Assembly (NCBI GenBank): GCA_016744395.1
Contig: JADGEK010000036.1
Coordinates: 1 to 43,889 of the forward strand
Length of the DNA stretch: 43,889 bases
Reading direction: 5' to 3'
Origin: Gammaproteobacteria bacterium
GTDB lineage: Bacteria; Pseudomonadota; Gammaproteobacteria; GRL18
Part shown: piece after piece, positions 1 to 43,889 of the stretch
How the letters are laid out: each line of letters starts with the position of its first letter
Numbering within the stretch: the first letter of the stretch is position 1
The notes under the pieces: model-generated
Database searches by the model: none
Told to the model about the DNA's origin: nothing
The model's input: the letters and a program-made list of their open reading frames with translations, nothing else
Position numbers and translations under genes: made by a program

Positions 1-96
1 CGTATCAAAGGTTAGGGCCAGAAGTAGTAGGAAGAAGAATACACTGCCTCCATAAAAAATATTTCTGGCCATGGTTTTTGTGAACACTTCACTCAT
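1..96 (-). CDS. norC: Nitric oxide reductase subunit C, N-terminal part (runs off window)
   Basis: The 32 visible codons begin MSEVFTKTMARNIFYGGSVF and continue into a hydrophobic stretch ending LTFDT. This closely matches my memory of the N-terminal membrane anchor of NorC, the cytochrome c subunit of bacterial nitric oxide reductase, which passes electrons to NorB for reduction of NO to N2O at the cytoplasmic membrane. The start is supported by an AGGAG Shine-Dalgarno 6-7 bases upstream. The heme-binding CXXCH lies outside the window, so the call rests on the N-terminus alone. A perfect TTGAT-N4-ATCAA box 56 bases upstream of the start codon fits NO/anoxia control. Another membrane-anchored c-type cytochrome is the main alternative. 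Confidence 0.75.
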   Translation of the reverse strand, partial: MSEVFTKTMARNIFYGGSVFFFLLLLALTFDT

Positions 97-151
97 GGCA
101 AACTCCTATTATTATGTGAGGCTAGTATCGTTTAAAGCACTGTTTGTCTCC

Positions 152-165
152 TTGATGTATATCAA
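152..165 (-). promoter_or_regulatory. FNR/DNR-type binding box upstream of norC
   Basis: TTGATGTATATCAA is a perfect TTGAT-N4-ATCAA dyad, the consensus of FNR/ANR/DNR (Crp-Fnr family) regulators that activate denitrification genes without oxygen or with NO. A GATACT hexamer on the minus strand (124-129) could be the -10. A start near 117 would put the box centre about 41 bases upstream, the usual class II activator position. The promoter geometry is inferred. Confidence 0.75.
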
Positions 166-171
166 GCACAC

Positions 172-442
172 ATATTTAAGGGGAATTACTTCACACTTTT
201 ATTGAACTTATTGTGCAAAATTCAGTCAATATTTTTTTTATTATCACCTTTTTTTGTAAGATATCACTTACATTTATCCAAGAAAAATAAAGTGAACAAC
301 GTCGCATTTATGCACAAAATGTCATAAATTTTGCGCCTAATGTCATAAATTTTGCACAAAACGTTATTTAACCTCGAACCAAAGCATGTAAAAATTATCC
401 CATAATGAAAACACATCTTTTTATATTTAAGGGGAACTATTC
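172..442. repeat. Repeat-rich intergenic region between norC and the small ORF
   Basis: This stretch has no gene. It holds two identical 17-mers, AATGTCATAAATTTTGC, at 318-334 and 339-355, with starts 21 bp apart (two helical turns). Related TGCACAAAA/TTGTGCAAAA words occur near 212-222, 311-319 and 353-361. The sequence TATTTAAGGGGAA occurs at 173-185 and again at 425-437, where the second copy supplies the Shine-Dalgarno of the ORF at 443. The phased 17-mers look like a tandem operator, but no regulator is identified. Confidence 0.6.
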
Positions 443-583
443 ATGAACCAGAGAAATTCTGACAAAACAACACTGTCTATCGCTAAAGCAAGCGATAAGG
501 TTAACATCGTGCGTACTGAAGAGTCTTTAATGGCAGCCGCTAACGTTCTAAGATCTTTATCAGACTGGAAAAAAGGTAAGTAA
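443..583 (+). CDS. Small protein of 46 residues, unknown function
   Basis: An ATG preceded by AAGGGGA at good spacing opens 46 codons ending in TAA. The product starts MNQRNSDKTTLSIAKASDKV and ends SLSDWKKGK. It has no signal peptide, membrane helix or cysteine, and is polar with a mildly amphipathic middle (EESLMAAANVLRSL). I do not recognise a family. It is divergent from norC, across a repeat-rich control region, and its stop lies 16 bases from the convergent pyruvate kinase stop. The good ribosome site and the structured upstream region favour a real gene. Conservation in relatives is untested. Confidence 0.55.
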   Translation: MNQRNSDKTTLSIAKASDKVNIVRTEESLMAAANVLRSLSDWKKGK

Positions 584-599
584 GCCCCGTTACAACTCA

Positions 600-2012
600 C
601 TATAAGCTCAAATCAATAAAATCCAAACGATGATTGCTGCAAGGATGCTCAGGAGAAGGCCCTTGGGCTAGTAATGCAATACCTTCGTTAATTTGCTGCT
701 CACTAAACCAGTTACGTATGAATGGAGTCCATTCCTCCAGATCATTGTCGACTTTAATAGGCAAGACACCATAAGAGAACTGCAATGACTGACAAGTGCT
801 TTCTTCAGCACTCAGTGCTGTCACCCAAACAGGTAAACGATATCGAGTCACATTTCGGGGCATACTGCCAGAACGAGTTGGTGTAATAACAGCAATTGGA
901 TCGGTGTTCCTGACAGACAATTGCAGATTGTGAGCGATTAACTCTTCTATTTTTTTCTTTTTGCCAAGACGTTCCAGCTCTCTATCGGCTTTACGATGTG
1001 GCTCAGTAGCAACGGCGATTTCAGCTAACATCGCTGTTGCATCAATAGGATAAAGCCCCATTGCTGATTCCCCAGAGAGCATCACAGCATCTGTACCATC
1101 TAAAATAGCATTCGCAACATCTGTTGCTTCAGCACGAGTGGGTCTGCGATGTTCCGTCATAGACTCAAGCATTTGCGTGGCTGTAATAACTGGCTTGCAA
1201 TATAAGCTGGCTGATTTCATAATTTGTTTTTGAATGACAGCCATTGAAGAAATCGGTATTTCAACCCCCAGATCACCCCGTGCAACCATAATTCCATCAG
1301 AAACCTGTAGAATATCATCAAGATTATCCAGTGCGCCCGACCGCTCTATTTTAGCAATAACAAAGGGTTTAAAGCCCAAATCACTCGCGGCTTTTTTTAA
1401 ATCCAATATGTCTTCTTTGTTAGCAACAAAGGACTGACTGACTGCATCCACACCATTGTTGAGAGCAAATTCAAGGCAGTTTCGGTCATGATTTGTAAAG
1501 GCACTAAACCCAAGGTCAATTCCTGGTAAGTTTAAACCTTTACGTGAACGTAACTCGCCTCCTGAGCGAACTTCACAGCAAACATCATTTCCCTCAATTT
1601 TATTCACTAATAATGAAATCAGCCCATCATTGAGAAATAATTTATCTCCTTTTTTCACAATGCTGGGTAATTCTTTAAAACTGATTGACACTCGATGCTC
1701 ATCACCCGTTATTTCATCCGTTGTCAACACAAATTCTGAGCCATTTTGTAATTCAATGGGCTCTTGTTGCAATTCACCTATACGCATTTTGGGGCCAGGT
1801 AAATCTGCCATAATGGCCAGACGCTTTCCTGTATTTTCTGAAGCTGTTCTGAGTTTTTTTATAATATTTCCATGACTTGAGAAATCGCCATGCGAAAAAT
1901 TCAGTCGAGCAACTGTCATTCCCGCGCGTAATAACGACTCCATCATCACAACAGAGTCTGTTGCCGGGCCAATAGTACAGACAATTTTAGTCTTATTTGC
2001 AGGATATCTCAT
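600..2012 (-). CDS. pyk: Pyruvate kinase
   Basis: Catalyses PEP + ADP to pyruvate + ATP, the last step of glycolysis, in the cytoplasm. At 470 residues it has the usual length. Diagnostic segments in order: KTKIVCTIGPA near the N-terminus; MADLPGPKMRIGEL; the active-site segment AKIERSGALDNLDDI near residue 220 with the catalytic lysine; VARGDLGVEIP; and the signature running from TQMLESM to DAVMLSGESA. The C-terminal effector domain ends LDFIDLSL. ATG at 2012 gives the canonical N-terminus, though the ribosome site is weak. It is divergent from a candidate PEP carboxykinase, which acts on the same metabolite, so the pair could set flux at the PEP/pyruvate node. Confidence 0.96.
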   Translation of the reverse strand: MRYPANKTKIVCTIGPATDSVVMMESLLRAGMTVARLNFSHGDFSSHGNIIKKLRTASENTGKRLAIMADLPGPKMRIGELQQEPIELQNGSEFVLTTDEITGDEHRVSISFKELPSIVKKGDKLFLNDGLISLLVNKIEGNDVCCEVRSGGELRSRKGLNLPGIDLGFSAFTNHDRNCLEFALNNGVDAVSQSFVANKEDILDLKKAASDLGFKPFVIAKIERSGALDNLDDILQVSDGIMVARGDLGVEIPISSMAVIQKQIMKSASLYCKPVITATQMLESMTEHRRPTRAEATDVANAILDGTDAVMLSGESAMGLYPIDATAMLAEIAVATEPHRKADRELERLGKKKKIEELIAHNLQLSVRNTDPIAVITPTRSGSMPRNVTRYRLPVWVTALSAEESTCQSLQFSYGVLPIKVDNDLEEWTPFIRNWFSEQQINEGIALLAQGPSPEHPCSNHRLDFIDLSL

Positions 2013-2321
2013 AGGAATTTGTTATCGACCTCAATGCTCTTTGGTTAAGAATATTTGTAGTTCAGAATTGAATCAAACAATTCAATTTAATCACTTTTTA
2101 TGCGAGATATCAAAAGAAGTTACTTTTGATGATTCAGTATCTCTTAACATCTATCTATTTGAAATATTGAATAAAACACATAAATAATTCATTATAAATA
2201 AAACATTAGTATTTTCTAATTTACTTCCTTACGTTTAAAAAATATCTAAAATCTGGTAAATTACTCGCTTTTATAATTCCATTATCCGTAAAAAGCCCTG
2301 CTACGGCAGCCGCCCATTACG
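2013..2321. promoter_or_regulatory. Divergent intergenic region between pyk and the PEPCK-like gene
   Basis: About 300 bases, strongly A+T-rich, without a gene. A TATAAT hexamer at 2272-2277 on the plus strand is a plausible -10 for the downstream 1.1-kDa-class gene, but no good -35 is seen 17 bases before it. No clear pyk promoter was recognised on the other strand. Confidence 0.4.
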
Positions 2322-2354
2322 ATGCTCAATTACGATGTGAAGGTAAATTATAGT

Positions 2355-5300
2355 ATGGATTTAGTGAAATCATTAGGTGTCAAAATCAACTCTAACCAGC
2401 TCGAAGCTGCTGATGAAAAGAAACGTTTACAGCTTTATATTAACCTGAAACTTCATTCTTCAGGGCTCCCTGCTTGCGAAGCACATGATTGCGATAATGA
2501 TTTTTTCTCTATTGCTGATGACCTACTGGAAAGCTATCGTGAGAAATCACGCTTATTATCACAATACCTATGCCCCGCCGATCAACGTATTCAGGACTTC
2601 CTGGATGATTATCTGAAGGACAGTGGCAGCGACAACCACCCACTATTACCATCCAATACACTCATACTTGACCGTCATGGTGTCGCTCGTGAGCTATCAT
2701 TACCAGCTGATGGTGACTACTTTGAATCTGAATTTGTTAAAAGCTTTCGTGTCAGCCAAGGGGTATTACACAATACTTCTCGTGATCGCAGAACCACAGC
2801 CGGTTCCTTTCATATCGCTGAAGGTGGTTTACCCGTACCTGGCGACAAAAAAGCAGTACCCAAAATCGCCTATGCGAATTTATTACATGAAGCATTTAAT
2901 CCACCTGAAGAATTAATGAATTTACCTTTTACTTCTGAACAAGAAGAAAAAGCGCATAGTTTTCTATCAATTTTACTCCGCCCTGTTGTCTGCCCTGAAA
3001 TACCAGCACAAGATCCCACTCAATCAGAAGCAGAAAAAACGATGGAAATTCGTTTTTTCGCACCTGGTACATTAGCCAGCAATCTGGATTTTGTTGAAAG
3101 CATATTTGGTAATGCTGGTAACCCCAGTCTGTCTGAACATGATGCAGGACTGGATATTGAGCACTGGGTTGGGCATACTGGTTGTGTCATTCTTGCCCCT
3201 CATTTAGTCAGAATGAAAAAGAAAGATCTGGGGCTGCCATCTATTGAAACTGCGACTGAACGCCAGAAAAAAGAGGGGATGTGTTGGGAAACTGAAGATG
3301 AACTCTATAATGGTGGTCAACCCTTTAAACTTACTGCACGAGACAAGAAAGGCGTCATTGTCACTATTGTTGCTGATAACTATTTTGGATATTGTAAAAA
3401 AGAAGTTAAAACACAGATCAGCTATTCTGCTAACCTATTTGGTCTGGCTGAAGAAGAACACTCTGGTGGTGCCCTGGCTTTCCCTCGACACAATCACGGC
3501 GAAGAATTCGGTAAAGATTCTCGTACCAAAAATACAGAATACAGCTTCTCAGAAGTTATTGAAAAGTATGGCGATATAATAGACCTTCAAGAAGAAGGCT
3601 ATGGTATTGACAAGAATTTCCCAGAGATTTTGTACGTCCCTGAAAGCAATCTGCAAATGGACCTCAATGAGCAGACCGTTTCCTGGACAAGCAATGGCCA
3701 ATCGCAATCCATTAAATTAAAGCCAGGGCTGATTTACATGCACCCTAGTGGTTATAAAATTGCCATGGAAAAACACCCTAAAGCACCTTCCTGGCGTATT
3801 GTCGGCACGGATGCAGAAGGCACCTTCTGTCACAAACCTTCCACAGTCTCTGGCGGTGGTAAGTCTGAAATATCCAAAGCCATTGATGATGCCGTTATTT
3901 ATGGACCGTTATTTGTCAATAAGCTCGATAATGCCATGAAAAAAATGGCTGAGATCTTTGCCTATGATTACTCACATCGTTATAAAGATGAATTCGCGCC
4001 TGATTATACAGACCATCCTCCACGCTCACCATTGAGCATGAAAAGAAGCCTTGGTTCAATGATCAAGATGCTGACTTCATCTGAAGAAAAATTTACACCT
4101 GAATACAATGAGTGGCTGGAAACCATTCCAGAATCCATCAAAGCACTGGCCTTTATCATTAAGCGTTTCTATCGTCCTGAGTGGGGTGACAATTGGCAAA
4201 AACACTTTACAGTGGATATGATAGATGGTTTTCAGGGGCACGAACTTAAATTTCAGGACAGACAATTAATTATGTCCTATTTACGAGTGGGTTTTGATCA
4301 AAGCGGAGCCTGGCGTATTTACAAAATGCGTCAAGATTATGTGGTTGCTGAGAAATTGCAAATGGAAGACGACATCAGTGCTTCTGTTGTTGTGCCAGCC
4401 AAACGTTTGATTAACATGCCTGAAAAGAACAAGCATGAGTGTATTAAACTGGTTAAAAACTGTGAATACAGATTATTCCAAAGACCAGACGATGCCGTTA
4501 TCAAAGGTTTTGACAAGCAAACAGAACTCGAAATGTCCATGCCAGATAATTTTGTTGCAAACTATCAGCCTCTCACCAATGATATTCTAAAAGAACTCAC
4601 TGAAGATCAGGTAGAGTTTGATAAATATACACCTCCGATGCGCAATTTTTTACTGGATAGTTTAGAACAAGGCAAGACGGCTGTTTCTTCTGCGCACCCA
4701 TTAATGGTTGATGGTGCTCCGAGTAAAAATCCACGTTATTTACAATTACGCTCGGACGTCGCCCAACCCATCAAATTATACCTGGCGCAAATGAGTGCTC
4801 GTATGCACCGTCGTTCATCCATTGATGAACCTATTTGTTTTCCTGTTGATGCCGTGCTCACTGGACGTCGAAATAACCCACCTGAGCCTGAAGCAGGTAT
4901 TCGTTCTTTGGCGGTTTATAACCCAATCCACTATCAGGAATTACCTGAATTGTTCATGGATTTTGTCTGTAGTCTCACAGGAAAATCACCCTCTACAACA
5001 GGTGCTGGTTCTGAAGGAGCACTGACTAAAGGCCCATTTAACGCCTTATTGCCCGCAACTGATGTGAACAATGCTCTCGTATCCTATATTCTTACTGATT
5101 ATTCAGGTTTCAGTAGCGCTGCTGGTTATGTTGGTCCACACACTAAAGTCAACCATGATATCAGCTTGATTATTCCTGAAATTTGGGCACAGCTAAAACC
5201 TGAAAAAAGACGCCCGGATTATCTCATCAACAAAGGACAACTTGAAAAATTAGAAGACTTTGAACACAAGGGTCAGCAAGTGTTAGCCAGTCGTCTTGGA

Positions 5301-5840
5301 TATCGTATTACCAGTCTGTTTGTACATGGATTTTTTGGTAAGATTTTTGACAATCCATCCGCCGTATTCGATGAAAAAATCCTATGCCCTGAAACTCAGA
5401 ATATGGATGACTTTGTTGACGGTATCAACAACATTGTTGAAGCACAGCAAATCGTGGCCCAACGATATCTTGATGACGGTTCTATTGATCTCGCCTGCCC
5501 TCCTCTTAAAGCTCTATTATACATCATGGCCACTGGAGAGTATGAAGGCAAAGACGCACATCACCCTGAAATTCGCGCAATGTTTACTCGTGAAGCCTTA
5601 CTCTCATCAGATTGGTATAAGAAGCGTTTAGATGTTAAACAAGAACGCGATATTGCATTATGGAAGCGTCATATTACTTATCTGACAGATTACCTTGAGC
5701 GTGATAGTCATGCAGAAGAAGCCAAACGTCTGAAAATTTCTAAGCAATTAAAGACTGCGAATAAAAAGCTGATACAAGTTTCTAGTGAGGCTTATTTAGA
5801 ACAGTTGGTTGGCACATTGGGCGCAGATCCAATGGAATGA
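2355..5840 (+). CDS. Large protein (~1160 aa), candidate diphosphate-type PEP carboxykinase
   Basis: The reading frame is open from ATG 2322, but that ATG lacks a ribosome site. ATG 2355 (MDLVKSLGVKINSNQ) follows GAAGGT about 11 bases upstream and is preferred, giving 1161 residues. It is soluble, with no signal or membrane segment. A glycine-rich phosphate-binding-like motif, VSGGGKSEISKAI, lies near residue 509 (counted from 2322), and GHTGCVILAPHLV near residue 287. The length and this motif fit my recollection of PPi-type PEP carboxykinases (about 1100-1200 aa; oxaloacetate + PPi to PEP + CO2 + Pi), a family often left as 'hypothetical'. Divergent pyruvate kinase and the PPi-type lysine of the window's phosphofructokinase support the idea. 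It is not proven; an uncharacterised large protein remains possible. Confidence 0.55.
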   Translation: MDLVKSLGVKINSNQLEAADEKKRLQLYINLKLHSSGLPACEAHDCDNDFFSIADDLLESYREKSRLLSQYLCPADQRIQDFLDDYLKDSGSDNHPLLPSNTLILDRHGVARELSLPADGDYFESEFVKSFRVSQGVLHNTSRDRRTTAGSFHIAEGGLPVPGDKKAVPKIAYANLLHEAFNPPEELMNLPFTSEQEEKAHSFLSILLRPVVCPEIPAQDPTQSEAEKTMEIRFFAPGTLASNLDFVESIFGNAGNPSLSEHDAGLDIEHWVGHTGCVILAPHLVRMKKKDLGLPSIETATERQKKEGMCWETEDELYNGGQPFKLTARDKKGVIVTIVADNYFGYCKKEVKTQISYSANLFGLAEEEHSGGALAFPRHNHGEEFGKDSRTKNTEYSFSEVIEKYGDIIDLQEEGYGIDKNFPEILYVPESNLQMDLNEQTVSWTSNGQSQSIKLKPGLIYMHPSGYKIAMEKHPKAPSWRIVGTDAEGTFCHKPSTVSGGGKSEISKAIDDAVIYGPLFVNKLDNAMKKMAEIFAYDYSHRYKDEFAPDYTDHPPRSPLSMKRSLGSMIKMLTSSEEKFTPEYNEWLETIPESIKALAFIIKRFYRPEWGDNWQKHFTVDMIDGFQGHELKFQDRQLIMSYLRVGFDQSGAWRIYKMRQDYVVAEKLQMEDDISASVVVPAKRLINMPEKNKHECIKLVKNCEYRLFQRPDDAVIKGFDKQTELEMSMPDNFVANYQPLTNDILKELTEDQVEFDKYTPPMRNFLLDSLEQGKTAVSSAHPLMVDGAPSKNPRYLQLRSDVAQPIKLYLAQMSARMHRRSSIDEPICFPVDAVLTGRRNNPPEPEAGIRSLAVYNPIHYQELPELFMDFVCSLTGKSPSTTGAGSEGALTKGPFNALLPATDVNNALVSYILTDYSGFSSAAGYVGPHTKVNHDISLIIPEIWAQLKPEKRRPDYLINKGQLEKLEDFEHKGQQVLASRLGYRITSLFVHGFFGKIFDNPSAVFDEKILCPETQNMDDFVDGINNIVEAQQIVAQRYLDDGSIDLACPPLKALLYIMATGEYEGKDAHHPEIRAMFTREALLSSDWYKKRLDVKQERDIALWKRHITYLTDYLERDSHAEEAKRLKISKQLKTANKKLIQVSSEAYLEQLVGTLGADPME

Positions 5841-5892
5841 AAAAATAATGCGGGATGATGAATTAAACTATTAACTATAATCAAGCCATTAT

Positions 5893-5928
5893 TTAGCCTC
5901 TCTTTGAACATCAAAATATAGAGGCTAA
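5893..5928. terminator. Candidate bidirectional terminator hairpin
   Basis: TTAGCCTCT (5893-5901) pairs perfectly with AGAGGCTAA (5920-5928), and a nested TTTGA/TCAAA stem sits in the loop. It lies between the convergent ends of the PEPCK-like gene and the TolC-like gene. There is no clear U-tract on either side, so termination efficiency is uncertain. Confidence 0.5.
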
Positions 5929-5934
5929 TGATGA

Positions 5935-7242
5935 TTATTGAAGCATTGATTGAATGTTGCCAATCTCCTTGGCTAGTGCATAAGTTGATTTAAGTGATTC
6001 ATAATTAGCGTTAATTTGTGCGATCGTAGAATCAAGTAACTTGGCTTTTGAGTTAATGATAGCAATGGCGTTACCTTTTCCTTTTAACTTCAAATCTTTT
6101 CGTGCCTTATAAACTTTATTGGCAATTTCAAGAGTATTACGGGATATTTTTGCCCGTGCTTTCAAAGTGGAATATTTTTGCCAGGCAAGTCTGACTTTTT
6201 GATTGACTTCTTTTTTTACAGACTCGTAGTTATAACGCTCTTTTGTTAAACTGCCTGAAGCCGATTGCACTTTTTTATAGTTCTGATTACCCAGATTGTA
6301 TTTCCACTCCACTTTCAGATAGACACGTCCATCTTTAGTACGACCGCGAACACCTTCTTTGTTTTTCTCTTCTCCAAAACTTCCGACTAAATCAACTGTT
6401 GGCCAGTAGTCACCTTCAACGGCCACTTTCTTATATTGTGCAATTTCTATGTTGGATTCTGCCAAAGTAATGAATACACTTTGGTTGTTCGCCTGAGCCA
6501 GTGATTTATTTAAAGTCGCAGGCATGAGCTTTTTATTATAACTGGGCTGTAATAGTGTCTGCGGCTCTGCACTAACTCCGAATACCGATTCATAATTACC
6601 TAATGCTGAAAGGTATTTACCATCAATATCCGCTTGTTGCCCCAAAGCCTGTTGTAAAGAGAGTTGAGCTTCATAGACATCGACATCAGTTTTTGAACCT
6701 GAGCGTTTTGCCTTAGCCATTAAACTGGCATATTTTTCTAAAAGCTCAATCTTTTTTTCAACAATTTTCCTGGTCTCTTTATAATGCAAGACGTCAAGAT
6801 AGGCATTTACAGCATCTAATAAGATTTTTTGATAAACTTTTTCATAATTTTTTATGGCAATGGTTTCTTTAACCATTGCCTGACTTTCTGATGACTGGTC
6901 TTGAAAGCCTCTAAAAAGATTTTGTGATAATTCGACTAAATAACGATTATTATTCATATTAGAAGAATCAATGCCAGTACCAGAATCCTCATAAGATTGA
7001 CTGCCCACATCACCATTAATTCTTAATTCAGGCATAAAATTATCTTTAGCAACGTCAATATCAATACCCGCAATGGTCAACTGTTCTTTTGCTGCCGTCA
7101 CTTTAGGGTGGCTGTCGATAAATTGATCAATTGAGTTTTGTAAATTATCTGCCATGACACAAACATTTGACAAGGACAGAGATAAGCCTATCAATAAAAC
7201 TAAACTCAAATTTTTTTGAAGTACTTTATAACTATAGTTCAT
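5935..7242 (-). CDS. TolC-family outer membrane channel of a type I secretion system
   Basis: 435 residues with an N-terminal signal peptide (hydrophobic core about residues 12-30, probable cleavage after VMA). Long helical coiled segments follow, typical of the outer-membrane efflux fold. VELSQNLFRGFQDQSSESQAM is the beta-strand/turn segment commonly seen in type I secretion outer-membrane partners. It would form the trimeric exit duct linking periplasm to exterior. It is the last gene of the adhesin-CHAT-ABC-HlyD run, 31 bases after the HlyD gene, completing a three-part exporter. ATG 7242 gives a clean signal peptide. A general drug-efflux TolC is possible, but the context favours protein export. 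Confidence 0.9.
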   Translation of the reverse strand: MNYSYKVLQKNLSLVLLIGLSLSLSNVCVMADNLQNSIDQFIDSHPKVTAAKEQLTIAGIDIDVAKDNFMPELRINGDVGSQSYEDSGTGIDSSNMNNNRYLVELSQNLFRGFQDQSSESQAMVKETIAIKNYEKVYQKILLDAVNAYLDVLHYKETRKIVEKKIELLEKYASLMAKAKRSGSKTDVDVYEAQLSLQQALGQQADIDGKYLSALGNYESVFGVSAEPQTLLQPSYNKKLMPATLNKSLAQANNQSVFITLAESNIEIAQYKKVAVEGDYWPTVDLVGSFGEEKNKEGVRGRTKDGRVYLKVEWKYNLGNQNYKKVQSASGSLTKERYNYESVKKEVNQKVRLAWQKYSTLKARAKISRNTLEIANKVYKARKDLKLKGKGNAIAIINSKAKLLDSTIAQINANYESLKSTYALAKEIGNIQSMLQ

Positions 7243-7273
7243 ATATCAATCTCTAACCGCTCTTTTGTTTGTG

Positions 7274-8590
7274 TTACCTTTCCTGAAAAGCTTCATTTTT
7301 AATTTTCAAAAATGGCTTTAACAAGTATTCAAATACCGTTCTGGTGCCCGTATGTATTTCTATTGATGCTTCCATACCCGAGGAAATAGGATAATCAAGT
7401 TCATGATCACCGAGGTAGTTTTTTTTCGTTTTAATATCAACTTCATAATAAGAGTAACCCGATTTTGAATGAGTTAATGTGTCCGCACCTATTTGTAAAA
7501 CGGTGCCATCAAGACCCCCATAGCGTGAGTAGTCATAGGTCGTTACTTTTATAATGGCTTTTTGTCCTTCTTTTATATAGCCTCGATCAGCTGGATTTAA
7601 TTCTGCTTCAATGATGAGATTGTTACTGTCTGGTACAATTTCCAAAATGGCATCACCAGGGCGAATAACCCCTTGTATGGTATTGTATCTCATCTTCTTA
7701 ACAATTCCATTGATTGGGCTTTTAATTTGGGTTCGTAAACGCTGAGCATTTACTTTGGCCAATAATTCTGTAATTCTCACAATATATTGTTCAGCTTTAC
7801 TGAGTTGAGTACTGAGATTATTGTGAAACTTTTCTTTTATTTCTTCTTTTTTAGCCAGGGCTTCACGATGAGCCGATTGAGCTTTGGGGATGGAACTCTT
7901 AAGAATGTTAAGTTGGCCTGTGAGTGTCTCCAGAGTCGCTTTTATTTGTAAATGTTCCAACTTCGAAGTTAAACCTTTACTTAAGAGATCCTTGGATATG
8001 TGATACTGTTCATATTGAATGCTCTTCTCTCTTTTTAAAGTTTTTAATTTGGCTTCCAGCTCAGATATTTCCAATTTTTTTTGATTAATTTGAGTCTGGG
8101 CAACTTCCAATGAACTTTTTAGTTCACGATGCTGACTTATATAGGCTAATTTCTCAGCCGATACCAAAGCAGGATGATGTTGTGCAATGGAGTCAGGAAA
8201 ATCAGGTTTTTTATCTTTCAATTGAGCTTGCAGCCTTATTCGAGTTAAAAGCAAGGAATCAAGTTCTGCTTGTTTCTCTTCACGATTGATTTGCCCGAGA
8301 CCTAAGCTCAGTTTTAATAAAACTTGCCCACTAGAAACCCTGTCACCTTCATGAACCAGTATCTCTTCCAATATACCGCCCTCAAGATGCTGAATCACTT
8401 TAACTTGCTCTTGCGGTGCAACCACACCTGTTGCAGTCACCACTTCATCAAGCTCTGCAATTAACGACCAGATAATAAAAAAGCAAAGGAACAACATAAT
8501 AAGCCATGATCCCAATCGCAATGAACGGCCAATGGTAAAAAGCTCTTTAAATTGATCATCAGGAAGATTGTGAACTGGTTTCTGGGTCAT
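7274..8590 (-). CDS. HlyD-family periplasmic adaptor of type I secretion
   Basis: 438 residues. A single membrane anchor lies near residues 28-48 after a short cytoplasmic tail. The first lipoyl half follows (VIQHLEGGILEEILVHEGD, about residues 84-102), then a long coiled coil (about 115-280), the second lipoyl half (RTQIKSPINGIVKKM) and a C-terminal beta-barrel region. This is the layout of membrane-fusion proteins that bridge the inner-membrane ABC exporter and the TolC duct. The gene starts 3 bases after the ABC transporter stop, so the two are almost certainly cotranscribed and translationally linked. The probable cargo is the giant repeat protein upstream in the same run. Confidence 0.93.
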   Translation of the reverse strand: MTQKPVHNLPDDQFKELFTIGRSLRLGSWLIMLFLCFFIIWSLIAELDEVVTATGVVAPQEQVKVIQHLEGGILEEILVHEGDRVSSGQVLLKLSLGLGQINREEKQAELDSLLLTRIRLQAQLKDKKPDFPDSIAQHHPALVSAEKLAYISQHRELKSSLEVAQTQINQKKLEISELEAKLKTLKREKSIQYEQYHISKDLLSKGLTSKLEHLQIKATLETLTGQLNILKSSIPKAQSAHREALAKKEEIKEKFHNNLSTQLSKAEQYIVRITELLAKVNAQRLRTQIKSPINGIVKKMRYNTIQGVIRPGDAILEIVPDSNNLIIEAELNPADRGYIKEGQKAIIKVTTYDYSRYGGLDGTVLQIGADTLTHSKSGYSYYEVDIKTKKNYLGDHELDYPISSGMEASIEIHTGTRTVFEYLLKPFLKIKNEAFQER

Positions 8591-8593
8591 AAA

Positions 8594-10297
8594 TTATTGC
8601 TTCTTTAAATGCTCTAAAACTTGTTTTGCAGGACCTGCAATAGCCACTTTACCTTGCTCAAGCACCAGTATAGTATCCGCATTATTCAGTAGGGCTGAAC
8701 TGTGTGATGCAACAATTACAGTATTATTTTTTGCATACTCCTTAAGGGTCGTCAGTAATTTATTCTCTGAAGTTTGATCCAGATTATTAGAAGGTTCATC
8801 TAATAATAAAATTTTAGGCTTTGCTAACAACGTTCGGGCCAAGGCAATCTTTTGGATAAAACCACCTGATAAGCCATGATGATCACTCTGAATCACTGTG
8901 TCATAGCCATTGGCAAGCTCACTGATTGAATCATGGAGATCAATCAGTTTTGACACCTCAATGACTGAATCCTGATCAGCATTGACTGTCCCAAGGGTGA
9001 TATTTTCAAACACACTGCCCTGAATTAACTGTGGTTGTTGTGATAAATAGCCAATTCGATGATGCAGCTGCTCTGAAGTAAATTGACGCATATCATATTC
9101 ATCAAGAGAAACAATCCCTTTTAGCGGCTTATAAAAACCTGATAATAATTTGAGCAAAGTGGTTTTCCCACACCCATTTCTACCCATTAATATATGCAGT
9201 CCATTTGGACCAATACCACCATCAATATTATTGATGGCAGGTGACTCGTGCTCATTGTAGCTAAATATAATATTGTTTAGAAAAAACTTTCCTGGGCCAA
9301 TCGGCACATCAACGGCTATATTATTTTTATCCTCATCTTCATCAAGAAATTGATCCACTCGATTTAAAGCCTGTCGAAATTGCGTCAATGTGCGCCAGTG
9401 TTCGACTAATTGGACATAGGGACTGATTAATCGAGAACCCAGCATATTAGCTGCAATTAAAGCACCTATTGTCATTTGTTGCTCTAGAATAGCCAGAGCA
9501 CCCATAGAAGTAATGCAAATAGTAAACAACAAAGTCATAGATTGACTCATAACTCGATAAAAATCAGCTGATTTTCCTCGAGACAGTGAAGCTTTCATGG
9601 TTTGAAAATGATTCTCCGCCCATTGTTTTTTCAAATAGTTTTCACTGGACAATATTTTAATCGATTCTCTTTTATTGATCAGATCACTTAAGTGGGTATC
9701 TCTTTCACTGGAGACCTGACGCTCTTTAAGTGCATGTGAATGAATCATTTTCTCCGAAACAAGTGCCAGCACAACAAATAAAATAAGGAAGGTAATAAAA
9801 ACCCACCATAATGGCGGTGCAATTAAAATGGTCACCAAAAGAAAGAGCAAAGAAAAAGGTAAATCAACCAATAATGTCGCAACAGTCCCCCCTAAGACAT
9901 TACGAATCATACCTGCATCACGAAATAAAGATTGCCAATACCAAAAAGGTTTGGATTCTAATTTTTGCAATGAAAGTCGGTATAATTTATCGTATATTTT
10001 TTCAGCAATTGAAAAATCATTTTTTGCTGAAATCGATTGAAAAAAACGAATTCGGGTTATTTTTAATACGGCATCAAAAATCAGTACAATGATCATGCCC
10101 AGCACAAGACCTTGCAAGGTGGTTGTTCCTGCATGAAAAATAACACGATCATAGACTTGTAAAACAAAGATGGGTGTTGCCAGGGCCAGTAGGTTGATAA
10201 AAAATGAAATTGAAAATAATTCAGTGAAATAAGGGAACAAGTCATTTTTACGAATAAATGCCCCTATTCGAGTTTTTTTTGTTTCTGATGTCTTCAT
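8594..10297 (-). CDS. Type I secretion ABC transporter, permease-ATPase fusion
   Basis: 567 residues. An N-terminal transmembrane domain (about residues 25-290) is fused to an ATPase domain showing Walker A GRNGCGKTT, a Q-loop (YLSQQPQ), signature LSGGFIQKIALARTL and Walker B ILLLDEPSNNLD. There is no N-terminal C39 peptidase or C39-like domain, so it resembles the PrtD/AprD-type exporters that recognise C-terminal signals rather than double-glycine leaders. It would energise export of the nearby giant protein across both membranes with HlyD and TolC. The signature has F in place of the more usual Q/E after LSGG, which is tolerated in some exporters. ATG 10297 has a weak ribosome site. Confidence 0.94.
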   Translation of the reverse strand: MKTSETKKTRIGAFIRKNDLFPYFTELFSISFFINLLALATPIFVLQVYDRVIFHAGTTTLQGLVLGMIIVLIFDAVLKITRIRFFQSISAKNDFSIAEKIYDKLYRLSLQKLESKPFWYWQSLFRDAGMIRNVLGGTVATLLVDLPFSLLFLLVTILIAPPLWWVFITFLILFVVLALVSEKMIHSHALKERQVSSERDTHLSDLINKRESIKILSSENYLKKQWAENHFQTMKASLSRGKSADFYRVMSQSMTLLFTICITSMGALAILEQQMTIGALIAANMLGSRLISPYVQLVEHWRTLTQFRQALNRVDQFLDEDEDKNNIAVDVPIGPGKFFLNNIIFSYNEHESPAINNIDGGIGPNGLHILMGRNGCGKTTLLKLLSGFYKPLKGIVSLDEYDMRQFTSEQLHHRIGYLSQQPQLIQGSVFENITLGTVNADQDSVIEVSKLIDLHDSISELANGYDTVIQSDHHGLSGGFIQKIALARTLLAKPKILLLDEPSNNLDQTSENKLLTTLKEYAKNNTVIVASHSSALLNNADTILVLEQGKVAIAGPAKQVLEHLKKQ

Positions 10298-10351
10298 TAA
10301 ATATCAATACAGAGTCTGTGTAAGGTTAGAGTTAAAATCACTGAACAGGTG

Positions 10352-13300
10352 TTAATCAGTACCGATGACCATAAAGGGCGCCCAGAACATGGGATGAGCA
10401 TAATATGAAAACTCTTTATTATCAATTAAATCAAGCACTGCTAAACGATGTGCTTCTGATTTTGTTAAGTTTTTTTTCTGACTATAAGTAAACAGGTTCG
10501 TCGTCAATGTGACGGTGGCATCAGACAAGACCTCCCAGTGAGTCACAAGAATGCTTCGAGCACCTGCGTAAAAAAATGCTTTTCCTAAACCAGAAAGACC
10601 TTCTGCTCCAGGAGTTCCATCATCAGAGGCTGTGTTACAGGCTGATAACACAACCATATCGACATTCAGATCAAGCTCAGTGATCTCACTGGCTGTTAAC
10701 AAGCCATTATTGCTCACACCATAGCTTGATATTGAGGGTGTTAAGACTAACGCAGGCTCAAACAGACCTTCAAAATCACCTGCCATCAGACCATGAGTTG
10801 CAAATTGTACGACATGGTAATTTGAGAGATTTTTCTGAAAAAGAGTTTCTTCTGTTGCCTCATCTCTCAAGTAAACATCTTTACTATTACCTTTTAGTAT
10901 GGATGAAATCTGTTTCAACTCTGTTGCCGTTTCAGGCAGTTCAGGTATTTCAGATAAAATATCCACAGCAACATTGGAACGATGACTGCCAATGATAGAG
11001 CGGAGACTATTGGAACTCATCAAGTTATCATTTACTCCAGTCAAGCCACGTAGAGCAGGACTATTACTGCGTAATTTAATTGTTTCGACTGTTTTCACTA
11101 GTGAAGGATCGCCAAAACCAACAAAGCTATGCACGGAGGTATTTTTTTTATGTTTAATATGTCTTAATAAAGTGAAGGAATTGACCGCAGGTAACGATGA
11201 AACAGTCTTTTCTTTAATTAACCAATGGACATTTCGATGCTGTTCAGGTGTTTTAATCTCACTTAATGGCTTCTGAGTAATCAATACAGACAAGGGTAAA
11301 CTTTGTAAGGCCGCATCAGAAATGACAAACAGTTTTTTTATGTCATTGAGTGATGAATAAGCGGGTTCCAGTATTTTTTTAAAGAGTTGATAGGTCTTAT
11401 TAACAGGTAAAGGTGGGATTTGATTAAAATCAGCCACCGTAAGATATCTAGGTACCAGGACTTGTCTTAAAGTTCGAACAGTTTGTTCCAGTTCATCTTC
11501 ATTGATGTCAAGTTGATAAAGATTTGCAGTCGTTGGCTTGACTAGCCATAGATAGCTTTTTTCTTGACCGAACAAGTAAACAACCATTGCTTCATCTGTT
11601 TTTAAAGCAGCTTGAACCTGCTTGATTGACACGGTGTTTGAATTAGCAAGGTTATCATACTTAGGAAATTGATTACGAATTTCCAATTCACTTTTCTCAA
11701 TATTATCTTTCAGATTTTTGGCAAACTGGCGTAATTGATCTTCATATTCAAAATTACGTTGTGCTGGCTTTTGAGCAAAAGCCGTAGATAAAATCGTATC
11801 AATATCCTGCCATTGCTCCAGTAAGTCCTGCTGTGCACGTATTTTTTGAGCCAGCACATCAGAACCTGTTGAAAAACGATGAGACATTTTAGCCAAGGCT
11901 CTGGCTGCACTGGTTGAACGAGATAATTGGGCTGTTTCAAAAGTCTCATTTAATAATTCATCTTTATGATTAAATTTATATTGACTATAAAGGATGTCAA
12001 TATGATTAATTGAAACTTGCTTTAAAGATTTTAATTCTGTGGTCAGGCTCTGAGCTCGAAGACCAGAATGCCTCTTTACTCTTAACTTTAAGCCTTTAAT
12101 CGCTTTTCTGGAATAATCAATAGCCTGTTGAGCTTTGTATCTATCCAGATAAAATTTTGCAATATTCGAGTTCAGTTTAATTTCTTCCAGCCAATCCCCT
12201 GAGCCTAACTGGCCTGCAGCAGTAATGCCACGTAAGTAGTATTTTTCTGCTTCACTATAGCGTTTCAGTGAAAACAGGACGTTAGCAATTTGGTGGTTCA
12301 CCTCTGCCGTCGCAATATTAAAATCACCGTATTTTTCCTGTAAAACTTTTAATGCCACAAAAAGCTTATCTAAAGCTTGTTGTGGCTTTCCCTGACGAAA
12401 TAATGAAACCGCCAGCCATGTCTGTGCATTAGCCGTAAACCTCGGACGATATGAATCAGGTTTGGACCAAATATTAGTGGCTTGCTTAAAATGGTGAATG
12501 GATGGATTGTGTTGATTTAAAAGGTAATAAAGATAGCCAAGATGATTGTGAGTTTCGGCAATTGAAATATGATAGGCCTTATAAAATTGATGTTTAATTT
12601 CTAATGAACGCTTTAGCACCTTTTCAGACTCTTCATAACGTCCTTGAAGATAGTACAATTGCCCTAAATTATTCAAAATAGTCGCAATGTATGGGTGTTC
12701 TGCACCGACTTGTTTTTCATAGAGCACAAAACCTTGATGGTATAAATCTTCTGCTTCTGAAAAAAAATGCACCCCTTTAAGAGCACTGGCTAGAGATATC
12801 AGGGTCTGTGCGACGGCTGGGTCAGTTGCACCTAAATATTTCTGCCTCAATGATAATGTTTGTCGATATTGCTTAACCGCTTCATTGGTCTTCCCCTGCC
12901 CCAATAACATTTCACCTTTTAGCTGAAATATGTTTGCCTGCAGTATTTGAGCATTTTTTGATGTATCACTATTGATTAAGTCTTGAGATTCTTCTAAATA
13001 CTCATTCGCCTGGTTGCTTTCATGGCGCTTAATATGAACCCGAGCTAAAGGAAGTAATATTTCAATCAACTTAATGCTTTTGACTGGATACAGTTTTCTT
13101 GCAAGAGTCAGCAATTCATTATATTTTTTTAATCCCAGACGTTCATTACCCTGATTAATGGCATTTTGGGCCATCAAAAAATTAACACGGAGATTATCAA
13201 GAGTATCTCTATACCCCCATACCGACAACTTTTCAGATAAAGCACTTAGGGTTGATTGCTGCTTTGGATAATCGGCACGTCGAAGGTACATATCAGCCAG

Positions 13301-13540
13301 AGTCAAATAACTTTTATACAGCAGTGATTTATTGGTTTGTGAATTTGCAGATTGTATAAATTGAAGGAGTCGATCTTCTGCTTCTTGTTTCTTACCATTT
13401 TTATACAATTCAATTGAATGTTGTAATGCAAAAGAAGATGTTGACGGTGATTGTACGCTGACTGCAAGAGTGCTTGTCGACGTGAATAAAAAAAAAGCAA
13501 GAACAAAGAAGAGTATAGAAAAAGTCGTTTTATCAGTCAT
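10352..13540 (-). CDS. Exported TPR-repeat CHAT-domain protease
   Basis: 1062 residues. A signal peptide at residues 1-26 (hydrophobic ILFFVLAFFLFTS) is followed by many tetratricopeptide repeats of kinesin-light-chain type (about 35-560; for example LNNLGQLYYLQGRYEESEKV), a helical linker, and a C-terminal CHAT domain (about 730-1060). The CHAT catalytic pair is visible: His about 916 in FATHG and Cys about 968 in LSACNT, followed by GAEGLSGLGKAFFYAGARS. CHAT proteins are caspase-clan (CD) cysteine proteases; TPRs usually bind the partner or substrate. The gene lies between the giant repeat protein (33 bases upstream) and the exporter genes, so its substrate may be the exported protein or an envelope partner. 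That link is inferred. Confidence 0.92.
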   Translation of the reverse strand: MTDKTTFSILFFVLAFFLFTSTSTLAVSVQSPSTSSFALQHSIELYKNGKKQEAEDRLLQFIQSANSQTNKSLLYKSYLTLADMYLRRADYPKQQSTLSALSEKLSVWGYRDTLDNLRVNFLMAQNAINQGNERLGLKKYNELLTLARKLYPVKSIKLIEILLPLARVHIKRHESNQANEYLEESQDLINSDTSKNAQILQANIFQLKGEMLLGQGKTNEAVKQYRQTLSLRQKYLGATDPAVAQTLISLASALKGVHFFSEAEDLYHQGFVLYEKQVGAEHPYIATILNNLGQLYYLQGRYEESEKVLKRSLEIKHQFYKAYHISIAETHNHLGYLYYLLNQHNPSIHHFKQATNIWSKPDSYRPRFTANAQTWLAVSLFRQGKPQQALDKLFVALKVLQEKYGDFNIATAEVNHQIANVLFSLKRYSEAEKYYLRGITAAGQLGSGDWLEEIKLNSNIAKFYLDRYKAQQAIDYSRKAIKGLKLRVKRHSGLRAQSLTTELKSLKQVSINHIDILYSQYKFNHKDELLNETFETAQLSRSTSAARALAKMSHRFSTGSDVLAQKIRAQQDLLEQWQDIDTILSTAFAQKPAQRNFEYEDQLRQFAKNLKDNIEKSELEIRNQFPKYDNLANSNTVSIKQVQAALKTDEAMVVYLFGQEKSYLWLVKPTTANLYQLDINEDELEQTVRTLRQVLVPRYLTVADFNQIPPLPVNKTYQLFKKILEPAYSSLNDIKKLFVISDAALQSLPLSVLITQKPLSEIKTPEQHRNVHWLIKEKTVSSLPAVNSFTLLRHIKHKKNTSVHSFVGFGDPSLVKTVETIKLRSNSPALRGLTGVNDNLMSSNSLRSIIGSHRSNVAVDILSEIPELPETATELKQISSILKGNSKDVYLRDEATEETLFQKNLSNYHVVQFATHGLMAGDFEGLFEPALVLTPSISSYGVSNNGLLTASEITELDLNVDMVVLSACNTASDDGTPGAEGLSGLGKAFFYAGARSILVTHWEVLSDATVTLTTNLFTYSQKKNLTKSEAHRLAVLDLIDNKEFSYYAHPMFWAPFMVIGTD

Positions 13541-13573
13541 CAGATCATTGGTATTTCATTATGTGACAGCGGT

Positions 13574-16500
13574 TTATGCCACGGATGTATTGAGTTGGCT
13601 ATCACTATACACCGTCACAGCCTGATTGTCTGAAAGTGAAGTGTAACTGTTCAACGTCAAATCACCTGAGACATTAAAAGATTGCCCCTGTGACCAATCA
13701 CCTTGCAGCTGCAAATTGTCATTCGCATCACCCAGCACATAAACAGTATTATCACCTGACATTTGAGCCACAGAGCTGGTATCCAAAAGCAGTGTATTGG
13801 CTTGATTATTACTCAAATCAAGAACTTCAATGCTGGACAGATTATTTCCAGCATCACTAATATCGATAGAACCTTCCTGGACAAAGCGCAAGCGGTCAAA
13901 GCCTCCGCCACCGTTAATCGAGCCAAATTGACTTTCCAATGTGGTTAAAATATCATCCGAAGAAGTACCGACGGGAGTCTGAAACAAGCTTTGAACCAAA
14001 TCACTTTGCACGTACAGTGAGCTGCCAGCATTTTGATAAAGATACATATCAGGTGCATCAGAGAACTCGCCACGCCCCGTTAACACCCAGCTTTCGCCTG
14101 CTGCAGTCTGCACACTATCCTGGCCCGCATCACCTTTAATATACATTGTATTGTTTGTGGTACTATTGACCGTCGAGAGATTAAAAGTCACATTATCTGT
14201 CGAACCATTACTGACATCCAATAGCTCAATATTTGACACAGTTTTTCCGCTGCTCAAATCAATTTCATTGCCAACAGAGCTTAAAAGAGTAAGAGAGTCA
14301 AAACCTGCACCTCCATCTACATTCGCATCATTTTTATCTAAGAAAATAAATGAATCATTATTGCTGGTGCCCGTTGCATCAACAATAGGTGCTCCAAACT
14401 CAGCATCAGCATAAAGCAACACTTCAGTTCCAGCATCATCACCTCTGTAAACATGAAAGTTTGGCCAGGGATTAGCAGCACTCACATAACCCGCATAAGT
14501 CCAATTAGCGGCATCAGACAAAGCCAAACTATCACCACTATCACCCAGAGCAACCAGGGTATTATTCTGAGTAGCAGCCTCGGCAAAATCAGCCGAAAGA
14601 GTCAAGCCTGAGGCAACCCCTTCAATGCTGAGTACTTCAATATTAACTGTTTGACTGCCCAAAGCACTGAAATCAAAATTTCCAGCAGTCACCATTTGGA
14701 GCGTATCGGTGCCTGTCAAACCATCAATATAGGTGTAATTGGTGTTTTCCACCTGAAATGAGTTATGAATAATCCCAGTGCCTGCCAAATCACCCAGCAT
14801 GACGATATCAGGCTGATTATTGATACCATCCCATAGATTAACCGTTGTATTGGAACCATCTGTCGAGCGATATTGAAAAAACTTTAAGCCGACAAAATCA
14901 TTCAGACCATCTACATGGCCAAGATAACTCCAACTGGAACTGGTATTATTACTCAGGTCAGAGAGTAATACTGCATCATTCGCATCACCCATCACAGTAA
15001 TGGTATTTTGTGCATTACTCATGGCAGCCACAGAAGTCAAATTCAATGTCACGGTATTAACACCACTATCACCTCGGGCATCAATCACTTCCAATTCAGT
15101 GATTTTTGCAGCAACACCTGCTGTGGTGAAATTATAATTGTCACTGCTGACCAGCAACCAATCATTGACTCCACCACCGCCATTCAGTGAAGTAAAATTT
15201 AAATCCAGTGCAGTAAATTTATCACTGACATTATCCACACCAGAATTCAGACCTGGATTAAAAAAGACGCCAGGCGTACTCGCTAAATTCACCTGAACAT
15301 TGAGCACACTGCCATCATTTTGTTCAGTGGTTTTATATTGGTAGAGGCTTTGTCCACCAAGACCTGTCTCAAGTCCAGCAAAACTCCACTGACTGGCATC
15401 AGACAAACTAACGATATCAACACCTGCTTCACCTAAAATAGAGAGTATATTATCACTATCAGTGATCGTATCAACAACTGTTTCATTGATCGTAAACGTG
15501 GTAACACCAGCATGAGTATTACCTTCAATGACTTCGATATTACGGATAGTATTAATAGTAATCGATGCGTTGGTATAATTTTGCGTCGCTGAATTGAATC
15601 CTAAACTGTCTGTACCTGTACCACCATCAATGCCATCAAAAGTGGTGGATACAGGGGTAATGGCAAAGTCCCCTGCAAAACCATTGTAATAAGTGCCAAT
15701 ATTATCAGCCATTTCCAGTTCAACATTCAACGTCGTACCATCTTCTGCCTTGTATTGCTGAAAAGTATAATCCGTTAAATCATTCGTGCCACTGGTACTA
15801 CTATTAATCTGCCCCATATAATTCCATAGGCTTTGAATATCACTGACCGTTACACTGTCAGCATTGTCACCAATTAAGCTCAGAGTATCATTGCCATCAG
15901 TCGCCGCTTTTACGAATGTCTTATCAACGGTGATAGTGTCTACAGAAACAGGTGTATTACCCGTATGTACATTATTGCCATCTACCTCACGATAAGTGTT
16001 CGTGGTATTAATGATTTCAACATTGGCTAAATCACCCCCTTCTCCAGTAAAATTCTGGGTTTTAGCGACCAGGCCACTGTGCAATTCCAGGGTGTCAATG
16101 CCTGCCCCCAGATCAACACTACCAAATTGAGTGTCAGGTAATTCAAGTGCATCATTACCCGCAGTCCCTGCATAATACCAATCTGGATGGTTAAGTATAT
16201 CTGCAGAGATATTCAGATAATAACTGTCACCTCCGTTAGTGCCCTTAAACTGATATAAAATATTGCCATAAGCATCACGAGTCGAATCAATGTCTTTAGT
16301 TAAAGGTGATAAATTATCACCATTATCGATATTGTACTGAGCAAATGTTTTCCAGGTTGAATCACCATAGTCATAGGTCCAGTTGTCAATGGTATGAGCG
16401 GCAATATCAATAATTCCCTGATAAAGCCAAACACTTTCATCAGTCAGGGTGACGGTATCTGCAGCATCGCCTGCAACAGTTAATGTCCAATGCTGTGAAT

Positions 16501-18634
16501 GGTCTCCTGCATCAAAGAAACTTTCACCGCCATCAACAACTCCATTACTATTGAAGTCTACCCATTTCATTTCTTCAGCAACGGATTTAAGAGCCTCTTC
16601 ATTTAGAACTACATTATTGGTTCCATAATGACGAGCCTCAAGAATTTCGATGTTATTAATTTTGGTATAAGCCGTATTGGTCATCAGATCATAATCTCCG
16701 TCGCCATCACCAAAGCCTGTTGGCACAGTGGCAGCATTCGGATCCCCAGGCAAGCTCAGATCACCGCCAGGCAGATAAAAACTTAAAGTATCTGTATCAT
16801 ATTCGCCTGTATCTATCGAGACAAAATCTGAATTATTAGCACCACTGACAGCATATTTCTCATCTATAAAACTATCCCCTACAATGCTGTAACGGGAAAT
16901 ATTAGTATTATAAACAATATAATCTTGAAGAGGATGTAGATGATTGGGTTGATAATAAAACCCATCATTAACTGCAAGGTGTTCTGAACCATCCATGTAA
17001 AAGGTCAACACTGACGAAGAATCACTGTATGAGCCAATACTTGAAGAACCGCCTGCACCTGCTAATGTGACATTATCAAGAGTGACATTATTATAATTAG
17101 CAATGCCAATTGAGGCGCCATCCCAAACCGCTTTAAATCCAATATGATTTCCCGCTGCACCGCTACCATCTGAAAAATCAAACGCATCAGCACCACTTAT
17201 GGTTGCATCACTGGCAAAGGTTGTGACACCTAACTGGGCATTGATAATATCAACCACACCCTGTCCATCGGTTGCAGCAGACACATCAATAACAATGGAT
17301 TGGGCACCTGCAAGCGTATAGTTAAGCGTCAGAATAGTACTTGCAGCCACATCAGTAAAGCCAGTGAGCTTGGCATAAGAAAATGTAACAGGGGAGCCTC
17401 CTGATGTGGTCAACCCTCCCGTTGCGCTATAAGAGTGTATGAAATCATTAGCATCACTAAAAACTAATAAATCTTGGGGACTGGAAACAGGAGCAGTATA
17501 GGCATAAAAATGAATCTCAGTATAGGTGTCACCGAATAAACTGGAACCATTTAAATGCGTTAAAACATCCCAGTGCATGTCTTTAAAAGATAAGTTGAGT
17601 TGGCCATCAAAATTAATAATATGCTCTGCTCCAGTAGGGAGAGTAGCCAAACCAGCAAAAGAATCTGACGGAGGAGCCAGGGCAGTTGGAGCCGCAGCGC
17701 CTAAAGCACCACTGATGCCATCCGAAGAAAGCCCAGAACCTAAAGAACCCAGAACTCCATCACTACTGCCATTGCCATTGATGCCATTAACATCACTGGT
17801 ACTGTAAGCTGTTCCTGTCGTACCATTAATAGAGTTTAATGACGCTTGATTTGCCCCAATAGAACCCAGGCTATCGGATAATCTTGCCAGATTTTCTGGT
17901 GGTGGGGTATAGTTAATTGGCACTCCATCCGACTCATCAGAAGTAGATCCAATAGTCACTGGCACTGAGAATGCAAACAATTCAGGTGTTGACAAGCCTT
18001 CTTCAGAGACAGGTACATCACCTGACTCAGGAGCATTAGAAACAACGCTCAAAGGTTCTAAAAAGTCTGACGTTATTGCATTGTCAAGCTCAAGCAACTC
18101 ATTTTCTAATAACTGTATATCACCCTCTATATTGAGGATTTCTGCTAAAAAGTCAGTGTCAATTGATGATAATTCAATAGGCTGCTCTAAAAGAGCGTCT
18201 AAGGATTCAAACGTTTCTGTTAGTGAAGCAGTTGGAGCAGGAACAATAGAAGCAAGCCCAAAATCATTGATTAAATCAGAAAAAATCGCTGCATCCATGA
18301 CAAAGAGAGTATTAGCAGCCTGTCCTGCTGACAGAGCCTCTGGCATTAGATTGGTCGACATAACATCAGTTAATGTAGGTGGAACTTCTTCCTGAAAAGT
18401 TAATTCAACAGGGAGTCCCAATGAATTTGTTTCTACAAAGGGAGATCCGATTTCTGGTTCTGAGTGCTTATGAGTGACTAAAGAGATAGAAGCATCCGAT
18501 GTTTTTATAAAATAGTCTTTAATAATAAGTAACTTACCACTTGCCAATTGAATAATTAAATTATTCCCATACTGAGCAAATTCAGCATTTTGCAATAGTT
18601 CAGGCTTTATTGTAGAAATTTGGTTAATTTTCAA
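13574..18634 (-). CDS. Giant repetitive protein, probable type I secretion substrate/adhesin
   Basis: 1686 residues. The start codon is TTG at 18634: AGGAA lies 9 bases before it, there is an in-frame stop just upstream, and no ATG is nearby. Residues 1-60 (GNNLIIQLASGKLLIIKDYF) resemble the N-terminal prefix module of BapA-type biofilm adhesins. A Gly/Ser/Asn-rich linker spans about 250-320. A perfect EF-hand loop, DFNSNGVVDGGE, sits near residue 692. At least six modules of about 137-160 residues follow, each opening with a degenerate calcium-loop motif (GGxGxDxL variants near 838, 998, 1146, 1298, 1434 and 1571), then a NIEVLD-like strand and a GDAxDxVxLSD...WxYxG segment. There is no Sec signal, as expected for type I export. 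The adjacent ABC-HlyD-TolC genes make it the likely cargo. Confidence 0.85.
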   Translation of the reverse strand: MKINQISTIKPELLQNAEFAQYGNNLIIQLASGKLLIIKDYFIKTSDASISLVTHKHSEPEIGSPFVETNSLGLPVELTFQEEVPPTLTDVMSTNLMPEALSAGQAANTLFVMDAAIFSDLINDFGLASIVPAPTASLTETFESLDALLEQPIELSSIDTDFLAEILNIEGDIQLLENELLELDNAITSDFLEPLSVVSNAPESGDVPVSEEGLSTPELFAFSVPVTIGSTSDESDGVPINYTPPPENLARLSDSLGSIGANQASLNSINGTTGTAYSTSDVNGINGNGSSDGVLGSLGSGLSSDGISGALGAAAPTALAPPSDSFAGLATLPTGAEHIINFDGQLNLSFKDMHWDVLTHLNGSSLFGDTYTEIHFYAYTAPVSSPQDLLVFSDANDFIHSYSATGGLTTSGGSPVTFSYAKLTGFTDVAASTILTLNYTLAGAQSIVIDVSAATDGQGVVDIINAQLGVTTFASDATISGADAFDFSDGSGAAGNHIGFKAVWDGASIGIANYNNVTLDNVTLAGAGGSSSIGSYSDSSSVLTFYMDGSEHLAVNDGFYYQPNHLHPLQDYIVYNTNISRYSIVGDSFIDEKYAVSGANNSDFVSIDTGEYDTDTLSFYLPGGDLSLPGDPNAATVPTGFGDGDGDYDLMTNTAYTKINNIEILEARHYGTNNVVLNEEALKSVAEEMKWVDFNSNGVVDGGESFFDAGDHSQHWTLTVAGDAADTVTLTDESVWLYQGIIDIAAHTIDNWTYDYGDSTWKTFAQYNIDNGDNLSPLTKDIDSTRDAYGNILYQFKGTNGGDSYYLNISADILNHPDWYYAGTAGNDALELPDTQFGSVDLGAGIDTLELHSGLVAKTQNFTGEGGDLANVEIINTTNTYREVDGNNVHTGNTPVSVDTITVDKTFVKAATDGNDTLSLIGDNADSVTVSDIQSLWNYMGQINSSTSGTNDLTDYTFQQYKAEDGTTLNVELEMADNIGTYYNGFAGDFAITPVSTTFDGIDGGTGTDSLGFNSATQNYTNASITINTIRNIEVIEGNTHAGVTTFTINETVVDTITDSDNILSILGEAGVDIVSLSDASQWSFAGLETGLGGQSLYQYKTTEQNDGSVLNVQVNLASTPGVFFNPGLNSGVDNVSDKFTALDLNFTSLNGGGGVNDWLLVSSDNYNFTTAGVAAKITELEVIDARGDSGVNTVTLNLTSVAAMSNAQNTITVMGDANDAVLLSDLSNNTSSSWSYLGHVDGLNDFVGLKFFQYRSTDGSNTTVNLWDGINNQPDIVMLGDLAGTGIIHNSFQVENTNYTYIDGLTGTDTLQMVTAGNFDFSALGSQTVNIEVLSIEGVASGLTLSADFAEAATQNNTLVALGDSGDSLALSDAANWTYAGYVSAANPWPNFHVYRGDDAGTEVLLYADAEFGAPIVDATGTSNNDSFIFLDKNDANVDGGAGFDSLTLLSSVGNEIDLSSGKTVSNIELLDVSNGSTDNVTFNLSTVNSTTNNTMYIKGDAGQDSVQTAAGESWVLTGRGEFSDAPDMYLYQNAGSSLYVQSDLVQSLFQTPVGTSSDDILTTLESQFGSINGGGGFDRLRFVQEGSIDISDAGNNLSSIEVLDLSNNQANTLLLDTSSVAQMSGDNTVYVLGDANDNLQLQGDWSQGQSFNVSGDLTLNSYTSLSDNQAVTVYSDSQLNTSVA

Positions 18635-19018
18635 GTTGGCTTGTTCCTATTTTTCCATACCAATGTAGTCAAAGCTCATAGAAATGGGTAAAACGTTATT
18701 TAATTCCCTACTTTAAGTATGGCTTTATTTTGAATAAAAATCAATATTCAATATGATATACTTACTGAAAAAAAACAATATTTTTACAAACAATATCAAT
18801 AGTTTAAAAAAATAATCATATCTGGCAGCCGTTAAGTATCAGTATCTAAACTAACTGCTGATTAAGCCAATTAATGTTGTCTATTTCAATGCAGTGAATG
18901 GAACAATAGAATCAATTAAGAAAATATTCTTAATTTTGGATCTTCAAATTAAACCGTACCTTTTAAACTTACAGCTTAGTGAGCAGAGCGGCACTTGGGG
19001 CTTAAAAGAATCGAGGGG
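18635..19018. promoter_or_regulatory. A+T-rich region upstream of the giant protein gene
   Basis: No gene is seen. AATTAAGAA (18914-18922) and TTCTTAATT (18927-18935) form a perfect 9-bp dyad around AATA, about 280 bases upstream of the TTG start. It could be an operator or a weak structured element. A promoter for the adhesin-secretion unit should lie here, but no unambiguous -35/-10 pair was found. Confidence 0.4.
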
Positions 19019-19508
19019 CTCGCTAGGATAAGTGCTTGTGAAAACGATTGTGAGGTGGATGGTCTTGCTTGACTGGGGACGCTTCAAGCCATCCATGGTC
19101 GCTTAAGTTCCGGCATCCATGCCTCCACAAACCCCATTCAAGCAAGACCACCCACCCCCCACTCTTCAATCGCAGTTTTCCTCACTCGTGTTATCCAAAA
19201 GCAACATCAAAAGATGAGAAAAAGTCAAATAACAACCCCCTCAGTCCCCCTTCTAAAGAAGGGGGAAGCAACAGCAAAAACTCTGAATATTGGTCTTGTT
19301 CCAGTTGCTTTGGTTTTTGATGTTGCTTTTGGACAACGCGAGCGAGGTAAGTGCCGTAAGAGGCTGTGAGGAAGGTAGGTGCGTCTGTCTGGGGTTTTCG
19401 AAGGCATGGATGCCGGAGGTTAAGCATGCCAGGGATGGCCTTGAAGCGGCCCCAGCCAGATGCACCTATCTTCCTTACAGTCGTTTTATAAGCATTTCAC
19501 CGAGCGAG
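19019..19508. mobile_element. 490-bp fold-back (MITE-like) element built from two inverted 170-bp palindromic copies
   Basis: Copy A (19019-19188) and copy B (19339-19508) are each imperfect palindromes of about 170 bp and lie in opposite orientation. The outer ends match (CTCGCT-GG...TGCTT...AAAACGA). The cores share GCTTCAAG-CCATCC and CCGGCATCCATGCC. Inside A, GGTCTTGCTTGA is inverted at 19060-19071 and 19138-19149; inside B, 19364-19394 pairs with 19450-19480. The 150-bp centre is bounded by a 22-bp inverted repeat (19191-19212 with 19315-19336, 21 of 22 matching) and holds TCCCCCTTC-TAAA-GAAGGGGGA (19245-19266). There is no transposase, so it is a non-autonomous element or REP-like composite. 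Confidence 0.8.
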
Positions 19509-19650
19509 AAACACTTCTCTTTCTGTTGATCTTGAATTACCGCAATGCTCATTAAGCTACAGGTTTAAAAACCGAAAGTACTGAAGTGTAAAAAAGCATT
19601 AAGAGCCATTTATTCCCTCAGCTAATGCCCCTTATCTAAGTTAATAACTC

Positions 19651-20292
19651 TTACTTCTGTGCATTAATCACTCTAAACTGCACTCTCCTGTTTTCAGGAG
19701 AACCAGGTTCAGAAGGCGTCAACAACTCATCTTCACCTTTACCAACCACAATCATGCGTTTATCAACCACATTGTACTGGCTTAAATGATTTTTCACACT
19801 ATCTGCCCTTTGCTGTGATAGCCACAGGTTATAGTAGGTTTCACCAATAGCATCCGTGTGCCCTTCAATGACAAAGAAGCAATTTTGCAACTGAGGCATA
19901 TTCATTGCCTGTGCAATTTTCTTAAGCATTTGAGTGTCCTGAGCTTCAATAGTACTGGAGTTAGATTGAAAACGAATATTGACAGCAACCGATTGAGCGC
20001 CCGCCATACAAGCATCAGCAGCCTGATTGGCAGCCATCTGCTGACCCATTTCTTGTTGATCAGCCTCAATTGCTGGTTTATCTTTCTTCAAACTAATGCC
20101 TCTAAACTTCATACTACTTGCAGCTGGGGTTTTCTCAACCATGAAAGCATTTAAGATATCATCAGAAGAAGGATCCTGATTTTGCAAAGAAACAACACCG
20201 TCTTCAGCAATCGCGTTGAAACTGATAGAAGCGAATACGCAAATACTCAAAAAACCTTTTAATGTTTTTCCCAAAATTGTTTTATTACTCAA
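19651..20292 (-). CDS. OmpA-family peptidoglycan-binding protein
   Basis: A TTG at 20292 preceded by GGAGG at 8-base spacing is preferred to the in-frame TTG at 20307, which precedes that ribosome site; this gives 213 residues. A signal peptide (GFLSICVFASISFNAIA) leads into a linker rich in polar residues and a C-terminal OmpA-like domain (about 90-210). That domain shows NIRFQSNSSTI, IEGHTDAIGETYYN, LSQQRADSVKNHL and NRRVQF, the features that bind diaminopimelate in peptidoglycan. No beta-barrel domain is present, so it is a periplasmic or peptidoglycan-anchored protein. It ends the sensor run that starts with the Ser/Thr kinase and is separated from the giant protein by the 1-kb repeat-bearing gap. 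Confidence 0.88.
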   Translation of the reverse strand: MSNKTILGKTLKGFLSICVFASISFNAIAEDGVVSLQNQDPSSDDILNAFMVEKTPAASSMKFRGISLKKDKPAIEADQQEMGQQMAANQAADACMAGAQSVAVNIRFQSNSSTIEAQDTQMLKKIAQAMNMPQLQNCFFVIEGHTDAIGETYYNLWLSQQRADSVKNHLSQYNVVDKRMIVVGKGEDELLTPSEPGSPENRRVQFRVINAQK

Positions 20293-20361
20293 AAGAATTT
20301 CCTCCAATTAACATGTATATTTCTAATAATACCACCTAATAGCATCGCATTCATCTAAACT

Positions 20362-21288
20362 CTATGGAATACTCCAAATATCTAATGCGTATTTAGCTAT
20401 ATTAGATTGTTTATTTTCAGATAAGATTTGATCCATTTTTTCCTTGTAATCGTGACTTTTTTCAATAATTTCAACTGATTTCAACTCATCATTCAGTGGT
20501 GAAGCACTGACCATAGCCTGTATGCGCTCTTCACCATAGGGATTTTCAACAACTAATTTCAATTTGGATTTATTGCCTCCAACCACATAAATTTGACCCG
20601 CTTTTATTTCATGCTTTTCTTCAAACAGGTTAGGAATCAAGTGAACTACATTGCCATCAGCCTGAAAATAATCCAGTTTTAAATAAGCATCTCTATCCGC
20701 TATTAAGTAAATAATAATATGCTCACCAGAGCGATAATACATATTATCTTTCTTAGCAGTCCATATTCTCAATTTTACATCATTTTGGTTTTGTCTGGGA
20801 TTCACCCGCCAGCTTTTAGATTTATCGTTTTTCATCACTTCTGCTGATAAGTCATTTTTTGGCGATTTTACTGGTGATACGCCTCGAACATGAAATGCCG
20901 CTTTTTTAAAGCTGTCTTTATCACTTAATACAACTTCTGGAACCTCACAATCAAACACTTCCGTTTTTTGAAGTTTGCCACTCAGCACCTTACTTTTTTC
21001 CAGCCCAACCTGCAGAATCGTATTTTCACCAAACCATTCCTGACGGCAACCTAAATAATAAGTCAAAACCAGTGATGAATTCGGTCCTACTTCCATTTTA
21101 TCTTTAAAAATAACATCATCACCAAAATCGGCAGCTTTATTAGCCTCACTTACGATAGAAACATTGCCGTCCAAATTGGTAATAATACCCACCGCCGACT
21201 GCTCACTCGCATTACTGGTAAAAGTGATCAAAACCATAGCACAGAGCAGAATGCTGAACAGAATGTTTCTTTTTAATTCCTTAGTCAT
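20362..21288 (-). CDS. Periplasmic FecR-like protein with C-terminal DUF4384-like domain
   Basis: 308 residues. A signal peptide covers about 1-28 (ILLCAMVLITFTSNA). Residues about 32-125 (VGIITNLDGNVSIV...GPNSSLVLTYYLGCRQEWFG) have the look of a FecR-type periplasmic sensory domain. Residues about 170-275 (YRSGEHIIIYLIADRDAYLK...HLIPN...PYGEERIQAMVSASP) match the DUF4384 pattern, a domain also visible in the kinase that heads this cluster. ATG 21288 overlaps the cyclase stop by 8 bases (ATGACTAA), so translation is coupled. It probably relays an envelope signal to or from the cyclase. The ligand is unknown. Confidence 0.8.
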   Translation of the reverse strand: MTKELKRNILFSILLCAMVLITFTSNASEQSAVGIITNLDGNVSIVSEANKAADFGDDVIFKDKMEVGPNSSLVLTYYLGCRQEWFGENTILQVGLEKSKVLSGKLQKTEVFDCEVPEVVLSDKDSFKKAAFHVRGVSPVKSPKNDLSAEVMKNDKSKSWRVNPRQNQNDVKLRIWTAKKDNMYYRSGEHIIIYLIADRDAYLKLDYFQADGNVVHLIPNLFEEKHEIKAGQIYVVGGNKSKLKLVVENPYGEERIQAMVSASPLNDELKSVEIIEKSHDYKEKMDQILSENKQSNIAKYALDIWSIP

Positions 21289-23101
21289 TGTTTGCTTCTC
21301 TTAAACTTTTCACTTCATAGACATAAATATCTGCCCGGCCTTTCAGAGCAACATTGCCTTTGGCTTCGCAAATCACTGAGTGCTCAACTTCTTTTTGAGC
21401 ATCGTCTGTTAATAGTATAGGAGCTCCGACTGTTTTAGTCACCCCTTCAACTCTGGATGCGGTATTCACACTATCACCAATTGCAGTGTAGTCCATTTTC
21501 TTGTCCGAACCAATATTGCCAACCAGTGCATACCCTGTATGCAAACCAATACCATTATCTAGCTGTGCCCGGTCTTCTGACGCCCACTTACGATTTAACG
21601 CTTCCAGCCGTTTACGCATTTCAATGGATGCTTTGACAGCGGCCAGAGTTGGATTGTCAATATAAAGCGGTGCACCGAAAAAGGCCATTAAACCGTCGCC
21701 AATAAACTTATCAACCGTACCACCATTTTCTAATATCGCCTCAGTCATTGCAGAAAAATATTCATTCAAAGCTTTAACCACCTCTTCTGGAGGTAAATTC
21801 TCCGAATAAGTCGTAAAACCTCGAATATCAGAAAAAAGAATGCAAATTTTTTCTCTTTTTCCTTCTAAAGCAAGAGGCTTATCTGAACTTAAAATTTCTT
21901 TCACAACTTGTTCATTAACATAGCTTCTAAAAAATTTAGCCAGGCGTCGCTTACTTCTCTCTTCAGTCACAAATCGATAAAAAAAGCTGACACCAAAACT
22001 CCAGAAGATCAAGATAATCGGAACAATGTAGGGTAAAAGAATATTGGAATTAAATACGATTAAATTAACCACCGAATACAAAAGAAGCACCACCATCGTT
22101 AACAGAATGGATGAACGTATTCCTTTTTTTGATGAGTAATAAACCACCAGAAAAGCAAGACCAAAGTTCAGAGCTAAAATCCAGGCAAAAGATATACTGG
22201 TTAACAAGTTATTATTAACCAGCATATCAACGCCATGAGCATGAATAAGAACACCTGGCGTTTCTTGAGCAATCGGTGAAGGTAAAATATCTCCAGAAAC
22301 ATTTGTTACACCAACCAGAACAATTTTATCTTTAAAATTTTCTTCAAAGTAAACTTTGTTATCGGCTTTGGCCTGATTTAAAACCTCGATAAAAGAGAGA
22401 ATTTTAAATTCTTTATTCAATTGATAATTAATCAATAAGGGCTTGCTATCCAGTATTTGTGTAGAATTATTGAGAAAATGGGTTGCAACCAGATGATCAA
22501 AACCTGGAAGTGATTTCTGATCTCCAGTCACTGAAGGGTATTGCAGTTTTATTTGTCGAATATAGTTATCAGAATCAGGTAAAGTGTTAACGACACCAAA
22601 ACCATCGCGACCAACAATTGCACCGAAGTGCTTCATTGGTAAAGAGGTATCAAGCTCATGCAGTTGAGGATCCAGGTTTTTTCTTGTTGCACCACCAATA
22701 CCCATAACAATTTTTGTATGATATTTATTTTGAGCAATCAGCAAAGCCCGTCTTAATGCATTTCGTTCTTTAGCAGGTCGCTTTACAAAATCATCAATTC
22801 GTTTTGTCCAAATTAAGTCAAGCCCAATCACTTTTGCCTGGTATTTCCCTAACTTCTCAAAAATTTCAGCAAAAAAGGTATCCCACAAAATGAAAGGCTG
22901 TTTAATTTCTCTGATAGAAACATCATCAATGCCGATAATGACAATTTGATTGGAAACTTCTTTATCATAAAAATAATCACTGCGTAATTCATAACGAGCA
23001 TCAAGTGCTTTCATTTCAAGAAAATGAACAACGCCTGTGTGCTCAATCAGTGTACTAAAAAGCACACCCAGTAGTGCAATAATAATGTATGGGTATTTCA
23101 T
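21281..23101 (-). CDS. CHASE2-domain class III adenylate cyclase
   Basis: 606 residues. An N-terminal membrane anchor, an extracytoplasmic CHASE2 sensor (about 25-290, including IVIIGIDDVSIREI), three transmembrane helices (about 300-375) and a class III cyclase domain (about 395-600). Metal-binding aspartates are present (FSDIRGF, Asp about 425; IGDG, Asp about 469). The purine-specifying positions carry Lys (DKFIGD, about 465) and Asp (KMDYTAIGD, about 537), as in adenylate rather than guanylate cyclases, and NTASR supplies the Asn/Arg transition-state residues. It should therefore be active and make cAMP in response to an envelope signal. It is coupled to the FecR-like gene and follows the hydrolase gene by 33 bases. 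The ribosome site is weak. Confidence 0.93.
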   Translation of the reverse strand: MKYPYIIIALLGVLFSTLIEHTGVVHFLEMKALDARYELRSDYFYDKEVSNQIVIIGIDDVSIREIKQPFILWDTFFAEIFEKLGKYQAKVIGLDLIWTKRIDDFVKRPAKERNALRRALLIAQNKYHTKIVMGIGGATRKNLDPQLHELDTSLPMKHFGAIVGRDGFGVVNTLPDSDNYIRQIKLQYPSVTGDQKSLPGFDHLVATHFLNNSTQILDSKPLLINYQLNKEFKILSFIEVLNQAKADNKVYFEENFKDKIVLVGVTNVSGDILPSPIAQETPGVLIHAHGVDMLVNNNLLTSISFAWILALNFGLAFLVVYYSSKKGIRSSILLTMVVLLLYSVVNLIVFNSNILLPYIVPIILIFWSFGVSFFYRFVTEERSKRRLAKFFRSYVNEQVVKEILSSDKPLALEGKREKICILFSDIRGFTTYSENLPPEEVVKALNEYFSAMTEAILENGGTVDKFIGDGLMAFFGAPLYIDNPTLAAVKASIEMRKRLEALNRKWASEDRAQLDNGIGLHTGYALVGNIGSDKKMDYTAIGDSVNTASRVEGVTKTVGAPILLTDDAQKEVEHSVICEAKGNVALKGRADIYVYEVKSLREANND

Positions 23102-23134
23102 AAGTAAAAGTTCATGATTAAGTATTCATACCTT

Positions 23135-23989
23135 CTATTTATTATTATGTTGAATTTCAGGCCAATGTTCTACCCAACAACATGAGTGATCAAAGCCTTC
23201 AACAATACGATAATGTACAAAAGTATTATCGATAAGATGGTTTAATAAAGCCTCATTGATTTTTAATGGGACAATTAAGTCATTACTTCCAAACAAGTGA
23301 AACTGTGGCACGTCCTTCAATTTAGAGAGAAAAGAATGAATATCCAGAGAACCCTTTAAAGGAGTGACCTCATGGTATCTAGTCCACAGTTTATGGTCCA
23401 GGTTCGAAGCAATTGTCGTTAATTGAACAACGTCACTGCGTTGAGCTGCAAGCAACATGCCAATCACTCCACCGCCAGAAAAACCAATAATTTCAAATTG
23501 ACGAATACCATACTGCTCTTTCAAGGCATTAAAAATCACATGATAAGCATCAATAACTGCCTGGCTATAGCGATGACTGGTCCAATACTTTGGCTCACAA
23601 TTGATCATTGTCTGGCTAATTTCAAATTGACAAGGACGGGCAAGATAAAGAACATTATTGCGATCATCCTTAACAGCCAAACGTAATGCCATCGGGTTGA
23701 CTGGTGTCGGGTTAATGGAGCGTTTAAAACGACTTTGCCATGCTAAGCCATCGCCTTCAATATAGACGGTTAATACCTTTAAAGCCTTTTTCCTATTATT
23801 TTTTAATGCAGAACTTTTTTTCCAGCCAAAAATTGTAAAAACGCCTGTATCAAACGTAATTGATTGAAGCCCCGCTTTTGCTGCAATTCTCGTGGCAGTT
23901 TCACTACGCTCGGTTAAATCCGTCATTGAACAGGAGAACACAAAAAATAAACTGCCTAAAAGTAAACAATAATCTCTGATTAACCTCAA
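23135..23989 (-). CDS. Alpha/beta-hydrolase-fold putative lipoprotein
   Basis: 284 residues from a TTG start; the ribosome site is poor, so the exact start is uncertain. The N-terminus (LLLGSLFFVFSCSM) looks like a lipoprotein signal with Cys about 20. The body shows an alpha/beta-hydrolase catalytic set: nucleophile elbow GFSGGGVIG (Ser about 170), an acidic residue in FGSNDLIVP and His in EGFDHSCCWVEHW near the C-terminus. RPCQFEIS and CEPKYWT precede the elbow. The substrate is unknown; an esterase or lipase acting in the envelope is the simplest reading. It lies 24 bases after the caspase-like gene and 33 before the cyclase gene, which ties it to the signalling cluster. Confidence 0.8.
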   Translation of the reverse strand: MRLIRDYCLLLGSLFFVFSCSMTDLTERSETATRIAAKAGLQSITFDTGVFTIFGWKKSSALKNNRKKALKVLTVYIEGDGLAWQSRFKRSINPTPVNPMALRLAVKDDRNNVLYLARPCQFEISQTMINCEPKYWTSHRYSQAVIDAYHVIFNALKEQYGIRQFEIIGFSGGGVIGMLLAAQRSDVVQLTTIASNLDHKLWTRYHEVTPLKGSLDIHSFLSKLKDVPQFHLFGSNDLIVPLKINEALLNHLIDNTFVHYRIVEGFDHSCCWVEHWPEIQHNNK

Positions 23990-24013
23990 TTTTTATCACT
24001 ATTATTTAAAAAC

Positions 24014-26494
24014 TTATTGATAAATCTCAAAATCATGCCCTTGGCTGGAACCAACAGGTGTCACAATCAATTTTTCATCCAGTCCACCTCTCTCACTACT
24101 TGAAGCATAGTTTCTTGAAGCCATAGCATGAGCTAGTGCTGGGACAAATTTTTCAGCATATTGTTGTAATTCGCTGACCATTAATTTGCCATCCTTAGGC
24201 CATTGATCCGCATTATAAAAACCTTGGCTATTCTTTTTCATGCCATTTAAGAGTGTATAAGTAAAAAGTCCATGCCCAAGTTCACCAAACTCAGGAGCTA
24301 ATTGATCTGCACGGGTAGCAGCAATAATATGAATACCTGTATTTTTAGATAAACCTCTCAAGGCTCTGCGCTGATGAAAGTTATTAAAGACATCGGTCAC
24401 TGCACCTGACTGACAGGCATCAATAATGAGCACAATTTTTTGACTTGGGATATCAACAAATTTGTGCATTAATTCATTTGCGGACAAACCAACGGACTTT
24501 AAATGCTTAGGGTCATTTTGAATTTTGGCTTCCTGCGGCAAAAAATACCATTGATTATCAATAACAATACCATGACCAGACATGAAAACGACTAACATAT
24601 CATTTTTATTTGCTACCCGCTTAGTTCGGTCAAATAAGGAAAGGATGGCTTTTTTACTGGCTTGCTGATTCAGCATTAAGGTATTGACTCTAGCACCTTG
24701 TTTTTTATTCTTATCCGAGGAAAAGGCTAGAGCAGAAGAAGAAAAAGTCTTAAAAATATCCTTTGCATCAGCAACAGCAAAATCAAGCGCTAAGTCTTTA
24801 CCTTTATATTCATCAATTCCAATACTCTTCATAAACATACGTTTAGGCTTAGGCCTTACATCTTGCTTCGCATTAAAAATAACTTGTTGAGACTGCCCTG
24901 AAACATTTTCCCAGCCTTTAACTTCAACATTAAAACCATTTAAACCCTTTACAGGCACCACTTTTAAAGCCCATTCTTTTATACCATAACGCCCATCTTG
25001 AGCACTTTTTGTTAAAATAATGTTTGACTCTGGTACTTTCTTTCCATTATGAAAAATTTTAATTTCACGCATTGCATCAGGTGAGCCATCGACGGTTGCT
25101 TTTACAGTCAGTTTAATTTTTCCAGGCAAGCGAAATTTTTTTTCATTTGTTAAAATTTTAACCGTCACTAAAGGGGGCAAATAAATACCTTTTTCAATTT
25201 CTACTTCAGGCTTAGTGATCATTTTTTGTTTCTTAGTCAATATTTTTTCTAATAAGCCTGGTTCAAAATATTTTTCAGAAAATTGGTCCAAGTCAATCAA
25301 CTTGCCTTCAGCATCCCATGAAACATCATGAAAGGCATCTTCATTACCATCATATCGGCCTTTTTTATCCAACACAGCCCAGCCACTTTTAGTTGAAACC
25401 AGTTGAGCTATTTTTTTATTCTGATTAACATCCACTAATAACAGGCCGCTTTGACGTTTAGGGGATATCAGATATTGACCTTTTTTGTAAAACTGAAATA
25501 AATTAGAGTTCAAATCAGTATTTAATATTGTCACTTTATTATTATTTAATATTTTTCCCGTCTTGACATTTTGCTTAACTACAGACCCCTCTTTTGTAAG
25601 AATATTTAACTGCTCATCAGAAAAATCGATTAATAAGGCAGGTTTATTAGCTAATTTAATTGCTTCAAACTTCTGTTTATTCTGATTTGCGTAAGCATAT
25701 CGTCCATTCTTAAAATACAACGCTAAGGCCGTTCCCTTACGGTTAAAGAAGGCTCTATTAATGGTATTCTTCATTACCCAGCTCTGGGAAAGAGACAATT
25801 TATTTGTTTTCTTAGAGAAGCGGTATAGAGATAATTTTTTATCAGCGCTTGATACTAAAATCTGATTGCTTTTATCAGCAACATCAAGCGAATTAATTGC
25901 TGATTTTAATTTAACTCTGGAAAGTAATTTATGTTGTTTATTTTTTTCAAAAACCAGAATTTCATTTTTTATTGTACTTAAAACAATCAATTCAGCACTC
26001 ACACGAACAAAATGATAACGATGGCCTTTCTGTAATTTTTTTATTCTTTTAAATGCTTCGCCTGCAACTAAAGGTTTACTATAAATCAAGCCTGAATCAT
26101 CAATCAAATAGATTTCCTTTCTATTATAATCAATAAAAAAATCTTTCAACTTCATTGATTCTAAAGAAAAATTATCAATTTCTTTGCCTTTTTCCATATC
26201 CCATACACTAATATAGGCACCTTCCATTGTCATGGCTAAATAGCGTTTATCTTTTGAAAAGCGCATTATTTGAGGATATTCAATTTTATTTTTTTTAGTT
26301 GTTAAGGTAGGAACAATCGCTGCTTTAACTTGTTTTTTAATAGCATTAGAAACCTGTGATGAAAGCTGTCCACCAAAGGGTCGAGCATGAGCGTATGAAG
26401 ATAAAAAGAAAACAATAAAAACAGTCATCAGGATACAAATTAATGCATTTCTTAATTTATAGCAGTGCTTAACCGTCATCATTCTCTCTCTCAT
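24014..26494 (-). CDS. Exported beta-propeller-like protein with C-terminal caspase (peptidase C14) domain
   Basis: 826 residues. A signal peptide or anchor spans about 16-38 (LICILMTVFIVFFLSSYAHA). Residues about 55-390 are blade-like repeats resembling WD40 (YLAMTMEGAYISVWDMEKG). A beta-rich linker follows, then a caspase-like domain (about 560-800): IGIDEYKG, FMSGHG with His about 641, and IIDACQSG with Cys about 694, the C14 catalytic dyad. ATG 26494 directly abuts the stop of the barrel gene (TAAATG); ATG 26482, right behind GAGAGAGA, is an alternative start. With the CHAT protein it gives this locus two different caspase-clan proteases. Substrate and activator are unknown. Confidence 0.92.
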   Translation of the reverse strand: MRERMMTVKHCYKLRNALICILMTVFIVFFLSSYAHARPFGGQLSSQVSNAIKKQVKAAIVPTLTTKKNKIEYPQIMRFSKDKRYLAMTMEGAYISVWDMEKGKEIDNFSLESMKLKDFFIDYNRKEIYLIDDSGLIYSKPLVAGEAFKRIKKLQKGHRYHFVRVSAELIVLSTIKNEILVFEKNKQHKLLSRVKLKSAINSLDVADKSNQILVSSADKKLSLYRFSKKTNKLSLSQSWVMKNTINRAFFNRKGTALALYFKNGRYAYANQNKQKFEAIKLANKPALLIDFSDEQLNILTKEGSVVKQNVKTGKILNNNKVTILNTDLNSNLFQFYKKGQYLISPKRQSGLLLVDVNQNKKIAQLVSTKSGWAVLDKKGRYDGNEDAFHDVSWDAEGKLIDLDQFSEKYFEPGLLEKILTKKQKMITKPEVEIEKGIYLPPLVTVKILTNEKKFRLPGKIKLTVKATVDGSPDAMREIKIFHNGKKVPESNIILTKSAQDGRYGIKEWALKVVPVKGLNGFNVEVKGWENVSGQSQQVIFNAKQDVRPKPKRMFMKSIGIDEYKGKDLALDFAVADAKDIFKTFSSSALAFSSDKNKKQGARVNTLMLNQQASKKAILSLFDRTKRVANKNDMLVVFMSGHGIVIDNQWYFLPQEAKIQNDPKHLKSVGLSANELMHKFVDIPSQKIVLIIDACQSGAVTDVFNNFHQRRALRGLSKNTGIHIIAATRADQLAPEFGELGHGLFTYTLLNGMKKNSQGFYNADQWPKDGKLMVSELQQYAEKFVPALAHAMASRNYASSSERGGLDEKLIVTPVGSSQGHDFEIYQ

Positions 26495-27919
26495 TTAAAA
26501 GTCATAACGTATATTTGCACTGACGGTATAATCATTATGACCTTCCCTTAAAAAGGTTTTATTGTAAGATATCTCACCCAATAAATTTTCACTTGCATTA
26601 AAACGAAGACCGACACCTGCATTCAATCCAAAATCATCATCTTCATAAAGTGAGCTGTCATTATCAGCAACATTCCAAAGAGCGCCTAAGGTACCATAGT
26701 ATTCGCCCCAACTTTTTGGTTGAGCTAATTCAGTATTCAGTAAAAATTCAGAAACAGTCGAGCTATCCAGATTCATCTGATTGGTTACACTCGAATTAGT
26801 TGATAACTGTGCAGTATAGGAGTCAGAGCTGGCATATCCATAGTTATACCCCAAATCCATGGTGAAATTCAGGCCATTATCCAGCTTAGAACTACGCATC
26901 ACTCCAAAACCAGCAAAGTGATTATCCGTATCATAATCACCATCAAACGAGGCTACTGAGCCAAAAATGGTTCGATCTTTAATATCCGTATCTGATGAGT
27001 TATAGCCAATATGTCCATAGGCAGTAAAGCCTGAATCAAAATTATAGGCCGCATAAGCCGAAATAACATAGCCATCAGTATCTGTTTTGCTCTTATCATT
27101 AGAGTCAGTGTCTGAGGATTCATACCCCACTAGACCGCCAAGCAATAATTTAGGATTAATGAGTATGTCTGCGCCTAACAAATAACTTTCCTGACTACCT
27201 GTAAAATGAGAAGCATTTGAAATCATGGCTGTATTTTTAATACTGGTATGAGTTGGCGTAAACCAGATTGCTACTCCAGAACTTGTATCCCCTGCATTCA
27301 ATCCATTTTCAGCATAATCGGCACGAGCTAAAGAAAAACGCCCCGTTTTATAAAGTGTTTTAATGTGATCGGTGTAGGTAGAACGTATATGATCGACTTT
27401 TTTTCGTAATACATCGCGATTAATATTTTCAACAGACTCTTCTGCTCTTTCTTGATCTTGGGCAGAAATTCCATAATAACTCTGGCCACTAAAGTGATCC
27501 ACAATAATATAAGATGGGATATCTCCAGAAAAAGTCACGTTAAATACTTCCAGACCCGCGCCTATAGATGTGCCTGTCAAAGTATAACCCGTCGTTCCAC
27601 TGGTACCGACAGTCGTTGTGTTTGAATATTGAGAAACTAAAATGCTCTGGTTCGTAACACCACCACTACCTGTAAAGGTAAGGGATGATGTCGTGGAAAC
27701 CTGGGTGATAAAACCATTATCTTCAAGTGCAAGAAAAGGGCTAAATCCACTCGTTGTCACTGAAGCAGTTGTTGAGAAACAAGTGGTACAAGCCCAGGTC
27801 AATTGGTATTCCCTAACATTATTACCACCATTTAAAGCATCTGCAGATGCAATATTAGCAAAAACCAACCCTGACAAAGTAAAAAGGCTTGCTAGAGAAG
27901 TTTGTTTATTAAAAATCAT
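26495..27919 (-). CDS. Outer membrane autotransporter-type beta-barrel protein
   Basis: 474 residues. A signal peptide (about 1-26, ending NIASADA) is followed by a Ser/Thr/Gly-rich N-terminal domain (about 30-155) with a WACTTC motif, a charged helix (about 160-200, QERAEESVENINRDVLRKK) and a C-terminal barrel (about 205-474) of alternating strands ending in RYDF. A terminal Phe is the classic BAM recognition feature. The barrel strands (YLLGADILINPKLLLGGLVGY) match the autotransporter domain. The passenger is very short, so it may act as an outer-membrane sensor or anchor rather than a classical adhesin. It lies 54 bases after the kinase gene and abuts the caspase-like gene. Confidence 0.83.
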   Translation of the reverse strand: MIFNKQTSLASLFTLSGLVFANIASADALNGGNNVREYQLTWACTTCFSTTASVTTSGFSPFLALEDNGFITQVSTTSSLTFTGSGGVTNQSILVSQYSNTTTVGTSGTTGYTLTGTSIGAGLEVFNVTFSGDIPSYIIVDHFSGQSYYGISAQDQERAEESVENINRDVLRKKVDHIRSTYTDHIKTLYKTGRFSLARADYAENGLNAGDTSSGVAIWFTPTHTSIKNTAMISNASHFTGSQESYLLGADILINPKLLLGGLVGYESSDTDSNDKSKTDTDGYVISAYAAYNFDSGFTAYGHIGYNSSDTDIKDRTIFGSVASFDGDYDTDNHFAGFGVMRSSKLDNGLNFTMDLGYNYGYASSDSYTAQLSTNSSVTNQMNLDSSTVSEFLLNTELAQPKSWGEYYGTLGALWNVADNDSSLYEDDDFGLNAGVGLRFNASENLLGEISYNKTFLREGHNDYTVSANIRYDF

Positions 27920-27973
27920 TATGGCCTAATCCCTAAATTAAATTTTAATGTCTATAATACTGCTATTAATCAA

Positions 27974-29578
27974 TTAAAACACCCTGATATCAAAAAAAGT
28001 ATCCGTTATTTGAGTTTCATTTATTTGTAAGTAAATGGCTTTAACTTCTTCCAAAGAACTCACAGGCAATGCTTCAAAATCCACTCCAACAATATCGGAA
28101 GGTAATCGGTCAATTATATTTTGTGCAGTAGCAAAACAAGCAACTCTTTCACTGATCCCATCGTTACTCGCATTCATATTAAATTTTGAATCACCAGGTA
28201 AAATAAGAGGTTTAGATTTCAAGATAAGAGATTGTATATTAAATCGGTTGGGAAAAAATCGACTGATTTCACCCTTTTGGTTTTCAAAGTAACAATAGAT
28301 ATAAGCATCCTGTTGTGTGCTCACCATAAGATTAAAAGACTCGCCAGGTGCTAAAAACACATCATTTTTATCCGCGTATCGAATTTCTAAGGTATTTTTA
28401 AGCTCATTATTAGATTGGATAATATTTGTCTCATCAATAGAAACAATTGAAGTCGAACTTTTGTTTGTATCCACTGAAAGACGCGTGGTATTGTTAGTAG
28501 CCGTTATTTCAGGCCAAAAAAAGTAAACAATAGTTGCGAGCAATAGACTGAAAATTGATGCCATAAATCCCCACTTAACGTAATTTTTTTCTGAGCCATT
28601 TTTCTTTGAGCTATTTTTCTTTGAGCCATGAGCACCTTGTTTTTTTTTCTTATTTTTTTTACTCAACCCCAGATTCAAAGTCACAGATTGGCACTGGTGT
28701 ATTAAGTCTTCATAAGATGGCGGGCGATCATCTTTATCAACAGCCATCATAGATAAAATTAAATCCACCACTTTTGTATTTAATTTAGGATTTATTTCTT
28801 TAGGGTTCAATGACTCCAATGAATTTTTTTTGATCACCATTTCAGTAAGATTATAACCCGCAAATGGCTTTTTACCTGTCACCATATGAAACAAGACACA
28901 GCCCAGGCCATAAATATCGACTTTGAAGTCAACATTATCAGGATCATTAAATTGCTCTGGAGCCATGGAACTTGGTGTTCCAAGCATTGTACCGACAACG
29001 GTTAAATCATTATTTTTATCAGATTGAGTTGAACGTGCAATACCCAAATCAGCTAATTTTGGAGTAAAATTAAATTCTGAGTCTGCCCCCTCATTTGAAT
29101 GCAATGGCTTGAGTAAAATATTCTCTGCTTTGATATCACGATGGATAATTGTTTTTTTAAAAGAATAGTCCAGGGCAAGAGTGATCTGCTCAATAATATT
29201 AAGTGCAGTCACTTGATCAATAATACCCACTTTTTTAATCCAATCTTGTAAAGAAGGGCCTTCTACAAATTCCATCGCTAAATACGGTGAAACAGGATAG
29301 TCAGATGCTTCAAGGGTCATTCCCGCCTGGAAGCAGGAAACAATATTCGGATGGATTAAATCAGCAAGAATTCGAGCTTCTCGGTGAAAGCGCTGAACAA
29401 AGTCTTCGTTGACAACATTTTGGTTCACATTTAAAACTTTAATCGCCACATCACGATTCAAAAAAGGCTGTCTCCCTTTATAAACCGTACCACTTCCCCC
29501 CTTACCAAGTATATTGAATACTTCCAGGTCAGGAATTTGGGGAGAGGCCAGACTGAATTCTTCAGTCTTATCAGTCAT
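27974..29578 (-). CDS. Membrane Ser/Thr protein kinase with C-terminal DUF4384-like domain
   Basis: 534 residues. A Hanks-type kinase domain (about 18-300) carries glycine loop GKGGSGTVYKG (25-35), Lys47, catalytic HRDIKAEN (146-153), DLG (177-179) and an activation segment with GTMLGTPSSMAPEQ, so it should be active. A lysine-rich juxtamembrane segment, one transmembrane helix (about 336-356) and a periplasmic tail follow. The tail (about 395-510, APGESFNLMVSTQQDAYIYC...RFFPNRF) matches the DUF4384 pattern also present in the FecR-like protein of the same cluster. The kinase heads the run and probably reads an envelope signal. A perfect 18-bp palindrome at 29629-29646, just upstream, may control it. 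ATG 29578 has only a weak ribosome site. Confidence 0.92.
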   Translation of the reverse strand: MTDKTEEFSLASPQIPDLEVFNILGKGGSGTVYKGRQPFLNRDVAIKVLNVNQNVVNEDFVQRFHREARILADLIHPNIVSCFQAGMTLEASDYPVSPYLAMEFVEGPSLQDWIKKVGIIDQVTALNIIEQITLALDYSFKKTIIHRDIKAENILLKPLHSNEGADSEFNFTPKLADLGIARSTQSDKNNDLTVVGTMLGTPSSMAPEQFNDPDNVDFKVDIYGLGCVLFHMVTGKKPFAGYNLTEMVIKKNSLESLNPKEINPKLNTKVVDLILSMMAVDKDDRPPSYEDLIHQCQSVTLNLGLSKKNKKKKQGAHGSKKNSSKKNGSEKNYVKWGFMASIFSLLLATIVYFFWPEITATNNTTRLSVDTNKSSTSIVSIDETNIIQSNNELKNTLEIRYADKNDVFLAPGESFNLMVSTQQDAYIYCYFENQKGEISRFFPNRFNIQSLILKSKPLILPGDSKFNMNASNDGISERVACFATAQNIIDRLPSDIVGVDFEALPVSSLEEVKAIYLQINETQITDTFFDIRVF

Positions 29579-29628
29579 TGTGACTCATCGTAATTCATAC
29601 TCATTTGAACGTTTTTAATACCCTTCAA

Positions 29629-29646
29629 TATCTGCAACTGCAGATA
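29629..29646. promoter_or_regulatory. Perfect palindrome, candidate operator upstream of the kinase gene
   Basis: TATCTGCA-AC-TGCAGATA is a perfect 8+2+8 dyad, 50-68 bases upstream of the kinase start codon in the divergent kinase/slyD region. This is the size and place of a dimeric repressor or activator site. There is no regulator gene next to it. Confidence 0.55.
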
Positions 29647-29787
29647 ATGTTATAAATCATCGTTTATAATATAGCTAATTATCCTCAATTTTGTATTGAT
29701 ATTTAATAATATTTACCATTTTATGGTATTTTCTCTCTATTTTGAGCACTTTCAGTCTCAGCCCTTAAGCTAAACAGCCAACAATAA

Positions 29788-29816
29788 TTGCACCATTTCA
29801 CAAAATAGTTTATAAA
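29788..29816 (+). promoter_or_regulatory. Promoter of slyD
   Basis: TTGCAC (29788-29793) and TATAAA (29811-29816) are separated by exactly 17 bases, a good sigma-70-type promoter 39 bases upstream of the slyD ATG. Confidence 0.65.
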
Positions 29817-29854
29817 TAAGGTTTTATTTTTAAAGTTAAAGGTAGTAAGTCCCC

Positions 29855-30412
29855 ATGGCGATAGAACAAGATCAAATTGTTGCAATTAAATACACGGCAA
29901 CAGTTAAAGACGAAATCATTGATAATAATATGGAAGATGCTGAGCCTCTTTTCTTCATGTATGGCCGTGGACAAATGATGCCTGGTTTAGAAACACGCAT
30001 TGCTGAGATGAATATTGGCGATTCCTCTGATTTAGAAATCCCCGCAGCTGAAGCTTATGGTGCACATGATCCCGATGCTATCCAGACGGTACCCAAAGAG
30101 CATCTGGCTCACCTTGATTTGCATGAAGGTCTCGTGCTTCAGGGCCAGGGTGATAATGGTGAACCCGTTATGGTCATTGTTAAAGACATTAATGAAGATA
30201 CCGTAGTTATGGATCATAACCACCCTATGGCTGGCCAGGATATCAGCTTTTCTGTCACGATCCAGGATATTCGCAACCCCAGTGAAGAAGAGTTAACAAT
30301 GGGCATTGCAGCAGAAAATCAGCATCACCATCACCACCATGAAGAAGGTGGTTGCTGTGGTGGCGGTGAAGGTAATTCGGATAAAGAAGGCGGAGGTTGT
30401 GGCTGCCACTAA
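29855..30412 (+). CDS. slyD: FKBP-type peptidyl-prolyl isomerase SlyD
   Basis: 185 residues, cytoplasmic. The FKBP core (VAIKYTATVKDE, PLFFMYGRGQMMPGLE, VVMDHNHPMAGQDISFSVTI) is interrupted by the 'insert-in-flap' domain (about 70-125), as in SlyD. The C-terminal tail has six consecutive histidines plus several cysteines (CCGGG, CGCH), the metal-binding tail that delivers Ni2+ in hydrogenase maturation and has chaperone function. ATG 29855 follows an AAAGGTAG-type ribosome site and a good promoter. It is transcribed away from the kinase cluster and converges with the RraB-like gene, so it marks the end of that cluster. Confidence 0.95.
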   Translation: MAIEQDQIVAIKYTATVKDEIIDNNMEDAEPLFFMYGRGQMMPGLETRIAEMNIGDSSDLEIPAAEAYGAHDPDAIQTVPKEHLAHLDLHEGLVLQGQGDNGEPVMVIVKDINEDTVVMDHNHPMAGQDISFSVTIQDIRNPSEEELTMGIAAENQHHHHHHEEGGCCGGGEGNSDKEGGGCGCH

Positions 30413-30450
30413 CAACCAAAGTTTAAACGCCTTGAATGCCTTTGAAAAGC

Positions 30451-30786
30451 CTATTTAAACGGTTCAACGGGTGAAACATCCATGCCATCATAGGCATGGA
30501 TGTTTCTATATTGTGCTAATTGATAAAAGTCCTGATTTCTTTTATCCAAAGAATTGATACTATGTTGCTCAATTTTTTCGAGTTGTAGCCAATACATCTC
30601 ATCAGGAAAGGACTGGTTAATATCAACCACCTCATACCCCTGCCCTTCAAGCACGGCAGCAAGTTCTTCAAGTGGCTCAATACATTCATTCTTAAAAAAA
30701 TAACCCCAGGCTAGTTCCTGTTCCATATTCCAACCCGCTTTGCGCATTTTAAAAAAGAGTTGCTCAATATCAATTGTTGAAATCAT
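30451..30786 (-). CDS. RraB-like (ribonuclease E inhibitor-type) small protein
   Basis: 111 residues, soluble and acidic. The pattern of an N-terminal helix (IEQLFFKMRKAGWNMEQELAWGYFF), then EPLEELAAVLEGQGYEVVDI and a tryptophan-bearing strand, matches my picture of the RraB/ribonuclease E regulator fold. There is no signal peptide or metal motif. It is a single gene between the convergent slyD and a strong bidirectional terminator. The assignment is by overall pattern, not by a diagnostic motif, so 'conserved small protein' is a safe fallback. Confidence 0.6.
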   Translation of the reverse strand: MISTIDIEQLFFKMRKAGWNMEQELAWGYFFKNECIEPLEELAAVLEGQGYEVVDINQSFPDEMYWLQLEKIEQHSINSLDKRNQDFYQLAQYRNIHAYDGMDVSPVEPFK

Positions 30787-30814
30787 ATCTATTGCTCTAA
30801 CAAATGTTGTCCAT

Positions 30815-30843
30815 AAAAAAACCGACTTTAAGTCGGTTTTTTT
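30815..30843. terminator. Strong bidirectional intrinsic terminator
   Basis: ACCGACT-TTA-AGTCGGT (30821-30837) is a perfect stem flanked by A-runs on the left and T-runs on the right, so it works on both strands. On the minus strand it closes the thrS-to-merR operon just after the MerR-type gene. Confidence 0.9.
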
Positions 30844-30888
30844 ATTGTATTTCGATTCTATCTTCTAAATAAAGAAGACAAACCAACT

Positions 30889-31245
30889 CTAAGTTTTTAA
30901 AATATTGAGAACTTCTTCTAACTCTGTTCTGAGTTGAGAAATAATTTGGTGACTGCGAGTGACATCTTCTTTAGATTCTTCACCTTCAAGTTTCTGACGA
31001 GCGCCCCCAATTGTATAGCCATGCTCATACAAAAGGCTACGGATCTGACGTATCATAATTACATCTTGACGTTGGTAATATCTTCTATTACCACGGCGCT
31101 TGACAGGTTTTAACTTGGGAAATTCTTGTTCCCAATAGCGAAGTACATGAGGTTTTACATCACATAAGTCACTGACCTCACCAATGGTAAAATAACGTTT
31201 CCCTGGAATAACAGGGAGTTCATTATTATTCGACGCTTCCAGCAT
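30889..31245 (-). CDS. MerR-family transcriptional regulator downstream of ihfA
   Basis: 118 residues. A MerR-type winged-helix DNA-binding domain ([26 protein letters not shown]...[11 protein letters not shown]) occupies about 18-85, followed by a short coiled-coil tail (about 90-118) without cysteines or an effector domain. This short MerR-like gene directly after ihfA is a recurring arrangement in gammaproteobacteria. Its start overlaps the ihfA end by 20 bases, indicating translational coupling. Effector and targets are unknown. Confidence 0.88.
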
Positions 31246-31525
31246 ATGCTTCTACCCGAGCCTTTAGTTTTTGTCCAGGTTTAAAAGTAACAACTCTACG
31301 GGCTGAGATTGGAATCTCTTCCCCAGTTTTAGGATTACGACCAGGGCGCTCGCTTTTATCCCTGATATCAAAATTACCAAATCCAGATAACTTTATCTGT
31401 CCACCCGTTTCAAGAGCAATTCTCAGCTCTTCATAAAATGCTTCAACAAACTCTTTAGCTTCGCGTTTGTTAAGGCCTAATTCATCAAATAATCTTTCTG
31501 CCATATCGGCTTTTGTTAGCGCCAT
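31226..31525 (-). CDS. ihfA: Integration host factor subunit alpha
   Basis: 99 residues of the HU/IHF family: [28 protein letters not shown] at the N-terminus, [21 protein letters not shown] forming the DNA-inserting arm (conserved Pro at the arm tip), and a closing [10 protein letters not shown]. It forms a heterodimer with IhfB that bends DNA at specific sites. The position directly after pheT is the standard gammaproteobacterial arrangement and separates it from HU and IhfB. Confidence 0.97.
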
Positions 31526-31576
31526 TTTTTTCTCATCTTTCTATATTTTTGAGCTTATGTTTAGTGAGACTTTAAA

Positions 31577-34066
31577 TTAGTCCCTGAGTTTAGCTCCGTG
31601 TTGTTGCTCTAAATCACTTAATACTGCTTTGATAAGAGTATCAATTTCGTCATCTTTCAATGTGCGAGATTGCTCTTGCAAGCTCAGACTAACAGCCAGG
31701 CTCTTTTTACCAGCATCAACACCATCTCCAATATAAACATCAAACAATTCAACACTCACATTTCGGCCACTGCTCTTACTTTCTTCTGAAGTCTCTTTTA
31801 AAGATTTGGCCAGTGTCTCTTCTGCTGTTTGACGAATACAGTTAATTATAGCAGATGATTCAGTTTCGTCATCTACAATAATAGCAATATCTCGACGAAT
31901 TGCAGGAAATTTCGATAATATTTCGAAATTTGGTACTTTTGCAGCTGAAATTGCATCAAATTCCAGCTCAAAAAGTATACTTGTGCTCTTTACATCCATG
32001 GCTTTAGCCACATTGGGATGTAAAGTCCCCATCCAGCCAACTGGATGATTATTTTTATAAATTCGAGCCGATTGTCCTGGATGAAGAGCAGGATTTTTTT
32101 CTGGTGCAAAATGATAACTCGATAAATCACCACCCAAACTTAAAAGTGCTTCAACATCCGCTTTTAGATCATAAAAGTCGACTGCCTGAGTTTTTTCACC
32201 CCACTGTTCAGGAAAAGCGCTACCATTGATAATACCAGCAATCATGACTTCTTGTAATAAATCACTCTTACCTTGTACAACATCCTGTTGTTTTTCAGTA
32301 CCAGAAGCATCGCTACTTGAACCGCCTGGTACAAAACGCGAGCCCACTTCAAATAATCGAATACGATTTTGTTGACGATTTTGATTATAAACCAGGGCAT
32401 TAATCAACCCTGTCCATAAACTGGTCCGCATCACTGATAAATCTTCGGATATCGGGTTCGTTAACTTGATACCAGGATTATCGGGTGTAATTAAATTCTG
32501 CGCTTTGGGTTCAACAAAACTATAACAAATTGCTTCCTGATAGCCCAAACTCACCATGAGTTCTTTTATTTTTAATTCATTAATAGTGTCTTCAGGACAG
32601 GCTGACATTTCAATTGAGCCATGAGGCAAGGTAAACGGCAGATTATCATAACCATAAATCCGCCCTATTTCCTCAACTAAATCAACATCATACTCTATAT
32701 CAAAACGAAATGTAGGTGCTGTCACTTGCCAACTGTCTTCATAGTCTACCACGTTCATTTCTAAACGGGTCAGGACATCCTTCACAGTTTCGTCATCTAT
32801 CTCAACACCAAGCACTTGAGTAATTTTATCTTTTTTCAACAAAACAGGCTTGGCTTTGGGGATATACTCATTACAGCTTTTCTCTACAATAGGACCCACT
32901 TCCCCGCCCGCAATCTCAAGAATGAGTTCAGTAGCACGCTCAATGGCTTTAACCTGTAGTTCTGGATCGACCCCACGCTCAAAACGATGAGACGAATCCG
33001 TGTGTAAGCCATGAGTTCTTGCCTTACCGATTATCAGTTCAGGATTAAAAAAAGCACTTTCTAAGAATAGATTCTGAGTGTTATCAGTGACAGCAGAGCT
33101 TTCACCCCCCATAATACCCGCTAAGGCCAAAGCCTGAGCATCATCCGCAATAACCAGATTATCGGCATTCAATGAGATTTCTTGGCCGTCCAGAAGAATT
33201 AATTTTTCATCCTGAGAAGCCATGCGAACATTAATTTGTCCCTGAATTTTGTCCAGATCAAAGGCATGCATTGGCTGTCCTAGCTCAATCATCACAAAAT
33301 TGGTGATATCAACCAAAGGACTAATAGAGCGATTACCACAGCGACGCAATTTCTCCTGCATCCACATAGGGGTTTCTGCTTTGATATTGACATTTTTTAT
33401 AATGCGCCCTGCATAGCGAGGGCAAGCTTCTTCAGCTTCAATATTGATCTTTATTTGGTCATTAATATTGACTGTCTGCTCTTTAATATCAACAGGAGTC
33501 ACTGTATTGCGAGTCATCACACCAGTTTCACGTGCGACACCTGCAATTGAAAAACAATCACCACGGTTAGGCGTAACACCCAGTTCGATACTAACATCAT
33601 CCAGCTTCAAGTAATCAATAATAGTCGTGCCAATCGGTGCATCTGCAGGCAACTCCATGATACCGTCGGCACTATCAGCCAGGCCAATTTCTTTTTCAGA
33701 GCAAAGCATACCCATAGAAACCACACCGCGAAGTTTGGATTTCTTAATTTTAAAATTGCCAGGCAATACTGCTTTAACCATTGCGCAGGCAACCATCAAA
33801 TCTTTGCGTGCATTTGCAGCACCACAAACAATTTGTAGAGGCTCATCTGAAAGCGCACCAACATCGACCAAACACACTTGAAGCTTATCTGCATCCGGAT
33901 GCTTTTCGGCACTTAAGATTTTACCAATAACGACACCACTATGGGCGGGAGCAACGGGTTCAATAGCATCAACTTCCAGACCCGCCATCGTGAGTTGATG
34001 GCCCAATACAGTAGTACTTAAATCTGGGTTGACCCATTCTCTTAACCATTGTTCACTAAATTTCAT
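31577..34066 (-). CDS. pheT: Phenylalanyl-tRNA synthetase beta subunit
   Basis: 829 residues; the beta chain of the alpha2-beta2 enzyme that charges tRNA-Phe. An N-terminal tRNA-binding (EMAP-like) domain (about 40-150: VVIGKILSAEKHPDADKLQ), B3/B4 editing region (VTPNRGDCFSIAGVARE; AGIMGGESSAV), B5 domain, a synthetase-like core (EEIGRIYGYDNLP) and a C-terminal anticodon-binding FDX-ACB domain (FPAIRRDIAIIVDDE) are visible. It is some 30 residues longer than the common length, owing to low-complexity Ser/Gln/Lys-rich insertions near residues 575-600 and 770-785. AGGAAT precedes ATG 34066. Confidence 0.97.
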   Translation of the reverse strand: MKFSEQWLREWVNPDLSTTVLGHQLTMAGLEVDAIEPVAPAHSGVVIGKILSAEKHPDADKLQVCLVDVGALSDEPLQIVCGAANARKDLMVACAMVKAVLPGNFKIKKSKLRGVVSMGMLCSEKEIGLADSADGIMELPADAPIGTTIIDYLKLDDVSIELGVTPNRGDCFSIAGVARETGVMTRNTVTPVDIKEQTVNINDQIKINIEAEEACPRYAGRIIKNVNIKAETPMWMQEKLRRCGNRSISPLVDITNFVMIELGQPMHAFDLDKIQGQINVRMASQDEKLILLDGQEISLNADNLVIADDAQALALAGIMGGESSAVTDNTQNLFLESAFFNPELIIGKARTHGLHTDSSHRFERGVDPELQVKAIERATELILEIAGGEVGPIVEKSCNEYIPKAKPVLLKKDKITQVLGVEIDDETVKDVLTRLEMNVVDYEDSWQVTAPTFRFDIEYDVDLVEEIGRIYGYDNLPFTLPHGSIEMSACPEDTINELKIKELMVSLGYQEAICYSFVEPKAQNLITPDNPGIKLTNPISEDLSVMRTSLWTGLINALVYNQNRQQNRIRLFEVGSRFVPGGSSSDASGTEKQQDVVQGKSDLLQEVMIAGIINGSAFPEQWGEKTQAVDFYDLKADVEALLSLGGDLSSYHFAPEKNPALHPGQSARIYKNNHPVGWMGTLHPNVAKAMDVKSTSILFELEFDAISAAKVPNFEILSKFPAIRRDIAIIVDDETESSAIINCIRQTAEETLAKSLKETSEESKSSGRNVSVELFDVYIGDGVDAGKKSLAVSLSLQEQSRTLKDDEIDTLIKAVLSDLEQQHGAKLRD

Positions 34067-34103
34067 ATCTTATTCCTGGACTTCTTGTACTGTATATTAA
34101 GTA

Positions 34104-34185
34104 GGGATTAAACACTATTGACTGGTAATCCCCATTCTCTCTTCTTTATCTCAAGGCAACATGCAGCCCTGAGGCAAAGAAGAGA
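34104..34185 (-). other. Structured pheS-pheT intercistronic region with two hairpins
   Basis: TCTCTTCTTT (34138-34147) pairs perfectly with AAAGAAGAGA (34176-34185), and the stem continues through CTCA/TGAG and GGC/GCC. A second dyad, GGGATTA (34104-34110) and TAATCCC (34126-34132), follows in transcription order. Neither has a U-tract. The pheS-pheT gap is 152 bases, long for this gene pair, suggesting RNA processing or translational control of pheT. Confidence 0.6.
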
Positions 34186-34218
34186 ACGCTTTAAGCTAAA
34201 TAAACGATTACAGATTTA

Positions 34219-35250
<1,032 letters not shown>

Positions 35251-35300
35251 TTAAATAAATACTAATTATTATATCGCCGTTAACGATACTCTTTTACAAC

Positions 35301-35331
35301 AAAAAAAGGGGGAAGGCTTTCACCTTCCCCC
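35301..35331 (-). terminator. Terminator-type hairpin (attenuator candidate) upstream of pheS
   Basis: On the minus strand GGGGGAAGG (35323-35331) and CCTTCCCCC (35308-35316) form a perfect 9-bp stem with a 6-base loop, followed by seven Us (35301-35307). It lies in the 182-base rplT-pheS gap, where E. coli has the pheM leader and attenuator. A Phe-rich leader peptide placed before the hairpin was not found. Confidence 0.75.
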
Positions 35332-35420
35332 TCTTCTTTTACTAACATTTAAGAGTGTAAAGAGCTTTAGCACTTGAGAGTCTCAGTACTAATCGCTTTA
35401 CAATTTTAATATCTTAGCGC

Positions 35421-35780
35421 TTATGCAGAAAGTGCAGTTTTTGCTTGTTCAGCAATTACAGTAAATGCACCTTTGTCAAAAATAGCCATATCTGAAAGTA
35501 CTTTACGATCGATTTCGATATTTGCTTTTTTCATGCCATTAATCATACGGCTATAGCTTAAACCATTTTCACGTGCGCCTGCATTAATACGTGCAATCCA
35601 TAATTGACGGAATTGACGCTTACGTTGACGACGGTCACGATACTGGTACTGACCTGCTTTAGTGACTGCTTGAACGGCAGCACGGAATACATTTTTGCGA
35701 CGTCCAGAATAACCTTTCGCCAGTTTAATAATTTTCTTGTGTTTAGCGTGTGCCTGAACACCACGTTTTACTCTTGCCAT
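35421..35780 (-). CDS. rplT: 50S ribosomal protein L20
   Basis: 119 residues, standard length: [23 protein letters not shown], then [22 protein letters not shown]20 binds 23S rRNA early in 50S assembly and, in relatives, represses the rpmI-rplT message by binding its leader. AAGGAGCAC precedes ATG 35780. Confidence 0.98.
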
Positions 35781-35812
35781 TTTATGTGCTCCTTATTCTC
35801 TTAATTAAAAGC

Positions 35813-36010
35813 TTAAACTAAACGTAACATACGCTTAATTGCTGGAGCATCTGACGCATCAATTGAGTCAGGGCTACGTAAATGACGCTTACGCTTAGTG
35901 GTCATTTTGGTCAAGATGTGGCTGCGGTTAGCATTACCACGTTTAATACGACCAGAACCAGTCACTTTAAAACGCTTGGAAGCACCACGTTTGGATTTCA
36001 TTTTTGGCAT
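35813..36010 (-). CDS. rpmI: 50S ribosomal protein L35
   Basis: 65 residues starting [16 protein letters not shown], the canonical L35 N-terminus. ATG 36010 has AGAGGTGT upstream; the longer frame from 36052 adds 14 residues with no homology to L35 and no ribosome site, so it is rejected. It forms the usual infC-rpmI-rplT group. Confidence 0.97.
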
Positions 36011-36173
36011 AATACACCTCTCTATATATACGCATTGATTCGTTAATCGCAATTATTTTGATTAACATTTTCTTCTTTTAATAAAAACTTCTTTAAATAA
36101 AAAAAGAGTTAAGTAAAAAAACAACACTATACTCAAAAAGATAGCCTGAGGCAGGCCTCCTCATGAGTGGTTG
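36011..36173 (-). promoter_or_regulatory. infC-rpmI leader region with a short hairpin and U-run
   Basis: A 163-base gap. In minus-strand RNA, a TGAGG/CCTCA stem (about 36146-36162) is followed by AUCUUUUUG, a weak terminator-like element. In E. coli this neighbourhood contains the L20 translational operator for rpmI; an equivalent structure is plausible but was not demonstrated. Confidence 0.4.
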
Positions 36174-36722
36174 TTACTTTTTGCTTTTTGGTGCTAAAAC
36201 CATTGTCATTTGACGACCTTCAAGCTTGGCACGTTGTTCCACATTGGCCAGCTCATCCAGATCTTTAGCAACTCGATTCAATACATCAAGACCTAGCTCA
36301 CGGTGAGCCATTTCACGACCGCGGAATCTTATTGTCACTTTAGTTTTATCACCATTTTCAAGAAAACGAGTCAGGTTGCGTAGTTTGACCTGATAATCGC
36401 CCTCTTCAGTCCCTGGTCTGAGTTTAACCTCTTTAACCTGGGTTTGTTTCTGTTTTTTCTTTTCCTGAGCTTTCTTCTTTTTCTGCTCAAAAATAAATTT
36501 GCCGTGATCCATCACACGACAAACAGGAGGATTGGCTGTCGGCGCAATCTCCACTAGATCCATTTCACTGTCATTGGCCAATCTTTTGGCATCTGCAAGG
36601 CTCATAATCCCTGCTTGTTCCCCATCTGCGCCAATAACTCGAAGTTCTCTGGCTATAATATCGTCATTTATACGGGTTTTGTTTGATTTAGATTTATCAA
36701 ACTGTCTTCTTGGGGCTGCGAT
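36174..36722 (-). CDS. infC: Translation initiation factor IF-3, ATC start codon
   Basis: With an ATC start at 36722 the product has 182 residues, beginning (M)[20 protein letters not shown], the typical IF-3 N-terminus. AGGAG lies 9 bases before the ATC. The first in-frame ATG (36605) would remove 39 conserved residues, including the start of the N-domain. The N-domain, the lysine-rich linker ([13 protein letters not shown]) and the C-domain ([29 protein letters not shown]) are all present. Rare AUU/AUC starts on infC are the basis of IF-3 autoregulation in E. coli, since IF-3 discriminates against non-canonical starts. It follows thrS by 208 bases. Confidence 0.95.
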
Positions 36723-36930
36723 GGGTTGTATCTCCTAAAAGTTGGCCATTTTATTTCGTGACGTTCTATTTATGGCGTTTTATTACCCAAACGACATAAA
36801 TCAATGAACGCAGTATTCTATTAGACTTTTTTATGAAAAGCCATATATTATTTAATAAAAAGCTTAATAAAAATGACTTTTCGTTTTTCTTTCAAGTAAA
36901 CACTCAAAGATCATCTTTGGACATTAATAA

Positions 36931-38841
36931 TTAATGCCCAAAGTGTTTGATTTCATCTGACATTTTAGCAATCAACTCATCGCTCTTCATAGTGCCTAAA
37001 TCTTCGCCACTCATAGTACGGACTGCAATGACATTACTCTCAATTTCTCTATCACCTGCCACCAGAATATAGGGAGTTCTGCCTAAAGTATGCTCACGAA
37101 TTTTAAAGCCAATTTTTTCATTTCTTAAATCAGTGTCAGCACGTAAACCTGCATCTTTTAGTTTTTGCGCAAAAGCCCTGACATAATCAGCCTGCTTGTC
37201 GGTAATACCCATGACGACTGCTTGTACTGGTGATAGCCATAAAGGCATTTTACCCGCATGTTCTTCAATTAGAATACCAATAAAACGTTCAAGAGAACCT
37301 AAAATTGCCCTGTGAATCATGACAGGTACTGCCTTTTCACCCTGTTCATCAATAAAATGTGCATCCAGGCGGCCAGGCATTGAGAAATCAACCTGTGCAG
37401 TACCGCACTGCCATACCCTACCTAAACAATCTTTTAATGAGAATTCAATTTTAGGGCCATAGAATGCACCTTCTCCAGGCTGTAATTCCCAATCCAGTTC
37501 TTTGCTGTTGAGTGATGCTTCTAAAGCGGCTTCTGCTTTATCCCAGACGTCATCAGCACCGACTCGTTTTTCTGGACGAGTAGACAATTTAACCAAAACT
37601 TCAGTAAAGCCAAAATCTTTATAAACATCAAAGAGCAAATCAATAAAAGCTGATATTTCACTCTGAATCTGATCTTCAGTACAAAAAATATGTGCATCAT
37701 CCTGAACAAAGTTTCTGACTCGCATCAGACCATGTAATGTACCTGATGGTTCATTACGATGGCAGGAGCCAAATTCAGCCATACGTAAAGGTAAATCCCG
37801 GTAAGATTTCAAGCCCATATTAAAAATCTGAATATGACAAGGACAATTCATTGGCTTGACAGCATAATCACGATTTTCTGATGACGTGGTAAACATCATG
37901 TCACCAAATTTATCCCAATGGCCTGATTTCTCCCAAAGGCTACGATCAACAACTTGCGGAGTACGTACTTCTTGATAGTTATGCTTAACTAATACATTTC
38001 GGATGTATTGCTCAACTTCCTGATAGATGATCCAGCCTTTTTCATGCCAGAAAACCATACCTGGCGCTTCTTCCTGCATATGAAATAAATCAAGCTTCTT
38101 GCCCAGCTTACGATGATCACGCTTTTCTGCTTCTTCAAGACGGCGCAAATAGGCTTTTAAATCTTTTTTATTACTCCATGCTGTGCCATAAATACGTTGC
38201 AGCATTTCATTATTAGAATCACCACGCCAGTATGCACCCGCTAGCTTCATTAATTTGAAAGCTTTGATTTTTCCTGTAGAGGGCACATGCGGGCCTCGGC
38301 ATAGATCAATAAAATCACCTTGCTGATAGAGTGATAAATCTTCATTCGCTGGAATACTTTCAATGATTTCAGCTTTATATTCTTCACCCATATCACGAAA
38401 AAACTGCACCGCATCATCACGAGATTTTACCGAACGGGTGATGCTATGATTTTCTTTGGCCAATTCAGCCATTTTTTTCTCAATGGCAATCAAATCTTCC
38501 GGGGTGAAGCTTTCTTCATAGGAAAAGTCATAATAGAAACCATCTTCGATGATAGGGCCAATGGTCACCTGAGCTTTTGGGAACAAACTTTTAACAGCTT
38601 GAGCTAATAAGTGCGCAGCAGAGTGGCGAATAACTTCCAGCCCCTCAGCATCGCGTTCTGTCACAATGGCTAACTCAACATCTTTATTGATAACATAGGA
38701 CGTGTCCAGTAACTGGCCGTCTATTTTTCCAGCTAATGCTGCTTTTGCCAGGCCAGGGCCAATATCAGCAGCCACATCATGGATTGAAACAGCAGAATCG
38801 AATTCTCGAGAAGAACCATCAGGTAAAGTCACTACAGGCAT
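36931..38841 (-). CDS. thrS: Threonyl-tRNA synthetase
   Basis: 636 residues from ATG 38841 ([14 protein letters not shown], the canonical start); the in-frame TTG at 38856 is less likely. Domains: TGS (about 1-60), editing domain with zinc-like His/Cys features ([26 protein letters not shown]), class II core ([53 protein letters not shown]) and the C-terminal anticodon-binding domain. It heads the translation operon as in E. coli. In E. coli ThrS represses its own mRNA by binding a tRNA-like leader; a comparable fold was not established here. Confidence 0.98.
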
Positions 38842-38885
38842 TATATTATGAACCAATAAAGTTAAAAGTATTAAAAAAGCCCATT

Positions 38886-38891
38886 ATTATA
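38886..38891 (-). promoter_or_regulatory. -10 box of the thrS promoter
   Basis: On the minus strand GCGCTATAATAATGG contains a perfect TATAAT about 45 bases upstream of the thrS ATG; TTTAAG 17 bases before it is a weak -35. Confidence 0.55.
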
Positions 38892-38990
38892 GCGCACTAA
38901 ATTGGCAGCTTAAAGTATGGTTTGACATAAATAGGACAAAGTAATGTAAGAAAAAAATAAAAAAGCGAACTCTACATAAAGTTTTTTAAC

Positions 38991-39021
38991 ATTCCTACAA
39001 GATTTTAAGAATATTCCTACA
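38991..39021 (+). repeat. Direct repeat ATTCCTACA upstream of the small ORF at 39089
   Basis: ATTCCTACA occurs at 38991-38999 and 39013-39021. The starts are 22 bp apart, about two helical turns, so both face the same side of DNA. It could be a tandem regulator site for the ORF at 39089 or for divergent thrS. Confidence 0.4.
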
Positions 39022-39088
39022 TTTATATGGCAAGGTAGTTATTATAATTAGTCATTAAATAGGAACAATAATAACTTTTAGGTGAGAC

Positions 39089-39283
39089 ATGAGTAGCACT
39101 GAGCAGGAATCGGATCAGCTCCTGCAAGAAATCATACAATTAGAGGTTGAAATCGATAAAGTCATGGCACTCAATGGTAACCGTGAAGACTTTGTTGTGA
39201 AGCAATATCGTAAATTCATTTTGGCTAAAAGAAACAAAATGAATAAAATGAACTTCGGGTATAAGGATTTATTACCCCATTAA
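39089..39283 (+). CDS. Small conserved-looking protein of 64 residues, unknown function
   Basis: ATG 39089 follows TAGGTGAG at good spacing. The product (MSSTEQESDQLLQEIIQLEV...) is a predicted helix or coiled coil, acidic at the N-terminus and basic in the second half (KQYRKFILAKRNKMNKMN). It has no signal or membrane segment and no cysteine. I do not recognise the family. It is divergent from thrS, with a phased direct repeat in the promoter region, and converges with phosphofructokinase. Confidence 0.65.
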   Translation: MSSTEQESDQLLQEIIQLEVEIDKVMALNGNREDFVVKQYRKFILAKRNKMNKMNFGYKDLLPH

Positions 39284-39374
39284 AACGGTTATGCCAGTAG
39301 AACTTATCTCAATACGATTTTAGCCAGGGCATTCCCCACACAACACTCAGAATTATCACTTAGCAGTCCACTTT

Positions 39375-40430
39375 TTAGATACCTAAACAAATCCCAAGAT
39401 TTTTCAAGCTATCTAACAACGGGTGATCATCAGGAATAATTCGACGATTTCCTGCAATTTCTTCTAAAGGCACAGGCACTGCATACCCACCCTGGTCTGC
39501 CACCATGACACCTGATTTTCCTTCAACAATCAAATCAACGGCTTTGGTCCCCAAATTAGTTGCCAGTATTCTATCAGCAGCTGAAGGACTCCCACCTCTC
39601 ATCACATGCCCTAAGCTGGTTAAACGGGTTTCAAGCCCTGTTAACTCTGCCAGACGGTGTGTTAGGTGAACCGCTGCACTGTCTTCAGAATCAGTGGCAA
39701 TCTCAGTTTCATCAATGGGTCGAGCCCCCTCTGCTACCGCAACAATAGAAAAACGTTTGCCTTTACGATTACGCCCAATCAAGGCTTTCTTAATGACATT
39801 AATGTCATAGGGAATTTCAGGGATCACTACCACATCTGCACCGCCAGCTAAGCCTGAGGCCGCCGTTAACCAACCCGTATTATGGCCCATAACCTCTACG
39901 ACCATCACACGGTGATGGCTTGAAGCCGTTGAGTGCAGTCGATCAATGGCTTCTGTCGCAATTTCAACGGCTGTATCATAACCAAAACACAGGTCTGTCC
40001 CCCAAACATCATTATCGATGGTTTTTGGTAAGGTAATGATATTCATATCTGTTTTTTTGAGCAGACGCATGGCATTTTTTTGTGTGCCACCGCCGCCAAT
40101 ACAAACTAGAGCATCCAAATGCAACTTATGATAATTTTCTTCTGCCTGAGCAATGGTATCAATGACTTTATCACCAATGGCCATTTTATGAGGCTTGTCA
40201 CGGCTGGTGCCTAAAATGGTGCCTCCCAGCGTTAAGATACCAGACAGTGCCGTGTCATCTAATCGTTCATAACGATTTTCTGCCAGGCCTCTAAAACCAT
40301 CAAGAAAACCAATCACTTCCATACCATATTGATTAATCGCTGATTTTGCCACACCTCGAATTGCCGCATTCAACCCCTGACAATCCCCGCCTGCTGTCAA
40401 AATACCAATTGATTTTGAATCATTATTCAT
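39375..40430 (-). CDS. pfkA: 6-phosphofructokinase, probably of the diphosphate/mixed-substrate type
   Basis: 351 residues, cytoplasmic. PFK family landmarks: [18 protein letters not shown] at the N-terminus, [11 protein letters not shown] (about 109-119), [12 protein letters not shown] (about 135-146), [22 protein letters not shown] and [14 protein letters not shown]. The Lys in PKTIDND replaces the Gly of ATP-type enzymes (PGTIDND) and is the residue linked to diphosphate use. The GGDG metal/ATP loop is GGGG here, lacking the Asp of E. coli PfkA. Together these suggest the 'mixed' group III clade, where PPi, ATP or both may be used. It cannot be settled from sequence alone. The ribosome site before ATG 40430 is weak. 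Confidence 0.92.
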
Positions 40431-40545
40431 ATTTATTATCTTTTGTTATGTTATTAGAAATTGCTTGTTCGCAGTTAAATCAATATGTCCAGTCGTCAGA
40501 AAAGAGGCATAAAGCAAGACGAAAATTTCTATACCCATTTTATTT

Positions 40546-41328
40546 CTAATCCTGTCTTATCGCTCTTAATTTTTCAAGTTCTGACGTCCGCTTTCTGACA
40601 TCTTTATACGCTTTTTTGAAGTAGGAACGAAGTGTTTTTTTAACATTTTTTGCAGCCTCCCTGACGGGAATTTCTTTCAACACACAAAAAATAGCTAATG
40701 AATAGGTAATATCATATTGAGACAAATAGGCCGTACGATTAACAGTTGTTGGCTGACAACTGCCACAGGTGACATTACGGTAAACAAACGCACTATTGGC
40801 AAACATCAAACCAAAGCCCATAAAAACAGACAAAACTTCGGTTACATGAGGCCAGTTTTCTTCACCACCAGGCGGCATATCCTGAGCCATAGAACCCAGA
40901 TAGTGTGACAAAGTATGTGCGAAAGAAGCAATAATGGCCTCTGGATTTCTAACCTGCCGAGGATCGTACAAAATCAGCAAACGATCTTCATCGAGCGCAT
41001 CATCAGGCTCAACGCCCTGAGTATCACGCAATGCACCCGAAACAACCACTCTTGAAGGCTGCGTAAGGCAACTTTGATCAGTAGTGAGCGTACAGGGCCA
41101 ATGTCTCAGAGCTGCATACTCTCTGACTTTATTAAAAATCAACTGTGCCATTTCATCAATATTTTCCGCATTGCCTGGGAAAAACTTATTTGAGGGTTCA
41201 ACTAACACGGATTGATTAAAAAAAATATCAGCATCAAAGTTTCTCAGAGCCCACTCATAAAGTTCAAATTGCCACTGAATGGAATCTTCATCAAGAACTG
41301 GTGGAGTTTTTAGAAAATCAAACAACAC
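40546..41328 (-). CDS. Uncharacterised protein with a degenerate HExxH-like motif
   Basis: 260 residues starting at GTG 41328 with AGAGG six bases upstream. It is soluble, with no signal peptide. SFAHTLSHYLG (His about 138 and 142) followed by WPHVTEVLSVFMGFGLMFANSAF resembles zinc-protein families with HELGHYL...TDLLTVFLGFG. Here the catalytic-type Glu is replaced by Thr. A CGSC motif occurs near residue 188. The C-terminus is basic and helical (KKTLRSYFKKAYKDVRKR). It may be a metal-binding but non-proteolytic relative. Function is unknown. It has its own upstream region and precedes phosphofructokinase on the same strand by 115 bases. Confidence 0.7.
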   Translation of the reverse strand: MLFDFLKTPPVLDEDSIQWQFELYEWALRNFDADIFFNQSVLVEPSNKFFPGNAENIDEMAQLIFNKVREYAALRHWPCTLTTDQSCLTQPSRVVVSGALRDTQGVEPDDALDEDRLLILYDPRQVRNPEAIIASFAHTLSHYLGSMAQDMPPGGEENWPHVTEVLSVFMGFGLMFANSAFVYRNVTCGSCQPTTVNRTAYLSQYDITYSLAIFCVLKEIPVREAAKNVKKTLRSYFKKAYKDVRKRTSELEKLRAIRQD

Positions 41329-41440
41329 AAAAACCTCTTTATCATCGTTTTGTCACAGAATTATACAGTCATAAAGTACTAAAATAACGCCTATATTGCT
41401 AGGTATATTCCCTATATTTTACTATATTAGCAATTAATTA

Positions 41441-41469
41441 TGGACGACATTTTTAATTACGTCTATACT
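41441..41469 (+). promoter_or_regulatory. Promoter of the Asn/Tyr/Pro-rich secreted protein gene
   Basis: TGGACG (41441-41446) and TATACT (41464-41469) are separated by 17 bases, ending 41 bases upstream of the ATG at 41511; AAGGAG then supplies the ribosome site. Confidence 0.6.
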
Positions 41470-41510
41470 GTACGGATTATTATAAATGAGCAGATGTAAG
41501 GAGAAACTAA

Positions 41511-42419
41511 ATGCTCTCTCAAAACACTAAAAATTTTAAAATTACCCTTGCTTCGCTCACAATCGCAAGCACTATTCTGGGGGGAGCCGTCAGCGCACAA
41601 CAAAACGTCGTCAGCGCGCAGCAAAATGCCGTCAACGTTCAACAAAATATTGTAAACCCTGATCAAACCGTTATTATTTCTGATCCAGAGCCTGGCATTA
41701 ATACGCAGCCAAATACATTTGATAACCAAAAATATCATTTTCCGCCTGCTAATGCAGTAACTCAAGTTCAGCAACGACGACCTGGTAATGCACAGGCTGG
41801 CAGACAGGCACAAGGCTACCCAATGCCTTACCCGTCTCAAAGACCAATAAATCCTAATGCACGACCTTATAATGGTCCACAACAAAGGTCAATGCCTATG
41901 CGCTCAGGTCCTGGTGCTCCACCCTATGGTATGCCTGGCTATAATCCTAGTTTACATCAAACACCATATAACCAAAGACCCTACGCTCAGAATCAATATA
42001 ATCGTGGGCCTTATGGTAATCCGTATAATGCAAATCCATACAATAGAAGCCCGTATAATGGGGGGCCATATGGTCGTCCCTCAAACAATGGCCCATTTGA
42101 TAAATTTGGAATGGGACCTTTTAATGGTGATTCAGCGCCTTGGGAAAGCTGGCCTTTTGGGTCTCGCGACAGCTTTTGGAATCGTAAAGAAATGCCGTTT
42201 AAAGATCAAAATCCATCAGACTGGTTCCAACCTGGCGATCCAAAGGAAGGCGCTGCCATCATGTGGGATGATCTGATTTCAGCACCTGATGATTTAGGCA
42301 CAATGCCTGGTGGTTGGAATGTACCTTCCGTTAGTGTACCCAATCCTGTTGATTTAGAAGACCAACTTGAAAAAGCCAGTAAAGAAGTCCCCGATTTAAT
42401 TCGAGTTTATAGCGATTAA
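41511..42419 (+). CDS. Secreted Asn/Tyr/Pro/Gly-rich protein, sulfur-globule-protein-like
   Basis: 302 residues. A signal peptide spans about 1-29 (LASLTIASTILGGAVSA). Three tandem QQN(V/I)V-type units follow (about 30-52), then a Pro/Gly/Asn/Tyr/Arg-rich region (about 85-200) with repeated NPYNxxPYG/RPY units. The C-terminal domain is Trp/Phe/Asp-rich (WESWPFGSRDSFWNRKEMPF, DWFQPGDPKEG, MWDDLIS). Low-complexity Tyr/Asn/Gly repeats behind a signal peptide recall the envelope proteins of periplasmic sulfur globules in sulfur oxidisers; the conserved C-terminal part is not of that type. AAGGAG and ATG 41511 make the start clear. A structural extracytoplasmic protein is likely; the exact role is inferred. 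Confidence 0.75.
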   Translation: MLSQNTKNFKITLASLTIASTILGGAVSAQQNVVSAQQNAVNVQQNIVNPDQTVIISDPEPGINTQPNTFDNQKYHFPPANAVTQVQQRRPGNAQAGRQAQGYPMPYPSQRPINPNARPYNGPQQRSMPMRSGPGAPPYGMPGYNPSLHQTPYNQRPYAQNQYNRGPYGNPYNANPYNRSPYNGGPYGRPSNNGPFDKFGMGPFNGDSAPWESWPFGSRDSFWNRKEMPFKDQNPSDWFQPGDPKEGAAIMWDDLISAPDDLGTMPGGWNVPSVSVPNPVDLEDQLEKASKEVPDLIRVYSD

Positions 42420-42429
42420 CCTGGCTTTA

Positions 42430-42459
42430 TTATTTCTCCTTGCACGCAAGGAGAAATAA
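42430..42459 (+). terminator. Strong hairpin terminator after the secreted-protein gene
   Basis: TTATTTCTCCTTG (42430-42442) pairs perfectly with CAAGGAGAAATAA (42447-42459) around a CACG loop, ten bases after the stop codon and followed by a T-rich stretch. Confidence 0.85.
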
Positions 42460-42529
42460 CTTCATTATTTTCCCCTTTTCCCACTTCAACTTTTTTCCTT
42501 CCTAAGGCAGTAATTTTCATTATTTAGGT

Positions 42530-42535
42530 TACAAT
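42530..42535 (+). promoter_or_regulatory. -10 box of the rapA promoter
   Basis: TACAAT lies 39 bases upstream of the rapA GTG start; no convincing -35 precedes it. Confidence 0.4.
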
Positions 42536-42573
42536 ACCCCCCGCAATTAAGCACACTTATTTAGAGGTTCTTT

Positions 42574-43889
42574 GTGGAAGAATTTATCCCTGGTCAACGT
42601 TGGATCAGTAATGCAGAATTACAACTCGGTCTTGGTATCATTATTGAAACCGAACATCGTACAGTCACCATTCTATTTATGGCAAGTGAAGACACTCGAA
42701 CTTATGCCAAACAAAATGCACCACTCACACGAGTCATTTATAATTGTGGTGACAGTATTAATTCTGTTGATGGCCAGACAATTGAAATTACCTCTATTTC
42801 TGATACCGACGGCATCATCACTTATACAGGTATCAATACCAGCAACGAAAGTATTTCCTTAAAAGAAAACAAGCTGGATCATTTTATTCAGCTTAACCGC
42901 CCTGCTGAACGTCTTTTCAGTGGGCAAGTTGATAAAAATTCCTGGTTTAATCTGCGTTATCAGACACTGGAGAATATAAATTCACTCGCACATTCTAAAC
43001 TGTCTGGACTCACAGGCTGTCGTACCAGCTTAATTTCACATCAGCTGTATATCGCCAATGAAGTGGCTAATCGATATGCACCAAGAGTTTTGCTTGCTGA
43101 TGAAGTTGGTTTGGGAAAAACAATTGAGGCGGGACTCATCCTTCACCACCAATTACTGAATGAACGTGCACAAAGAGTTTTAATTGTTGTTCCCGAAAGC
43201 TTGGTGCATCAATGGCTGGTAGAAATGTTACGCCGATTCAACTTAATGTTCAGCATCTTTGATGAACAACGTTGTCAGGCCATGGCAACAGACGAGTCCG
43301 ATGATGAAGAAACATTAACGAGTAACCCATTTCTCAGTGAGCAATTAGTGCTTTGCAGTTTAGAATTCCTGCAAAAAAATGAAGAGTACTATCAACAAGT
43401 ATTAGCAGGTGAGTGGGATTTATTGATTGTTGATGAAGCACATCATTTACAATGGACTCCTGAAAAATCCAGCGATGAGTATCTGCTCATAGAACAATTA
43501 GCCAAACAAATCCGTGGTGTTTTATTACTCACCGCCACACCTGAACAGTTAGGTATTGAAAGTCATTTTGCACGCTTGAGATTGCTTGATCCTGATCGAT
43601 TCCCAGACTTAAATGCATTTATTTTAGAAGAAGAAAGTTACCAGCCGATTGCACAAGCAATGGCAGCTCTCATTTCTGATGGCCGTTTTGACATTTCTGA
43701 GAACCAGACGCTGGATAAACAAACAAAGGATATTTTAAAAGACTTTCTCTGTGAAGAAGAAAATATTCAATCCCGCAGTAAGCAAGAACTCATTGAACAC
43801 ATGTTGGATCGTCATGGAACCGGCCGTGTGTTATTTCGAAATACCCGCGCCACAGTGAAAGGCTTTCCAGGCAGGCAAGTCATTTCACA
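42574..43889 (+). CDS. rapA: RNA polymerase-associated ATPase RapA, 5' part (runs off window)
   Basis: The frame is open from GTG 42574 to the window end (438 codons), preceded by AGAGG at good spacing. It starts VEEFIPGQRWISNAELQLG, matching the N-terminal Tudor-like domains of RapA. The SNF2-type helicase core shows LLADEVGLGKTIEAG (Walker A), VVPESLVHQWLVEMLRRFN, VDEAHHL (DEAH-type Walker B) and LLLTATPEQLG. RapA binds core RNA polymerase and recycles stalled or post-termination complexes. The C-terminal helicase lobe lies outside the window. There is no sign of a frameshift in the visible part. Confidence 0.97.
   Translation, partial: MEEFIPGQRWISNAELQLGLGIIIETEHRTVTILFMASEDTRTYAKQNAPLTRVIYNCGDSINSVDGQTIEITSISDTDGIITYTGINTSNESISLKENKLDHFIQLNRPAERLFSGQVDKNSWFNLRYQTLENINSLAHSKLSGLTGCRTSLISHQLYIANEVANRYAPRVLLADEVGLGKTIEAGLILHHQLLNERAQRVLIVVPESLVHQWLVEMLRRFNLMFSIFDEQRCQAMATDESDDEETLTSNPFLSEQLVLCSLEFLQKNEEYYQQVLAGEWDLLIVDEAHHLQWTPEKSSDEYLLIEQLAKQIRGVLLLTATPEQLGIESHFARLRLLDPDRFPDLNAFILEEESYQPIAQAMAALISDGRFDISENQTLDKQTKDILKDFLCEEENIQSRSKQELIEHMLDRHGTGRVLFRNTRATVKGFPGRQVIS

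Follow-up and report, generated by a model that had tools for sequence, protein, structure and literature searches.

The 12 genes at positions 5935 to 29578 of the window (the whole analysed stretch of 43,889 nucleotides, which is the entire contig C191 of a 4.87-Mb, 212-contig genome) probably form two adjacent modules, the second being a later, separate insertion. Block A (29578-19651, seven genes) encodes envelope-signalling proteins. Block B (18634-5935, five genes) is probably a BapA-like adhesin operon, whose TPR-CHAT protein would trim or release an adhesin exported by the type I route. It resembles a bap-type operon to which an exported TPR-CHAT gene has been added. Telling the conserved signalling cluster apart from the acquired adhesin operon avoids the mistake of studying them as one system.

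All 12 genes lie on one strand, as originally predicted, and their assignments are backed by Pfam and NCBIfam matches. Block A runs in the order Ser/Thr kinase-DUF4384, barrel, WD-caspase, lipoprotein hydrolase, CHASE2-cyclase, FecR/DUF4384 and OmpA; block B runs giant protein, TPR-CHAT, ABC, HlyD and TolC. The active-site motifs of the kinase, cyclase, caspase, hydrolase, CHAT protein and ABC ATPase are complete. Intergenic distances within the blocks are 0-54 bp plus one 8-bp overlap (3-54 bp inside block B), and OmpA and the giant gene are 1,016 bp apart. Two coupled units had been proposed from the small gaps and overlaps. The two units are visible, with 1,016 bp between them and no sign of coupling. 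A scan for promoters and terminators gave no more signals than shuffled sequence did.

Table 1. Features at positions 5935-29578 of the window (12 genes, all on the minus strand, catalytic motifs intact) and the boundary between the blocks.
Feature	Position	Strand	Block	Evidence
TolC-family outer-membrane channel	5935..7242	-	B	OEP E 3e-43; TIGR01844 E 4e-45, below its cut-off
HlyD-family type I adaptor	7274..8590	-	B	TIGR01843 390 bits vs cut-off 208.65, E 1e-116
Type I ABC permease/ATPase, 567 aa	8594..10297	-	B	TIGR03375/01842
Exported TPR-CHAT protein	10352..13540	-	B	CHAT E 3e-50, TPRs; dyad His916/Cys968
BapA-like T1SS substrate, 1686 aa	13574..18634	-	B	Short BapA-type N-prefix, repeats, T1SS-type C-terminus
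Block boundary	18635..19650	.		Palindromic dispersed repeat at about 18961-19570
OmpA-family periplasmic protein	19651..20307	-	A	OmpA E 7e-20
FecR-like DUF4384 periplasmic protein	20362..21288	-	A	DUF4384 E 6e-19
CHASE2 adenylate cyclase	21281..23101	-	A	CHASE2 E 4e-36, cyclase E 4e-24; motifs at 423, 465, 537, 545
Probable lipoprotein alpha/beta hydrolase	23135..23989	-	A	Weak Abhydrolase matches; GFSGGG 169
Exported beta-propeller (WD) caspase	24014..26494	-	A	Peptidase_C14 E 5e-13; dyad His641/Cys694
Autotransporter-type outer-membrane barrel	26495..27919	-	A	PF03797 E 1e-16
Transmembrane Ser/Thr kinase, periplasmic DUF4384	27974..29578	-	A (first gene)	Pkinase E 3e-47, DUF4384 E 2e-12

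We compared the block A locus with its counterparts in relatives. In G004, G005 and G012, three further species of the genus, the genes from the kinase to OmpA are syntenic and 54-83% identical. First, OmpA (orthologs 58-65% identical) directly adjoins a conserved 1172-aa gene there, with no exporter between them. In addition, a pyruvate-kinase/1172-aa pair lies at one end of the relatives' cluster and, on contigs long enough to show it, an FKBP gene at the other. Finally, orthologs of the DUF4384 protein at 20362-21288 occur in five other species of the genus (G004, G005, G007, G009 and G012) and in one further genome of the family, G018; G007 and G009 retain the CHASE2-cyclase/DUF4384 pair without the remaining block A genes. 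In G004, extra genes separate the hydrolase from the caspase, and the kinase is only partial, at a contig end. Block B was found in the present genome only; no HlyD ortholog was found in 56 relatives, the nearest protein being 35-38% identical. The original prediction had joined all 12 genes into one system and took unlinked halves in relatives to speak against it. All three relatives keep block A without the secretion half, and we rejected a single 12-gene system as the leading view. The type I exporter does lie beside the signalling cluster in this contig, an arrangement that had been called unusual and that none of the relatives shares.

The simplest reading is that block B was inserted between OmpA and the 1172-aa gene. 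GC3 does not separate blocks A and B; therefore, the insertion may be old. Loss of block B in the relatives is a possible alternative to an insertion. It also counts against the insertion and operon view that block B is seen in one genome only, so that just the gene spacing points to a working operon.

Some features near these loci were recorded in passing. The 1172-aa protein (window 2322-5840) is 85-91% identical within the genus and has zero Pfam matches. The relatives' signalling cluster has a gene for a GAF protein and an MlaE/ABC/MlaD operon next to it or within it (L047 16106-20000, L046 11034-15032, L049 16332-19734); both are absent there in the window. Near its CHASE2/DUF4384 pair, G007 encodes a caspase that also has FGE-sulfatase and PEGA domains (L052 4050-6155).

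The block A proteins were examined individually. The kinase carries VAIK at 44, HRD at 146, DLG at 177 and a transmembrane segment at about 333-360. In the hydrolase, the GFSGGG motif and the D and H residues are conserved (4 orthologs). The His641/Cys694 dyad of the WD-caspase is invariant in 4 orthologs (64-70% identity), and the protein has zero matches among solved structures. Of the FecR-like/DUF4384 label given to the protein at 20362-21288, the DUF4384 part holds, being its only Pfam match, and the FecR part refers to form only. The kinase and the CHASE2 adenylate cyclase probably read the periplasm via their DUF4384 and CHASE2 domains, alongside OmpA, the outer-membrane barrel, the lipoprotein hydrolase and the exported caspase. 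Anti-phage defence (e.g. Pycsar) was considered and rejected: the six proteins scanned gave only generic kinase, cyclase and caspase domain matches, with no known partner genes. The C14 caspase had been tied to the giant protein, but it belongs to the older block A and is uninformative about the giant.

The giant protein of block B resembles type I adhesins of the BapA kind, with weak matches at its N- and C-terminus. At its N-terminus, where a LapA-type retention module was sought, Pfam and NCBIfam gave only a weak BapA prefix below cut-off (BapA_N E 2e-4, 21.4 bits vs 27; NF033677 19.1 bits vs 35). Its C-terminus matches a Pantoea protein annotated as a BapA/Bap/LapF adhesin (36% identity, E 9e-9, 58% of the query), whose plasmid-borne gene is followed by TolC, ABC and HlyD genes. 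The protein has zero cysteines, no Sec signal and zero matches among solved structures. It is a repeat protein, as predicted, although 1686 aa is a modest size for an adhesin. The Synechocystis and Pantoea plasmids matching the C-terminus have no adjoining CHAT gene.

The type I exporter is complete, as had been claimed, with TolC, HlyD and ABC genes all present. The ABC protein has its Walker A at 372, signature at 476 and Walker B at 497. It has no N-terminal C39/CLD domain, and the TIGR03375/01842 matches begin at residue 22-26. We infer that the giant is exported via this linked channel, the adhesin leaving through ABC, HlyD and TolC. A second T1SS lies elsewhere in the genome, on contig C130. 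Neither the FHA-type TPS domain (PF05860) nor ShlB (PF03865) was found in the 12 proteins.

The TPR-CHAT protein has a hydrophobic stretch at residues 5-30 (export signal), and Cys968 is its sole cysteine. The dyad H916/C968 is conserved in relatives, and searches of solved structures returned TPR matches only. TPR-CHAT is missing at the block A locus in relatives; the best match in the genus is 35%, on an unrelated contig. The remains of another TPR-CHAT gene were seen at G000:C59:87137-87358 (L029, about 9137-9358), a fragment that contains 4 stop codons and is 54% identical to the C-terminus of the window protein. Exported by Sec, this predicted cysteine protease would trim or release the giant, and it is plausibly a processing or release protease for it, analogous to LapG. 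Regulated display or cleavage of the giant had been proposed; caspase-like processing survives as a reasonable model for TPR-CHAT.

To look for the same pairing elsewhere, we used the giant C-terminus as a query against 398 phylum genomes. The sole strong relative outside the present genome was in G300, of a different class (3e-17, 36%; next 2e-11), where the gene is convergent with the G300 TPR-CHAT gene. In the G300 genus, this gene adjoins TPR-CHAT in 4/4 genomes carrying it; the four pairs seem to be one chromosomal locus and one independent event. The N-prefix of the giant also matches G792 (E 6e-6). In a tree, the window TPR-CHAT groups with G451 and lies outside the G300 clade. The tree thus does not support a common origin of the window and G300 proteins, and the pairing with the giant is therefore old or arose twice. 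A general linkage of TPR-CHAT to type I secretion was rejected: among about 46 loci, 1 has a T1SS adaptor no more than 10 kb away, which is roughly what chance would give. The one other T1SS/TPR-CHAT neighbourhood, that of G482, is not conserved in its genus. The literature searched held no paper joining CHAT domain, type I secretion and adhesin, nor one joining TPR-CHAT and adhesin.

Alternatively, TPR-CHAT might be a stress or cell-death protease that works by itself, came to lie in the adhesin operon by chance and does not act on the giant. In most TPR-CHAT loci, neither a T1SS nor a TPS partner lies within 20 kb, which favours this view. A plasmid CHAT gene that accompanies caspase, patatin and serine protease genes (Pseudosulfitobacter, NZ_CP085162.1, L180 1533-11455) fits such a role. 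However, the window protein carries an export signal, its gene fits tightly between the giant and ABC genes, the same substrate type is paired with TPR-CHAT in another class, and relatives show a pairing with FHA/ShlB. We consider this explanation unlikely, with some weight left to it, and keep TPR-CHAT as the candidate processing protease of the giant.

The FHA/ShlB pairing was seen in G007 of the genus and G018 of the family, in which TPR-CHAT adjoins ShlB and FHA-like genes; the TPS domain is confirmed in G007. At L129, ShlB, a CHASE2-cyclase, a FecR-like protein and TPR-CHAT occur together. The earlier statement that CHASE2/FecR/CHAT/OmpA neighbourhoods sit with two-partner secretion is borne out by these loci. 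It seems that TPR-CHAT works for giant exoproteins whether these leave the cell by the type I or by the two-partner route. Tentatively, exported TPR-CHATs may even represent a second, caspase-like class of adhesin-processing protease, acting on giant exoproteins of the type I or two-partner route and gated at some loci by a neighbouring CHASE2 cyclase. Their position next to giant exoproteins that are exported in two unrelated ways offers a concrete, testable substrate for the role of exported TPR-CHATs in Gram-negative envelopes.

We also asked whether blocks A and B work together. In 3/35 other loci (L032, L091 and L129; the G482 genus sweep excluded), a CHASE2-cyclase is encoded no more than 10 kb from TPR-CHAT, compared with 0/21 control stretches, which are few and unmatched. 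A DUF4384 (FecR-like) protein is near TPR-CHAT in L031 and OmpA is close in L089 and L114, again with none in the 21 control stretches; G451, the nearest TPR-CHAT in the tree, has a cyclase and OmpA alongside. Published work connects CHASE2 sensors to FecR-type proteins in the control of biofilms and symbiosis (PMC5192318, PMC5498481), and in the CHASE2 cyclase-Clr circuit of S. meliloti the cAMP regulator Clr has a FecR-domain gene among its targets (PMC5498481). Since CHASE2/FecR/TPR-CHAT neighbourhoods exist elsewhere, it may matter that block B was inserted beside block A, and cross-talk of TPR-CHAT or block B with block A through cAMP or kinase control is possible. A further form of this idea is that all the genes, adjacent and on the same strand, make one functional system: the CHASE2-cyclase/kinase block would sense the envelope and control export or cleavage of the giant via TPR-CHAT, and block B would have landed here because the partners cooperate, in the manner of the CHASE2/FecR/TPR-CHAT loci with two-partner secretion. 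We think this quite unlikely, as block A is kept without block B in 3/3 relatives and a 1 kb gap holding a dispersed repeat divides the blocks.

The boundary repeat is about 610 bp long (18961-19570), is self-inverted over 640 bp with inverted arms, and looks like a MITE- or REP-like family. The genome contains 56 matches to it, some of them at about 90% identity, and the other copies are mostly partial. A junction created by misassembly at this repeat is highly improbable: the many-copy repeat sits exactly at the boundary in an assembly of 212 contigs, but its remaining copies are mostly partial, and a random join would not yield flanks (to the left the 1172-aa gene, to the right OmpA) that adjoin each other in relatives. 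Two adjacent modules, with block B inserted later, remain our preferred reading.

In the Lap system, the adhesin LapA is exported by LapBCE and LapG is a periplasmic cysteine protease. The window shares with it, as predictions here, a type I adhesin, a periplasmic cysteine protease and the proposed release logic. The difference is that TPR-CHAT has a CHAT (caspase-like) domain and not C93. LapD and LapG (C93) are absent from the locus and the two C93 genes lie on other contigs (C124 and C98); the partner encoded here is therefore no protease of the Lap type. The TPS loci with TPR-CHAT/CHASE2/FecR (L129, L032, L027, L030 and L035) likewise have an exported TPR-CHAT by a large exoprotein system, sometimes with a CHASE2-cyclase, but export goes through ShlB/FhaC there and through a type I channel here. 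The CHASE2-FecR operons of Burkholderia (BiofilmReg, PMC5192318) and S. meliloti (PMC5498481) share the CHASE2 sensor and FecR-type periplasmic partner with block A. The output of BiofilmReg (PMC5192318) is a histidine kinase, whereas block A has a cyclase and Ser/Thr kinase, a caspase and a barrel. The bap-type operon (BapA/Bap/LapF) resembles block B in the weak BapA prefix, the Bap-like C-terminus and the clustered TolC/ABC/HlyD genes. Block B differs from it in that the adhesin is only 1686 aa, the ABC protein is 567 aa compared with about 734 aa annotated in the Pantoea plasmid, and an exported TPR-CHAT gene sits between the adhesin and the ABC gene.

Follow-up and report, generated by a model that had tools for sequence, protein, structure and literature searches.

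TwoAYGGAY (Rfam RF01731) is described as a probable RNA that is not cis-regulatory and occurs in the human gut, Gammaproteobacteria, and Clostridiales (Weinberg et al. 2010, PMC2864571). Because it was already proposed to be a CsrA-binding sRNA (Gardner and Eldai 2015, PMC4333381), the CsrA idea considered below is not new. RF01731 sits in Rfam clan CL00106, which includes CsrB. The CsrB repeats are given as CAGGA(U/A/C)G, with a CsrA dimer bridging sites 10-63 nt apart; the GGA is placed in an ANGGAN hexaloop, and the SELEX consensus for CsrA is RUACARGGAUGU (PMC7652899). The published Rsm motif is CANGGANG (PMC6849547).

The window, meaning the whole stretch of DNA that was analysed (43,889 nt, from a gammaproteobacterial contig), contains a composite of two TwoAYGGAY-like units. 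The sequence-only reading had placed a nested palindrome at 19019-19508. The palindrome is there, and all of its inverted arms were recovered, as was the C5/G5 hairpin; however, these ends are too short, since self-alignment pairs 18961 with 19570. The features, in window coordinates, are as follows.

About 5845-19660, no strand: extra block with type I secretion genes, a TPR protein, a BapA-like adhesin, and the element; missing from the locus in genomes G004, G005, and G012
18961-19570, no strand: the entire composite, an inverted pair of units flanked by inverted termini, from self-alignment; counterparts at C162, C52, and C157
18961-18985, plus strand: left terminal inverted repeat
19039-19171, minus strand: left unit, a TwoAYGGAY-like long hairpin with its GGA loops on the minus strand
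19090-19097, minus strand: loop of the second small hairpin of the left unit, CATGGATG
19114-19121, minus strand: loop of the first small hairpin of the left unit, CATGGATG
19177-19212, no strand: left arm of the inner inverted repeat around the centre, partner of 19315-19350
19228-19280, no strand: independent short dispersed repeat that contains the C5/G5 hairpin (19246-19265)
19315-19350, no strand: right arm of the inner inverted repeat
19355-19489, plus strand: right unit, a TwoAYGGAY-like long hairpin with its GGA loops on the plus strand
19405-19412, plus strand: loop of the first small hairpin of the right unit, CATGGATG
19430-19437, plus strand: loop of the second small hairpin of the right unit, CAGGGATG
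19546-19570, minus strand: right terminal inverted repeat

The inverted arms pair as 19177-19212/19315-19350, 19101-19136/19390-19425, 19046-19078/19132-19164, and 19070-19088/19440-19458. RNA folding, which the sequence-only reading had proposed as a check, gave -265 kcal/mol for the region; shuffled sequences averaged -154.8 (z = -18.6), and none of 100 folded as well. The full-length layout, with both termini or with one decayed, also occurs at C162, C52, and C157, and C120 is a nearly empty pair of termini. The element is therefore a composite that runs from terminus through unit, centre, and inverted unit to terminus. Its terminal inverted repeats are a trait of MITEs. By position it is an ordinary dispersed repeat; by content it stands out as a mobile composite built from a known structured RNA, with strong indications of selection at the RNA level and paired sites of the CsrA type.

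Against RF01731, the right unit scored 35.2 bits and the left unit 23.0 bits, both below the gathering score of 43. The homologous units in a genus relative (G001, locus L046) reached that score, with 45.6 and 43.1 bits. Judged by these sequence scores, the half-unit family lies inside, or just outside, Rfam TwoAYGGAY. We built a covariance model, R1, from 47 units. The 58 core hits had yielded 49 alignment rows after the removal of six duplicates and three hits without the searched motif pair; two further rows, one truncated and one with an insertion, were omitted from the model. The minus-strand row of locus L011 stands in a shifted frame in alignments A1 and A2. In the window, R1 scored 95.2 bits for the left unit (19055-19159) and 99.6 bits for the right unit (19367-19473). 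Among 12 R1-found loci from other families, only one had any RF01731 match, and that match was below threshold.

A BLAST search with the reported 490 bp against its own genome gave 52 matches, including the stretch itself and its reverse-strand self-match; the sequence is thus repeated and not unique, uniqueness being the outcome that the sequence-only reading had named as contrary to its proposal. The 490-bp stretch had matches in 19 of the 96 genomes searched, its own genome counted, and none in the genus relatives G009, G010, and G014, so the distribution is patchy even within the genus. Eight copies of one subfamily are near-identical inside the unit and have unrelated outer flanks. R1 found 34 matches in the own genome; this number includes a few that are weak or that read the same hairpin on the reverse strand. 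At an E-value of 1e-4 or better, it matched 58 of 369 Gammaproteobacteria and 50 of 271 genera, and eight selected genomes carried from 14 to 123 matches each at 1e-6. In G309, from an unrelated family, paired units stand about 325 bp apart (e.g., C2:356664-357092) with the polarity plus then minus; the order in the own genome is the opposite, minus then plus. The CCCCCTTCTAAAGAAGGGGG hairpin at 19228-19280 forms an independent small dispersed repeat, also present at L029-L032, L034, and L036-L038. This C5/G5 repeat was found without units elsewhere in the own genome and in the family genera g3 and g4.

The search for an autonomous copy with the same ends returned eight sites with the terminus pattern at five places, all of them non-coding copies. 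By eye, no clear target-site duplication was seen at the copies inspected. The element had no match in the plasmid and phage collections searched as a possible source. A RAYT/REP origin was rejected, since no unit lies beside any of eight Y1 transposase matches; the sole BLAST match within the Y1 loci was 22 bp long (E = 0.003) and came from the centre of the element.

A few of the listed copies are truncated; almost all units form a long hairpin, in which the tip (about 60 nt) is conserved and the stem (about 25-37 bp) differs in sequence among subfamilies. Of the 35 pairs in the family's own set of 49 aligned units, 31 had changed on both sides; the number of two-sided cells was 471, compared with 145 after shuffling. 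Outside the family, 26 loci supplied 30 units, in which two-sided changes were present at every one of the 24 main-stem pairs and 98.6% of the stem cells were paired. The stems diverge between subfamilies yet keep pairing.

The tip consists of two small hairpins, each with an CANGGANG loop closed by C-G. Both loops are of the CsrA type (CANGGANG or CAGGANG) in 46 of the 49 aligned units, or in 46 of 52 distinct units when the three dropped rows are counted as failures. Both hairpins match strictly in 38 of the 52 distinct units, and in these the loops are spaced 24-25 nt apart. Ten of the 12 columns that hold the fixed CANGGANG letters are invariant, as compared to four of the 48 other core columns; the N positions of the CsrA motif vary among units while the fixed letters hold. 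In other families the loop letters are nearly invariant as well, with both strict motifs in 89 of 100 sampled units, a count that is partly circular, since these units were found by R1 and the model favours the loop letters. Read as AYGGAY loops on an outer stem, the left unit of the window has AUGGAU twice and the right unit has AUGGAU and AGGGAU, so that one of the four loops has R in place of Y. In both window units the paired CANGGANG motifs have GGA in hairpin loops and lie within the published bridging range of 10-63 nt.

We counted wobble pairs on the GGA strand, with the register set by Watson-Crick pairs only. In other families G-U outnumbered A-C by 47 to 2 (119 distinct units), and in the own family by 35 to 14 (46 units), the latter a weaker ratio from a set collected mainly by BLAST. 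Across 37 genomes, G-U was more frequent in 20 and A-C in one. These counts come from related copies, and the R1-found units were chosen by a score that slightly favours G-U. If pairing were kept as DNA only, G-T and A-C would be expected in about equal numbers on a given strand. The tolerance of G-U on the GGA strand thus points to selection on an RNA read from that strand, and the stem sequences indicate a strand-specific signature of such selection.

Intergenic sites lay between convergent genes in 36 cases and between divergent genes in 11 (p = 0.0003); the convergent to divergent ratios were 8:1 in the own genome, 9:2 at the class loci, and 19:8 in six genomes. Gene context came from a crude ORF caller, which could not classify two of the 20 own sites, six of the 26 class loci, and 45 of the 100 regions; the 20 own sites exclude the window's own element and some weaker R1 hits, and the 100 regions were drawn from the best listed matches of six of the eight high-copy genomes. 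Placement by gene 3' ends is compatible with a role in 3'-end RNA. Single units were antisense to tandem neighbours in 5 of 7 cases in the own genome, 7 of 9 at the class loci, and 16 of 28 in the six genomes. The antisense bias seen in a hand count (12 versus 4) was not confirmed in the six genomes (16 versus 12, p = 0.57; pooled p = 0.10). Both genes that flank the window element point leftward; relative to both, the left unit lies in sense orientation and the right unit in antisense.

The suggestion that the element terminates transcription fared poorly. At least five T in the eight bases past the stem were found on the GGA strand in 3 of 114 distinct units of other families and in 2 of 45 units of the own family (0 of 45 on the other strand); an intrinsic terminator was rejected because T-runs so rarely follow the stem. 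Only one site in the region looks like a terminator, the unrelated C5/G5 hairpin, and it is at chance level. A search of the window element for a dedicated promoter returned none above chance. CsrA is encoded in the own genome. A csrA gene was found in 54 of 58 unit-positive genomes and in 259 of 311 others, a weak association (p = 0.07; 0.04 in near-complete genomes). It was not detected in four unit-positive genomes; one of these, G218, is 98% complete.

We consider it probable that the element is a mobile, non-autonomous composite of two divergent TwoAYGGAY-type copies whose transcripts would carry dual predicted CsrA sites. Multi-copy dispersal, inverted termini, a conserved architecture, the CANGGANG loops, compensatory stems, and the wobble signature are all present in the data. 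Any effect on nearby genes, like CsrA binding and transcription, is an inference. Under this proposal a unit would be transcribed from the GGA strand, probably within a 3'-end or read-through transcript, and its long stem would present the two small hairpins about 24 nt apart. One CsrA/RsmA dimer could then bridge both small hairpins of a unit, and the copies might jointly act as a scattered sink for CsrA, or as a mark or protection for the transcripts that bear them. Counting against the proposal are the lack of an above-chance promoter in the element, the many units antisense to tandem neighbours, the genus relatives with no match, the four unit-positive genomes in which csrA was not detected, the weak association with csrA, and the sub-gathering RF01731 scores of the window units.

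Recent spread into unrelated flanks, terminal inverted repeats, and a patchy distribution would also be expected of a purely selfish, MITE- or REP-like DNA palindrome, whose hairpins serve a transposase, whose arms are kept alike by template-switch correction, and whose likeness to CsrA sites is incidental; the convergent and tandem intergenic placement resembles that described for REPs (PMC3733652). However, the large excess of G-U over A-C on the GGA strand is unexpected from DNA pairing, the loop letters are those of the CsrA motif with its N positions variable, and neither a transposase with matching ends nor a unit at the Y1 transposase loci was found. We therefore think this explanation unlikely. 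If pairing is selected at the RNA level, a hairpin that stabilises the 3' end of an mRNA or guides RNase processing would account for the stems of about 25-37 bp and for sites close to gene ends; here the long duplex does the work, and the loops are read by a protein other than CsrA or by none. We give this reading little credence, since it leaves unexplained the two loops fixed at the CA-GGA-G positions and their constant 24-25 nt spacing.

The location of the element also has to be weighed. As the sequence-only reading had stated, it separates sensor from secretion genes, with kinase, cyclase, and OmpA genes on one side and type I secretion and adhesin genes on the other. The sensor half (20362-29578) encodes a Ser/Thr kinase with DUF4384, a caspase/WD40 protein, an autotransporter-like protein, a CHASE2 adenylate cyclase, and a second DUF4384 protein; the BapA-like adhesin of the block is 1686 aa long. 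In G004, G005, and G012, the gene at 2322-5840 directly adjoins the ompA-like gene, and the 13.8 kb at about 5845-19660 are therefore extra here. In the relative G005, the 3' end of the ompA-like gene carries a 23-bp tandem repeat (L081:3722-3770). The element lies at the right edge of the 13.8-kb block, with 405 bp between it and the start of the adhesin gene downstream, so the idea that it marks a junction is partly supported; the left edge has no copy. That recombination between copies brought in the secretion and adhesin block would fit this right-edge position on a block missing from the three relatives, and also the ABC transporter of the block, which was found at an E-value of 1e-100 or better only in the own genome among 24 searched. 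With the left edge bare and the other copies in ordinary intergenic places, we regard the element as a very improbable cause of the junction.

The mobile composite with predicted CsrA sites remains our preferred reading. A broader version of it, in which a family in Gammaproteobacteria equips dozens of transcripts per genome with dual predicted CsrA-binding hairpins at their 3' ends and so forms a transposable sponge, is possible but doubtful. If true, a mobile sponge would, alongside the dedicated sRNA genes, help to determine how much CsrA is available or what becomes of the marked transcripts, and the stem of a unit may diverge freely provided that pairing stays. The findings suggest that in many Gammaproteobacteria mobile repeats may tune Csr/Rsm regulation. 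A structured RNA family whose function is unproven is a high-copy dispersed repeat here and in the other genomes counted, and this makes the published CsrA proposal for TwoAYGGAY directly testable.

None of six core strings was found printed in papers, and, judged by titles and the beginnings of abstracts, we recognised no paper that links CsrA to dispersed palindromes. The REP/BIME repeats, including the GTAG- and CGTC-tagged families (Di Nocera et al. 2013, PMC3733652), are likewise described as dispersed palindromes with paired inverted units at convergent and unidirectional intergenic sites. Their family stems are given as 5-13 bp (PMC3733652), whereas the stems here are about 25-37 bp and variable and carry conserved GGA loops; in contrast to RAYT-linked REPs, no Y1 transposase neighbour was found for the units. 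With CsrB/RsmB (RF00018, clan CL00106) the units share repeated GGA hairpins, and units of the S1 subfamily have the CsrB repeat CAGGA(U/A/C)G (PMC7652899) as their loop. However, CsrB gathers many sites in a single dedicated gene, whereas here there are many scattered two-site units, with no promoter seen. TwoAYGGAY (RF01731) has the same two small GGA-loop hairpins on a longer outer stem; what sets the units apart from it is that they form a high-copy dispersed repeat, arranged in inverted composites with termini.
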